Shown here: piece by piece, positions 1-39,311 of the stretch | Numbering within the stretch: position 1 is the first letter of the stretch | Layout: the number at the start of each line of letters is the position of its first letter | Origin: a virus | Strand: one strand, 5' to 3' | Length of the DNA: 39,311 nt | Virus record (IMG/VR): IMGVR_UViG_3300028388_001734 | Location: 1 to 39,311 of that record | Translations under genes and position numbers: made by a program | The notes under the pieces: generated by a model | Database searches by the model: none | The model's input: only the letters and a program-made list of their open reading frames with translations | Told to the model about the DNA's origin: nothing

Positions 1-2715
1 TGGGCGCAGATGCGGGTGGAGGAAGCTGGTGGCACTACATACAGCCTGACCGCTGACACGCAGACCTACACGCAAGTTGGGGTGTCTGCCAGCCTGACTG
101 TCTCTAGGTCCCTGTCGGCTGACGTGCAGGCATACACTCAGACAGGTGTGGCTGCGTCCCTGCTGCGGGCATACACGCTGACAGCGGACACGCAGTCATA
201 TGCCCTGACTGGCGTGGATGTCGTCCTGTCTCGCGGGTTGGCCCTTATCGCGGACACCCAGACCTACGCGCTGACCGGGGTCACGACGCCAGTAAATTAT
301 GCGCGCATCCTCGCGCTGGATCAGGCATCGTTTGTCCTTTCCGGGGTTGCCGCTGACCTCGATTTTGCGCTGAACCTACCAGCAGACACGCGCAGCTACG
401 CCTTGACTGGCGTGGCTGCTGCCATTCAGGCGGGCCGCTCCCTTGCCGCCGACACCCAATCCTACTCGCTTGCGCTCGTAGACGCCGATCTGACGGTCGC
501 GCGCAGCCTGACGGCAGACACACAGACCTACGCGCTGACTGGCGTTTCGGCAGCGTTCCAGACAGCGGAGGTCATGGGCGCTGTCGTCGGGACGTTTGTT
601 CTGACCGGGAACGACGCCCTCTTCGACAGGACGGTTGGAGCAGGGGCCGGGTCATACTCGCTGACGGGAGTGGACGCGACTTTAACGAAGTCCATCGAAC
701 TTCCGGCAGATGCCCAAAGCTACACGCTGACGGGCGTAGCCGCGACATTCTCGCGCGCCCTTTCGCTCGATGCGGAGACCCAGACGTACCTCCTTTCCGG
801 GGTGGCGGCGGAAATCAGCATCCTCGGGTCGCTCGTCGCAGACACCCAGACCTACACGCTTGCGCTCGTTGCCGCAGAACTGGAGCGCGGGATCGTCCTG
901 ACGGCAGAGGCCCAGAGCGCCTCTGTGGCCGGTCAGGACGCCTCGTTGACAGTTTCCCGGTCGCTGGGTGCCGAGACGCGGACCTACGCCCAGACCGGCC
1001 TCTCAGCGGCCCTGACGGCCTCCCGCGCGCTGTCGTGCGATACGGCCTCCTACACGCTTTCGCCCATTGATGCGACGTTCTCGCTCGGGCTGTCGCTTGA
1101 TGGCGCTACTCGGACCTACTCGCTTGCGCTCGTAGACGCGACATTCAGGCGCGCGCTTGTGCTGGGGGCAGATCAGCAGACCTACGCGATTACCGGGGTC
1201 GCAGCCGCCTTCCAGACACAGGGTAGCCTAGCCGCTCTCCCCCGGTCCTACACGCTGACAGGCGTCAATGCAGACCTGACCGCATCGCGCCTTCTAGGCG
1301 CTGACGTGCAGGCATATGCCCAGACCGGGGTCGATGCCCTCTTCGACCCGGTTCTGAATGCCACCCAGCAGACCTACTCTCTTACACCCGTTGATGCAGG
1401 GTTCACTGTCGGCTCCGCTCTCGACGCGGATGCTCAAACCTACACGCTGACCGGGATTGACGCCGCGCTCGAACTGCCGCGCGAAATTGCAGCGGACACC
1501 CAAACCTACTCGCTGACTGGCGTTGATGCTGAGTTCTCGGTGATCGGCGCTCTGGTCGCTGACGCTGGCTCCTTCACGCTGACCGGGGCCGATGCGGCTC
1601 TAACGCGAAACTTTGAACTGGCGGCTGAAACCCAGTCCTACTCGGTTGCCACCGTCGATGTTGGCTTCGTCAGGCAGGAGGTTCTGGAGGCTGACACCGC
1701 TGGCTACTCGCTGACTGGGCAGGACGCCCTGTTCGAGTTTTCCGGCATCTTTGACGCTGACACGGGAAGCTACGCGCTGACGCTCGTTGACGCGACGGTC
1801 GGGCGGAACCTGCTGTTCAGCGTTGACGCAGCGTCCTTTGACTGGGCGGGGACCGGGACCGGCCTGTTCTACGACATCGCGGTCAACTGGCTCCTAGATG
1901 AAACCGACGATGAACTGGAGGACGAGTACGGGCGCGGCCTCTTCGACGAAGATGCCTACGAACTATTCGAGCAGCCGCTATCCTACACGCTGACCTTCCC
2001 AGAGGCGTCTCTCGTCAAGACGAGCATCGACCTCGTTGCAGACGTGGCATCGTTCACGCTTTCGGGTGTCAGCGCAGACACCCTGAAGCACTCGGCGATC
2101 AACGGCGAAACGCAGGTCTACGAGCGCAGCATCGAGGATGTCGAGTTCGACTGGCCGATGCGTGTTGTCTGGGCCTATGGCGGCGTTTTCTGGGCGAATG
2201 GTCAGGCAGCGATCCTGAAGGAAACCAACGAGCCGGTCCTTAGAGACGACGAGACAGACCCGCTTCTGGATGACCTTGGCGCTCCCATCGTTGATGATGG
2301 AGACATCACGAACAAGCGCATCGAGTGTGACACGGCAGAGTTCGACGCCACGTTCGTTGACGCCCTCGTGCGGACCCAGTTCTACGAGGTCATTGCGGAG
2401 AACGTCGCCTTTGACCTGACGCACGTCGATGCCCTCCTCTACGGGAAGATGAACGCGGAGACTGTCACGTTTTCTGTGACGTTTGTGCCGGGCGAGAGGA
2501 TCAACTTCTCCGACATCAACCCGCCGCGCTTCCCAGAGGCGTCAGAGAACCACGCCTCCCTGCTTCTGAGGCAGTCCCAGTCAAGGCTGGTGCATGACGG
2601 GAAGAATGCGGGTATTATCCGGCACCAACAGGACCAAGCCCGCCTGACGCACAACGGAGGCAAGGCCGGGAAGATATGGACAAACCAGCGCACCGCGCGC
2701 CTCGTGGAGAACTGA
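1..2715 (+). CDS. Repetitive phage tail/appendage protein, 5' end probably outside window
   Basis: The protein is built from about 25 imperfect repeats of roughly 22-24 residues around a core like ADTQTYxLTGVxA, covering residues 10 to about 620. A less regular part follows (about 620-830), ending in three short repeats built on QARLxHxG with a GKAGxI link (about 855-900). No enzymatic motif is visible. Such repeat arrays are typical of extended beta-structured virion appendages, so a tail fibre or stalk role is inferred from composition and from the adjacent BppU-like genes. The first ATG is at position 10, but the frame is open to the window edge and no ribosome site precedes that ATG, so the gene probably starts upstream. 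Its stop sits 1 nt before the next ATG. The exact family is not recognised. Confidence 0.7.
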   Translation, partial: WAQMRVEEAGGTTYSLTADTQTYTQVGVSASLTVSRSLSADVQAYTQTGVAASLLRAYTLTADTQSYALTGVDVVLSRGLALIADTQTYALTGVTTPVNYARILALDQASFVLSGVAADLDFALNLPADTRSYALTGVAAAIQAGRSLAADTQSYSLALVDADLTVARSLTADTQTYALTGVSAAFQTAEVMGAVVGTFVLTGNDALFDRTVGAGAGSYSLTGVDATLTKSIELPADAQSYTLTGVAATFSRALSLDAETQTYLLSGVAAEISILGSLVADTQTYTLALVAAELERGIVLTAEAQSASVAGQDASLTVSRSLGAETRTYAQTGLSAALTASRALSCDTASYTLSPIDATFSLGLSLDGATRTYSLALVDATFRRALVLGADQQTYAITGVAAAFQTQGSLAALPRSYTLTGVNADLTASRLLGADVQAYAQTGVDALFDPVLNATQQTYSLTPVDAGFTVGSALDADAQTYTLTGIDAALELPREIAADTQTYSLTGVDAEFSVIGALVADAGSFTLTGADAALTRNFELAAETQSYSVATVDVGFVRQEVLEADTAGYSLTGQDALFEFSGIFDADTGSYALTLVDATVGRNLLFSVDAASFDWAGTGTGLFYDIAVNWLLDETDDELEDEYGRGLFDEDAYELFEQPLSYTLTFPEASLVKTSIDLVADVASFTLSGVSADTLKHSAINGETQVYERSIEDVEFDWPMRVVWAYGGVFWANGQAAILKETNEPVLRDDETDPLLDDLGAPIVDDGDITNKRIECDTAEFDATFVDALVRTQFYEVIAENVAFDLTHVDALLYGKMNAETVTFSVTFVPGERINFSDINPPRFPEASENHASLLLRQSQSRLVHDGKNAGIIRHQQDQARLTHNGGKAGKIWTNQRTARLVEN

Positions 2716-2716
2716 A

Positions 2717-3037
2717 ATGGCTGAAGAGTTCACGATCAAGAGCAACGACACTTCTCCGAAGTTGTTGTACGAACTTGACCTCCTGCCCGGCCAGACGCTG
2801 GTTGGCGCAACAGTCAGGTTCCACATGGCGGAGGCTGACGGCACGGTGGTCGTTGACGCGGCTGGAACGGTGGAAGACGCCGCCGCACAGCAGATCGCAT
2901 ACGCATGGGGCGTCGGCGACACGGCATCACCCGGGACCTACCGCGCGGAGTTCGAGGTCACGTTCAGCGACGGCAGCGTGGAGACCTACCCGAACAGTGA
3001 TTACCTGAAGATTATCATCAAGCCTGACTTGGCGTGA
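2717..3037 (+). CDS. BppU N-terminal-like small baseplate/tail protein
   Basis: A 106-residue protein that opens with FTIKSNDTSP and has GATVRFHM near residues 30-37, the signature of the N-terminal domain of phage baseplate upper proteins (BppU). In the family this beta-sandwich attaches receptor-binding proteins to the tail. Here the domain stands alone and directly follows the repetitive appendage gene. A structural or adaptor role at the tail tip is inferred from the fold resemblance and position. The start is well fixed by close coupling to the upstream stop. Confidence 0.6.
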   Translation: MAEEFTIKSNDTSPKLLYELDLLPGQTLVGATVRFHMAEADGTVVVDAAGTVEDAAAQQIAYAWGVGDTASPGTYRAEFEVTFSDGSVETYPNSDYLKIIIKPDLA

Positions 3038-3054
3038 TGCTTGGAGGTTAAGAA

Positions 3055-3378
3055 ATGGCCCAGCCGGAACTCGTCAAGGTGTGGAAGGGTGAACAACTCA
3101 GTCGCACGATCACTGTTTTGGACGAAAGCTACGAGGCTCGCGACCTCTCGGATGTCACCTCGTTCGAGGTAAAGGGGCAGGGCGGATTGTTCGCGCTGAA
3201 CCTTCAGGCCGCTTTAGGCTCCAATCAGGGCGAAGTCACCCTGTCCTCCTCCGCGACGGAGACGGAGTTCGCGGCGACAGGTGTCTACCTCGCCCAGATT
3301 TGGGGAACGCGAGCGACTGGTGTCACGAAGGAAATGCTGGCTGACATCGTGATCGCCGTCATGGAGGTCCCCTCGTGA
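3055..3378 (+). CDS. Second BppU-like small tail protein
   Basis: A 107-residue protein with the plan of the preceding gene: a short N-terminal strand (KVWKGEQLSRTITVLD) and a mid-region DLSDVTSFEVKGQ that matches the BppU-type layout, ending in a strand that would describe an added attribute (EMLADIVIAVMEV). It looks like a diverged paralogue of its neighbour. A GGAGG Shine-Dalgarno sits 8 nt upstream of the ATG. Its end overlaps the terminase start by 4 nt (ATCG/GTGATC context), so the two are translationally coupled. Function beyond virion structure is inference. Confidence 0.5.
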   Translation: MAQPELVKVWKGEQLSRTITVLDESYEARDLSDVTSFEVKGQGGLFALNLQAALGSNQGEVTLSSSATETEFAATGVYLAQIWGTRATGVTKEMLADIVIAVMEVPS

Positions 3379-4928
3379 TCGAGGAACTGAAATACTACCT
3401 CCAGCTTCTGGAGTACCGGCGCAAGATCATTCTTGCGCGGAATGACCTTGTGCATTTTGCCGAGTTCACGATGCCAAGCGTCAGCGCACCGGACGACCCC
3501 AGTCAGAGCAAGTATGTCGCAGCCAGACATCACAGGCTCATGGCGAACGTGGCGATGGACATCGAGCGCGGGGATCGGAAGAAGGTCATCCTGAACACCG
3601 CCCCGCGTCACGGAAAGACGGAACTCTGCACCAAGCGGTTCGCCGCGTGGTACGCCGGGAGAAACCCCGACCAAGATATTATGATCGCGACCTACAACGA
3701 GCGGTTCGCGATGGACTTCGGCAAGGAAGTCAGGGAGATAATGAACTCCCAAAGGTTCAGGCAGGTATTCCCTGACTTCAGCCTGTCCAACCAGTCAAAC
3801 GAACACGTCAGGACATACGCCGGGGGAGATATATTCTTCTTGGGCAGGCGCTCGTCCACCACGGGCCGGGGTGCCAACCTGATTATCGTGGACGACCCTA
3901 CCAAGGACGACCGCGAGGTGAAGTACGACACCTTCAGGGAAGACTGCTGGTCTTGGTTCACCCAGACCCTCTTGACGCGGCGGCACAACGACAAGGCCGC
4001 GATCATGGTGACGCAGACCCGGTGGCACGAAGACGACATCGTGGGCCGGATCACCGACAAGACGAACCCGGCGTATTCGGCGCGGTTCGCAAGAGGGTTT
4101 GAAGTCATCAACCTCCCGGCAATCGCGGAGGACAACGACCCTCTTGGCAGGAAGCCGGGGGAGGCCCTGTGGCCCGAGCGGTTCGGCGTGGATTACTTGG
4201 AGGAGATGCGCGAGGCGAACGCCCTATCCTTCGCGGCCCTGTACCAGTGCGACCCGACCCCGGAGGATGGCGTCTACTTCCGCTCCGAAGAATTGCACGA
4301 GTACGAGACTGCGGAACTCCCCCAAAACCTGCGGATGTTCGTGGTCTCTGACCACGCGGTTGCCACCAAAAACTACAACGACCCCTCTGTCCTTGTCCCA
4401 TTCGGGATCGACGAGAACGGCACGGCATGGGTAATGCCGCAAATCGTCTGGCGGCGCATGGACGCGCAGGAGACGGTGGAAGAGATGATCGCCATGATCG
4501 ACCACCACAAGCCGATCTTCTGGTACGCTGAGAAAGGCCACATCTCTAAGGCAATCGGCCCGTTCCTGAAAAAGCGGATGGAAGAGGAGGGTGTCTACTG
4601 CCCCATCATCGAGGAGCAGCCGGTTGGAGACAAACTCCAGCGCGCGCACTCGGGAAGGGCACGATGCGCCCAAGGCAAGATACGCTTCCCGAAGTCAGCG
4701 CCGTGGTGGTCGCGTGCGAAGTCAGAAATGCTGAAGTTCCCGAACGGGCGCTACGATGACTTCGTTGACGTGATTTCGATGATCGGCATGAAGCTGACGA
4801 CGCACACCCAGCCGGGCAGGCCGCAAGTCATTCATAAGGACAAGCCGGGCACGTTCGGCCACCTGCTAAAGCAATTCCGCGAGCAAGACCGCCTAAACCG
4901 CGCCCGGAAAGAGCGCGCTGGCTGGTAA
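3375..4928 (+). CDS. terL: Terminase large subunit (DNA packaging ATPase/nuclease)
   Basis: A 517-residue packaging motor. The ATPase half has Walker A APRHGKT (residues 76-82) and Walker B LIIVDDP (169-175). The C-terminal RNase H-like nuclease half shows the expected acidic triad: D326 (VVSDHA), E386 (WYAEKG) and D465 within DDFVDV. Length and layout fit the Terminase_6 type. It docks on the portal and cuts and pumps the genome. The start is a GTG at 3375 overlapping the upstream gene, in step with tight operon packing. No recognisable small terminase precedes it in this window, which is unusual because TerS normally lies immediately upstream. Confidence 0.95.
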   Translation: MIEELKYYLQLLEYRRKIILARNDLVHFAEFTMPSVSAPDDPSQSKYVAARHHRLMANVAMDIERGDRKKVILNTAPRHGKTELCTKRFAAWYAGRNPDQDIMIATYNERFAMDFGKEVREIMNSQRFRQVFPDFSLSNQSNEHVRTYAGGDIFFLGRRSSTTGRGANLIIVDDPTKDDREVKYDTFREDCWSWFTQTLLTRRHNDKAAIMVTQTRWHEDDIVGRITDKTNPAYSARFARGFEVINLPAIAEDNDPLGRKPGEALWPERFGVDYLEEMREANALSFAALYQCDPTPEDGVYFRSEELHEYETAELPQNLRMFVVSDHAVATKNYNDPSVLVPFGIDENGTAWVMPQIVWRRMDAQETVEEMIAMIDHHKPIFWYAEKGHISKAIGPFLKKRMEEEGVYCPIIEEQPVGDKLQRAHSGRARCAQGKIRFPKSAPWWSRAKSEMLKFPNGRYDDFVDVISMIGMKLTTHTQPGRPQVIHKDKPGTFGHLLKQFREQDRLNRARKERAGW

Positions 4929-4943
4929 CGGAAAGGAAGACCG

Positions 4944-6632
4944 ATGGAATACGTCAACGCGGACACGAACGAGGCGAACGACGCCCGCCGGGCCAAGGTC
5001 AAGCAACTTACCGACATGGTTCGTGACGACCTGAAGCACTGGGAATACGCCTTCAAGCGTATGCGGAAATGGCGCGAGTTCGCCCGTGGCCTTCAGTGGC
5101 CGGGCATGTCCAAGGAGGACCTCGCCGACGCAGACAGGGAGTACGTCGCCAACATCACGATGCGCCATTTGAAGCAGCGCACGGCGTCGATCTACGCAAA
5201 GAACCCCAGCTACGTCTGGCGGAAGTCACAGCGCATGACGCGCACCGTCTGGGACGGCACGGCCCAGCAGCTTCAGATGGCGCAGATGATGGTGCAGGGC
5301 GGCATGGACATGACCGGCATGTACCAGATGATCCTTCAGGACGCGATGCAGAGCCGCGCCCAGAACGAGGCGCTGGATAAGGTCGGCGAAACGATGTCGA
5401 ACCTGTACTCGTACTTCCTGCGCGAGCAGATGCCTCCGACCAAGATGATGATGAAGAAGCAGGTCCTGACCTCGCTGACCTGCGGGGTCGCCTACTTCAA
5501 GCAGACCTTCCAGCGCGTCACCGACTATCCGCCTGAAGTCAGCCGGGCTATCCAAGACCACATGGCGGAAATCTGGGATCAGGCCGACAACCTCGTGTAC
5601 ACGATCTGCGACGGCTACCCCGACTATCTGGAGGAGCCGCACGAGCCGATCACATACACCGAGCGGTTCTATCCTTGGTTCGTCTATGCCCCGAACGCCG
5701 TTGATGACCCTGACGATCCGTTCCCGCCCTCTGACGTGGAACTGATGCAGCCCATGCAGATGGAGATTAACCGTTCCGGGGAGGCGCTGCGTCAGCACCG
5801 CTACGCCGCGCGCCCGGGCTGGGTCTCCGGCTCGAACCTTCCAGACGAGGACGTGATGAAGATCGAGGCGCGCTCTGCGCACTCGCTCGTGGTCCTGAAG
5901 TCGCTGACGCCAGACGAGGACGTGCGGGCCAAGTTCCAAGCGTTCCCAACGTCACCAATCGACATGAACCTGTACCAGACCTCCACGGCGTTCACCGACA
6001 TCCTGCGCTCTGTCGGGACGCAGGAGGCGAACCTTGGCGGTACATCGAACGCGACGGCGACGGAAACCTCCATCGCGGAGAGTTCGCGCCAGTCAACGCT
6101 GACGAGCGCCATCGACGAGTTCGACGACCTTCTGACCGAGATGGCACGCGCTGGTGGCCAGATACTGCTTCAGGAGATGTCGCAGGAGCAGGTCAAGATG
6201 ATCGTCGGCCCCGGCGCTGTCTGGCCGGATCAGTCTCGCGAGGATGTGGCGCGGGAAATCCACCTAGAGGTGGTGGCTGGCTCCTCCGGGCGACCCAATC
6301 AGGCGCAGGAGGTTGCCATCATGGAGCGGGTCTACCCGCTGCTGTTCCAGCTTCCCGGCATCAGCTACGAGCAACTGGTGCGCCACGGCGTCAAGGTCCT
6401 TGATGACAAGGCTACCTATGAAGACTGGGTGGATATGACTTCCCTGCCGATCATGGCGCTGAACGGCCAGATGCAGGCCACCGCAAACCGTGGCGAGGGC
6501 GAAGAGGGTGACAACGGTCAGGGTGGCGGGGACAACGCCGAACGTCCTGACCAGCCTCAAGGCGAAGGTGGTGCCGCGCCGGGCCAGCAAGGGTTTGGCC
6601 CGGCAATTCAGGGACCACCCATGTCGCCGTGA
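4944..6632 (+). CDS. Portal protein
   Basis: A 562-residue protein directly after the large terminase and before the scaffold. It begins with an acidic helical segment (residues 1-55), contains the WREFARGLQWPG-type motif of podoviral portals near residues 43-54 and a long helical middle, and ends in a disordered Gly/Gln/Pro-rich tail (about 525-562). The family forms the dodecameric ring at one capsid vertex through which DNA is packaged and ejected and to which the adaptor binds. The call rests on order, size and this weak motif match. An AAGGAAG ribosome site precedes the ATG. Confidence 0.85.
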   Translation: MEYVNADTNEANDARRAKVKQLTDMVRDDLKHWEYAFKRMRKWREFARGLQWPGMSKEDLADADREYVANITMRHLKQRTASIYAKNPSYVWRKSQRMTRTVWDGTAQQLQMAQMMVQGGMDMTGMYQMILQDAMQSRAQNEALDKVGETMSNLYSYFLREQMPPTKMMMKKQVLTSLTCGVAYFKQTFQRVTDYPPEVSRAIQDHMAEIWDQADNLVYTICDGYPDYLEEPHEPITYTERFYPWFVYAPNAVDDPDDPFPPSDVELMQPMQMEINRSGEALRQHRYAARPGWVSGSNLPDEDVMKIEARSAHSLVVLKSLTPDEDVRAKFQAFPTSPIDMNLYQTSTAFTDILRSVGTQEANLGGTSNATATETSIAESSRQSTLTSAIDEFDDLLTEMARAGGQILLQEMSQEQVKMIVGPGAVWPDQSREDVAREIHLEVVAGSSGRPNQAQEVAIMERVYPLLFQLPGISYEQLVRHGVKVLDDKATYEDWVDMTSLPIMALNGQMQATANRGEGEEGDNGQGGGDNAERPDQPQGEGGAAPGQQGFGPAIQGPPMSP

Positions 6633-6649
6633 CATGCTGACTTGACTTG

Positions 6650-6677
6650 TTGCCATTTGGTGCTTTTGGTGTAGGAT
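6650..6677 (+). promoter_or_regulatory. Promoter-like site with paired TTGGTG repeats upstream of scaffold
   Basis: In the 75-nt gap before the scaffold gene, TTGCCA (6650-6655) and TAGGAT (6672-6677) are separated by 16 nt. The spacer is filled by two TTGGTG hexamers (6657-6662 and 6666-6671), exactly 9 nt apart. This is the best-formed member of a motif family repeated across the window. It would give the scaffold and capsid genes their own transcription start. Confidence 0.5.
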
Positions 6678-6707
6678 CGGTCACGATGACACCAAAAGAG
6701 GTAAGTC

Positions 6708-7793
6708 ATGGACCCTGAAGCGCAGGAAAGCGCCGTTGATACCGAGGCGGAAACGACATCCTCGCCAGATGTGACGGAAGGCGTGTCTTCGTCAGACACG
6801 GCGGCTGAAGAACAGGAACATGATCTGGAAACGGCGGAAGCCATCCAAGAGGCGTTCCTGAAGGAGTACGGCGACCCGACCGAAGCCGAGGAGGAGGAAC
6901 CCTCCGAGGATGACGCGGAGCCAGAAACGGCTGAAGCCGAGCGTAAGGAAGCGCCCGAAGAAGAGGCTCAAGGTGACGAGAGCCACGGTGACGACAAGCA
7001 CAGGCTGTCGGACGAGGAGTTCAAGGCACTCTCCGAGAACGCGCGTATGCGTATCGGAGAACTTAATGCCCGGGCGAAGAAGGCAGAGCGCCAGCTTCGC
7101 GAGTTCGAGGCAGAACTTCAGACTTCGCGTCAGGCGGTTGAGCGCGTCAACGAGTTGGAGAACTTCGTCAAGGAGTACAACGTCGAGCCGCAGAATGTCG
7201 GCCTCGCGTTCGGGATGATGGCAAAGCTGTCCACCGGGGACTTCCAAGGGTTCCTGAACGACATCGAGCCTTTCTACCAGTACGCAAGGCAGGCGTCAGG
7301 GCAGACGCTTCCACAGGACATCCAGTCCCAAGTGGATGACGGGTACTTGACGGAGGACGCCGCGAAGGAACTGGTCAGGGCGCGCATCTCGCAGGAGCGG
7401 GTGCAGGCCGAAAACCAGAGGCTGTTGGAGCAACAGCGTCAGGCGCAGACCCAGACGCAGGCCCAGCGGCAAGTCCAAGCGATCCAGCAAGCCGTGAACG
7501 CTCGCGAGCAGGAGTTGAAATCTTCGGACCCTGACTACGCCCGCATCTCCGACGCGGTGAAGCGTAACATGGAGTTCGCGCTACGGAATGGCGCTGTGCC
7601 CAAGACACCGGAGCAAGCGTTGCAGATGGTCAACCAAGCCTACGAGATGGCTAAGGCTGCTGCACCGAAGGCCCCGCCCCGGGCAACTCCTAGACGCCCA
7701 ACCGCGACCACAGTGGCACGCGGCGCGCAAGCACCAGCCTCGACAAAAGATGCGATCATCGGGGCACTGGAAGGCTACGCGCCCTCGCGATGA
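6708..7793 (+). CDS. Capsid scaffolding protein
   Basis: A 361-residue protein with an extremely acidic N-terminal third (residues 1-105, dominated by Glu/Asp) and a long coiled-coil-rich middle (about 115-265, with a Gln-rich stretch near 225-260). A basic, Ala/Pro-rich C-terminus follows (about 320-361). Position between portal and major capsid and this composition are classic for podoviral scaffolds, which nucleate procapsid assembly and leave before packaging. The basic C-terminus is the usual coat-binding part; that role is inferred. An AGAGG ribosome site lies just upstream of the ATG. Confidence 0.8.
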   Translation: MDPEAQESAVDTEAETTSSPDVTEGVSSSDTAAEEQEHDLETAEAIQEAFLKEYGDPTEAEEEEPSEDDAEPETAEAERKEAPEEEAQGDESHGDDKHRLSDEEFKALSENARMRIGELNARAKKAERQLREFEAELQTSRQAVERVNELENFVKEYNVEPQNVGLAFGMMAKLSTGDFQGFLNDIEPFYQYARQASGQTLPQDIQSQVDDGYLTEDAAKELVRARISQERVQAENQRLLEQQRQAQTQTQAQRQVQAIQQAVNAREQELKSSDPDYARISDAVKRNMEFALRNGAVPKTPEQALQMVNQAYEMAKAAAPKAPPRATPRRPTATTVARGAQAPASTKDAIIGALEGYAPSR

Positions 7794-7803
7794 GGGCTAA
7801 AAT

Positions 7804-8907
7804 ATGTCTATGGAAGGCTTCAGCGCAGGGCAGATCGCCCACGCGCAGGCAACCGGCCTCGATCACTACGTTCGCGGCAAACTCTTCAACTCGGGTATCC
7901 AAGAGAAACCCGTCCTGTCCAAGTTCGAGAACTCGGCGAAGACGCTGAATGTCCCCGGCAACGAGAACATCAGCCTTGGCGTCAAGTTCGAGACCGGCGC
8001 AGGTGGCTCCAACGATGGCGTCACCGGCTTCAGCCATACCGACACGGTGAACTTCTACAACCCGGGCAACGGCCTCCGTGCCAACTATGTCTGGCGTGAA
8101 CACCACATCGGTATGACCATGAGCGAGACCGAACTGAAGCGCCACGGCATTCTCGTGGACGACAAGTTCGACGGGAAAATTCGTCGTCGCGGTGATCGCG
8201 GCCTCGAAATCCTCGCGAACGTCCTCGACGAGGCTCTGGCTGACTTCACCGAGCAGTACGCTGACACGATGAACACCCTGATCTGGGGCGATGGCACGGC
8301 TGACACCTCCGCGCTCCACGGCCTGCGGTCGTTCATTCTCGACATCCCCACGCTGGGGACTGTCGGCGGTCTGTCGAACGTGACCTATCCCGCTTGGCGC
8401 AACCGCGCCTACACGGCGGCGTTCGCTGGCGATGTGTCGTTTGACGCGGCGCATGGCGGCGACAGGATCACTTCGGCTGCGGCCAACGGTGGCGCTCTGG
8501 TGCAGGTTCTCCAGAACGAGTGGCGTCAGCTTCGCCGGTATGGTGGCCGTCCCGATATGTTCGTTGCGGGTTCTGACTTCATCGACGCGATGGAAGTCGA
8601 GATGCGCGCGAACGGCTACTACAACGATAGTGGCATGACTGGCCGTCAGGACGCCGCGATGGGCGACCTGTACTTCAAGGGTGTTCCGGTCGTCTACGAC
8701 CCCACCCTCGACGACCTGTCGCGGTCGAAGTTCGCCTACATCTGGGACAGCCGGGACATCTACCTGATGACCCTCTCGGGCGACTGGCGGCGTCAGCGCA
8801 CGCCTGCGCGTCCCTACAACCAGTTCGTGTTCCACCAGTCGCTGCTCTGCACGGGGCAGATGGTGGCTCGCCGCCGGAACTCGGCGCTGGTTATCGAAAT
8901 CGCGTAA
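7804..8907 (+). CDS. Major capsid protein
   Basis: A 367-residue protein immediately after the scaffold gene. It has the plan of an HK97-fold capsid subunit: an extended N-terminal arm, a helical region around residues 115-160 with an acidic face, a central domain, and a C-terminal beta-rich part containing the FAYIWDSRDIYLM strand pair (near 310-322). Codon use is more regular than in its neighbours (many GGC and ATC codons), as expected of a highly expressed gene. A strong hairpin follows directly after the stop. The exact capsid subfamily is not certain from sequence reading alone. Confidence 0.85.
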   Translation: MSMEGFSAGQIAHAQATGLDHYVRGKLFNSGIQEKPVLSKFENSAKTLNVPGNENISLGVKFETGAGGSNDGVTGFSHTDTVNFYNPGNGLRANYVWREHHIGMTMSETELKRHGILVDDKFDGKIRRRGDRGLEILANVLDEALADFTEQYADTMNTLIWGDGTADTSALHGLRSFILDIPTLGTVGGLSNVTYPAWRNRAYTAAFAGDVSFDAAHGGDRITSAAANGGALVQVLQNEWRQLRRYGGRPDMFVAGSDFIDAMEVEMRANGYYNDSGMTGRQDAAMGDLYFKGVPVVYDPTLDDLSRSKFAYIWDSRDIYLMTLSGDWRRQRTPARPYNQFVFHQSLLCTGQMVARRRNSALVIEIA

Positions 8908-8915
8908 GCGATCTG

Positions 8916-8938
8916 GGGAGGGGCATGGTGCCCCTCCC
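8916..8938 (+). terminator. GC-rich hairpin after the capsid gene
   Basis: A perfect 9-bp stem, GGGAGGGGC with GCCCCTCCC, closes a 5-nt ATGGT loop just 8 nt past the capsid stop. No U-run follows, so it may act as a partial terminator or as a 3' stabiliser of capsid mRNA, letting capsid be made in excess over downstream head genes. Confidence 0.6.
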
Positions 8939-8956
8939 ATCCATTGGAGGAACCCA

Positions 8957-9427
8957 ATGCAACTCGACCTTATCCAATGCACCGTTCGGGCCAACATTGA
9001 CGGCGACATCTCCAAACTTGAGGTGGTCAAGGCAGGCCCTGCGGCAATCACGCCAGCCGAGGCAGTCATCCTGATGATGAAGCACTCCCTTGACGAGACC
9101 GCCACGGGCTGTGCCCTGCGGAACGTCATCAAGGTCGGCGTCGTCGAGCGCGAAAAGGATGACGAGATGAAGCGCCTTCGCCGCGAGTACGGCGTCATAG
9201 TCGATCAGGCGTTCCCGCGCGGGCGTCAGCTTCCCCGCACGATCAACGACATCGACATCCCCGAGGAGTGCATGGGCAAGCCCCGGGAAGAGCCGAAACC
9301 GCTCGATCCCCGCAAGGCAATGCGCGCTATTCTGGAGGCCAACGGCGTCGAGGTGCCGAAAGGCAATCTGTCCAAGGACGACCTTCAGGCGCTCATGGAT
9401 GAACACGGTCTGGCAGAGGCTTCGTAA
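8957..9427 (+). CDS. Hypothetical head-region protein with HeH/LEM-like C-terminus
   Basis: A 156-residue protein between capsid and the gp4-like adaptor. The first 100 residues have no motif I recognise. The last 35 (near residues 120-153) carry a helix-extended loop-helix pattern, with AILEANGVEVPKG followed by LSKDDLQALMDEHG. It resembles the small HeH/LEM or SAP-type domains often found at the ends of phage head-completion proteins and may touch DNA or protein partners at the vertex. GGAGG precedes the ATG. Function is inferred only from position. Confidence 0.5.
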   Translation: MQLDLIQCTVRANIDGDISKLEVVKAGPAAITPAEAVILMMKHSLDETATGCALRNVIKVGVVEREKDDEMKRLRREYGVIVDQAFPRGRQLPRTINDIDIPEECMGKPREEPKPLDPRKAMRAILEANGVEVPKGNLSKDDLQALMDEHGLAEAS

Positions 9428-10119
9428 TGCGAACCGGCGTCCCCCTCCACCAAATCCGCAAGGAAGTGCTTATCGAGGCCGGGTTCTCGACGGATGTCGG
9501 GCACTCGGTTTTCTCGAAAGAGCGCCTTGACCAGATGATTGCTCGCAACGAGCGCATGATGGCGCGCGAACACGAGTGGCCGGGCATCCATTTCGAGGAG
9601 GAGGTCTCCGTCTCTGCCAACGAGCAGTACGTCAACATGCCTGACGACATCAACTACACGGACATCAAGACCGTGCATGTCGCTTACGGGGATGACTTGC
9701 TCCCAGTCAGGTACGGCATCGGAGCGCGGGAACGCTCGATCTACAACAGCACCCAGCGCGCGACCCCGATCATGCGCTGGGAAGTCGTGCCTCCGGGCAC
9801 CGATGAGTTCGAGGTCTGGCCCATCGGAAACGTGGCCCAGACGCTCCTGTTTAGCGGTCAGAAGTCCATCGGCGTGTTCGAGGACGATAGCGACACATGC
9901 ACTTTGGACGCTGACGTGATCGTCCTCCGGGTCGCGGCGGAAATTCTTGGGCGCGACCAGAAGCAGGACGCTGGCCTGAAGCTGGAGATGGCCCAGCGCC
10001 TGACTAACAACATCCTGAAGGGGCAGAGCGCAACCCGGGAGCAGGTCAATATGGGCGGCGTCAGGATGGGCAGGACGCTGCGCCCGGGCATTGACTTCAT
10101 CCCGCCCGGAGGTGGCTGA
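9427..10119 (+). CDS. Head-tail adaptor, P22 gp4-like
   Basis: A 230-residue protein with the layout of podoviral head-completion/adaptor proteins: an N-terminal helical pair that includes QMIARNERMMAREHEWPG (near residues 36-53), a beta-rich middle describing position-like strands, and a helical C-terminal part with DADVIVLRVAAEIL. Family members bind the portal underside and seal packaged DNA, providing the platform for the tail hub. The ATG overlaps the upstream stop, showing coupling. The next head-tail gene in the natural order is separated from it by an HNH endonuclease gene. Confidence 0.7.
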   Translation: MRTGVPLHQIRKEVLIEAGFSTDVGHSVFSKERLDQMIARNERMMAREHEWPGIHFEEEVSVSANEQYVNMPDDINYTDIKTVHVAYGDDLLPVRYGIGARERSIYNSTQRATPIMRWEVVPPGTDEFEVWPIGNVAQTLLFSGQKSIGVFEDDSDTCTLDADVIVLRVAAEILGRDQKQDAGLKLEMAQRLTNNILKGQSATREQVNMGGVRMGRTLRPGIDFIPPGGG

Positions 10120-10610
10120 TGGAAAAGTGGAGACCGATCCCCGGATATGAAGGGCGCTACGAAGTCAGCAACTTCGGGCGTGTGAAGTCCCTGAAGGGCA
10201 CCCACAAGTTCCTGAAGCCGGGCCTGAGAAACGGATACCCTAGCGTCCTTCTCTGCGTGGGTGGCGAGAAGAAGAACCGCACTGTCCACTCGCTTGTATG
10301 CGAGGCGTTTTATGGCCCCCGCCCGGAGATGCACGAAGTCATGCACCTAGATGGGGACAAAGCCAACAACCGCCTATCGAACCTTTCATACGGCACGTCC
10401 TCTGAAAACCAGAGGATGCGGGTCGATCATGGCACCTCGTGCAGGGGCACAAACCACCACAAGAACATTCTGACAGAGGATGATGTCCACGAAATAAGGT
10501 CTGCGACGAAAGGTATCCGCCATCTTGGCGACCGCTATGGCGTCAGCAGGTCAACTGTCGAGGCTATCAGGTCGCGCCGCATCTGGGCATGGCTTCCTGA
10601 GAAAACGTAA
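10119..10610 (+). CDS. HNH homing endonuclease with NUMOD4 domain
   Basis: A 163-residue free-standing endonuclease. Residues 1-45 form a NUMOD4 DNA-binding module (WRPIPGYEGRYEVSNFGRVKS). Residues about 57-96 are an HNH_3-type nuclease, with H57, then MHLDGDKANNRLSNL and SYGTSSENQ. The C-terminal third has a helix-turn-helix-like segment (GDRYGVSRSTVEAI). Such genes are selfish elements that cut a homologous phage lacking the insert and spread by repair. It sits in the adaptor-hub junction, overlapping the adaptor stop, and its own stop overlaps the Shine-Dalgarno of the hub gene. Confidence 0.9.
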   Translation: MEKWRPIPGYEGRYEVSNFGRVKSLKGTHKFLKPGLRNGYPSVLLCVGGEKKNRTVHSLVCEAFYGPRPEMHEVMHLDGDKANNRLSNLSYGTSSENQRMRVDHGTSCRGTNHHKNILTEDDVHEIRSATKGIRHLGDRYGVSRSTVEAIRSRRIWAWLPEKT

Positions 10611-10623
10611 GGAAATCAATACC

Positions 10624-12324
10624 TTGGCATATTATCTTGTGGAGAACTTCCAGAAGGGACTTGATGTCCGACGCTCGAAAGAGACTGCCCCGCCGGGCAG
10701 TCTTCGCGTTCTCAGGAACTGCGTCATCAATTCTGGTGGCGAGGTGGAGAAGCGCAAGGGGTTCGTCGCGAACCCGACCCTGACTGCATACGGTCAGGAC
10801 CCGACCTTCAAGGGCAAGATCGTCGGCCCTATGCAGGTCCCCAGCTTCACGAACATGGCGTTCTTCCGCCATCACGTTGACGCCCTGCCGGGCGGGGACT
10901 TCACGGCAGGTGCTGGCCTTTCATCCACCAGCTACGCGGAATACCTGACAGAGGGCGACGGCCTTCAGTCCAACACGTTCTGGGTTCACAAAGCCTACAA
11001 CGCTTCCTACCGGATCACTTCGCCAGTCTTGGCGCACAATTCATCTGTCAGCGAGTTCGGCTCCGCTGACTACCCGGGTTTCTCGGCGAGCGACTTTGCC
11101 GGGCAGATTTACGCGGTTGACCGATCCTATACGACCGCCAATGGCTGGGAGCATATGCACCTCCAGCAGTACATGCTCGCTGACACCGGGGAGCCGTTCG
11201 AGTTCGACGTTGACAGCGGCGGTCTCGCAGACCGCTCTCAGCAGGTCACGCTCCAAAACAAAAGCTACACGATTGGTGACGACATCCTGTACTCTTCGGC
11301 GGTTGGCGACCCACTTGACTTCGTGTCTGCTGGGGCTGGCTCTCTGAAGATTTCCTCGCAGGGCAACTCCATTGGCCGCGCTCTCGCGATGGGCATCTAT
11401 TACGGGCAGCTTGCAATCTTCGGCCCGAGGGGCGCGCAGTTCTACGAGGTGGACCCTGACTTCGCCACGAACCAGTACCTTCGGACGGTGCAGACATCGC
11501 TGTTTGCTCCACGCTCTGTGACTGGGTACGCGGACGGTGACTTGATCTACCTGTCGCGGACTGGGGTTCGGTCCCTTCAGGCGCGCGACAGTTCCAACCT
11601 CGCGATCACGAATGACGTTGGCTCTCCCATCGACGACCTGATCCGCGAGGAAATCGCCTATGACGCCTCGTACAGGGAGTTCGTCATCGCCGCTGACGTT
11701 GGAAGCGGTGGCGTAGAACTGCCAATCCCTGACTTCTACAGCCTCGCAAAGGGCATCGTGTACCCGATGACGGGGGAGTTCTGGCTGTTCCTGAAGGACA
11801 AGGTGTACGTCTTGTCCCGGCACCCGAGCGCGAAGGTGCTGGCTTGGTCAACCTACGACCTTCCTGATCCTGTGGCCGCAAACCTGAGCGAGAGTGCTGG
11901 TCCCGTGAAGTCGGGGTGGTGCGCTGACGCCTGCCAGATCGGCGACACGATCACCTTCAGGAACTTTGCTGACGAGATGTACACCTACGGGGGGACTACC
12001 GGGGAGGAGTACGACACCTCGATGGCTGAGATTGTCACGCCCTTCATGGACATGGAGCGCCCGGGTGACAACAAGTATTTCACTGGGATTGACGTGGTGT
12101 GCGAAGGCAAGTGGCAGATCGAGGTCTGCACGGAACCCTGCGACGATGAAGCGGCTGCGAAGTGGTACAAGGTTGCCGAGGTGGACGGCAGGACCCGTGG
12201 TCAGTACCGGGTGCCATTCCAAGCACAAGGGCACCAGATCGCAGTCAGGATGACATCGACCTCCCCGAGGCGGGCGCGCATCGCCCAGATTGGGGTGTAT
12301 TTCGAGATGGGGTCTCAAAAATGA
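10624..12324 (+). CDS. Tail hub / DNA stabilisation protein, P22 gp10-like, TTG start
   Basis: About 566 residues. The opening (LVENFQKGLDVRRSKETAPP, then LRVLRNCVINSGGEVEKRKG) is the recognisable N-terminus of podoviral tail hub proteins (P22 gp10 or tail tubular protein B type). The rest is beta-rich with FYEVDPDF and YLSRTGVRSL strand motifs. It should form the tail ring below the adaptor and hold the spike or fibre proteins. A longer reading frame begins at 10525, but the homologous part starts at the TTG at 10624, with AAGGA 9 nt upstream. The GTG at 10639 is a weaker alternative. Confidence 0.75.
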   Translation: MAYYLVENFQKGLDVRRSKETAPPGSLRVLRNCVINSGGEVEKRKGFVANPTLTAYGQDPTFKGKIVGPMQVPSFTNMAFFRHHVDALPGGDFTAGAGLSSTSYAEYLTEGDGLQSNTFWVHKAYNASYRITSPVLAHNSSVSEFGSADYPGFSASDFAGQIYAVDRSYTTANGWEHMHLQQYMLADTGEPFEFDVDSGGLADRSQQVTLQNKSYTIGDDILYSSAVGDPLDFVSAGAGSLKISSQGNSIGRALAMGIYYGQLAIFGPRGAQFYEVDPDFATNQYLRTVQTSLFAPRSVTGYADGDLIYLSRTGVRSLQARDSSNLAITNDVGSPIDDLIREEIAYDASYREFVIAADVGSGGVELPIPDFYSLAKGIVYPMTGEFWLFLKDKVYVLSRHPSAKVLAWSTYDLPDPVAANLSESAGPVKSGWCADACQIGDTITFRNFADEMYTYGGTTGEEYDTSMAEIVTPFMDMERPGDNKYFTGIDVVCEGKWQIEVCTEPCDDEAAAKWYKVAEVDGRTRGQYRVPFQAQGHQIAVRMTSTSPRRARIAQIGVYFEMGSQK

Positions 12325-12518
12325 ACGACATGACTTTGGCCGACCTGATCGCCGCTATGGTTTTGCAGGCGCAACAGGACCAGCGCGTTCAAGGCTCATT
12401 CTACGGGCAACAGGGCGTCACCTCGATGGACCCGCAAGCCCGGATTGACTGGGAGAGGATGATCCCGACAAGGCAGTATCAGGGCGGCGTCTTGACGCCG
12501 ATGCGGAGGACAAAATGA
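12321..12518 (+). CDS. Small hypothetical virion-region protein (65 aa)
   Basis: A 65-residue protein, Gln-rich in the middle (AQQDQRVQGSFYGQQG) and basic at the end. Its ATG overlaps the upstream stop (ATGA) and its stop overlaps the next ATG, so it is embedded in a translationally coupled series. No family is recognised. Position between the hub and internal virion proteins suggests a minor tail or chaperone role, which is only inference. Confidence 0.6.
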   Translation: MNDMTLADLIAAMVLQAQQDQRVQGSFYGQQGVTSMDPQARIDWERMIPTRQYQGGVLTPMRRTK

Positions 12519-12979
12519 AGTTTGTCAGCCCTAGCCCGACCGAGGCAGAGATCATGTATGTCCTTGAAAACCTTAGAGAAAAGTCCAAGGAGGACATCTT
12601 CGGGGCGACGGACGACGATGCCTACGGGATAGCGAACTACCTTGTCTGGGCTGATGGCTTCAAGTGGGTTTTCTACCACGACGCCTACCCGGCGGCGCTT
12701 CTCGGGGCGACCAAGATGCACGATGGCGTCTGGAACCTTTTTGGGATGGGGACGGATGACTGGCAAAAAGTGTGGCGTTTGGTGACTTTGGTGGCCAAAC
12801 GGGATATGATGCAGGCAGTTCTCGATGCTGGAGCGCATCGGGCACAGTGCATGTCACCGGCCAGTCACGAAGATACCCACAAGTGGCTCCGGTTCTTGGG
12901 GGCGACCCACGAGGCAGAGATGCCCAAGTGGGGAAAGAACGGCGAGGATTACATCATGTTCTCGTGGCTGAAGGAGTAA
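12515..12979 (+). CDS. T7 gp13-like internal virion protein with acetyltransferase-like fold
   Basis: A 154-residue protein with the arrangement of the podoviral internal virion protein A family (T7 gp13, DUF2833-like). It has an N-terminal helix, a beta segment (WVFYHDAYPAALLGATKMHDGVWNLFGMGTD is the central strand/turn region, here cited by position, residues 50-80), then a helix with LVTLVAKRDMMQAVLDAG, and a C-terminal KWLRFLGATHEAE strand typical of GNAT-like folds. The family lacks a proven enzyme role and is linked to virion assembly. Coupled ATGA start. The assignment rests on fold-like pattern and gene order. Confidence 0.55.
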   Translation: MKFVSPSPTEAEIMYVLENLREKSKEDIFGATDDDAYGIANYLVWADGFKWVFYHDAYPAALLGATKMHDGVWNLFGMGTDDWQKVWRLVTLVAKRDMMQAVLDAGAHRAQCMSPASHEDTHKWLRFLGATHEAEMPKWGKNGEDYIMFSWLKE

Positions 12980-12983
12980 GGTC

Positions 12984-13994
12984 ATGTGCGGCGGCAAGCC
13001 AAAGGTCGATACCAAGTACCAAGACTTCCAGATGTCCGAGGCCAAGCGCGCCCGGCGGGAAGAGGAGGAGCGTCAGGCCCGTATCAAAGCGGGCCTTGAG
13101 CGCATTGCTGCGGTGTTCGAGGGCGGGTCCTACAACCCCATCGACTATGACGCGATGGAAGCTGCGGAAGAGGCCAACGCCCAGCAGTGGGAAGAGCGCA
13201 CCAAGATGGCCCAGAACATCCGCAACAACGGGACGCCTCTGACTGGCGGCATTAACGGCGGTGCGCCGGGCTACATTGGGGCAGATCGCGGCGGGGAGTT
13301 TGACCCCTACGCGAGGCGCATCAACCGCCCAAGGGGTGGTGGCGACAACGACCACGAGGGCGCGAACGCGATGTGGCCCCTTGGTCAGCGCGCCCTGAAC
13401 GAAAAGATGGCCAACGCCGCTATGAAGGGCGCTACCAACCCGGCTGACTACATTCAGAAGCTGATCTTCAACACGGGCGAGACGGTCACGCACGAGGGCA
13501 TGAACCCGATCCTAGACCAGCGCCGGGCTGCGATGGAGGGGTATTACCTTCCCCAGCTTGACCAGCAGTATCAGGACGCCAAGGATCAGTTGACCTTCGC
13601 TCTTGCTCGGGCGGGTCTGGTGAACTCCACGGCGGCTGGTGAAAAGCAGGCGGACCTGTCTCGGAAGATGGGCCTCGCCTCTGGTGACATCATGTCCCGT
13701 ATCGCGTCTGACATCGCCAGCACGCGCTCCAGAATGAACCAGCAGCGGGCCACCATCGAGAGCGGCCTGCGCGCCTCTGGTGATGCCTCTGCGGCAGCGA
13801 ACCAAGCCCTTCAGGCAGCAGTCACGTTCCGTCAGGACCAGCCCACGCTGTCGCCTCTCGGGGACCTGTTCTACGGCATCGCTGATACGGTCGGGACTGC
13901 CAAGAACGCACAGGCTGTTGCTGACATCCGCAAGAAGGCTACGCCGCCGCCGCTGACTAGCGGCAGTTCTGGCCGGGTTGTGTGGGGGAGTTAA
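12984..13994 (+). CDS. Internal virion / tail-associated protein (336 aa)
   Basis: This protein starts with a Cys-containing leader (MCGGKPKVD) followed by a charged coiled coil (residues 15-45). A Gly-rich linker (about 85-120) and a helical C-terminal half rich in Ala, Gln and Ser (about 155-300) come next. Helical, Ala/Gln-rich proteins of this size between gp13-like and gp14-like genes are usual in podoviral ejection modules. It probably forms part of the internal core or the channel extended into the host envelope. No catalytic motif is visible. AAGGAG precedes the ATG. Confidence 0.55.
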   Translation: MCGGKPKVDTKYQDFQMSEAKRARREEEERQARIKAGLERIAAVFEGGSYNPIDYDAMEAAEEANAQQWEERTKMAQNIRNNGTPLTGGINGGAPGYIGADRGGEFDPYARRINRPRGGGDNDHEGANAMWPLGQRALNEKMANAAMKGATNPADYIQKLIFNTGETVTHEGMNPILDQRRAAMEGYYLPQLDQQYQDAKDQLTFALARAGLVNSTAAGEKQADLSRKMGLASGDIMSRIASDIASTRSRMNQQRATIESGLRASGDASAAANQALQAAVTFRQDQPTLSPLGDLFYGIADTVGTAKNAQAVADIRKKATPPPLTSGSSGRVVWGS

Positions 13995-13997
13995 GCC

Positions 13998-14738
13998 ATG
14001 TGCCCACCTATTCCTGCGCTTGGGGCGCTTGGGGCCGGGGCAGGCAGCATGATCCTGCCAGCGGCCCTGTCCGTTGCTGGGGCGGTCTACAACCGGAACA
14101 CCCAGAACGCGGCCATCGAGGAGCAGAACCGGCAGAACGCCCGGGCGATGCAGATCGAGGCTGCTGCGCGTGAAGCGGAGCGGGTCCGTCAGCGCGCGAT
14201 GGAAGACGAGCAGGTCCTCGCGGTCAATCAGGCCCTAGACAAGAGCGACCCATCGGCCTTGAAGGATGTCGTCGCAGAGGCAGCGGCCTCGCCTGACAAC
14301 GAGTTCGTGACGCAGGCCGACGAGTACAACGCTGACGCACTTCAGGGCCAGACCTCCACGGGTGAAGTCAAGGAGGCGATTGGGCAGATCATCGGGGAGC
14401 AGCTTGCTCGGACACGGGAGATGCTGCGCAACCAGTCCGTTCTAGCAAATCAGGGCGTGGGCTTCTCTGGGATGCAGGACGCTGCCGTGCGCATGGGCAG
14501 CGATGTTTCCTCGATTGGCTCGAACCGGCGGCGGTCGGCTGGTGTTGCCGGGATGGAAACGAGCATCCCCACCGCCACCGTCACGCCCTCTGACAGCATC
14601 CTTGGCGACATCCTGATGATCGGCGGCAAGGCGATGGCTGGCGGTATGTTCGGCCCGATTGGCGGCGCGGCGGCGAACGCCGGTAACGCGGCAGTCAGGG
14701 CGGCTGGCAATCCCTACTGGTGGAAGGGCATCTACTGA
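13998..14738 (+). CDS. T7 gp14-like internal virion / ejection protein (246 aa)
   Basis: The N-terminus is hydrophobic and Gly/Ala-rich (residues 1-30: IPALGALGAGAG followed by LPAALSVAGAVYN), then comes a long helical coiled-coil region with many Gln and Glu (35-70). The C-terminus is again Gly/Ala-rich (about 190-240). This membrane-active head followed by a coiled coil is the pattern of internal virion protein B (T7 gp14), which inserts in the outer membrane during DNA ejection. It is one of three consecutive genes with Cys near the start or Gly/Ala membrane-like segments, supporting an ejection module. Confidence 0.6.
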   Translation: MCPPIPALGALGAGAGSMILPAALSVAGAVYNRNTQNAAIEEQNRQNARAMQIEAAAREAERVRQRAMEDEQVLAVNQALDKSDPSALKDVVAEAAASPDNEFVTQADEYNADALQGQTSTGEVKEAIGQIIGEQLARTREMLRNQSVLANQGVGFSGMQDAAVRMGSDVSSIGSNRRRSAGVAGMETSIPTATVTPSDSILGDILMIGGKAMAGGMFGPIGGAAANAGNAAVRAAGNPYWWKGIY

Positions 14739-15628
14739 TGGCGACCTCTCCCTACAACAACCCGATGTTCGGTCAGTCCCTTGCGGGGCTGATCGACAGC
14801 TTTGTGGGCAACCCGCAGCAGGCGGCACAGGCTGAACTGATGGCAGCGCAGGCGCTGAACGAGAACCTGACTGCGCAGTACCGGCAGGCCATCGGCGACA
14901 CTGGTCTCTCCGGGGACCTATCCTCCATGATGATCCGCTCGCTTCAGGCAGGCCCTGACTACGCGAGGGTGGCCCCGACGATTGGGGACAACGCCCTGAA
15001 GTACGGCACTATGGGCTTCGGTAGCCCCGAACTGACGCCTGCACCCGGGTCTCTGGCCGACACCTTCATCCGCAACCTGATTACGCCACCGGCCCGTGGT
15101 GGTGGTGGTGGCTCATCTGGCTCTAGCCCGTCCCGTGACCTGACGCAATCGGAGGTTTCGCGCGTCTCCAAGCGCATCACGGAGGCTGGTTTCGAGGGGC
15201 AGGATGCAGTTTCTGTCGAGGCAAGGATCATGCAGGAGTGGAACACGGGCAAGTATTCCTCTCTGGAAGAGGCTGCGGCGGCGATCCTGCCTCAAGTCAG
15301 CTACACGAACACGAAAGTCGTGGATCAGAACTACGCATGGGAGCCTGAGACCGTCGATGACGGGAGTGGCTCTTGGCTTGGCCTCGCTGACGACACGCTG
15401 CTCTCCAATGTCTTCGACATGTTCCGTGGCCCCGAGATGGGGCCGGAACTTAGCCTGCCGCCCTTGGAGCAAGAGACGCCACAGCAAGGTCCTGCTTCTG
15501 GACTTCCCGAGGGGGAGACGGAGGAGAGCGTTCTGGAGCAGGCAAGAAAGGCGATCAGGGACGGCAAAGACCCTGAAGGCGTCAGGGAGGCCCTACGCGG
15601 TTACGGCATCGACCCGGGTAAACTCTGA
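14738..15628 (+). CDS. Internal virion protein, ejection module (296 aa)
   Basis: The ATG at 14738 overlaps the upstream stop (TGATG), with GGAAGGG 9 nt before it; an in-frame GTG at 14720 is less likely. The protein is helical with Ala/Gln-rich stretches (residues 25-55) and a Gly/Ser linker (about 115-128). An acidic C-terminal section contains a PEGVREALRGYGI helix near the end. No known domain is recognised. Position between the gp14-like and giant genes makes it a likely ejection-complex component. The last codons overlap the next start (TGATGG). Confidence 0.5.
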   Translation: MATSPYNNPMFGQSLAGLIDSFVGNPQQAAQAELMAAQALNENLTAQYRQAIGDTGLSGDLSSMMIRSLQAGPDYARVAPTIGDNALKYGTMGFGSPELTPAPGSLADTFIRNLITPPARGGGGGSSGSSPSRDLTQSEVSRVSKRITEAGFEGQDAVSVEARIMQEWNTGKYSSLEEAAAAILPQVSYTNTKVVDQNYAWEPETVDDGSGSWLGLADDTLLSNVFDMFRGPEMGPELSLPPLEQETPQQGPASGLPEGETEESVLEQARKAIRDGKDPEGVREALRGYGIDPGKL

Positions 15629-18600
15629 TGGCGGGTCTCTTCGATCACGTCCCGATGGCGAAGCAGAAATCGGGAGGTCTCTTCGATCACGTCCCGATGG
15701 CTGGCAATGAACCCCAGCCGACCCCGGTGATGCCTGCTGCCCCCGTGGAGCCGGTTCTGCCGCAGGGGCCTGCGTCTACCCCGGTCCCGGCTACGCCACC
15801 CGTGCCTCCCATGCCTCCCGTGCCTGCCCAGCCTGACTGGCTTCCGCCCACGCAGATGGTGACGCCGGAAGCCCCGGTCATGCCGCATGGGCCGGGTGTT
15901 GACCCCGGCCCGGAGGCGACGTGGCAGGATGACCTGAAGGCCGGTATGCTCCTGATGGAGCAGCTTGGTCCCGGCCTCAGAGCCGCTGGCGATATTGGGA
16001 GCCTGAACCGGGCGCTTGACGTTGCCGATGACGCAGAGGCGCGGCGCATCGCGCTCTTGGCTGAAGCTGACGCGCTGGAAGCTGAACTTGGGAACCTCGA
16101 CCCAGAGAGCCGTGCAATGGTGGAGGACGAGATACGCCTCCTGCGTCAGCGTGCGGTCCAGATGGAAGCGACGATGAACACCACGCAGGATGAGCGCGCT
16201 ATCGCTGATCTTGCTGGCGAGGCGGCTATCATCGGAGAACTGAATAAGGAAATTCAGGGCCTTCCGATTAGCGACACGGCAGTCCGCATTCAGGAGGGTG
16301 GCTGGGGCGATGCGTTCTCCGCTCTGTTAGATGACCCTATTGGTGCCATGCGGACGTTCGGCCTGCGGTCTCTGCCAGCGTCAGCGCCATCCATTGTCGG
16401 CGGCGTTCTTGGTCAGCTTGTGGGTGGCCCTGTCGGCGCGGCCATTGGCGGCGGCGCTGGCGGGTTCGGTGTCGAGATGGGGCTTTCCGTTTCTCAGGAT
16501 GTCGCGGAGGCCCTTGGCGAGGCAGGTGTCGATGCGACCAACCCGGAGGCGGTGGAGAACTTTGCCCTGCAAAACCCGGAGGTCTTCGGGGATGTCGTGA
16601 CGCGGGCGCTTGTCAGGGCTGGCGTCATCGGTGCCGCTGACGCCGTGACTATGGGCATCTCTGGCTCCGTCGCAACGGCCCTGCGCAACTCTGGCAAGGC
16701 GGCTCGCATTGGTGGCGCTGCCGCGACGGGTACTGTCGTTGAGCCTTTTGGCGAAATGGCGGGCGAACTTGGCGCGCAGGTCGCCACGGGCGATGAAGTC
16801 AGGCCGGGCGAAGTCATCGCCGAAGGTATCGGTGGCCTGACGCAAGGTGGCCCGACCGCTGTCGGTCAGACGATTGCCGAGGGCTTCAGAAACCCTGACG
16901 TGGTGCGGGCCTTCGAGCAATGGGCGAGGGGTCTGGACGCGATGCAGCCGCCCCCAGCCGAAGCTGTCGCTGCACAGGAATTGCGCCTCGACCGCCCATT
17001 CGGCGGGACGGAATTGCAGATGACCCCTGCGCAGCCCATCCCGCCCGCTGTGGACGAGACGCCAATAATCGCCCCGCCGGTAAACCCTGTTGTTCCTAAC
17101 AGCGAAGAGGAGCCGCCAGCGCAAGATGCCGAGCCGCAGACGCCCGCCCCGGAAGCGCCCATCCCGCAAGCTGAAGAGCCTGTGGCTCGCCCGGCTCCGG
17201 CACAAGCAGTCCCGGTGGAGGGGACGCCTGTACCGGCACCTCCGGCTCCGCAAAAGCGTCCTCTGACTAACGTGGTGAAACGCTACCTCCCCATCGACCC
17301 GACCGGGCCGGTGGGGCAGGAACTTCAGTACATGGGTGTCACGCCTCGCACAGCGCCGGGCCTGTTCCGGCGCGGTGGGTACATGGACCTCGACAACATC
17401 GTTGCCTCAGAGTACGCGGACCTCGATGAACTGGTCGGGCGCGATGACACCGGCATGTACCTGAACCAGCAGAACATCGTCCAAGCACTGATTGACGAGG
17501 CGCAGGGTCGCCCGTGGCAGACCGCAGAGCAGAAGGCGGTCCAGCGTGCGTGGGATGACTACCACAACATGGCCAACGAGGCGCGTGACGAACTCGCCCG
17601 GAACCGTGTTGTCGGCGACTTGGACGAGCGCCGTGACTTCGTGCCTTTCCCCGAGCAGGACATCACCGCCGGGACCGAAGAGCGGTATCGCCGGATCGAG
17701 ACGGCGATCAACATGGTCGAGCAGGAGATGCAGGTCAGGCTGACTTCCGTCGAGCGCAGGCTTATACAGGAGCAACTGGATCGCGAGGGCGGCTTCGTCG
17801 AGGACGCCATCGCTGACGCCATTACGAGGAGCGTTCTGAATGCAGAAGCCGGAGAACCAATCGTCCCCGTTGACACAGTTGCGGCAGCGGTCAGAGGCGG
17901 TGCTGAACGACCCGGGCAGCAACCAGTACAGCCGCCAGCAGGCGAGGCGGGCGCTGGCGCTCCTGCGCGGGCTGGAGAACCGCAGAGGCAAGGCACCGCA
18001 GAAGGCGGGGCAATCGACATCACCCCAGAGGGCGAACAACTCGTAATTCCGGGCGCGGAGCAGATCACCGACCGGGAACGTGCCGAGCGCAAGCAGCAGG
18101 AAGCGAAGCGTGGCGGCGATGCGCCCCCGCCTGCCGGTGGGCTGTTCGATGATGACGCGCGCAATCAGGACGATCTGTTTGCGCAGCAGCCAACCGAAAC
18201 AACCGAAACACCCACGGAAACCGATACACCCCCCGCAGAGGCTCCTCGCGGCAGGACATTCCGTGCCCTCCTTAATGGCATCGAGACGACTGCTCGCAAG
18301 CGGGGCGGGCGCTGGATGGTTGGCGGTGACTTTGACACGAACGGCGCTTTGATCGAACTGGAGCGTGACGGACGGCCCGCATGGTATGCGTTGAAGGGCA
18401 ACCGTCTGGTGTTCCAAGATTGGGTCAGCCCGAACGACCGTGGCCGTGACTTGGAGCAGGAGGCCGAGCCTCGCGGCGAGGTGGAAGCTGGCATTACCGC
18501 TTGGGAAGAGCCGATCAGCAGGGCCACGGAAGATGGCGGGACAGAGGTCATCCCAGAGGTTCTGGAGGAGTACGAGCGGAACCCTGTGAACTTCGTTGCG

Positions 18601-21600
18601 CGCCGCATCCTGTCTGACCTTGCGCCGAGCAAATACGGCGGCAAGAGAACGCGCGAGGCCCTACAGCGGAACATTGGTAGCCCGGTCCCGGGAGAGGTGA
18701 ACCACTCTGACGCTATCATCGACGCCGCTCTGGATGGGCTGATCGACCGTGGCCTTATCACCAAGAGCGGCCAATCCTACATGCTGGCCGAGGCACCGGC
18801 GCAGGATGCGCCGGTCACTCTCACTGACGAGAAGCTGACTACTGCGCGGCAGGACCCGGAAGAGGGTCCATACACCGACCTGACCTTCAGCGACGGGCGC
18901 ACGGCCCGCATCGCCCGCCTCGATAGCGGAGAGAGCGGCGGTCTTGCGGGGTGGCACCGCGTCGATGGGGAGTATGGCATCGGCCTTGGGAACAACAGCT
19001 ACCTCGCCGACAGGAAAGACGAGGCGATAGCGAAGCTGACTGAGTGGATGAACGAGAACCCACAGTCAGGCAAGAAGACCCCCAAGGACGAAGGCGGCAC
19101 CCTAGAGGAGCGGGGCGCTGACGCCGGGGCGCGTATTGGTCGCCGCCCGCCCGGCAAGTTGTCGCCCACGTTCCTGCACTTCTCGTTCAACAACAGGCCA
19201 TCCGTCTTCCAGTCAGCGTTGCGTGACGCGGGGATCGACCCGGAGGAAGCGCGCCTGATGGACGTGGACGAGCAGGTGCGGCGGATCAGCGGGATGATCG
19301 AAGAGAAGTTTGGCGTCAAGATCGAACTCCCGACGCAAACCTACCTGAAGCGCAACATCGTGGGCCGAAAGGTGAAGGTGACGAAGACCTCGATCACCAA
19401 CCGCGAGGCGCTGGATCAGCTTCTCGACGCCTACCAGAATATGTCGATGCTGGCCCACGTCATGGGCGTACCCGAGACTGCCATCGGCCTGCCGATCAAG
19501 GGGGAGGGCATCACCCTTTCCCTCGTCAGCACGGGGCGTCTGCGCGGCGCTCTTGGCATGTTCTCGTGGGGCAACGGGGCGCGGTCGATCACCCTTCCGG
19601 GGCGCTCGAACTCGTTTGCGCACGAGTGGGGGCACGCTCTGGATCACTACCTGAACAACGTCATCAACAAGCCTTCGTGGAAGCACATGATTACCCGGAG
19701 CCAGTCAGCGAAGGGCATGACGCGGCTGTACCCGGAGAACACCCCCAAGGCGATGCTGACCGAGGCATTCGCCCACGTCATCTGGGCCATGTACGGGGAT
19801 CGCTCCAAGGTGGCGGCTCTGGCGCTGGAACTTCAGGTGCGCGCTGCGAAGACCGACCCTGACGGCCAGCCGACCAACGACGCCAAGCGCGCCATCGACA
19901 TGCTGAAGAACATGGAAGACGGCACGATGCCGCCGCGTGACTTGGCTTCCCAGTACCTCGTGACTTCCGAGAACTTCGACGAAGCCATGAACGCTGGCGG
20001 GTATTTCGTCGATCCGGCAGAGATGTTCGCCCGTGCGTTCGAGGCTTGGGTGGGGCGATCCGTGGCCGCTGTGTCTGACTTGCCACAGAGTTTCCTGTCC
20101 AAGGGGCAATGGGCCTACGACGACACGAACGACAGACGCCTCGCCAATACTTTCCCGAAGGGCGGTGACGCTGACCAGTTCGCCATTGCCATGACGAAAC
20201 TCAGCGGGGCGCTGTCGTCAGCCAATATGTTCGGCGAGGAAGCGCCAGCGCCTGCCCCAACTGACGTGGTGATCCACAAGCCGCAGGAACTTCTGAAAAC
20301 GAAGCCCGGCAAGGGCCTGACGCAGCGAGAGGCTGACGAAATCAAGAGCGCCCTTGGGCGACTGAAGGCATTTCTGAAGGCCAGCACTTCCCGCGAAGCC
20401 TATGTGCAGGGGTTCAAGGGGCTTCGGACCTTCTACCAGACCGTCATCAGCACGGGCGGTCACGCGATGTACATGGTCGCTCTGCGTCAGGAGAACGCCA
20501 AGGCACGGGACGCCCTGATGAACATCGTCCGTCAAGTTGCCAAGGTTTCCCCGGGGAGGGGTATCTTCCAAGGCTCGATCTACCAGCAGGAACTGGAGCG
20601 CAAGGCCAAGCGCCGCGTGATGATGGTTTCCAACGCGGTCAAGGAACACTTTGGCGGGCTTCGCCTGAAGAAGGATGACCTGCGGGTGGTCCGGTCTCTG
20701 CTGATCGGGGAGCGTGTCCAGTCAAATGACAAGCAGCGTGCGCTGGCTGGCGACCTGCGTCAAATCCTGAACGAAATCTGGTACGAACTGAAGGAGGCTG
20801 GCGTCAAGGTCGGCTACGCCAAGGACTTCCTGCCGTACATCTACGACAAGGCGCGCATTGACGCGGACCCCCAGACCTTCAAGCGCAAGGCACGTCAGGT
20901 CTACCGGCTCCTGTTCCAGCGGGAGATTATCGAGAACGGCGACCCGGAGACGCAGGCCAAGGACATCTTCGCGCTCCTGAACGGCACCCAGACTGAAGAG
21001 GGCCTTCTGAAGGCGACCAAGGCAACAAGCGAGGGAGACCGCGCCCCTAGACCGTACCTCGATGAAGACGACATGAAGCTGGTCGATGACTGGCGTCGTC
21101 TTCGCGGCCAGCTTCGTGACATGGAGCGCAAGCTGAAGCGTGGCGAGTACGTTGACGAGGACGCCGCCCGGGAGCGCATTGCCGCCAAGCAGGAGGAGGT
21201 TCAGGAGGCGCTTGACGCCATGATGCCCATGCTTCAGGCGCGCTACGCCGAGGCTGCGACGGATCGCTGGTACATCCGCCTTGGCGTCGGCCAGCTAAAT
21301 GACTTTGAACACATCGGGCCGAACTCCTCCTTCCTGAAGGGGCGCGTCCTCCCGAAAGAAACGGGCGCGATCCTGAGTGAGTTTATGATCGAAGACCCGA
21401 TTGACCTTATCTCTGGCTATGCCTTCTCGGCGGCTCGCATTGCGGAGTATGCCAAGCGGTTCGGGGCGAAGCACGAGAAGCTGGAGAATATGCTGGAGGC
21501 AGCGCGTGACGCCGGGACCTCGACCGAGGACCTAGACTTTATGAAGAAGGCGGTGCAGGCGGCTACCGGCAGAATGGTGCCAAGCACGAGTGGCTGGTCG

Positions 21601-22977
21601 AAGATGCGTCAGATCACGTTCACTCTCGGCAACCTGTCGATGCTCGGCCTTGCGACCTTCACGTCGCTTTCGGAGAGCGCCGTCGCTGGCATGAGAACGG
21701 GGCGCACCCGTGACGGCCTCTGGGCCTTCGTGGAGGCTGCTCGCGCACTTCGCAGGGGTCGGCGAGAGGAACTGAAGGACCTCGCCTCTGTGGTCGGCCT
21801 GATCGCTCCATACACGATGGAGACGGTCATGGAGAACCGCCTGAGTGCTGACGCCCTCGACATGCCAAGGTGGATGCGGGAGACGGTTGGTCGGTTCTTC
21901 ATCGCTAACGGCCTGACGCCGCTCACGCAATTCCAGCGCACAGCCATGACGCCGGTTGCCCACGCCACGATCCTGCGCCTGCTTCGCGACAACGTGCGCG
22001 GCAAGCGGACGGTCAACTCTCGGCTTCGCGATGTTAGTGCTGGCGGCAAAGGGCAGTTTGCGAACAACGAACTGAACGAACTGGGCATCAGTCAGGACTT
22101 CAGGGAGGACCTGCTGTCTTGGATCGAAAGCCTCGACGGCCTGCCACAGGTCGATGACATGTATGCGAACGATGGCTCGCTGCACCCGGCGGCGGAACTC
22201 TACGCCCGCGCGCTGTCTCGTCTGGTCGAGGAAATCATCCAGAACCCCCTGAAGACTGACCGCCCGATCCAAGCGAACCACCCTGACTACGCGGCGCTCT
22301 ACGGGATTATGAGTTTCATCGACGGCTTCACCCGGAATGTTCTCCTGCGGAACCTGTACCGGGGCGTCAAGTCAGAGGATCGCTGGCATGTGGCTGGCGT
22401 CAAGATGACTTACAACACGGCCCTCGCGGCTGCTCCGTTCGGCGTTCTGCTGGCGGGGCACATGCTGACTACGATCCTTCGGGAGGCCCTGCTGAACGAA
22501 GACAAGTGGGACGAACTGGAGGAGGAAGGCGAACTGGAAGAGTGGCTGTTCAAGCGTGCGTTCTTCCGCACCGGCATCACCGGACGCCTCGACCCGCTGA
22601 TCCAGATGGGCGTCGGCATCAAGTACGAGCGTGACCTGACTGCAATCACGGCAGGCCCGTACCTGTCCTACCAGATGCAGAACATGCAGAGGATTTACGC
22701 GGCGTTTGCCGGGCGGAACTCGGACAACACGAACACGGCAGAGTACAACGCGATGCGGGCTGCTTACTCTCTGCTTGTTCAGCCGCTTGCCAACATTGCG
22801 CTCTCGAACCTTGGCCCGATGGGGCCGCTCTCCGTCAACATCCTGACGCGGCCAGCGATTATCAACGCCAGCGCCTACGACAGCAGCGCCAAGTTTGCCG
22901 AAAGTCTCGTCGGCGAGAAGGGCACCCAGTACGACAAGGCCGGAATACCCACCCCTTGGTGGGAACTCGGTGACTGA
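15628..22977 (+). CDS. Giant polyvalent ejection protein with LPD1-like zinc metalloprotease motif
   Basis: A 2449-residue protein, the largest in the window. Order: duplicated GLFDHVP tag (residues 3-9 and 17-23); Pro-rich linker (30-75); coiled coil (130-210); Gly/Ala-rich membrane-like region (250-430); Pro-rich linker (465-545); conserved globular section (548-640); Glu/Pro linkers with a third GLFD copy near 836; a small beta domain (876-930); and a zincin domain (about 1180-1440) with HEWGH at 1332-1336 followed by ALDHYL, the large polyvalent protein LPD1-type signature. The rest is mostly helical with hydrophobic stretches near 2005-2030 and 2265-2290. Proteins of this kind are packaged in podovirus heads and ejected with DNA; the protease could act on host envelope or cytoplasmic targets, which is inference. 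Starts at a coupled TGATGG junction. Confidence 0.8.
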   Translation: MAGLFDHVPMAKQKSGGLFDHVPMAGNEPQPTPVMPAAPVEPVLPQGPASTPVPATPPVPPMPPVPAQPDWLPPTQMVTPEAPVMPHGPGVDPGPEATWQDDLKAGMLLMEQLGPGLRAAGDIGSLNRALDVADDAEARRIALLAEADALEAELGNLDPESRAMVEDEIRLLRQRAVQMEATMNTTQDERAIADLAGEAAIIGELNKEIQGLPISDTAVRIQEGGWGDAFSALLDDPIGAMRTFGLRSLPASAPSIVGGVLGQLVGGPVGAAIGGGAGGFGVEMGLSVSQDVAEALGEAGVDATNPEAVENFALQNPEVFGDVVTRALVRAGVIGAADAVTMGISGSVATALRNSGKAARIGGAAATGTVVEPFGEMAGELGAQVATGDEVRPGEVIAEGIGGLTQGGPTAVGQTIAEGFRNPDVVRAFEQWARGLDAMQPPPAEAVAAQELRLDRPFGGTELQMTPAQPIPPAVDETPIIAPPVNPVVPNSEEEPPAQDAEPQTPAPEAPIPQAEEPVARPAPAQAVPVEGTPVPAPPAPQKRPLTNVVKRYLPIDPTGPVGQELQYMGVTPRTAPGLFRRGGYMDLDNIVASEYADLDELVGRDDTGMYLNQQNIVQALIDEAQGRPWQTAEQKAVQRAWDDYHNMANEARDELARNRVVGDLDERRDFVPFPEQDITAGTEERYRRIETAINMVEQEMQVRLTSVERRLIQEQLDREGGFVEDAIADAITRSVLNAEAGEPIVPVDTVAAAVRGGAERPGQQPVQPPAGEAGAGAPARAGEPQRQGTAEGGAIDITPEGEQLVIPGAEQITDRERAERKQQEAKRGGDAPPPAGGLFDDDARNQDDLFAQQPTETTETPTETDTPPAEAPRGRTFRALLNGIETTARKRGGRWMVGGDFDTNGALIELERDGRPAWYALKGNRLVFQDWVSPNDRGRDLEQEAEPRGEVEAGITAWEEPISRATEDGGTEVIPEVLEEYERNPVNFVARRILSDLAPSKYGGKRTREALQRNIGSPVPGEVNHSDAIIDAALDGLIDRGLITKSGQSYMLAEAPAQDAPVTLTDEKLTTARQDPEEGPYTDLTFSDGRTARIARLDSGESGGLAGWHRVDGEYGIGLGNNSYLADRKDEAIAKLTEWMNENPQSGKKTPKDEGGTLEERGADAGARIGRRPPGKLSPTFLHFSFNNRPSVFQSALRDAGIDPEEARLMDVDEQVRRISGMIEEKFGVKIELPTQTYLKRNIVGRKVKVTKTSITNREALDQLLDAYQNMSMLAHVMGVPETAIGLPIKGEGITLSLVSTGRLRGALGMFSWGNGARSITLPGRSNSFAHEWGHALDHYLNNVINKPSWKHMITRSQSAKGMTRLYPENTPKAMLTEAFAHVIWAMYGDRSKVAALALELQVRAAKTDPDGQPTNDAKRAIDMLKNMEDGTMPPRDLASQYLVTSENFDEAMNAGGYFVDPAEMFARAFEAWVGRSVAAVSDLPQSFLSKGQWAYDDTNDRRLANTFPKGGDADQFAIAMTKLSGALSSANMFGEEAPAPAPTDVVIHKPQELLKTKPGKGLTQREADEIKSALGRLKAFLKASTSREAYVQGFKGLRTFYQTVISTGGHAMYMVALRQENAKARDALMNIVRQVAKVSPGRGIFQGSIYQQELERKAKRRVMMVSNAVKEHFGGLRLKKDDLRVVRSLLIGERVQSNDKQRALAGDLRQILNEIWYELKEAGVKVGYAKDFLPYIYDKARIDADPQTFKRKARQVYRLLFQREIIENGDPETQAKDIFALLNGTQTEEGLLKATKATSEGDRAPRPYLDEDDMKLVDDWRRLRGQLRDMERKLKRGEYVDEDAARERIAAKQEEVQEALDAMMPMLQARYAEAATDRWYIRLGVGQLNDFEHIGPNSSFLKGRVLPKETGAILSEFMIEDPIDLISGYAFSAARIAEYAKRFGAKHEKLENMLEAARDAGTSTEDLDFMKKAVQAATGRMVPSTSGWSKMRQITFTLGNLSMLGLATFTSLSESAVAGMRTGRTRDGLWAFVEAARALRRGRREELKDLASVVGLIAPYTMETVMENRLSADALDMPRWMRETVGRFFIANGLTPLTQFQRTAMTPVAHATILRLLRDNVRGKRTVNSRLRDVSAGGKGQFANNELNELGISQDFREDLLSWIESLDGLPQVDDMYANDGSLHPAAELYARALSRLVEEIIQNPLKTDRPIQANHPDYAALYGIMSFIDGFTRNVLLRNLYRGVKSEDRWHVAGVKMTYNTALAAAPFGVLLAGHMLTTILREALLNEDKWDELEEEGELEEWLFKRAFFRTGITGRLDPLIQMGVGIKYERDLTAITAGPYLSYQMQNMQRIYAAFAGRNSDNTNTAEYNAMRAAYSLLVQPLANIALSNLGPMGPLSVNILTRPAIINASAYDSSAKFAESLVGEKGTQYDKAGIPTPWWELGD
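15634..15701 (+). repeat. Perfect 26-bp direct repeat encoding the GLFDHVPMA tag twice
   Basis: Positions 15634-15659 and 15676-15701 are identical, 42 bp (14 codons) apart, at the very start of the giant gene. Perfect DNA identity points to a recent in-frame duplication or selection for two copies of the tag. Confidence 0.85.
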
Positions 22978-22978
22978 A

Positions 22979-23010
22979 TTGGTGCGTTTGGCGTCAGGAA
23001 TTGATATAGA
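22979..23010 (+). promoter_or_regulatory. Paired TTGGTG/TTGGCG repeat upstream of the lysis cassette
   Basis: One nucleotide after the stop of the giant gene, TTGGTG (22979-22984) and TTGGCG (22988-22993) lie 9 nt apart, followed by GATATAGA (23003-23010), a -10-like box. The 15 bases TGACTGAATTGGTGC spanning the stop also occur upstream of recT on the other strand (about 31279-31293). A start of transcription near 23016 would be almost at the next ATG. Confidence 0.45.
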
Positions 23011-23018
23011 TCAAGGAA

Positions 23019-23303
23019 ATGGCGGTGGACGAAGAGTTGAAAGCCCGGCTTATCAAGCTGGAGACGCGGTACGAAGAGGCCGACAAGTTGCGCGAGCGTA
23101 TGGCTTCGCAGCTAGATGAACTCGTCGCCGACTTGCACCAGCGCAGGGGCAAGGATGCCTTTGCGCGGGTGGGTCACAGGGAAGAGCGGGAGGACGCATG
23201 GCAGCGCAACGCATGGGTTCGTGCGTTCCTGCCTACAGGGATTTTCACCGGCATCTGGATATGGGTCCTTGATATCATCAGGGATGTCTGGAGTGGGCAA
23301 TGA
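23019..23303 (+). CDS. Small coiled-coil protein with C-terminal membrane segment
   Basis: A 94-residue protein: charged coiled coil (residues 3-62) and one C-terminal transmembrane segment (about 68-90, FLPTGIFTGIWIWVLDII). Position ahead of the holin-like and amidase genes suggests a lysis or inner-membrane accessory. The start is ambiguous. AAGGA ends only 1 nt before the ATG at 23019, too close for normal use, whereas GTG at 23025 has a 7-nt spacing; a leaderless ATG is also possible given the -10-like box upstream. The gene end overlaps the next start (ATGATG). Confidence 0.6.
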   Translation: MAVDEELKARLIKLETRYEEADKLRERMASQLDELVADLHQRRGKDAFARVGHREEREDAWQRNAWVRAFLPTGIFTGIWIWVLDIIRDVWSGQ

Positions 23304-23473
23304 TGGAAGAAGTGGCAATCGCCAACACCGTCGCCAAGGCTGCTGACACGCTCATCAGTCAGGGCATTCTCGGGGCGCTGCTGGTCGTCTCGATAGCCGC
23401 CAACGCCTTCTTGGTGTGGCGGCTCGTTAAGTGCTGGCAGCATCAAGCGGGGTACGACAATGCGGGCAATTAA
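23300..23473 (+). CDS. Holin-like single-span membrane protein (57 aa)
   Basis: Too short for ordinary ORF listing but well supported. It reads MMEEVAIANT onward, with one strong hydrophobic segment (residues 23-43, GILGALLVVSIAANAFLVW) and a short basic/polar tail. The start overlaps the upstream stop and the end overlaps the amidase start by 14 nt, so it is coupled on both sides. A small membrane protein immediately before the endolysin is the usual place for a holin. Its single span would make it a class III-type holin or a regulator. Function is inferred from context. Confidence 0.6.
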   Translation: MMEEVAIANTVAKAADTLISQGILGALLVVSIAANAFLVWRLVKCWQHQAGYDNAGN

Positions 23474-24092
23474 TCGCGCCATCATCCACTGCGCCGTCAC
23501 TCCTCCTGACTGGATGGAGGGGCAGTCGGTGGAGGCGAAGAAAGCCGCCATCGACAAGTGGCACAAAGATCGGGGATGGAAGGGGTTTGGCTATCACTAC
23601 CTGATCGACCGAGACGGCAAGATCGCGGAGGGTCGCCCTCTCTCGGAGGTGGGCGCGCACGCCAAGGGCCACAACGCCGACAGCATCGGCATCTGCCTCG
23701 TCGGCGGGCACGGCGGCTCTCGGAACGACCTCTTCACAGACCACTACACCACGGCCCAGTCACTGGCCCTTCGCACGCTGATCGAGGAGTTGCAGAAACT
23801 CTACGGCCCGCTGGAGGTCATCGGCCACAATGACGTGGCCAACAAGGACTGCCCGTGCTTCGACGCGAAGGCGTGGTGGGGGCAGAAGCCTCCCCGGAAG
23901 ATTACCGAAAGCACGACGCTACGGGCGGCAGGTGGTTCTGCCGTTGGCGTCGTTGCCTCCGCAGTCACGGCGCTCTCCCAACTGGACGAGCGCGCACAGT
24001 TCGCCGTGGTCATCGGGACTGCCGTGGTTCTTCTCATGCTTGGGTGGATTGCCCGCGAGCGTATTCGCAAGTGGTCGGAGGGCTGGAAATGA
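23460..24092 (+). CDS. Endolysin: N-acetylmuramoyl-L-alanine amidase (T7 lysozyme-like) with C-terminal membrane segment
   Basis: A 210-residue Zn amidase that cuts the bond between muramic acid and the stem peptide. Residues match T7 lysozyme: zinc ligands H10, H123 and C131, with Y45 and K129 at the positions of its catalytic tyrosine and lysine (HNDVANKDCPCF, 123-134). The catalytic domain ends near 150. T7 lysozyme stops there, but this protein adds 60 residues with a hydrophobic span at 181-197 and a basic end (RERIRKWSEGWK). The added segment should tether the enzyme to the inner membrane. Start is coupled to the holin-like gene. Confidence 0.92.
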   Translation: MRAINRAIIHCAVTPPDWMEGQSVEAKKAAIDKWHKDRGWKGFGYHYLIDRDGKIAEGRPLSEVGAHAKGHNADSIGICLVGGHGGSRNDLFTDHYTTAQSLALRTLIEELQKLYGPLEVIGHNDVANKDCPCFDAKAWWGQKPPRKITESTTLRAAGGSAVGVVASAVTALSQLDERAQFAVVIGTAVVLLMLGWIARERIRKWSEGWK

Positions 24093-24355
24093 TTGGCCGC
24101 TGGCTGGGCATGGGGGCGCTGCTGGGCGTCATTGGCCTCGCGACCTACTCCCTGCACCTAAGCAACCGCAACGCCGCCCTGCGTGCCTCTCTGGAGCGCG
24201 CAGAGGCATCCCTGAAGACGTGCAGCGCGCGTCTTGTGAATATCCTTGAAGACGTGGAGAGCGATAATGAAGTGGACAACTGGGGCGATCTGCGCCGCGT
24301 TCCTGACGGCTGGCTGTTCGATCCCGCAGGCAGTGACCTGCCCGAGCGACCCTGA
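24089..24355 (+). CDS. Inner-membrane spanin (Rz-like)
   Basis: An 88-residue protein with an N-terminal membrane anchor (residues 5-22) and a periplasmic coiled coil (about 25-58), the layout of i-spanins that fuse inner and outer membranes in the last step of lysis. It starts in an ATGA overlap with the amidase stop. An o-spanin gene begins inside its 3' half in another frame, the classic nested Rz/Rz1 arrangement. The C-terminal 30 residues (DNWGDLRRVPDGW onward) are less coiled and may contact the lipoprotein partner. Identity is by architecture, not by sequence family. Confidence 0.75.
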   Translation: MIGRWLGMGALLGVIGLATYSLHLSNRNAALRASLERAEASLKTCSARLVNILEDVESDNEVDNWGDLRRVPDGWLFDPAGSDLPERP

Positions 24356-24596
24356 ATACCTCTGGCCCGACTGCCCCGACCGTGGGGGCGATGAGAGGCC
24401 GGTCAGAGCGGCGCTGGCCGATCTGGCACCCGAGACCTCCCCGAGACCGAAACCCCGGCCCAGTCCGCCCTCTGAGCCGGTCTCAGAGCCTGCCCCGCAG
24501 AACCCGGGCAACGACAGCCCCGTGGGCGAGGCCCCCTACGATGGCGAGAAGGGCGAGGAGCCTAAGAAATGCCACAAGTGCAAGCACTGGCACTGA
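24267..24596 (+). CDS. Outer-membrane lipoprotein spanin (Rz1-like)
   Basis: A 109-residue protein with a signal peptide and lipobox LTAG-C17, then a Pro-rich domain (residues 50-85), as in o-spanins. The start chosen is ATG 24267, which puts the lipid cysteine at residue 17; a TTG at 24246 would only lengthen the leader. The first 89 nt overlap the i-spanin gene. The end, CHKCKHWH, is unusually Cys/His-rich, but it lies where the next gene's start overlaps, so it may be shaped by that overlap rather than by metal binding. Confidence 0.72.
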   Translation: MKWTTGAICAAFLTAGCSIPQAVTCPSDPEYLWPDCPDRGGDERPVRAALADLAPETSPRPKPRPSPPSEPVSEPAPQNPGNDSPVGEAPYDGEKGEEPKKCHKCKHWH

Positions 24597-24805
24597 CCCT
24601 GATGCTGGCCGCGTGCGCGAAGCCCGTGCCCGTGGTTGAAGAGGCGCTGTTCTGCGACGTGGAAGAGAAGAGGCGCTTCTCTCAGGAGGAACTTGACTGG
24701 CGTGCGGAACATGCCCCTTGGAACCTCCGCCGTGACTTCAAGACCAACCTGACTTGGGAAAGGGAATGCGAAGATGGAACAGATCAAGACGTGGCTGAAA
24801 GCTAA
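24569..24805 (+). CDS. Small lipoprotein (78 aa), lysis region
   Basis: This protein has a short signal peptide ending in lipobox LAA-C16, then a soluble part with FCDVEEKRRFSQEELDWRAE (about residues 28-47) and NLRRDFKTN. I have seen the pattern of FCDVEE followed by WRAE and NLRRDFKTN in phages of alphaproteobacteria, but cannot name a function. It starts inside the o-spanin gene with GAGGAG 8 nt upstream. It would be exported to the periplasmic face of a membrane, so it is possibly a second outer-membrane partner in lysis or a superinfection factor. Both are guesses. Confidence 0.6.
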   Translation: MPQVQALALTLMLAACAKPVPVVEEALFCDVEEKRRFSQEELDWRAEHAPWNLRRDFKTNLTWERECEDGTDQDVAES

Positions 24806-24878
24806 CAAGCGGAATGTCGTCCTCGCAGCCTTCGCCGTGATCGTGGTGATCGCTGTCGTGGATGCCATCGTCGGGTGA
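24774..24878 (+). CDS. Tiny single-span membrane peptide (34 aa)
   Basis: A 34-codon frame: a basic N-terminal amphipathic stretch (MEQIKTWLKANKRN), then one hydrophobic span (VVLAAFAVIVVIAVVDAIVG). It starts within the preceding lipoprotein gene and ends 4 nt before the next ATG, typical of this packed region. Its form fits a small holin, antiholin or other membrane-perturbing peptide. There is no homology basis; the clean hydrophobic design and gene packing are the evidence. Confidence 0.5.
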   Translation: MEQIKTWLKANKRNVVLAAFAVIVVIAVVDAIVG

Positions 24879-24882
24879 CGCC

Positions 24883-25161
24883 ATGCTGTCCCCTGAAGAG
24901 ATCGAGGCTTGGGAGTTCACCGACGAGCAGAGGGCGAACGCCGAGGCATTCGAGAGAGTGAAGTCGCGGGCGCGCAAGGGCGTGACTGACTTCAGGCTGG
25001 TCATGCCGATGGAGGAGCGTGCAGTCGTGGCGCACGCGATGCTTCTGGAAGAACTTTTGTCGATGACCACTGACGCGCTGGCAGAAATGTACCAGCAGCA
25101 GGAGGAGGCCCGCCGTTGGGCGGTGGGCGTCTTCGACAGGCACGGCAATCCTTCGGAGTAG
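24883..25161 (+). CDS. Hypothetical acidic helical protein (92 aa)
   Basis: A small, mostly helical, Glu-rich protein (LSPEEIEAWEFTDEQRANAE opening) with a central MPMEERAVVAHAMLLEELL helix. No recognised family. The start may be ATG 24883 or the in-frame ATG 24862 that overlaps the previous gene; neither has a strong Shine-Dalgarno. It precedes the metallophosphatase gene by 4 nt and is probably co-expressed with it. Confidence 0.5.
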   Translation: MLSPEEIEAWEFTDEQRANAEAFERVKSRARKGVTDFRLVMPMEERAVVAHAMLLEELLSMTTDALAEMYQQQEEARRWAVGVFDRHGNPSE

Positions 25162-25165
25162 CCCG

Positions 25166-26296
25166 ATGATGACGCCAGACCAGAGGGAGGTTTGGGACCT
25201 CTACAAGCAGGGCCTTTCCCACAGGCAGATCGCCGACAAGCTGGGGAAGGCCCACTCGACCGTGACTGAACTCCTGAAGCGTGCGCGCAAACATGCGTAC
25301 CTAGAGGAGAACCCGGGGATTGCCGACGCCCTGACGCGCACAGGCATCGACCCCGGGAGCGCGCGCTTCGGGTACAGGCGCGTCCAAAATGATGACGGTT
25401 CCTTCGATACCGTCATGTGGCGGATGGAGGAAGAGGAGGCCCGTGACTACGCAGAGGCGCTGGCCGACGCCTTCAGCGGCATCAAGCCCATGAAGCCCGT
25501 CAAGGCCCCGCTGACTACGCTGCGGGACTTCTGCACGCTCTATCCCTACACGGACGTTCACGCCGGGATGCACGCTTGGGGCAGGGAGACCGGCGGTCAG
25601 GACTACGATCTGGATCACTTCCGGCATGACGTGGCAGTCAGCTTCGCCAAGCTGGACGCCATGACGCCGAACGCCACTCAGGCCCTGCTCATCCTGAATG
25701 GTGACACGTTCCACTCGGACGATGGACACGAGACCCCGGAGAGCGGCCACAAGGTAGACACCGATGGGCGCATCGCGAAGGTCTTGGACACTGGGCTGGA
25801 GGTGTTCGTTGATCTTGTAGTCAGGCTTCTCGGGAAGCACGAGAGCGTCAGGGTTCGCGTCATGCGAGGCAACCACGACAAGCATAGCCACCTAGCCCTC
25901 TCGATGGGCCTCCGGTCCTACTTCCGGCTGGAGCCACGGGTGATAGTGGAGGACGTAAAGCTGGACCTGTTTCAGTTCCAGTGGGGCACGTCAGCGATCT
26001 TCGCCCATCACGGGGACAAGGGCAGCAACTCGCCGGAGCGTCTGGTCATGTATATCTCTGACGTGTGCAAGTTCTGGAGCGAGACCCGGCATCGGTATGT
26101 GTTCACGGGGCACGTCCACCATCAGCGCGTCAAGGACTTCGGGGCGATCCAGTTCGAGAGCCTTCGGTCTTTCTGCCCCCCTGACGCATACGCCGCCGGG
26201 ATGATGTTTTCCCAGCGGCGCGCTGTTCAGGCCCTGACGTTCCACAGGACAGATGGCCTAGTCATGCGGGCTGTGGACCCGCTTGAACACCGTTAG
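25166..26296 (+). CDS. Calcineurin-like metallophosphatase with N-terminal helix-turn-helix
   Basis: A 376-residue protein. Residues 1-45 form a helix-turn-helix (LYKQGLSHRQIADKLGKAHS), as in sigma-region-4-like or transposase-type DNA-binding heads. A two-metal phosphoesterase follows with all expected motifs: D130-x-H132, NGD180, GNHD (235-238), HHGD (281-284) and GHVHH (315-319). The fold cleaves phosphodiesters, and the DNA-binding head suggests a nuclease acting on DNA, but the substrate is unknown. It lies after the lysis genes, and its stop overlaps the stop of the convergent gene (TTAG). Confidence 0.85.
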   Translation: MMTPDQREVWDLYKQGLSHRQIADKLGKAHSTVTELLKRARKHAYLEENPGIADALTRTGIDPGSARFGYRRVQNDDGSFDTVMWRMEEEEARDYAEALADAFSGIKPMKPVKAPLTTLRDFCTLYPYTDVHAGMHAWGRETGGQDYDLDHFRHDVAVSFAKLDAMTPNATQALLILNGDTFHSDDGHETPESGHKVDTDGRIAKVLDTGLEVFVDLVVRLLGKHESVRVRVMRGNHDKHSHLALSMGLRSYFRLEPRVIVEDVKLDLFQFQWGTSAIFAHHGDKGSNSPERLVMYISDVCKFWSETRHRYVFTGHVHHQRVKDFGAIQFESLRSFCPPDAYAAGMMFSQRRAVQALTFHRTDGLVMRAVDPLEHR

Positions 26297-26949
26297 TCGT
26301 AGCACCAGCCGAGTTCTTCGGCGATGGTCTTCTTCGTCGGCGGGATCATGTAGAACCTGCGCCCGGCCTTAATCTGGTCGGCCCGCTTGGCGTAGGTCAT
26401 TGACGCGATGGTGCCCTCCTTGTGCATCTGCCGCAGCAGGTAATCGACGCGGCAGAAGTAGGGATCGTGCTTGAGTTCGGCGTGGCTCGTCGCATCGTCG
26501 CCAGTAAGCCAGCGGTAGACAGCGATGGTCGAGACGGGGAAGATGATGTCTTCAAGAGCCGTATACACCACGCGCTCGGTGACATCCTCTATTGCGTATT
26601 CCACAATATCGTCGCACTCTGCGTCAGAAGGAGCCTCGTCATGGTGGCTACCTTCTCTCTCGGCGGGCGGCTCCACAGCGGGGTCGCCCGTTTCTTCATC
26701 CTCGAACGGGAACGCGAAGATGCAGAAGAGGGGCGTGTCAGTGGTCAGCCCTTCAGCGTAGCGGCTGTTGGGAATGACCTTGGCGTCAAACTCGTCACCC
26801 TCGCGGAGTTTGATAGCCTCGATGACGCTACCGGGGACGAAGCAACGGTCCCCAGTTTCAACGCAGATGCCAAAGCCGCAGCCTCCGGGCAGGATGCGAG
26901 TAAGGAGGAGCGTGCGCTCGTTGACGATACGGTCGTGACGGTCAAGCAT
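26293..26949 (-). CDS. Hypothetical protein with OB/cold-shock-like N-terminus, next to attP
   Basis: A 218-residue protein. Residues 12-65 look like a small beta-barrel (LLLTRILPGGCGFGICVE, then CFVPGSVIEAI and GDEFDAKVIPN), with the alternation of an OB or cold-shock-like domain. A Glu/Asp/Pro-rich linker follows (about 85-115), then a helical C-terminal domain (about 130-218) that could be a winged helix (HAELKHDPYFCRVDYLLRQMH region). AAAGGAAA precedes the ATG. It is the first gene beyond attP on the minus strand. A DNA- or RNA-binding regulatory role is inference only. Confidence 0.5.
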   Translation of the reverse strand: MLDRHDRIVNERTLLLTRILPGGCGFGICVETGDRCFVPGSVIEAIKLREGDEFDAKVIPNSRYAEGLTTDTPLFCIFAFPFEDEETGDPAVEPPAEREGSHHDEAPSDAECDDIVEYAIEDVTERVVYTALEDIIFPVSTIAVYRWLTGDDATSHAELKHDPYFCRVDYLLRQMHKEGTIASMTYAKRADQIKAGRRFYMIPPTKKTIAEELGWCYD

Positions 26950-27014
26950 GTGTTTTCCTTTCGTTCACAGTTCATGTTGCTGGGTTACAAAGCTACCAAT
27001 TACCCCACTATTTG

Positions 27015-27036
27015 GTGCCCGGATTAGTGCCCGGAT
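27015..27036 (+). repeat. Left-arm direct repeats GTGCCCGGAT x2 of attP
   Basis: Two identical 10-mers at 27015-27024 and 27027-27036, spaced 12 bp, lie 55-75 bp left of the tRNA-like core. Related copies occur on the right side of the core. This is the usual arrangement of integrase arm-type binding sites. Confidence 0.6.
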
Positions 27037-27054
27037 ACCAAATTCGCTATTCGC

Positions 27055-27081
27055 TTGCGGGGGGAGAAAGTCTCGTATAGT
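27055..27081 (+). promoter_or_regulatory. Promoter-like sequence directly before the tRNA-Ser fragment
   Basis: TTGCGG (27055-27060) and TATAGT (27076-27081) with a 15-nt spacer end 9 nt before the first base of the tRNA-like block, so transcription would start almost at the tRNA 5' end. After integration this sequence would lie upstream of the host tRNA 3' half. Confidence 0.5.
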
Positions 27082-27090
27082 CAGGGACTT

Positions 27091-27131
27091 GGAGACGTGG
27101 CCGAGTGGTCGAAGGCGCTCCCCTGCTAAGG
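27091..27131 (+). other. attP: attP core: 5' half of tRNA-Ser(GCU), acceptor stem through anticodon loop
   Basis: The 41 nt can be read as a bacterial tRNA-Ser 5' half: 7-nt acceptor strand GGAGACG, TG, D arm GCC-GAGTGGTCGAA-GGC, then anticodon stem CTCCC, loop CTGCTAA with anticodon GCT, and GG of the 3' stem strand. The following GAAA cannot complete the stem, and no T-arm or 3' half follows, so this is a tRNA fragment, not a gene. Identity to a tRNA ending in the anticodon stem is the hallmark of an integrase core site. The integrase gene is about 560 bp away. Conventional sites keep the 3' half; this one keeps the 5' half. Confidence 0.8.
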
Positions 27132-27171
27132 AAATATTCGGTGCGTTTGTGGTACTGGCTTTGGCCTCGAC

Positions 27172-27187
27172 GCCCGTTTTCGCGGGC
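27172..27187. other. Hairpin in attP right arm
   Basis: GCCCG and CGGGC form a 5-bp stem around TTTTCG. It is followed by TTTGGTG (27191-27197), which pairs as an inverted repeat with CACCAAA (27206-27212). These may be additional protein sites in the attachment region or a small terminator. Evidence is limited to the symmetry. Confidence 0.35.
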
Positions 27188-27215
27188 TGATTTGGTGAAA
27201 GCTGGCACCAAACCA

Positions 27216-27240
27216 GTGCCCGAATGGGGCACTCGGGCAC
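27216..27240 (+). repeat. Right-arm repeats of attP (GTGCCCG family)
   Basis: GTGCCCGAAT at 27216-27225 in direct orientation and CTCGGGCAC at 27232-27240, which is GTGCCCGAG on the other strand, with GGGGCAC between. They match the left-arm copies in their first 7 bases and sit about 85-110 bp right of the core, completing a P/P' arm layout. Confidence 0.55.
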
Positions 27241-27252
27241 CCTGCCTTCGTA

Positions 27253-27267
27253 GGCCAAAACCACCAA
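27253..27267 (-). promoter_or_regulatory. Paired TTGGTG/TTGGCC repeat, minus strand
   Basis: On the minus strand TTGGTG (27267-27262) and TTGGCC (27258-27253) are 9 nt apart, beginning 1 nt after the stop of the small nuclease gene, and followed by TACGAA, a -10-like hexamer. It could drive the OB-like gene through attP. Confidence 0.4.
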
Positions 27268-27268
27268 G

Positions 27269-27691
27269 TCAGACATGGCTAACTACCGTAAATTCGTTGA
27301 AGTCGATTTCGCAGACAGGCTCTTGGTCCGCGCTGTCGCCACGGTCAGTGCGCCCGCCGTGGACGACAGGGTATGGCGGGTTGATGCGGTGCGAAAGGAT
27401 GGCGTCATCAAGCGCCGCCACCAGTATGACCGGCAGTCCTGTCGCTCGCAGAGAGGTCAGGGAAGCAATCTTCCCCAGCCCGATGTGCAGCGTCGGGTAC
27501 TGCCCCATCTTGATCTTCCGTCTTTTCACTTCGATCAGCGCCTTGGCTTCGCTGCCCCTGTAGGCCACAAGATCGCATGGATACATCCTCGGGAGTTGGC
27601 GCATGTCGCAGCGCCACGCCCTTTCAAGAGCCAGAGCAACATCCCGCTCGTTGGCCCTGTCCTGCTGCGTCTCGTAGACTGGTCGGTTCAT
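27269..27691 (-). CDS. Small PD-(D/E)XK-type nuclease
   Basis: A 140-residue protein with the core of a PD-(D/E)XK nuclease: a helix with E15, then D40 (PCDLVAY), and E54-V-K56 (ALIEVKRRK), spaced as in Holliday-junction resolvase-like and VRR-type enzymes. A strand-helix-strand tail follows (LPVILVAALDD). It overlaps the integrase stop by 4 nt, so the two genes are coupled. Likely role: resolving or trimming branched DNA in phage recombination or integration. The substrate is not visible from sequence. Confidence 0.65.
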   Translation of the reverse strand: MNRPVYETQQDRANERDVALALERAWRCDMRQLPRMYPCDLVAYRGSEAKALIEVKRRKIKMGQYPTLHIGLGKIASLTSLRATGLPVILVAALDDAILSHRINPPYPVVHGGRTDRGDSADQEPVCEIDFNEFTVVSHV

Positions 27692-28710
27692 ATGCCCCTC
27701 GCCTCTGCGATGCCGAGCAGTTCGTCGGCGGTGTGGTGCCGGTAGACCCTGTAGATCGTCCGCAAGTCAGTCGCAGTCAGCTTCGACACGTCACCCGGGG
27801 GGACGCCCTGACGCAGCATCGACGTGATGGCGGTGTGCTTCAGAACGTGCGGCGTCACCCACTCGTAGCCGATGCTGCGCATGAATGCCTTGAAGACCTT
27901 GGGCGTGTTGCGCTCGCAGACCCAGCCACCGCCTTGGAAGGCGGCAGACAGGTCATCGCGGATCGTGCGTGTCATAGGCACCACCGGGCGGCGCTTGCGG
28001 TTCGTGGGCTTGCCCGGGACGTTGAAGTTGATGGTGTTGGTCACGAAGTTCACCATCGCCCCGTCATAGCGCAGGTCCATGATCGCGCCACGCCGCACCC
28101 CGTAGGTCAGGGCGAGGCGGGTGAAGATGCGGACACTGACTGGAGCGTCGTGGAGAGCGTCCAGAACCTCGCGCTCCTGTTCAGCAGTCAGCCACAGGTC
28201 CCGCACGGCGTCGTCGGACGGCTTCTCGAACCGGAAGGGGCGGTTGGCCCGGATCAGGTCCTTGCGCAGCGCCCAGTTCAGCACGGCTTGCAGCGCCACT
28301 ATCTCGCGCCGGATGGTCGATGGCTTGACCTTCTTCGGCCCGTACTGCCCACGGGACCGGGCGCGGCTGTAGGACTGCACGTCAGCGTCACTGATGGACG
28401 CGGCAGGGGCTTCACCAAAGGCACCAACTGGCGCACGAAGAACGCGCCTGTCCGTGATTTCGTTGCCCCTCGGGCGGGAGTGCTGGCGAATGTAGATTTC
28501 CACAACGTCAGCGAAGGAACGCTGGTCGCGATCAATGTCCACGGCTCGCAGGGTCAGAAACTCGGCCAGCGCCTTCTCGGCGTCACCACGGTTCTTTGCG
28601 CGCGAGGAGCGGCGGCGTGACCGCCACTCCCCGTTGCGCAGTTCCGACCACTTGATTTCGTAGAAGCCGTGTTCGTTCGGCTCCTTGGAAAGTCGAGGGA
28701 AGGTTCTCAT
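27688..28710 (-). CDS. int: Tyrosine integrase
   Basis: A 340-residue site-specific recombinase. N-terminal arm-binding and core-binding domains precede the catalytic domain: R206 (YGVRRG), H288-V-L-K291-H and nucleophile Y323 in RVYRHH. Two canonical positions differ: the HxxR arginine is lysine (K291), and the usual LGH reads LTA, a pattern known in a subfamily of alphaproteobacterial prophage integrases. It should recombine attP, 0.56 kb away, with a host tRNA-Ser gene. The start overlaps the XRE regulator stop (ATGA), so it is expressed with that gene. Confidence 0.95.
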   Translation of the reverse strand: MRTFPRLSKEPNEHGFYEIKWSELRNGEWRSRRRSSRAKNRGDAEKALAEFLTLRAVDIDRDQRSFADVVEIYIRQHSRPRGNEITDRRVLRAPVGAFGEAPAASISDADVQSYSRARSRGQYGPKKVKPSTIRREIVALQAVLNWALRKDLIRANRPFRFEKPSDDAVRDLWLTAEQEREVLDALHDAPVSVRIFTRLALTYGVRRGAIMDLRYDGAMVNFVTNTINFNVPGKPTNRKRRPVVPMTRTIRDDLSAAFQGGGWVCERNTPKVFKAFMRSIGYEWVTPHVLKHTAITSMLRQGVPPGDVSKLTATDLRTIYRVYRHHTADELLGIAEARGI

Positions 28711-29096
28711 ATGTGCGGCCTCACAATCTGGATCACATCAAGGGCAACATCGGTAGGCAGGTCCACGTCGAGCGTCAGGTGGCTCGTTGACTTGCCCTTC
28801 GGTTCGAGGGTGACGCCGGAGCCAACGCGCTCTGTCGGGTCCTCGCTCGGGAATAACTCGGCGTAGGGAACCCCAAGCGCCTCCGCGATCATTATTCTGG
28901 TAGAGTGCGTCGGGTACGTTTGGCCAGCCAAGTACCGGCCAAGCGTCTGCCGGTTTCGCGCGACCGTGTAGCCGCGCTCGTCTACCATTTCTCCCCAAAC
29001 CTTTCTGGCCAGATCGGCCTTTGTCATGTGCTTCTCGTCCAAGAGCCTCTGTAGTCTCGACGGGAACGCCTTGTCTTTTTTATTGATCTTTGGCAT
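28707..29096 (-). CDS. XRE-family helix-turn-helix regulator
   Basis: A 129-residue protein with a Cro/CI-type HTH (about residues 12-72: RLQRLLDEKHMTKADLARKV, a 14-residue insertion, then NRQTLGRYLAGQ and MIAEALGVPYAELFP). The C-terminal 55 residues have no peptidase or dimerisation domain that I recognise. The start is placed at ATG 29096, because the longer frame upstream runs through a hairpin and has no homology-like content. A GC-rich hairpin and a 10-bp palindrome lie just upstream. Being coupled to the integrase gene, it is a candidate lysogeny repressor or excision control factor. Confidence 0.75.
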   Translation of the reverse strand: MPKINKKDKAFPSRLQRLLDEKHMTKADLARKVWGEMVDERGYTVARNRQTLGRYLAGQTYPTHSTRIMIAEALGVPYAELFPSEDPTERVGSGVTLEPKGKSTSHLTLDVDLPTDVALDVIQIVRPHI

Positions 29097-29103
29097 GTGC
29101 CCC

Positions 29104-29120
29104 GGCGGCGGTGAGCCGCC
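29104..29120 (-). promoter_or_regulatory. Leader hairpin upstream of the XRE gene
   Basis: GGCGGC and GCCGCC form a 6-bp stem around GGTGA within 8 nt of the XRE start. The stem lies next to the weak GGGG ribosome site and could modulate initiation. Confidence 0.4.
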
Positions 29121-29144
29121 CCCCCTTTGGTGGTTGTGTCCTAC

Positions 29145-29173
29145 AAGATGCGCATCCCCCGCCCGCATGTCAA
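29145..29173 (-). promoter_or_regulatory. Possible XRE/integrase promoter with palindromic operator
   Basis: On the minus strand a perfect TTGACA -35 (29173-29168, overlapping the stop of the zinc-finger gene) is followed after 17 nt by CATCTT, a poor -10. A perfect 10-bp palindrome GATGCGCATC (29147-29156) overlaps the -10 region, as an operator for autoregulation would. A TTGGTG hexamer lies at 29127-29132 on the other strand. Confidence 0.4.
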
Positions 29174-29355
29174 GATGAAATGCTTTTGCCCGGCCCCATG
29201 TGCCGCTCGACGGTGATGGTTTTATATCCGCTGCCGTGGCACTCCCAGCACTTCTCCCAAGTCGTCTTGCGCTGGTAGCTGTCGTAGTCTCCAAGAATGC
29301 CCTCGCCACCGCAGCGGCGGCAGTAGTCGCTCTTGTCCGTGATGGTCTCAGTCAT
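29170..29355 (-). CDS. Small protein with DnaJ-type double zinc-binding motif
   Basis: A 61-residue protein carrying two CxxCxGxG motifs, C12-RR-C15-GGEG and C36-WE-C39-HGSG, the zinc centre of the DnaJ cysteine-rich domain. It has no J-domain or substrate-binding part. Stand-alone versions occur in phage early regions, but their role is unsettled. It overlaps the HU-like gene by 8 nt and is followed by the XRE promoter. Likely a small zinc-stabilised protein-protein or protein-nucleic acid adaptor, which is inference. Confidence 0.65.
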   Translation of the reverse strand: MTETITDKSDYCRRCGGEGILGDYDSYQRKTTWEKCWECHGSGYKTITVERHMGPGKSISS

Positions 29356-29578
29356 CGTTCAACTCCCTCTTGTACTTCCGCGCCGGTCGGAACTTGACAA
29401 GCCGTGTCGGAGGCAGGGTGACTACCTCCCCCTTGATCGGGTCGTACCGCTCAAACTCTGGGCGGATGTGGACCTCGAACGTGCCGAACCCGCGCACAAC
29501 GGCGCGGCCCCCGCTGTTCAGGACCTCGATCACGTCAGCGATGCGAGCGTTCGTGTTCATGTTGACGCCCTCGGTCAT
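29348..29578 (-). CDS. N-terminally shortened HU/IHF-like DNA-binding protein
   Basis: A 76-residue protein containing the diagnostic HU/IHF core: GGRAVVRGFGTFEVH (residues 23-37), a beta-arm with YDPIKGEVV and a basic C-terminus LVKFRPARKYKREL. Normal HU has about 90 residues; this one lacks most of the first helix of the dimer body. A longer upstream frame has no HU-like content, and GGGGGAG sits just before ATG 29578, so the short start is chosen. It would bend DNA in recombination or integration, or pair with a host subunit. Those roles are inferred. Confidence 0.75.
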   Translation of the reverse strand: MTEGVNMNTNARIADVIEVLNSGGRAVVRGFGTFEVHIRPEFERYDPIKGEVVTLPPTRLVKFRPARKYKRELNDD

Positions 29579-29928
29579 ATCAACTCCCCCTTCGGGTCCA
29601 TTACCTTCAGCAGCCCCATCTCCAGCCAGCGTGACTGGGTTTCGACCAGCGCCTCCACAATCCGCCTGTGGTAGGCGTGGGGGTACTGCTCCATGATAAT
29701 CTCCACGTTCCGGTCCCTCCCATCGAGGAGGTCGTGGCACCTGTGGCACGCGAACACCGCAGCGATGTCGCTTGACTTGGTGCCCATGCCAGAGCCTGAC
29801 GTTCTCAGGTGAGCCAGAACAACTGTGTCATCCCCGGCGCATCTCTGGCCGGGGACGAACGATGCGATGCGGAGGGAGCATGTCTGCCCCTCCGCTGACT
29901 TCCTTAGCAGCTTCGACTTCACCTTCAT
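29575..29928 (-). CDS. YbcO-like (DUF1364) nuclease
   Basis: A 117-residue protein of the prophage YbcO type: basic N-terminus (MKVKSKLLRKSAEG), C17, C30, H40 (VLAHLRTSG), then C61-HRC64-H65-DLLDGR, the zinc-finger/HNH-like end typical of DUF1364. In the family these are small nucleases from lambdoid recombination regions, proposed to cut branched DNA. The start at 29928 is preferred over the longer frame at 29967 because family members start with the basic stretch. The stop overlaps the HU-like start. Confidence 0.8.
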   Translation of the reverse strand: MKVKSKLLRKSAEGQTCSLRIASFVPGQRCAGDDTVVLAHLRTSGSGMGTKSSDIAAVFACHRCHDLLDGRDRNVEIIMEQYPHAYHRRIVEALVETQSRWLEMGLLKVMDPKGELI

Positions 29929-29929
29929 G

Positions 29930-30298
29930 TCAGGCACCGAGCGGTGGGATGTAGACACACAGGACATGCCGCCACGGGTTCAGGCAGACGTGGTAGTTAT
30001 TGTCCTGACTTTGGCGCAGTCGCGGGTTGCCGTGTTCGACGAACCGCTCGATCCGCTCCTGTCCCTCGGCGAGCATCGGGTGGGTGCCCGGCTCGACCAC
30101 CACCAAGAAACCGCCCTCGACAGCCTTGACTGCGCTGGGGTCTACCGGGGCACAGTCACGATCAGAGCAGCACGCCGCGTCGTACCACTCGTGAGCGTTG
30201 GCCTTGCTTGGGATGATCGCGAACACCAGCAGCGTCAGCATGATCCAGAGGCAGGCACCGATGATGACTGCGGGGATGATGTACCAGCCGGGCCTCAT
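29930..30298 (-). CDS. Exported Cys-rich protein (122 aa)
   Basis: A hydrophobic N-terminus (residues 8-30) ending in SKANA-HEWYD, a clear signal-peptide cleavage site near residue 35, or an anchor if uncut. The mature part opens HEWYDAACCSDRDCAPV, with four Cys in total near the front and two more in the C-terminal half (HVCLNPW and HVLCVYIPP). This opening occurs in phages and genomes of alphaproteobacteria, with unknown function. It lies inside the recombination operon, coupled to the recT stop. It may alter the envelope of the host during lysogeny. Confidence 0.6.
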   Translation of the reverse strand: MRPGWYIIPAVIIGACLWIMLTLLVFAIIPSKANAHEWYDAACCSDRDCAPVDPSAVKAVEGGFLVVVEPGTHPMLAEGQERIERFVEHGNPRLRQSQDNNYHVCLNPWRHVLCVYIPPLGA

Positions 30299-31251
30299 GC
30301 CGCATCCTCCGCCGCTCTACGGGCCTCGAACCAGCCCCCGGCCCAGTTGGAGAACTCCGGGTTGGACCTGTAGGGGTTGGCCTCGTACTCCTCGCCGCTC
30401 TGGAACGCCTTGACGCCCTCGGAGAACTGATCGTCGCCGGGGAACACAAGGTCCTGCTCGAACTCAGGCAGCGGCTCGTCCACCGGCTCGTCACTGCCCT
30501 TCGCTCGCTCCACAGCCAGCCGCTCCAGCCTCTCCTGCGTCGTCTCGGGCGGCGTCACGTCCTTCATGGGGACCTCTTGGAAGGTCGGGTCAGCGGTGAC
30601 GCGGTTGTAGTCCTCGGTGGACATGGGCAGTCGCTTGCAAAGCGCCCTGACTGCCGTCTTCCGGGCCATCTCGTCGTACCAGTCCTTCCAGATGCCGGTC
30701 GGGCTGTCCCCCCTCTGGTTCGGGGATGCCTTGCGGCGCTTCTCGATCTGTTCGAGCGTCATCACCTCGATTTCCTGCGTGCCGTCCTTCAGCTTGGCGG
30801 CAGCGTAGGCCCCGATGACTTCACCGCCGCGCTTCAAGGCATTCAGAGGGGTGCCGTCATCGTTGATGTGATCCCAAGTGCGCGCCCCGTCCACGATCCT
30901 GAAGATGATCTGCTCGCCCTCGTACACCACGTCATCCCAAAGGGACGCGACCTGCCCTGAGTTGCGGGCGATCTTGCGGAGGCCCGACACCATAGGCTGG
31001 GCCTGTGCCTTGCCGCCGTAGATGACAATCGCCGCTTCCCGCCCGTCAGGCATAAGCCCTGCGCCAGCGATATGACGCAGCGCCGTGAACACGCTCTCCG
31101 GCGTGGCGTTCCTGAGTTGCGGGTTGGTTTGGAACGCCACGATAGCGGCGTTCCTGAACTGCTCCGGGTTGACGGTCGAGGGGAGAGCCAAGTCACCCTT
31201 CTCCAGCATCACCCCAAGCGTCCGTTTGAAAGTCGTAACGTCAGTACCCAT
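30295..31251 (-). CDS. recT: RecT-family single-strand annealing protein
   Basis: A 318-residue protein matching the RecT plan: N-terminal helices, LRHIAGAGLMPDGREAAIV (about residues 67-85), a central YGGKAQAQPMVSGLRKIARNSG stretch cited by position (78-99), KLKDGTQEIEVMTLEQIEKRR near 153-173, and DEMARKTAVRALCKRLP (190-206). It binds and anneals complementary single strands exposed by the neighbouring exonuclease. GAGGAG precedes the ATG. The C-terminal acidic 90 residues are less conserved, as usual. A TTGGTG-type repeat lies in the gap before it. Confidence 0.9.
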   Translation of the reverse strand: MGTDVTTFKRTLGVMLEKGDLALPSTVNPEQFRNAAIVAFQTNPQLRNATPESVFTALRHIAGAGLMPDGREAAIVIYGGKAQAQPMVSGLRKIARNSGQVASLWDDVVYEGEQIIFRIVDGARTWDHINDDGTPLNALKRGGEVIGAYAAAKLKDGTQEIEVMTLEQIEKRRKASPNQRGDSPTGIWKDWYDEMARKTAVRALCKRLPMSTEDYNRVTADPTFQEVPMKDVTPPETTQERLERLAVERAKGSDEPVDEPLPEFEQDLVFPGDDQFSEGVKAFQSGEEYEANPYRSNPEFSNWAGGWFEARRAAEDAA

Positions 31252-31270
31252 TGGTTTTCTCCTCTATGGG

Positions 31271-31285
31271 TGCCAAAAGCACCAA
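31271..31285 (-). promoter_or_regulatory. Paired TTGGTG/TTGGCA repeat before recT
   Basis: On the minus strand, TTGGTG (31285-31280) and TTGGCA (31276-31271) lie 9 nt apart between the recE stop and the recT ribosome site. CATAGA follows 2 nt later. The 15 bases around the recE stop match those before the lysis cassette. Confidence 0.45.
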
Positions 31286-31286
31286 T

Positions 31287-32267
31287 TCAGTCAGCAGAAT
31301 TGGGGAACATCCCCGCAGCCTGTTTCTCCTGAAGCTGCTCCGCCTCGTAGGCAGAGGTGTAAGTCAGGATGTTATCGGCTGGCCCGGGCCAGTGGCCCGT
31401 CTTCATGCACTCGGCGAACTGGTCAAGCGCATGACGGACCTTCAGCCTCGCCCAGTACAGCGCGTCGTAGTCAACCTCTACAGGCATGACGTGATACGGA
31501 GGCCCCTTGTAGACGAAGATCAGCACGGCGCTTCGGCCCGCGTATTCTTCAGCGGTAAAGGGAACCCCGACCACCTTCTCCAAGGCAATCGTCGCCAAGC
31601 CAAGTTGCATGTCATAGCCCCTCTTGCGCACGTCACGAAGAAGCAGGGCCGGGTCCTTCTGCCGCGTGGTCTTCAGGTCCGCGAAGTCACCAGTCGAGGC
31701 AAGCACGTCGAGGCGCGACTTCAGCCACACCCCTGTCTTCTCGTCCTGCCAGATGAATGACTGCTCGACCTGCCCCTCCAGAAGCAGCGGCACGATTGGG
31801 TGCGCCTCCATCACCCGAGCCATGCGCTCGATGTGCGTCAGGTCCGCGTAAGACAGAAGGTCTCTGCCAGCCGCCTCTGCTGCGAAGGCGTCCCAGAAGT
31901 CAAACCGCTCCTTCGCGCTGTCCGAAACGCGGCCTTGCAGACGGGCAGAGATTTGTGCGGTAGTGGGCTTCGGTGGCGCATCAATCGGAACAACGGCAAA
32001 TTTTTCGCTGAACACCTCGTCGCCCAGCAGTAGCGCGTGCGCCGCCCGTCCGAATGTGAAGGCATCGCTCCCCTCCCTCTCGTACCTGTCCTCGTTCAAG
32101 TCACTGTAGGCCCAGAAGTCAGCCGGGCTTTCGTGGTAGATCGTGCGAAGGCCAGTCGAAGAAATCGACGGGCCAAGGCAGGGCTGCGCGTGATACCAGT
32201 CCATCGACATGGAGTAGATACCGTCTTCGGTGACGACCTCGCCGTCCTGAATGTTGATCGGCTCCAT
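31287..32267 (-). CDS. recE: RecE-like exonuclease (PD-(D/E)XK)
   Basis: A 326-residue protein with the exonuclease VIII/DUF3799 layout: N-terminal SISSTGLRTIYHESPADFW (residues 34-52), FGRAAHALLLG with H77, E-rich helix, then SRLDVLASTGDFADLKTTR with D187, D197 and K199 forming the D...(D/E)xK site. It degrades one strand from double-strand ends, supplying single strands for RecT, and the two genes are adjacent. The catalytic domain is complete, while E. coli RecE has a long extra N-terminus missing here. Overlaps the upstream gene stop by 1 nt. Confidence 0.88.
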   Translation of the reverse strand: MEPINIQDGEVVTEDGIYSMSMDWYHAQPCLGPSISSTGLRTIYHESPADFWAYSDLNEDRYEREGSDAFTFGRAAHALLLGDEVFSEKFAVVPIDAPPKPTTAQISARLQGRVSDSAKERFDFWDAFAAEAAGRDLLSYADLTHIERMARVMEAHPIVPLLLEGQVEQSFIWQDEKTGVWLKSRLDVLASTGDFADLKTTRQKDPALLLRDVRKRGYDMQLGLATIALEKVVGVPFTAEEYAGRSAVLIFVYKGPPYHVMPVEVDYDALYWARLKVRHALDQFAECMKTGHWPGPADNILTYTSAYEAEQLQEKQAAGMFPNSAD

Positions 32268-32629
32268 CAGTGCAACCTCGCAGGGCGCTCGTCGCCCTCC
32301 TCGTCAACCAAGCCCACGGTCGCGCCAGCATCGTCCCTTCCCCGCGCCTCGTTGCGCCGCCGGTCGATGCGGCCAATCAGGTGGGCGAGCCACTTTATGT
32401 ATTCCACCTTGTCGTCAATATCGACGCACTGGGTGCAGTACAGCATGGCGTAGGCATCCCCGATTACACACATCGGGCAGTCGCCATCATCCCTTCCGGC
32501 GATCAGCGCCTCGCGAATTACCCTGTCAAAGCCAGCGATTTCATCGGGCTTATCCACGAAGAACTGGTCAACGTCCTCCAGCAAGTCCGACAGCGCCGCG
32601 CGCATCTCGGCGTTCAGTTTCTTTCCCAT
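32267..32629 (-). CDS. Hypothetical protein with CxxC-type motif (120 aa)
   Basis: The first gene of the leftward operon. The N-terminal helices (LNAEMRAALSDLLEDVDQFF) are followed by CPMC and CTQC about 14 residues apart (near 51-70), which could bind zinc or be disulphide-prone. The C-terminus is acidic and probably disordered. No family is recognised. GGGGTG and a paired TTGGTT/TTGGTG repeat lie upstream. Being operon-first, it may be made early. Confidence 0.55.
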   Translation of the reverse strand: MGKKLNAEMRAALSDLLEDVDQFFVDKPDEIAGFDRVIREALIAGRDDGDCPMCVIGDAYAMLYCTQCVDIDDKVEYIKWLAHLIGRIDRRRNEARGRDDAGATVGLVDEEGDERPARLH

Positions 32630-32689
32630 CTTTCACCCCGTTGAATTTCAGTGTGACACGATAATGCACGGGCTTGGCCGGGCAGGCAA

Positions 32690-32704
32690 CACCAAACCAA
32701 CCAA
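32690..32704 (-). promoter_or_regulatory. Paired TTGGTT/TTGGTG repeat, leftward operon
   Basis: On the minus strand, TTGGTT (32704-32699) and TTGGTG (32695-32690), 9 nt apart, lie 61 nt upstream of the first leftward gene. With the rightward copies 20 bp away, this makes a divergent control region between recombination and replication operons. Confidence 0.45.
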
Positions 32705-32722
32705 TCCGACCCAAAAAAAGTG

Positions 32723-32753
32723 GTGGTGCGTTTGGTGCGGGTGGTGCTATGTA
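32723..32753 (+). promoter_or_regulatory. Triple GTGGTG/TTGGTG/GTGGTG repeat with -10-like box
   Basis: Three hexamers at 32723, 32732 and 32741, each 9 nt apart, followed after 1 nt by TATGTA (32748-32753). Transcription would start near 32760, just at ATG 32761, giving a leaderless or nearly leaderless message. Confidence 0.5.
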
Positions 32754-32760
32754 TGTCGTT

Positions 32761-33189
32761 ATGAAACACATCCTTGATATTTACGGCCTGTGGCCGTCGA
32801 TAGGTGAGATGGCTCGCGACCTTGACGAGGCCCCGAGCGAACTCCTTAGCCGCCGGGAGGACGGGGACCTGCCCGATCCCCGGCATGACAACCGTATCCT
32901 GATGCGCGCCATCTATATGGGGAAGTATCTCCGGCAGGCCCACCTGACTGAGATGCGCAGGCGCAGGCAGATGCGGCCCTTCGCTGACGAGAGGCGGGAG
33001 GTCATAGGTGAGTTTTTTGACGCGGCTGGTGGCTTGAGCCTGCTCGCGCACAAGGTCGGCTCGACACCAAACGCTCTGCGGGTGGCCAAGAACAGGGCGC
33101 GCTTGCCTCGCAAGCTGAAACACGAGTTGATGACTATCGCCCAGCAGATCGACTACCCGCTGGACGACGAACTGTTCGAGGCCCTGTAA
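32761..33189 (+). CDS. Two-HTH regulator at the head of the replication operon (142 aa)
   Basis: Two helix-turn-helix-like halves: residues 1-50 (HILDIYGLWPSIGEMARDLD, then SELLSRREDGDLPDPR, which reads like a Cro-type recognition unit) and residues about 80-125 (GGLSLLAHKVGSTPNALRVA). It is basic in the middle (LTEMRRRRQMR). The start at ATG 32761 is preferred, since the longer frame runs through the triple repeat and has a low-complexity Gly/Ala leader; ATG 32749 overlaps the -10-like box. It lies between the divergent repeats and helicase, so it is a candidate Cro- or CII-like regulator. Confidence 0.65.
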   Translation: MKHILDIYGLWPSIGEMARDLDEAPSELLSRREDGDLPDPRHDNRILMRAIYMGKYLRQAHLTEMRRRRQMRPFADERREVIGEFFDAAGGLSLLAHKVGSTPNALRVAKNRARLPRKLKHELMTIAQQIDYPLDDELFEAL

Positions 33190-34571
33190 TGGGGGAGGTG
33201 TATATCCCCGAGTTGGAGCAGGCAGTCATCGGCGCTGTCCTGCTCGACAACGAACTCATGGCAGCGGGCGTCGGGGTCAAGGCAGATTGGTTCCATGACC
33301 CGGGCCATCGGGAAATCGTGGAGGCTGTATCCCGTCGCATCGCTGATGGGCGGGAAGCCACCATGCACAACATTGCGTTTGACTTGAAGGCATCGCGCGC
33401 CGTCGAGGCCCTTGGCGGATCAGCGTATCTCGCCAAGCTGCTGGGCACGGCATCCCGGGCAGGCTTCAAGGATAACCTGATCGAAGTCAGGAACCTGTGG
33501 GTTAGGCGCACCCTGTCGCAAGAACTGCGACAGTCGCTGGAGAGCATCGAGAACTTTGACCAGTTTGCCGGGGTCGAGGATACCATCTCAGGGCTGGAGA
33601 GAACTGTCGCAGAATTGGCGACGGTCACGTCACACCAGCCGCTGGTCGAAGGCGCAGAAGATGGCCTGCTTGGCGCTCTCCGCCAGTCTGCGGACGCCGT
33701 GAATGCTGGGGGCGTCGTTGGTCTATCGACGGGCATCGGCAAGCTGGACACCCTGATAGGTGGGTTCGGCCCCGGTGACATGATTACGCTGGCCGGGCGT
33801 CCGTCGATGGGCAAGACAGCCATCGCCCTGACTATGGCGTGGCGCGCTGCCATGTCTGGCAAGGGCGTGTTCTTTGCTTCGCTGGAAATGCAGAAGGAAC
33901 AACTCTGGCATCGCTTCCTTGCCTTCGCGACTAATGACGAGGGCAGTGGCATTCCCTACTTCGACATTAGGTCCGGTCGTATCTCCGAGGAGCAGGGCGA
34001 GAGGTTGAAGCAGGTCGCTCTCAGTCACCGCTCGATCCCGTTTATGACTGCGGAGAAGCGCGCCCGGAACCTGACGATGCTCCGGGCCGCTGCCAAGCGG
34101 TCTGCGTCAGTGTTCGAGAGGCAGGGCACGCCGCTGGGCTTGGTGGTCGTGGACTACCTTCAGCTAATCGAGGGAGACAGCAGGTGGTCGGATTACCAGC
34201 GCGTCAGCGCCGCCTCGAACGCCATCAAGTCCCTCGCTCTGGACCTTGGCGTCCCGGTCCTGTCCCTGTCGCAGCTTAACCGTGGGGTGGAGATGCGCGA
34301 CCCGCCCATGCCCCGCCTGTCCGACCTCAGAGAGAGCGGCAAGGTCGAAGAGGACAGCGACGTGGTGATACTTGCTTTCCGCGATGCCTACTACCTGTCG
34401 AAGAAGCTGGAGGACATGAGCCTCGACCATGACACGCGCATCGAACTGGAGGCGCAGTTGGCTGACTTGAGGCACCGCTGCCAGCTTATCGTTGCCAAGG
34501 CACGCGGGGGTCCGACAGGCTCTGTCACGATGGGCTTCCGCCCCGAGACGAACTACGTCTGGGACTTGTGA
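33189..34571 (+). CDS. dnaB: Replicative DNA helicase, DnaB family
   Basis: A 460-residue hexameric helicase. N-terminal DnaB domain (residues 1-100, opening IPELEQAVIGAVLLD), linker, then RecA-like ATPase with Walker A GRPSMGKT (203-210), SLEM (231-234), Walker B VVVDYLQL (319-326) and LSQLNRGVE near 357. The C-terminal section keeps DLRESGKVEEDSDVV. It should unwind the phage origin after loading by the neighbouring initiation proteins. Starts in a TAATG overlap with the regulator gene. Length is typical. Confidence 0.95.
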   Translation: MGEVYIPELEQAVIGAVLLDNELMAAGVGVKADWFHDPGHREIVEAVSRRIADGREATMHNIAFDLKASRAVEALGGSAYLAKLLGTASRAGFKDNLIEVRNLWVRRTLSQELRQSLESIENFDQFAGVEDTISGLERTVAELATVTSHQPLVEGAEDGLLGALRQSADAVNAGGVVGLSTGIGKLDTLIGGFGPGDMITLAGRPSMGKTAIALTMAWRAAMSGKGVFFASLEMQKEQLWHRFLAFATNDEGSGIPYFDIRSGRISEEQGERLKQVALSHRSIPFMTAEKRARNLTMLRAAAKRSASVFERQGTPLGLVVVDYLQLIEGDSRWSDYQRVSAASNAIKSLALDLGVPVLSLSQLNRGVEMRDPPMPRLSDLRESGKVEEDSDVVILAFRDAYYLSKKLEDMSLDHDTRIELEAQLADLRHRCQLIVAKARGGPTGSVTMGFRPETNYVWDL

Positions 34572-34595
34572 CGATTGGTGCGATTGGTGTAGAAA
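34566..34595 (+). promoter_or_regulatory. Promoter-like site with paired TTGGTG repeats after dnaB
   Basis: TTGTGA (34566-34571, overlapping the dnaB stop) and TAGAAA (34590-34595) with an 18-nt spacer that holds TTGGTG at 34575-34580 and 34584-34589. The -10 directly abuts the second repeat, as at 6672. It would start a transcript near 34602. Confidence 0.5.
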
Positions 34596-34599
34596 AGGC

Positions 34600-34659
34600 G
34601 GGCGGGGAGCCTATTGGTTGGATCGGCTCAACCCGCCCAACACGCGAAGCGGGCGCGTG
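34600..34659 (+). ncRNA. Structured leader RNA: two tandem hairpins
   Basis: First hairpin: GGGCGGG-GAGCC (34600-34611) pairs with GGCTC-AA-CCCGCCC (34625-34638), 12 bp with an AA bulge and 13-nt loop. Second: CACGCG (34641-34646) with CGCGTG (34654-34659), 7-nt loop. Both lie at the start of the predicted transcript, 50-110 nt before the first replication gene. No U-run follows. An attenuator, mRNA stabiliser or small RNA are all possible; only the folding potential is seen. Confidence 0.5.
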
Positions 34660-34681
34660 CTTGCCGAGTATCTATCACGGC

Positions 34682-34708
34682 ATGTCACGCTCCACAACAA
34701 TGGAGTGA
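34682..34708 (+). other. Possible 8-codon upstream ORF
   Basis: ATG TCA CGC ... GAG TGA encodes MSRSTTME and ends 3 nt before the next ATG. No ribosome site is seen before it. Listed because translation here would affect the following gene. Confidence 0.2.
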
Positions 34709-34711
34709 CCA

Positions 34712-34963
34712 ATGGACATTGGCGATAACTTTGATTTCAACGGCTGGCTTCTTCAGACGGAGATGCTGACCGTTGAAGAGTTGGGGGCCTATTTCCGGCT
34801 TGCGCTTTACGCCAAGCGTGCGGGCGGGAAGCTGCCAGACGATGACTACGTTCTGTCACGCCTTGCTGGTATGTACCTTCGTGACTGGCAGCGAGTGAAG
34901 CAGCGCATTGATGTGCTTCTGATCGCCGCCTGCTTGCTTGACTGCGGGGAGGGCGAAGAATGA
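34712..34963 (+). CDS. DUF1376-like replication-region protein (83 aa)
   Basis: This protein has the DUF1376 pattern: FDFNGWLLQTEMLTVEELGA, then YFRLALYAKRAGGKLPDDD, then LSRLAGMYLRDWQRVKQRI. The domain is found alone or fused at the start of phage replication proteins. It is short and helical, probably a protein-protein or DNA-binding part of the initiation complex. GGAG sits 6 nt upstream, and the stop overlaps the next ATG. Function is inferred from co-occurrence with helicase and initiators. Confidence 0.7.
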   Translation: MDIGDNFDFNGWLLQTEMLTVEELGAYFRLALYAKRAGGKLPDDDYVLSRLAGMYLRDWQRVKQRIDVLLIAACLLDCGEGEE

Positions 34964-35244
34964 GCGACAAGCTGCTGATTGAAGTCTTTGACAATCCCCC
35001 CGTTGCACATGGGCCGTTGCTGGTGCTGTTGGCGCTGGCTCGCAACGCTGACGAGGAAACACGCACATGCAGCCTGTCCAACGAGACACTGGCCCGCAAA
35101 TCGGTTCTCGGCGAGCGGCAGGCCCGATACTGCGTCAGGACATTGGAGGTCGCTGGCGTGATCGAGGTCAGCCCCAATGCAGGCCCCGCTCGCGTCAACA
35201 CATATCGCATCAAACCGCGATCCGAATGGGGGGCTGGGCGATGA
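34960..35244 (+). CDS. Winged-helix/HTH replication-region protein (94 aa)
   Basis: Contains an HTH_36-like domain: LLVLLALARNADEETRTC (19-36), SNETLARKSVLGERQARYCVRTLEVAGVIEV (40-70, given by position) and a beta wing (ARVNTYRI). These domains bind DNA in plasmid and phage initiators. It overlaps both neighbours, so it is translated together with the DUF1376-like and initiator-like genes. It may bind the iterons inside the next gene, which is inference. Confidence 0.68.
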   Translation: MSDKLLIEVFDNPPVAHGPLLVLLALARNADEETRTCSLSNETLARKSVLGERQARYCVRTLEVAGVIEVSPNAGPARVNTYRIKPRSEWGAGR

Positions 35245-36017
35245 ACGGCTGGATCGCAATCAACCGTGGCATCTTTGACCACCCGGTATTCGCAGGCCAC
35301 CCGGAGCGCGTCGGCGTGTGGGTGTGGATGCTGCACCGGGCCGCTTGGCGGGACACCCGTCAGGACGCCAACGGCAGGACCATCACCGTCAAGCGCGGCC
35401 AGCTTCTGACCAGCTACAGGCAAATGAGCAAGGCAACGGGCGCTGGAGTGCAGGTTATCAGGACGCTCATGGACCGGCTACGAGATGAGCACGCGATTGA
35501 CACAGACACTAGCACAGGCCGGATGCTAATAACTATCTGCAACTACGAGAAATATCAGTCAGCACTGGCCGGTGGTAACACAGTTGAAAACACGGGAGCA
35601 ACACAGGACCAACACAGGACCAACACACAAAATGAACAAGTAAACAATATAACAAACATAACCCCCTTAAATTCCCCCAAGCCGAAGGGGAAAGATGACG
35701 AGGTTATGGCTTTGCTCTTGGAGGTTCTTCCCAAGCAAACGGCAGAGGACTGGGTTCAGTACAGGCGTGAGACCAAAAACCCAATGACTGCACTCGCTGC
35801 TAAGAAGATGGTCAACAAGCTGAAGCCGTACACTCCAAGCGAGAGGATCGCGTCTGTTGACGAGGCAATCATGCGAGGGTTCAGAGGAGTGTTCCCCGAA
35901 AATTCCAAAACCGCGATTGGTAAATCCGCCATTGGTAAGCCGGATGCTACAAGTGGCGGGCTGTCCCCGGCGTGGCGCGCGCATCTGGCGCGTCAGCGGG
36001 CGGAGATGGAAGAATGA
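35241..36017 (+). CDS. Replication initiator-like protein, carries origin in its gene (258 aa)
   Basis: The ATG at 35241 overlaps the upstream stop; the longer frame from 35067 is out of context. The N-terminal domain (residues 1-110) is a winged helix (NRGIFDHPVFAG, VKRGQLLTSYRQMSKATGAG). A polar low-complexity linker (about 113-145, rich in Asn, Thr, Gln) and a helical C-terminal domain (about 150-258, AEDWVQYRRETKNPM near 190) follow. This is the plan of lambda O-like or DnaD-like initiators: DNA-binding head, linker, helicase-contact tail. The linker codes over a set of iterons. Confidence 0.7.
   Translation: MNGWIAINRGIFDHPVFAGHPERVGVWVWMLHRAAWRDTRQDANGRTITVKRGQLLTSYRQMSKATGAGVQVIRTLMDRLRDEHAIDTDTSTGRMLITICNYEKYQSALAGGNTVENTGATQDQHRTNTQNEQVNNITNITPLNSPKPKGKDDEVMALLLEVLPKQTAEDWVQYRRETKNPMTALAAKKMVNKLKPYTPSERIASVDEAIMRGFRGVFPENSKTAIGKSAIGKPDATSGGLSPAWRAHLARQRAEMEE
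35576..35660 (+). other. ori: Putative replication origin: 11-bp iterons next to AT-rich stretch
   Basis: CAACACAGGAC occurs perfectly at 35599-35609 and 35610-35620, with CAACACACA at 35621 and weaker copies at 35588 and 35576. This gives about five units at a period of 11-12 bp. Right next to it, 35629-35660 is strikingly A/T-rich compared with the rest of the window. Iterons inside an initiator gene followed by an unwinding region are the lambda ori layout. Confidence 0.6.
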
Positions 36018-36042
36018 CCCGCCCCCAAGTCAGGGGCGGGTC
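36016..36042. terminator. Bidirectional hairpin terminator between convergent operons
   Basis: A perfect 10-bp stem, GACCCGCCCC (36016-36025) and GGGGCGGGTC (36033-36042), loop CAAGTCA, overlaps the stop of the initiator-like gene and lies 7 nt after the last minus-strand gene. It separates the rightward replication operon from the leftward small-gene operon. Confidence 0.75.
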
Positions 36043-36048
36043 TGGTTC

Positions 36049-36117
36049 TCAGTCGCCATCGCGTTCGATCAGGTACGCAATGGCGATGCCGATCAGCATC
36101 GCCACCGTGTCGGCCAT
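36049..36117 (-). CDS. Possible 22-residue membrane peptide
   Basis: Frame MADTVAMLIGIAIAYLIERDGD, one hydrophobic span flanked by acidic ends. Its start overlaps the upstream stop (TGATGG), and the terminator hairpin begins 7 nt after its stop. The overlap and clean span support it; the short length and weak ribosome site argue for caution. Confidence 0.35.
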   Translation of the reverse strand: MADTVAMLIGIAIAYLIERDGD

Positions 36118-36368
36118 CAGTTCACCGTCGCGCCTTCACGCTCGCGCATGGCCTCTTCCATTTCGTCGTCGTCGTCGGTGAGTTGGATGACCGACGCGCC
36201 GCTAGATTTCAGCAGCGCCAGCAGCAGCAGCGCCCGCTCTTCGCCCTCGATCCCGTACACGTCAAGGATGGTCATTACCACCGCGCACACCTCGGAGCGC
36301 GTCAGGCTGTCGGGCAGGGCCTCGATAGCATGGGCAACCGCCAGCTTCTTTTCGTTCGTCGTCGTCAT
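36117..36368 (-). CDS. Hypothetical acidic protein (83 aa)
   Basis: A helical protein with an Asp/Glu-rich C-terminus (residues about 63-78) and a hydrophobic helix EERALLLLALLKSSG in the middle. No family recognised. GAAAGGAAAG precedes the ATG. Two stable hairpins separate it from the next upstream gene. Small acidic proteins of this type in phages sometimes mimic DNA, but nothing specific supports that here. Confidence 0.55.
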   Translation of the reverse strand: MTTTNEKKLAVAHAIEALPDSLTRSEVCAVVMTILDVYGIEGEERALLLLALLKSSGASVIQLTDDDDEMEEAMREREGATVN

Positions 36369-36389
36369 GGTCTTTCCTTTCTCTCAGTT

Positions 36390-36428
36390 CCTGCACCGTG
36401 CAGGGGATGCCGCCCCGTATAGGGGCGG
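36390..36428 (-). terminator. Two hairpins in the gap between minus-strand genes
   Basis: GGGGCGG (36422-36428) pairs with CCGCCCC (36410-36416), loop GTATA; CCTGCAC (36390-36396) pairs with GTGCAGG (36398-36404). They follow the 101-aa gene stop and precede the ribosome site of the 83-aa gene. There is no U-run, so they may be attenuators or processing sites. Confidence 0.45.
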
Positions 36429-36434
36429 ACACCG

Positions 36435-36740
36435 CTACACGTCAGCCGGTGCTGGCAAGGCAAGGGTGCGCCCCGCCAGATACAGATCATGCGCCATATC
36501 CGGCGGCAGGTCGTTCAGCAGCGTGACGCCCGGGACGTTCCGAAAGTCGTCCATCCACCAGCGCGGGAGCGGGCGCATGGCCAGCCAGCCCGCGATGCAC
36601 AGCCGCCCTTGCGTGACGTACCACGCGACATGCGATGCACTCTCGCGCAGTTCCTCGGCAGTCAGGGGTGCAGCGGCGGACCGCTGCCCCCAAACCGTGC
36701 GGGGCTTGCCCCTCCAAAGATCCTCCATCGTGATACCCAT
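36435..36740 (-). CDS. Hypothetical protein (101 aa)
   Basis: The start is taken at ATG 36740, overlapping the upstream stop, with AAGGGGGG 6 nt before it; GTG 36743 is the alternative. Contains MEDLWRGKPRTVWGQRS and a helical EELRESASHVAWYVTQG segment, with Trp-rich GWLAMRPLPRWWMDDF in the middle. No family is recognised. Probably a small cytoplasmic phage protein. Confidence 0.55.
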   Translation of the reverse strand: MGITMEDLWRGKPRTVWGQRSAAAPLTAEELRESASHVAWYVTQGRLCIAGWLAMRPLPRWWMDDFRNVPGVTLLNDLPPDMAHDLYLAGRTLALPAPADV

Positions 36741-37021
36741 CACTCGCCCCCCTTGTGCTTTGCGAGGATCGCCGCCGCGTCAGCCGGTCGGCACTGCGGC
36801 GACAGGTACTCGCCCGGCTCGCGCCCGTAGCGGATGCCAAACGAGAAACGCCCGTTAGGCTGCGGCAGTAGGTACGGGTCGAGCCTCGGCCCGTACTCTT
36901 CAACAATGCAGTGCCAGTAGGCGTCATCGCAGTATGCGCCTTGCAGCAGCGCATCCGCGTCCTCCGCTGTTATGTACGTCAGGCAATCCGCCCACGGGTT
37001 GAAGTCATGCCAGTGCGCCAT
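36740..37021 (-). CDS. Hypothetical protein (93 aa), Trp/Tyr-rich
   Basis: Rich in Trp and Tyr (HWHDFNPWADCLTYITAED opening, then AYCDDAYWHCIVEEYGPRL). The ATG at 37021 overlaps the upstream stop in a GGGGGGCGAGTGATGG context identical to the next gene's start, which suggests duplication of the junction or strong selection on this ribosome site. No function is recognised. Confidence 0.55.
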   Translation of the reverse strand: MAHWHDFNPWADCLTYITAEDADALLQGAYCDDAYWHCIVEEYGPRLDPYLLPQPNGRFSFGIRYGREPGEYLSPQCRPADAAAILAKHKGGE

Positions 37022-37254
37022 CACTCGCCCCCCTCGATCACGGGGCGCGGCATGGGGCGCGGGCTTGTGCAGGGCGCGGGTTCCTCGCGGCAGTCAGCCA
37101 GCGCAAGCGCGCGGATCGAGACCAGCCGCGCGTGCACGTCTGCATCCGCCCGGGCCTTGTCCATCACATAGGAACCAAAGCCCCCGATGACCGTGCCAGC
37201 GACCGCGCCAAGCGCCGCCGCTGTCACTAGTTCGCAAAAGCGATTGATCGTCAT
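37021..37254 (-). CDS. Small membrane protein (77 aa)
   Basis: One N-terminal membrane segment (residues 9-30, Ala/Gly-rich, LVTAAALGAVAGTVIGGFG), then a charged helix and a Pro-rich tail. GGAGGG is 9 nt upstream of the ATG. The stop overlaps the next ATG. It could be an inner-membrane protein acting in superinfection exclusion or takeover, but no family is recognised. Confidence 0.55.
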   Translation of the reverse strand: MTINRFCELVTAAALGAVAGTVIGGFGSYVMDKARADADVHARLVSIRALALADCREEPAPCTSPRPMPRPVIEGGE

Positions 37255-37257
37255 GCC

Positions 37258-37443
37258 TCAGCCCTCCACGCCAGAGGCGACAAGGAACAGCGCCGCATCG
37301 AAGCGCGGGTTTTCGGCGGCGAATTGCGCCGCCAGCCGGTGCGCAATGGCGCGCACCGCGCCGCGCGTTTCTTCGCTCTCGGCGTTCTTCGCCTCGATCA
37401 GCAGGCAGGCGGCGACCGCCTCAAAGTGCTTTCTCGTCATCAT
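37258..37443 (-). CDS. Small conserved phage protein (61 aa)
   Basis: Starts MMTRKHFEAVAACL, a motif common in small phage and plasmid proteins of alphaproteobacteria, followed by an Ala-rich helix. AGGAAAG precedes ATG 37443; the longer frame upstream passes through hairpin sequence and is not protein-like. The function is unknown. It follows the longest minus-strand intergenic gap in this operon, so it may have its own promoter. Confidence 0.6.
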   Translation of the reverse strand: MMTRKHFEAVAACLLIEAKNAESEETRGAVRAIAHRLAAQFAAENPRFDAALFLVASGVEG

Positions 37444-37487
37444 GGTTCTTTCCTCTCTCTCGAAACCGGGGCTTGTCCCCGCCAATA

Positions 37488-37519
37488 CGCCCCCCAAGCG
37501 CCAAAAGCACCGGGGGGCG
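37488..37519 (-). promoter_or_regulatory. Hairpin holding a GGTGC/TTGGCG repeat in its loop
   Basis: CGCCCCCC (37488-37495) and GGGGGGCG (37512-37519) form an 8-bp stem. On the minus strand its 16-nt loop holds most of the pair CCGGTG (37513-37508) and TTGGCG (37504-37499), 9 nt apart, a divergent member of the motif family. Confidence 0.4.
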
Positions 37520-37529
37520 CATGGACAAG

Positions 37530-38390
37530 TCAAGCGGCCAGATTGTCCCCTTCGCGCACCGTGGCCAGCGCCTCGCGCGTCCATGCGACTGCGCCTTCCA
37601 TAGTGTCGAATGCGTCGCCTCCGTCGCGCGATAACAGGCTCGGGGTTATGACAAGCGAACCCGCCCCGCGATCCTCGGCCCAGCCATGCAAAACGCGCTT
37701 GATTGTCCCGGGACGCGCCTGCGCAAGCCTGCCACGAAACCGGGTGCGGCGCTGGATCGGGACAAGCGTGTCAATCGTGAACTCGCGCGACCCTGCGCCC
37801 CATGACGCCCGCGCCAGATCAACCGGGCGCGTTTCAATCTCGACAGTCACTAGCGCGCCGCCCTCGTCGCGCCGCCCGCCAAAGTCTCGCGGCGCGTCCG
37901 TGACCTCGAACAGGAACAAGGAAACGGGGCGCACGCCTGCCAGCGCCCGCACCAGCGCCAGAGCCGCCGCCCCCCGATGCTTCAGCCGGGTCCTGCTGGT
38001 GCCGGAGGCTCCGTAGGTGTTAAGCATGACGACAACCTCGCCCCGGGACTGATCCGGCGCGCGGCGTTTCTGGCGCATCGCCATCGGCGAGCCGGACAGG
38101 AAGGCAGGGACGTTGACTGCGCCCCCGGCCACGGCAGGGGACTGCACAAGCCCCTGCCCAGTCAGGTCAAGTTCTGCCTCGATCTGATCCATGAGACGCT
38201 CGGAGGCATCCACAACGCTCTTCATGCCTGCCTCGGCGGCGGGGCGGACTGCCTCTACCTCGTCCCGCTCGCGTCCGTTCAGCGCGCACTTATACGCAAT
38301 GTCTATGCAGGCAGTCATCGACGGGGCCTCGTAAACGTCAACGTCCAGCCCGGCCAGTTTCTGAGGGGTGAAGGGGAAGGTCCCGTGCAT
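37530..38390 (-). CDS. VWA-like partner protein of the AAA+ ATPase (286 aa)
   Basis: Directly downstream of the AAA+ gene. The middle part contains EVVVMLNTYGASGTSRT (near 117-133), then RGAAALALVRAL and VSLFLFEVTDAP, the strand-helix-strand order of a von Willebrand A domain, but the metal site DxSxS is replaced by N-T-Y-G-A-S. The C-terminal part is beta-rich with basic residues. MoxR/CobS-type ATPases normally pair with VWA or CobT-like proteins, so this is proposed as the degenerate partner. GGAGGG lies 10 nt upstream of the ATG. The VWA link is an inference from pattern and neighbour. Confidence 0.5.
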   Translation of the reverse strand: MHGTFPFTPQKLAGLDVDVYEAPSMTACIDIAYKCALNGRERDEVEAVRPAAEAGMKSVVDASERLMDQIEAELDLTGQGLVQSPAVAGGAVNVPAFLSGSPMAMRQKRRAPDQSRGEVVVMLNTYGASGTSRTRLKHRGAAALALVRALAGVRPVSLFLFEVTDAPRDFGGRRDEGGALVTVEIETRPVDLARASWGAGSREFTIDTLVPIQRRTRFRGRLAQARPGTIKRVLHGWAEDRGAGSLVITPSLLSRDGGDAFDTMEGAVAWTREALATVREGDNLAA

Positions 38391-38393
38391 GTG

Positions 38394-39311
38394 TCAGCCC
38401 TCCACCTGCGCGACCTGCTCGGGCTTCAGCCCGGAGAGGTAGGTGAGACGCGCCGCAGTGTCAGGATGCACGCCGTTCGCCAGCAGAGCCGCGCCCGCGA
38501 CCGATGCCCGGGGCGAGATGACAATCTTAAGCCCAGCCTCGCGCGCCTTCTGGCGGGCCTTCTGGACGCGACGCGCCCAGTCAGGATTTCCGCAGATGTC
38601 CTGCTCCAGCTTGTCGTCGTAGTCCCACGCGATGCGGACCCCGAACCGATCAAGGAAAGCGGCATCCAGCTTCGCGCGTCCAACGTAGTCAGCGCCAGCG
38701 CCGACGCCCCATGTGTTCGCGGCGGCGATGCAAACGAAGTCAGGGTGACGCTGGATCATCTCGCCGTCAGGGGTGGCCATGAAGCCATTTGCGAGCGCGG
38801 CGTTAAGCGCGAGCAAGGCTTCGCTCGATCCCGCGTCAACTTCGTCCAGCAGGCAGACGCCGCCCAGCCGAAAACGCTTCACGAATTGGGTTTCGTGATA
38901 TTTGCCGCCAGCGTCAACAAAGCCGGTGAGTTCGTGCGCCATAGTCATCGCGCCATGCGCGCCAAATTCGAGGCCCAGCGTATCGGCCACCTGCTTCGCG
39001 CCGTATGTCTTGCCCGACCCGGCGGGGCCGGTGATCCAGACGTTAAGGCGGTTGCCAGAGGCATCACGCGAGGCAACAGCAGTCAGCAACGTCTCGGCCA
39101 TCGGATGACGCACGCTCGGCAGGTCCGCGCCCAGCGCGGCCCCGTCGCGGTCAACGCAACGGATGACCGGCTGACCGATCCGCTCCATCACCGGCGCGAG
39201 AGCCTCGGAGACAATCGCTTCCACCTGCGCGCGGTCCACAGTCCCGCCCAGCACGCTGCGGAGCATGTCCAGAGCCTGCGCGGCGTCAGGGGCGGCGGCA
39301 GGGGCCGGGGC
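38394..39311 (-). CDS. CobS/MoxR-type AAA+ ATPase, 5' end outside window
   Basis: The reading frame is open through the right edge, so the N-terminus is missing; the first ATG inside is 39266. From there: Walker A GPAGSGKT (residues 80-87), Walker B LLDEVDA (139-145), sensor 1 AAANT (181-185) and an arginine finger in FLDRFG (R208). The TWGVGAGADYVG stretch after sensor 1 fits the CobS/MoxR group, which remodels partner complexes by ATP hydrolysis. Seen in phages with a VWA-type gene next door, as here. The substrate is unknown. Confidence 0.88.
   Translation of the reverse strand, partial: APAPAAAPDAAQALDMLRSVLGGTVDRAQVEAIVSEALAPVMERIGQPVIRCVDRDGAALGADLPSVRHPMAETLLTAVASRDASGNRLNVWITGPAGSGKTYGAKQVADTLGLEFGAHGAMTMAHELTGFVDAGGKYHETQFVKRFRLGGVCLLDEVDAGSSEALLALNAALANGFMATPDGEMIQRHPDFVCIAAANTWGVGAGADYVGRAKLDAAFLDRFGVRIAWDYDDKLEQDICGNPDWARRVQKARQKAREAGLKIVISPRASVAGAALLANGVHPDTAARLTYLSGLKPEQVAQVEG

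Follow-up and report, generated by a model that had tools for sequence, protein, structure and literature searches.

In this work we have analysed a 39,311-base stretch of viral DNA (hereafter the window), and our reading, to which we give a probability of roughly 0.8, is that a temperate-type phage has been purged of orthodox Type II restriction sites of some 40 kinds, largely through synonymous choices and with restriction enzymes as the probable agent. An earlier note on this DNA had claimed that GANTC is absent from it, and an exact count over the whole window bears this out: GAATC, GACTC, GAGTC and GATTC each occur zero times, against 136, 190, 146 and 96 GANTC sites expected from Markov models of order 0, 1, 2 and 3, respectively. 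When the annotated genes were shuffled 200 times among synonymous codons, GANTC occurred 62 times on average and never fewer than 47 times. The use of AGY serine codons in Asp-Ser and Glu-Ser pairs, which the same note had pointed out, proved to be without exception in the window genes (34 of 34); with TCN making up 454 of the 642 serine codons overall, the chance of this is about 7e-19. The remaining two codon frames able to make GANTC likewise contain none.

GANTC is one of many lost words. Among the palindromic REBASE sites with an expectation of at least 8 in the window, 40 of 136 are absent, whereas only 3 of 387 non-palindromic REBASE sites are, two of the three being subsets of GANTC and GAGCT. 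The elimination is concentrated in orthodox Type II sites rather than in those of Type I, IIG or III systems, with the exception of GAGCT, a non-palindromic 5-mer which is wholly absent and for which orthodox Type II restriction does not directly account. TGAG, a word without a known enzyme, is down 3.5-fold. Which words are lost matches the specificity of enzymes, also where the recognition site is degenerate or gapped. GACN3GTC occurs 0 times against 18 expected, but GACNnGTC with spacers of 4, 5 and 6 is at a normal level (17, 18 and 15 sites), and CCWGG is missing (0 against 167 expected) while CCSGG is enriched (213 against 118). GRGCYC, YACGTR and RGATCY stand at 0/60, 0/22 and 1/42 (observed/expected), and the non-palindromic members of each are lost too. 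Other palindromes are kept at or above expectation or close to it, namely GCGCGC (62/51), CGCGCG (37/41), CCCGGG (30/27), TCGCGA (21/17) and TGCGCA (16/15). This pattern argues against a general dislike of palindromes. The earlier note had proposed a purge under restriction- or methylation-based selection and had counted the loss of many unrelated palindromes against it; such a loss did come to light, but in an enzyme-specific pattern. Restriction-type purging is well supported, whereas the focus on GANTC is too narrow here, as about 40 other words are equally absent.

Codon usage as the cause of the losses is ruled out by the synonymous-codon shuffles. A list of 42 motifs, which was picked after the absences had been seen (the REBASE comparison being the unbiased test), has a single occurrence in the window, one RGATCY site, against about 900 in the shuffles (minimum 822). 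All 64 six-base palindromes together come to 197 occurrences, where the shuffles give 659 (minimum 608); the genes shuffled here were picked automatically and a few were wrong, such as an ORF running antisense to the capsid gene, but shuffling a corrected set gave the same outcome.

Site avoidance is a known phage strategy, of which the window is an unusually complete and extreme case. Restriction-site elimination has been described in non-temperate dsDNA phages such as T7, where it hits mainly orthodox Type II sites (Rusinov et al. 2018, PMC6286503), and the window fits this description in that such sites are almost all lost and non-palindromic ones mostly spared. Unlike the T7-type cases, it carries temperate-type genes and, compared at equal length, ranks first of 59 phage sequences for site elimination: 35 of 124 palindromic REBASE sites with an expectation of at least 10 are below 0.1 of expectation, against 18 of 116 in T7 by the same measure. 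Broad-host-range plasmids also avoid 6-bp targets, which has been tied to their small size and broad host range (Shaw et al. 2023, PMC10359461). The window resembles them in avoiding many 6-bp palindromic targets together and differs in being a phage and in having near-total rather than graded losses.

The genes to which we could assign a function are the following.

3375..4928, + strand: terminase large subunit (phrog_38, E 4e-95; best phage match Microcystis phage Mae-Yong1326-1, 45% identity)
4944..6632, + strand: probable portal protein, adjoining the terminase (phrog_156, E 3.8e-05)
7804..8907, + strand: major capsid protein (phrog_9953, E 3.7e-32)
15628..22977, + strand: 2449-residue protein, which by position (gene order in L008) and size only probably corresponds to the giant transglycosylase gene of Mae-Yong1326-1
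23460..24092, + strand: endolysin, an amidase (phrog_822, E 1.8e-54)
27688..28710, - strand: tyrosine integrase (PF00589, E 2.5e-09; phrog_1, E 2.7e-39)
28707..29309, - strand: HTH repressor-like regulator, adjoining the integrase (phrog_8, E 5.9e-09; phrog_3, E 1.6e-08; PF01381 under the cut-off)
30295..31251, - strand: RecT-type recombinase (PF03837, E 2.8e-40)
31287..32267, - strand: PDDEXK exonuclease (DUF3799), the RecT partner (PF12684, E 2.5e-17)
33189..34571, + strand: DnaB-type replicative helicase (phrog_19, E 6e-67)

Since a tyrosine integrase is present, together with a repressor-like gene, the phage looks to be of the temperate type. The integrase speaks against our reading insofar as less complete elimination has been reported for temperate phages (PMC6286503). 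Those relatives that are near-complete measure 45-53 kb in most cases, and part of the genome is therefore probably missing from the 39-kb window. This qualifies the statement of the earlier note that the window holds no methyltransferase gene, with which our search agrees: PF01555, PF05869, PF00145, PF05063, PF02086 and phrog_799 gave no match in it.

Relatives were found and ordered with the major capsid protein as the query. A megablast search of window bases 1-24000 against cultured phages gave no match, and a viral scan with the terminase protein gave no confirmed relative. The clade is related to Rhizobium phage RHph_N65 and Microcystis phage Mae-Yong1326-1. Relatives were met with in Rhizobium, in a Rhizobiales genome and in Pseudovibrio, as well as in Vibrio and Phycisphaerae assemblies that may reflect contamination or misbinning. 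Of 75 clade loci, 61 hold less than 10% of the GANTC sites expected (pooled ratio 0.07), and GANTC is the only widely shared loss, extending even to records with few other losses (G058, G060 and G030, for example); the other losses vary between relatives. The alphaproteobacterial link drawn by the earlier note gains some support from the clade, where GANTC is the sole near-universal loss and the known hosts are mostly alphaproteobacteria; CcrM itself or a GANTC endonuclease would be a candidate cause. In the closest relative (L002, 72% DNA identity) 0 of 15 sites are conserved, a figure which is barely informative because matched hexamers are conserved at only 16-22%.

How could restriction have produced this pattern? 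DNA without a site would not be cut, so that incoming unmethylated phage DNA would survive in hosts carrying the enzyme. We envisage two layers. The loss of GANTC over most of the clade may reflect one lasting pressure in an alphaproteobacterial host range, presumably restriction at GANTC, or at a longer site of which it forms part. Nucleases of this kind could spread with ease in hosts whose chromosome CcrM already protects. As for the remaining sites, it varies from phage to phage which of them are gone, as is to be expected if restriction repertoires differ between hosts and shift with time.

Perhaps each phage of the clade meets GANTC cleavage in one of two ways, by encoding an m6A methyltransferase or by giving up the site. 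We regard this as a serious candidate, though somewhat less than an even bet, and if true it would tie the loss of GANTC to restriction. All seven records in which an MT-A70 or phrog_799 gene is clearly present have a GANTC ratio of at least 0.2, compared with 14 of the 47 that lack one (Fisher p 0.0007), and the proven GANTC methyltransferase of phage phiLM21 belongs to phrog_799 (PMC5537653). An MT-A70 protein is encoded in G015 (L106:9414-10445), and phrog_799 proteins in G046 and G048. Carriers of any methyltransferase also have slightly fewer sites eliminated overall (p 0.009, relatedness ignored). However, six of the seven MT-A70/phrog_799 carriers fall in one mostly GANTC-keeping subclade and are therefore not independent records, so that the link between methyltransferase and GANTC is phylogenetically confounded. 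When two weak matches are added, one carrier (G068) has a GANTC ratio of 0.14. Several records keep GANTC with no methyltransferase found in them, and PF01555 carriers show no trend with GANTC (p 0.57). A GANTC specificity of the MT-A70/phrog_799 enzymes is putative. Sinorhizobium phage phiLM21 and its relatives (PMC5537653), alphaproteobacterial temperate phages, also have to handle the CcrM site; they methylate GANTC, whereas the window has neither such a gene nor the site. In phiLM21 GANTC is at 0.23 of expectation and 0 of 102 palindromic sites are eliminated (30 kb tested).

A second explanation, which we hold as tentative, looks to CcrM biology itself: methylated GANTC would be bound by GcrA and pulled into cell-cycle control, a phage would do best to remain invisible, and only the other losses would be restriction avoidance. 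GANTC is the sole site lost over most of the clade, also where few others went. In alphaproteobacteria CcrM is an orphan enzyme, and their own genomes show a roughly 2-fold shortage of GANTC (PMC3973325). GANTC depletion has already been published for pelagiphages, most clearly Autographivirinae, and a SAR11 prophage (PMC9516812). As in the clade to which the window belongs, some groups of pelagiphages have lost GANTC while others retain it, and in neither case has a restriction system been matched to the loss. None was found in the hosts of the pelagiphages, and the loss of GANTC may therefore have a non-restriction cause. Unlike these cases, the window has an integrase and some 40 further lost sites. 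A twofold depletion in hosts cannot account for 0 sites against 96-190 expected, regulation alone should spare GANTC deep within genes, where none survive either, and GANTC behaves in the window just like 40 sites without a cell-cycle role.

That palindromes or hairpins are avoided in general, or that mutation is biased, without any part for restriction, is very improbable. Short palindromes are indeed low as a class (ratio 0.27 for 3-bp arms and zero spacer), but the depletion is gone once the arms sit at least 5 bases apart, a control with reversed, non-complementary arms shows none, and the explanation is contradicted by the spacer and word specificity described above, by the loss of the non-palindromic members of degenerate sites and by the variation of lost words between relatives. 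The extraordinary completeness of the purge might suggest an artefact or synthetic recoded DNA, which is close to excluded, as the loss of GANTC recurs, alongside other sets of lost sites, in clade members known from independent metagenome contigs and from culture.

Returning to restriction as the agent, what could sustain a pressure on GANTC alone across the clade? Solitary endonucleases that cleave GANTC, or a longer site that includes it, when it is unmethylated might be commonly carried or exchanged by alphaproteobacteria, with CcrM giving protection in place of a partner methyltransferase. We consider this an unlikely proposal. If it were true, CcrM would supply the modification side of a restriction barrier shared by the whole class, which would explain both the clade-wide loss of GANTC alone while other sites turn over and the presence of an own m6A methyltransferase in some GANTC-keeping phages. 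In the clade, the keeping or loss of GANTC has come about several times separately, in the presence and in the absence of phage methyltransferases, a natural experiment which makes it directly testable why alphaproteobacterial phages shun the CcrM site. The genome in the window shows how far synonymous change can reach in removing restriction sites. About 40 Type II sites dropped at once amount to a written record of the restriction enzymes met by the lineage, and the absent words of such phages can thus read out the restriction repertoire of the host community and perhaps the host range.

The window is the entire IMG/VR record, 39,311 bases at 62% GC, and an exact count found zero GAATC, GACTC, GAGTC and GATTC in it. 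The number of GANTC sites expected under Markov models (orders 0-3) is 96-190, and in 200 synonymous-codon shuffles of the window's genes, in which codons were permuted inside each gene so that all proteins and the codon use of each gene were preserved, the mean was 62 and the minimum 47. Serine codons following Asp or Glu are AGY in 34 of 34 cases, although TCN makes up 71% of the serine codons of the window, and the remaining two codon frames able to make GANTC are likewise empty. The earlier note, which had read GANTC as wholly absent and Asp-Ser and Glu-Ser pairs as taking AGY, was therefore right in both its count and its codon remark.

The same note had proposed a purge of GANTC by restriction or by selection based on methylation. 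The pattern of loss in the window is indeed enzyme-like, but GANTC is not the sole loss. The strongest missing words besides it are CCWGG (0 against about 167 expected), GAGCT (0/70, observed/expected), GGCGCC, CGGCCG, GCCGGC, CCGCGG and CGATCG, with many others. As an unbiased test we took every REBASE recognition site shipped with Biopython and kept those with an expected count of at least 8; of these, 40 of 136 palindromic sites were absent from the window, compared with 3 of 387 non-palindromic sites, among which two are subsets of GANTC and GAGCT. A list of 42 motifs combined gave 1 occurrence, against about 900 in synonymous shuffles (minimum 822), and the longest run without any of them was 689 bases across all shuffles, against essentially the whole real window; because this list was picked after the absences were known, the REBASE comparison is the one to rely on. 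From the completeness of the purge we infer that the phage has not recently gained sizeable un-purged foreign DNA.

The losses in the window are specific in spacer, word and degenerate set, which rules out a general aversion to palindromes. GACN3GTC is at 0/18, and identical arms at spacers of 4, 5 and 6 occur 17, 18 and 15 times. Palindromes with 3-bp arms are, as a class, depleted at spacers 0-3 and normal at spacers of at least 5, and a control with reversed non-complementary arms showed no spacer-dependent depletion. Gapped sites are missing (GAAN4TTC, GCTNAGC, CCTNAGG, GGTNACC, TCCNGGA, CACN4GTG), CCWGG is missing yet CCSGG is enriched, and GCGCGC, CGCGCG, CCCGGG, TCGCGA and TGCGCA stand at or above expectation. 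Degenerate sites go as sets: GRGCYC 0/60, the non-palindromic GAGCCC included, YACGTR 0/22 and RGATCY 1/42. This is the pattern of restriction enzymes, and cutting by many specific enzymes can produce such losses.

The earlier note had also pointed to related phages, and there the GANTC loss recurs: 61 of 75 clade loci have less than 10% of the expected number (pooled ratio 0.07). Next most widely lost are GGATCC (in 36 of 50) and GGGCCC (in 35 of 53), and most remaining sites are lost in a minority. Across 153 loci, among them phage phiLM21 and, for some records, loci that overlap, GANTC ratios form two clear peaks, with 70 loci below 0.02 and about 47 at 0.2-0.8. Some related records (G058, G060, G030) lack GANTC and show few other losses. 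The set of non-GANTC losses shifts from relative to relative: locus L002, with 88% capsid protein identity to the window, retains GCCGGC, GACGTC and GGCGCC, all missing from the window, whereas TGCGCA is missing from L002 and present in the window.

Judged from its gene content, the phage appears to be tailed and of temperate type, with terminase, portal, capsid, DnaB helicase, RecT and PDDEXK exonuclease, endolysin, and a tyrosine integrase with an adjoining repressor-like gene. Three genes have particular features:

27688-28710, minus strand: predicted tyrosine integrase, with HVLKH in place of HxLRH, the usual form of the motif in tyrosine recombinases
30295-31251, minus strand: RecT protein, with a C-terminal stretch similar to ribosome modulation factor (PF04957, under its cut-off)
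38394-39266, minus strand: AAA ATPase near phrog_249, a CobS-like family of phages, at the record end

Most near-complete relatives measure 45-53 kb, which makes it probable that the window is an incomplete genome. Related capsid genes are present on hundreds of contigs, and relatives also lie on a 288 kb contig of a Rhizobiales genome and on a 746 kb contig of Pseudovibrio. Among cultured relatives, capsid identity is 50% to Microcystis phage Mae-Yong1326-1 (L008) and 38% to Rhizobium phage RHph_N65 (L009). The former has 72% GC and GANTC at 0/60, though it was recorded from Microcystis, a low-GC organism; its real host may be an alphaproteobacterium accompanying the Microcystis culture. A separate 47 kb contig of a Vibrio assembly (L012; Vibrio hannami KACC 19277 contig_9) shows 75% capsid identity, 59% GC and GANTC at 1/61, possibly as contamination or a plasmid-like prophage.

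The best explanation for the roughly 40 lost sites in the window is orthodox Type II restriction, which would have selected across many host strains, a phage without the site not being cut. For GANTC, either restriction or CcrM biology may be the cause. In alphaproteobacteria CcrM occurs as an orphan enzyme, and the genomes of these bacteria show about 2-fold depletion of GANTC, which is far from zero (PMC3973325). Orphan CcrM-like enzymes can protect the cell against endonucleases that recognise an identical or longer site (PMC3488263), and nucleases at CcrM-shielded sites could therefore spread without a methyltransferase of their own. GANTC depletion is seen in about half of 33 pelagiphage genomes, although a search of their hosts revealed no restriction system (PMC9516812). 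We favour restriction as the driver, and hold this less firmly for GANTC than for the other sites.

No member of six methyltransferase families was found in the probably incomplete window, in agreement with the first reading. Among near-complete clade records, GANTC ratios of 0.2 or higher were seen in 7 of 7 clear carriers of MT-A70 or phrog_799 and in 14 of 47 non-carriers (Fisher p 0.0007); phrog_799 is the family containing the proven GANTC methyltransferase of phiLM21 (PMC5537653). On the capsid tree the kept/lost label switched at least 8 times; the association is suggestive only, because 6 of the 7 carriers fall in a single, mostly GANTC-keeping subclade. A phrog_799 carrier classed as weak (G068) has a ratio of 0.14, no methyltransferase was found in several GANTC-keeping records, and carriers of PF01555 showed no trend with GANTC keeping.

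Two features of the window, the loss of the non-palindromic GAGCT and a depletion of TGAG, are not explained by the Type II proposal. GAGCT/AGCTC is also almost missing in G022 (locus L047, 2/49), G072 (locus L234, 1/45) and L010 (0/16). A survey of all non-palindromic 5-mers in 56 records showed elimination, outside the GANTC and CCWGG words, of GAGCT and CCCAG alone, which looks like two asymmetric restriction specificities. TGAG/CTCA is 3.5-fold depleted in the window (88 against 307 expected), in every context and on both strands equally, and is near normal or just mildly low in the relatives checked. Elimination of CCCAG/CTGGG was seen in RHph_N65 (0/29) and G052 (locus L186, 5/82), and CACTG is almost gone in Mae-Yong1326-1 (3/55). 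GTAC is at 0/24 in L002, 0/27 in L006, 0/40 in L008 and 1/20 in L010; the window retains 95 of 113.

Site elimination is an established phage strategy, chiefly against orthodox Type II sites, and is rarer in temperate phages (PMC6286503). Published work has likewise already described phages of alphaproteobacteria that are depleted in GANTC, and the window's phage thus joins a known kind. At equal length, 35 of 124 palindromic sites are eliminated in the window, rank 1 of 59 sequences (median 0.07), followed by clade members G022 (0.22) and G029 (0.21); T7 (0.16) and lambda (0.04) lie below the window by the same measure. This phage is unusual in how far the loss extends, in having genes of temperate type and in the GANTC layer that spans its clade.

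Follow-up and report, generated by a model that had tools for sequence, protein, structure and literature searches.

An attP carrying the 5' half of tRNA-Ser(GCU) behind a predicted tRNA promoter in a probable phage of alphaproteobacteria

In the IMG/VR virus record IMGVR_UViG_3300028388_001734, whose 39,311 nucleotides were analyzed as a whole (the window), we identified a phage attachment site that consists of the 5' half of a tRNA-Ser(GCU) gene preceded by a predicted tRNA-type promoter. The best explanation for the whole arrangement, with a probability of about 0.93, is an attP directed at the anticodon loop of tRNA-Ser(GCU), where the promoter and 5' half of the phage rebuild the tRNA. 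The tyrosine integrase would exchange strands in the anticodon loop of the host gene. Because attP carries bases 1-41 behind a tRNA-type promoter, two junctions are to be expected. At attL, the promoter and 5' half of the host, now displaced, would run into phage DNA. At attR, the phage would contribute its own DNA, promoter and 5' half, and the joining of this 5' half to the 3' half of the host would form a complete tRNA gene. Provided that the window phage forms lysogens and its promoter is active, tRNA-Ser(GCU) of the lysogen would be transcribed from the phage promoter. We infer that the virus is a temperate phage of an alphaproteobacterium, probably of the Rhodobacterales.

The attP core is located at positions 27091 to 27131 (+ strand), reads GGAGACGTGGCCGAGTGGTCGAAGGCGCTCCCCTGCTAAGG and extends from the acceptor 5' strand to the anticodon loop. 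It is identical in 41 of 41 nucleotides to bases 1-41 of complete tRNA-Ser(GCU) genes on 13 other IMG/VR contigs, which were found by an exact-core search that imposes an identity of at least 41 nt and imposes neither the divergence beyond the core nor the promoter. The exact match also occurs in seven named Rhodobacterales replicons of Thioclava (five), Qingshengfaniella and Ponticoccus, and those examined at the match all carry a complete tRNA-Ser(GCU). The identity begins with base 1 of the tRNA (27090 is t, compared with c in most host genes) and its last two bases lie beyond the anticodon loop (position 27132 has a, compared with g in the host). Judged by its length and exactness, this identity to a tRNA gene excludes chance. 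No tRNA was found by ARAGORN in the whole 39,311-base record, tRNA sequence past base 41 is absent from the window, and the sole tRNA match in Rfam, which starts at 27091, stays below the threshold (25.2 bits, gathering score 29). The initial annotation had placed an attP core equal to the 5' half of this tRNA at exactly these coordinates, with identity from the acceptor 5' strand through the anticodon loop. Both statements hold, and a complete tRNA at the locus, which it had named as evidence to the contrary, was not found.

The core is flanked by phage genes on both sides. An exonuclease (phrog_704) is located to its left, and a PDDEXK nuclease, the integrase, RecT and exonuclease VIII to its right, with the terminase, portal and head genes more distant in the window. 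Since phage genes lie on both sides and the window contains no complete tRNA, the site is an attP. The tyrosine integrase (340 aa; 27688 to 28710, - strand; Pfam Phage_integrase 2.5e-9, phrog_1 2.7e-39) has its 3' end toward the core, and attP lies outside the integrase gene. The gene between them encodes a PDDEXK_14 phage nuclease (27269 to 27691, - strand; Pfam PF24579, 3.9e-31). The nucleophile tyrosine and other catalytic positions of the integrase align with those of tyrosine recombinases. It has HVLK in place of HxxR, with lysine at the usual second catalytic arginine, and a Ruegeria relative (L027) likewise has lysine at that position (HTLK). Candidate arm-type sites for the integrase were found around the core as copies of the decamer GTGCCCGRAT. 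The P arm contains GTGCCCGGAT at 27015 and 27027 (27015 to 27036, + strand) and the P' arm (27216 to 27240) contains GTGCCCGAAT at 27216 (+ strand) and an inverted near-copy, GTGCCCGAG, at 27232-27240 (- strand). The decamer occurs exactly three times in the whole window (27015, 27027 and 27216), always in attP, and all four copies, including the inverted one, lie at most about 120 bases from the anticodon loop, as expected of arm-type sites.

Upstream of the half gene, the spacing of promoter elements resembles that of the host genes. In most host tRNA-Ser(GCU) genes of this group, CTTG precedes the first base of the tRNA by about 36 nt, and an element containing TA precedes it by about 13 nt. 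In the window, the predicted -35 element TTGCGG (within CTTGCGG; 27055 to 27060, + strand) has its TTG starting at -36, as in host tRNA-Ser genes. The predicted -10 element TATAGTCA (27076 to 27083, + strand; -15 to -8) was assigned by consensus only and may be read as TATAGT at 27076 or as TAGTCA at 27078 with a spacing of 17 nt. A sigma-70 consensus scan gave no promoter here, and a matrix trained on host tRNA-Ser promoters, chosen afterwards and allowed at the tRNA-promoter position only, scored the site with p=0.0015 against all other window positions. For six phage-borne flanks combined, the matrix gave p about 4e-8. A TTG starting between -39 and -33 is present in all 24 distinct half-site flanks, compared with a background of 0.116 per flank; four of these (L023, L085, L087 and L103) are or may be host flanks at attL junctions, and the remaining 20 all carry the TTG (20/20). 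The kinship among the phages makes a plain product of chances too optimistic, yet the contrast is still very large. No TTG is present at that position in the control sites, where this same tRNA is represented by its 3' half alone. Among the half-site flanks, the promoter position is constant and the remaining sequence is variable. These comparisons support the view that the phage supplies, ahead of the half gene and with the spacing seen in the host, a tRNA-promoter-like and presumably active sequence.

Dozens of IMG/VR contigs share this 5'-half site, as do two isolated phages of Rhizobium. A rhizobial variant of the core adds 70 IMG/VR stretches, 36 of them with the half gene only, a few of which end within a few bases of the core and have its 3' side outside the stretch. 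All 5'-half sites with enough flanking DNA have a nearby integrase with its 3' end toward the core, located either to the left on the + strand or to the right on the - strand. In the tree, these integrases fall into at least three groups: L019, L024, L025 and L026; L011, L023, AK57 and the RHph phages; and the window integrase together with those of Mae-Yong1326-1, RHph_N65 and Ruegeria. No other row of the tree exceeds 32% identity to the window integrase. The RHph_N65 and Ruegeria integrases adjoin the 3' end of other tRNAs (the RHph_N65 fragment was recognized by eye), and the nearest relatives appear to use 3' ends of other tRNAs. Therefore, the site choice of the window integrase rests on its own attP. 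For the same reason, the 5' half seems to have been adopted on more than one occasion, a tentative conclusion from a tree with long branches.

The half tRNA could also have been left behind by an imprecise excision or captured from a host, with the integrase using another site. The distance of 560 bp between integrase and core, with the nuclease gene in between, and the position of the closest integrase relatives near other tRNA 3' ends would fit such an origin. A relic, however, does not explain why unrelated phages of three integrase groups retain exactly the same half beside a convergent integrase, nor why the core is undecayed, candidate arm repeats lie on both of its sides and the promoter position is conserved while the other flank sequence differs. 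We consider this origin improbable.

Several other sequences with parts of this tRNA were inspected. L009 and L023, from one metagenome, have the left flank and the 41-nt core in common and diverge exactly after the core; one of the pair has a complete tRNA and a different integrase. They show one host tRNA either with two different elements or in two states. The Thioclava plasmids L054, L057 and L059 contain a second 5' half (1-2 mismatches) near mqo, which points the opposite way to the intact gene at a distance of 4-6 kb and is possibly a displaced fragment that was later inverted. A prophage junction pair was rejected for these plasmid halves by their inverted orientation and slight divergence. 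Rhizobium phage phiU was rejected as a precedent, as it carries a 3' end. Burkholderia phage Bcep781 and Acidovorax phage ACPWH were rejected as 5'-half cases because they contain complete tRNA-Ser genes; the tRNA-Ser(GCT) gene of Bcep781 (L034; NC_004333.2, 17815) is unannotated in the record.

Joining the window left flank and core to the 3' half from Qingshengfaniella in silico gave an attR that ARAGORN recognizes as a complete tRNA-Ser(gct), and no tRNA was recognized in the reciprocal attL or in attP itself. The same outcome is seen for another phage that uses this site, in a lysogen of Sinorhizobium meliloti AK57 (CP090106.1), where two direct copies of the core lie 54 kb apart. At attL (1160837), host DNA with the host promoter leads into the 5' half gene, followed by an integrase, and ARAGORN detects no tRNA. 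At attR (1214830), prophage DNA with the phage promoter precedes a complete tRNA-Ser(GCU). Sinorhizobium sp. K101 provides the related site without a prophage. Here, the sequence from the upstream flank to the end of the 5' half aligns with the AK57 attL, and the tRNA aligns with attR. The downstream flank aligns with the AK57 sequence past attR once a local insertion is skipped, and this insertion alone interrupts the contiguity of the AK57 host flanks. The 3' half of tRNA-Ser(GCU) occurs once in the AK57 chromosome, which therefore has no intact copy other than the rebuilt gene. CP090106.1 (L031, L061 and L062) is labelled pSymB, comprises 3.72 Mb and carries three 16S genes, so it is a mislabelled chromosome. 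In a second lysogen (contig 2651869794_000004), attL (L127) consists of a host-type promoter and the half gene, and attR (L095) of a different promoter and the complete tRNA.

For the window phage, no lysogen, close relative or named host was found in IMG/VR or in species genomes; exact-peptide scans of IMG/VR with the integrase and the terminase gave no near relatives, and the peptide scan of species genomes gave distant actinobacterial integrases only. Its integration most likely restores a functional tRNA, with the start and the promoter supplied by the virus. The initial annotation had proposed that integration replaces the 5' half of the host gene. This is borne out at the same site by the S. 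meliloti lysogen and, for the window phage, in silico. Prophages elsewhere with a different core had been named as evidence against it; the readable integrated elements with this core are located at tRNA-Ser(GCU). Replacement of the promoter by the phage is a supported addition to that interpretation. The promoter-like element and half tRNA might instead serve mainly to produce a truncated tRNA-like RNA in phage growth, with attachment as a secondary role, and the weak full-length match to the Rfam tRNA family could be taken as a trace of such an RNA. That match is under the family cut-off, though, the sequence after the core varies among unrelated phages with the same half, and integration as in AK57 accounts for both parts, all of which makes such a role very improbable.

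The strand exchange itself lies probably in the anticodon loop, because this tRNA is also targeted, through its 3' half, by unrelated phages. Seven IMG/VR contigs (L135, L136, L137, L138, L139, L140 and L142) carry the 3' half of tRNA-Ser(GCU) only and are the classical mirror image at the same anticodon loop. Their identity starts at CCCCTG or slightly earlier, and the overlap between the 5'-half and the 3'-half-only sites, CCCCTGCTAAGG (27120 to 27131, + strand), comprises the anticodon loop and its edges and is the probable strand-exchange segment. In the gene, CTCCC and GGGAG form inverted arms on either side of the loop CTGCTAA, and a site with this symmetry can be used by an attP with either half. 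The proposed crossover is consistent with the class of integrase targets located in the anticodon loop (Williams 2002, as cited in PMC8371274 and PMC4383910). Although 3'-half elements exist at this tRNA, the idea that the window carries a classical 3'-half attP read in the wrong direction has next to no probability and is refuted by the sequence, in which bases 1-41 are present, the 3' part is absent and the orientation is set by the acceptor strand and D arm.

These arrangements suggest that a sole tRNA gene can be safely broken from the promoter side, since the phage brings its own tRNA promoter. Several integrase lineages do so at one alphaproteobacterial tRNA and others use the 3' half of the same gene. 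They provide natural matched sets in which to test how an important gene of the host is driven by phage promoters and how the half that is carried changes within an integrase lineage. Tools for attP detection that are restricted to 3' tRNA ends will miss 5'-half elements. It is conceivable, and in our opinion rather unlikely, that promoter and 5' half let phages of alphaproteobacteria set the lysogen's expression of the sole tRNA reading AGC and AGU, so that integration acts as a translation switch, and that the 5' half widens the host range because it avoids the species-variable long arm of serine tRNA.

Elements with a 5' fragment have been described before. The accessible text of the Islander study lists 3919 islands, of which 3760 have a 3' and 159 a 5' fragment (PMC4383910), in line with the initial annotation, which had named the 3' half as the usual one in tRNA-directed phages. 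The 5' class resembles the window phage in its tyrosine integrase, its tRNA gene target and an attP with the 5' part. Its displaced 5' fragment upstream of the intact gene in the same orientation is seen in the AK57 lysogen; for the window phage, the tRNA is restored in silico. In contrast, that text gives counts, we found no discussion of an attP-borne promoter in it, and the window phage is not among the cases that could be checked. Among phiLM21-like S. meliloti prophages, 7 of 25 are integrated at tRNA-Ser(GCU) and the tRNA is reconstructed, as far as the accessible text reports (PMC12429752); the carried half was not found stated there. They share target gene and reconstruction with the window phage, and the AK57 prophage is similar to them in size and site. 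However, this is another phage, with the AK57 integrase being about 19% identical to that of the window. The Rhizobium phages RHph_TM3_3_3 and RHph_I1_23 (MN988468 and MN988556) carry the 5' half of tRNA-Ser(GCU) with one mismatch, the TTG promoter element and a right-hand integrase directed at the core, but differ in integrase lineage (16% identity) and host, and the tRNA half is unannotated.

Microcystis phage Mae-Yong1326-1 (OP028995) is the closest phage found, with an integrase of about 30-34% identity, but it has no such tRNA half near its integrase in the region examined. The C-terminal half of a 2449-aa window protein (15628-22977, + strand) is 32% identical to a Mae-Yong1326-1 protein annotated as peptidoglycan transglycosylase; otherwise, this protein has a weak virion-protein match only. 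The archaeal plasmid pTN3 shares a 41-bp att over the 5' half of a tRNA, which is rebuilt and cut off from its original promoter (PMC5495485, PMC8371274); according to a review, similar cases have rarely been encountered in bacteria (PMC8371274). Suicidal integrase elements of the pTN3 and SSV type have attP inside the integrase gene and split this gene when they integrate, whereas the integrase gene of the window phage is separate and whole. In tRNA-dependent lysogeny (PMC10865867), the core has about 10 bp, the tRNA is not rebuilt and the phage encodes a full replacement tRNA; in contrast, the window phage has a 41-nt core, a tRNA rebuilt in silico and no tRNA gene. In the literature accessible to us, we found no statement of a dedicated, position-conserved promoter in attP, or of a single tRNA whose two halves are used by different phages of alphaproteobacteria. 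Thus, the 5'-fragment class is already known, and the window phage is an uncommon arrangement with promoter replacement as its clear feature.
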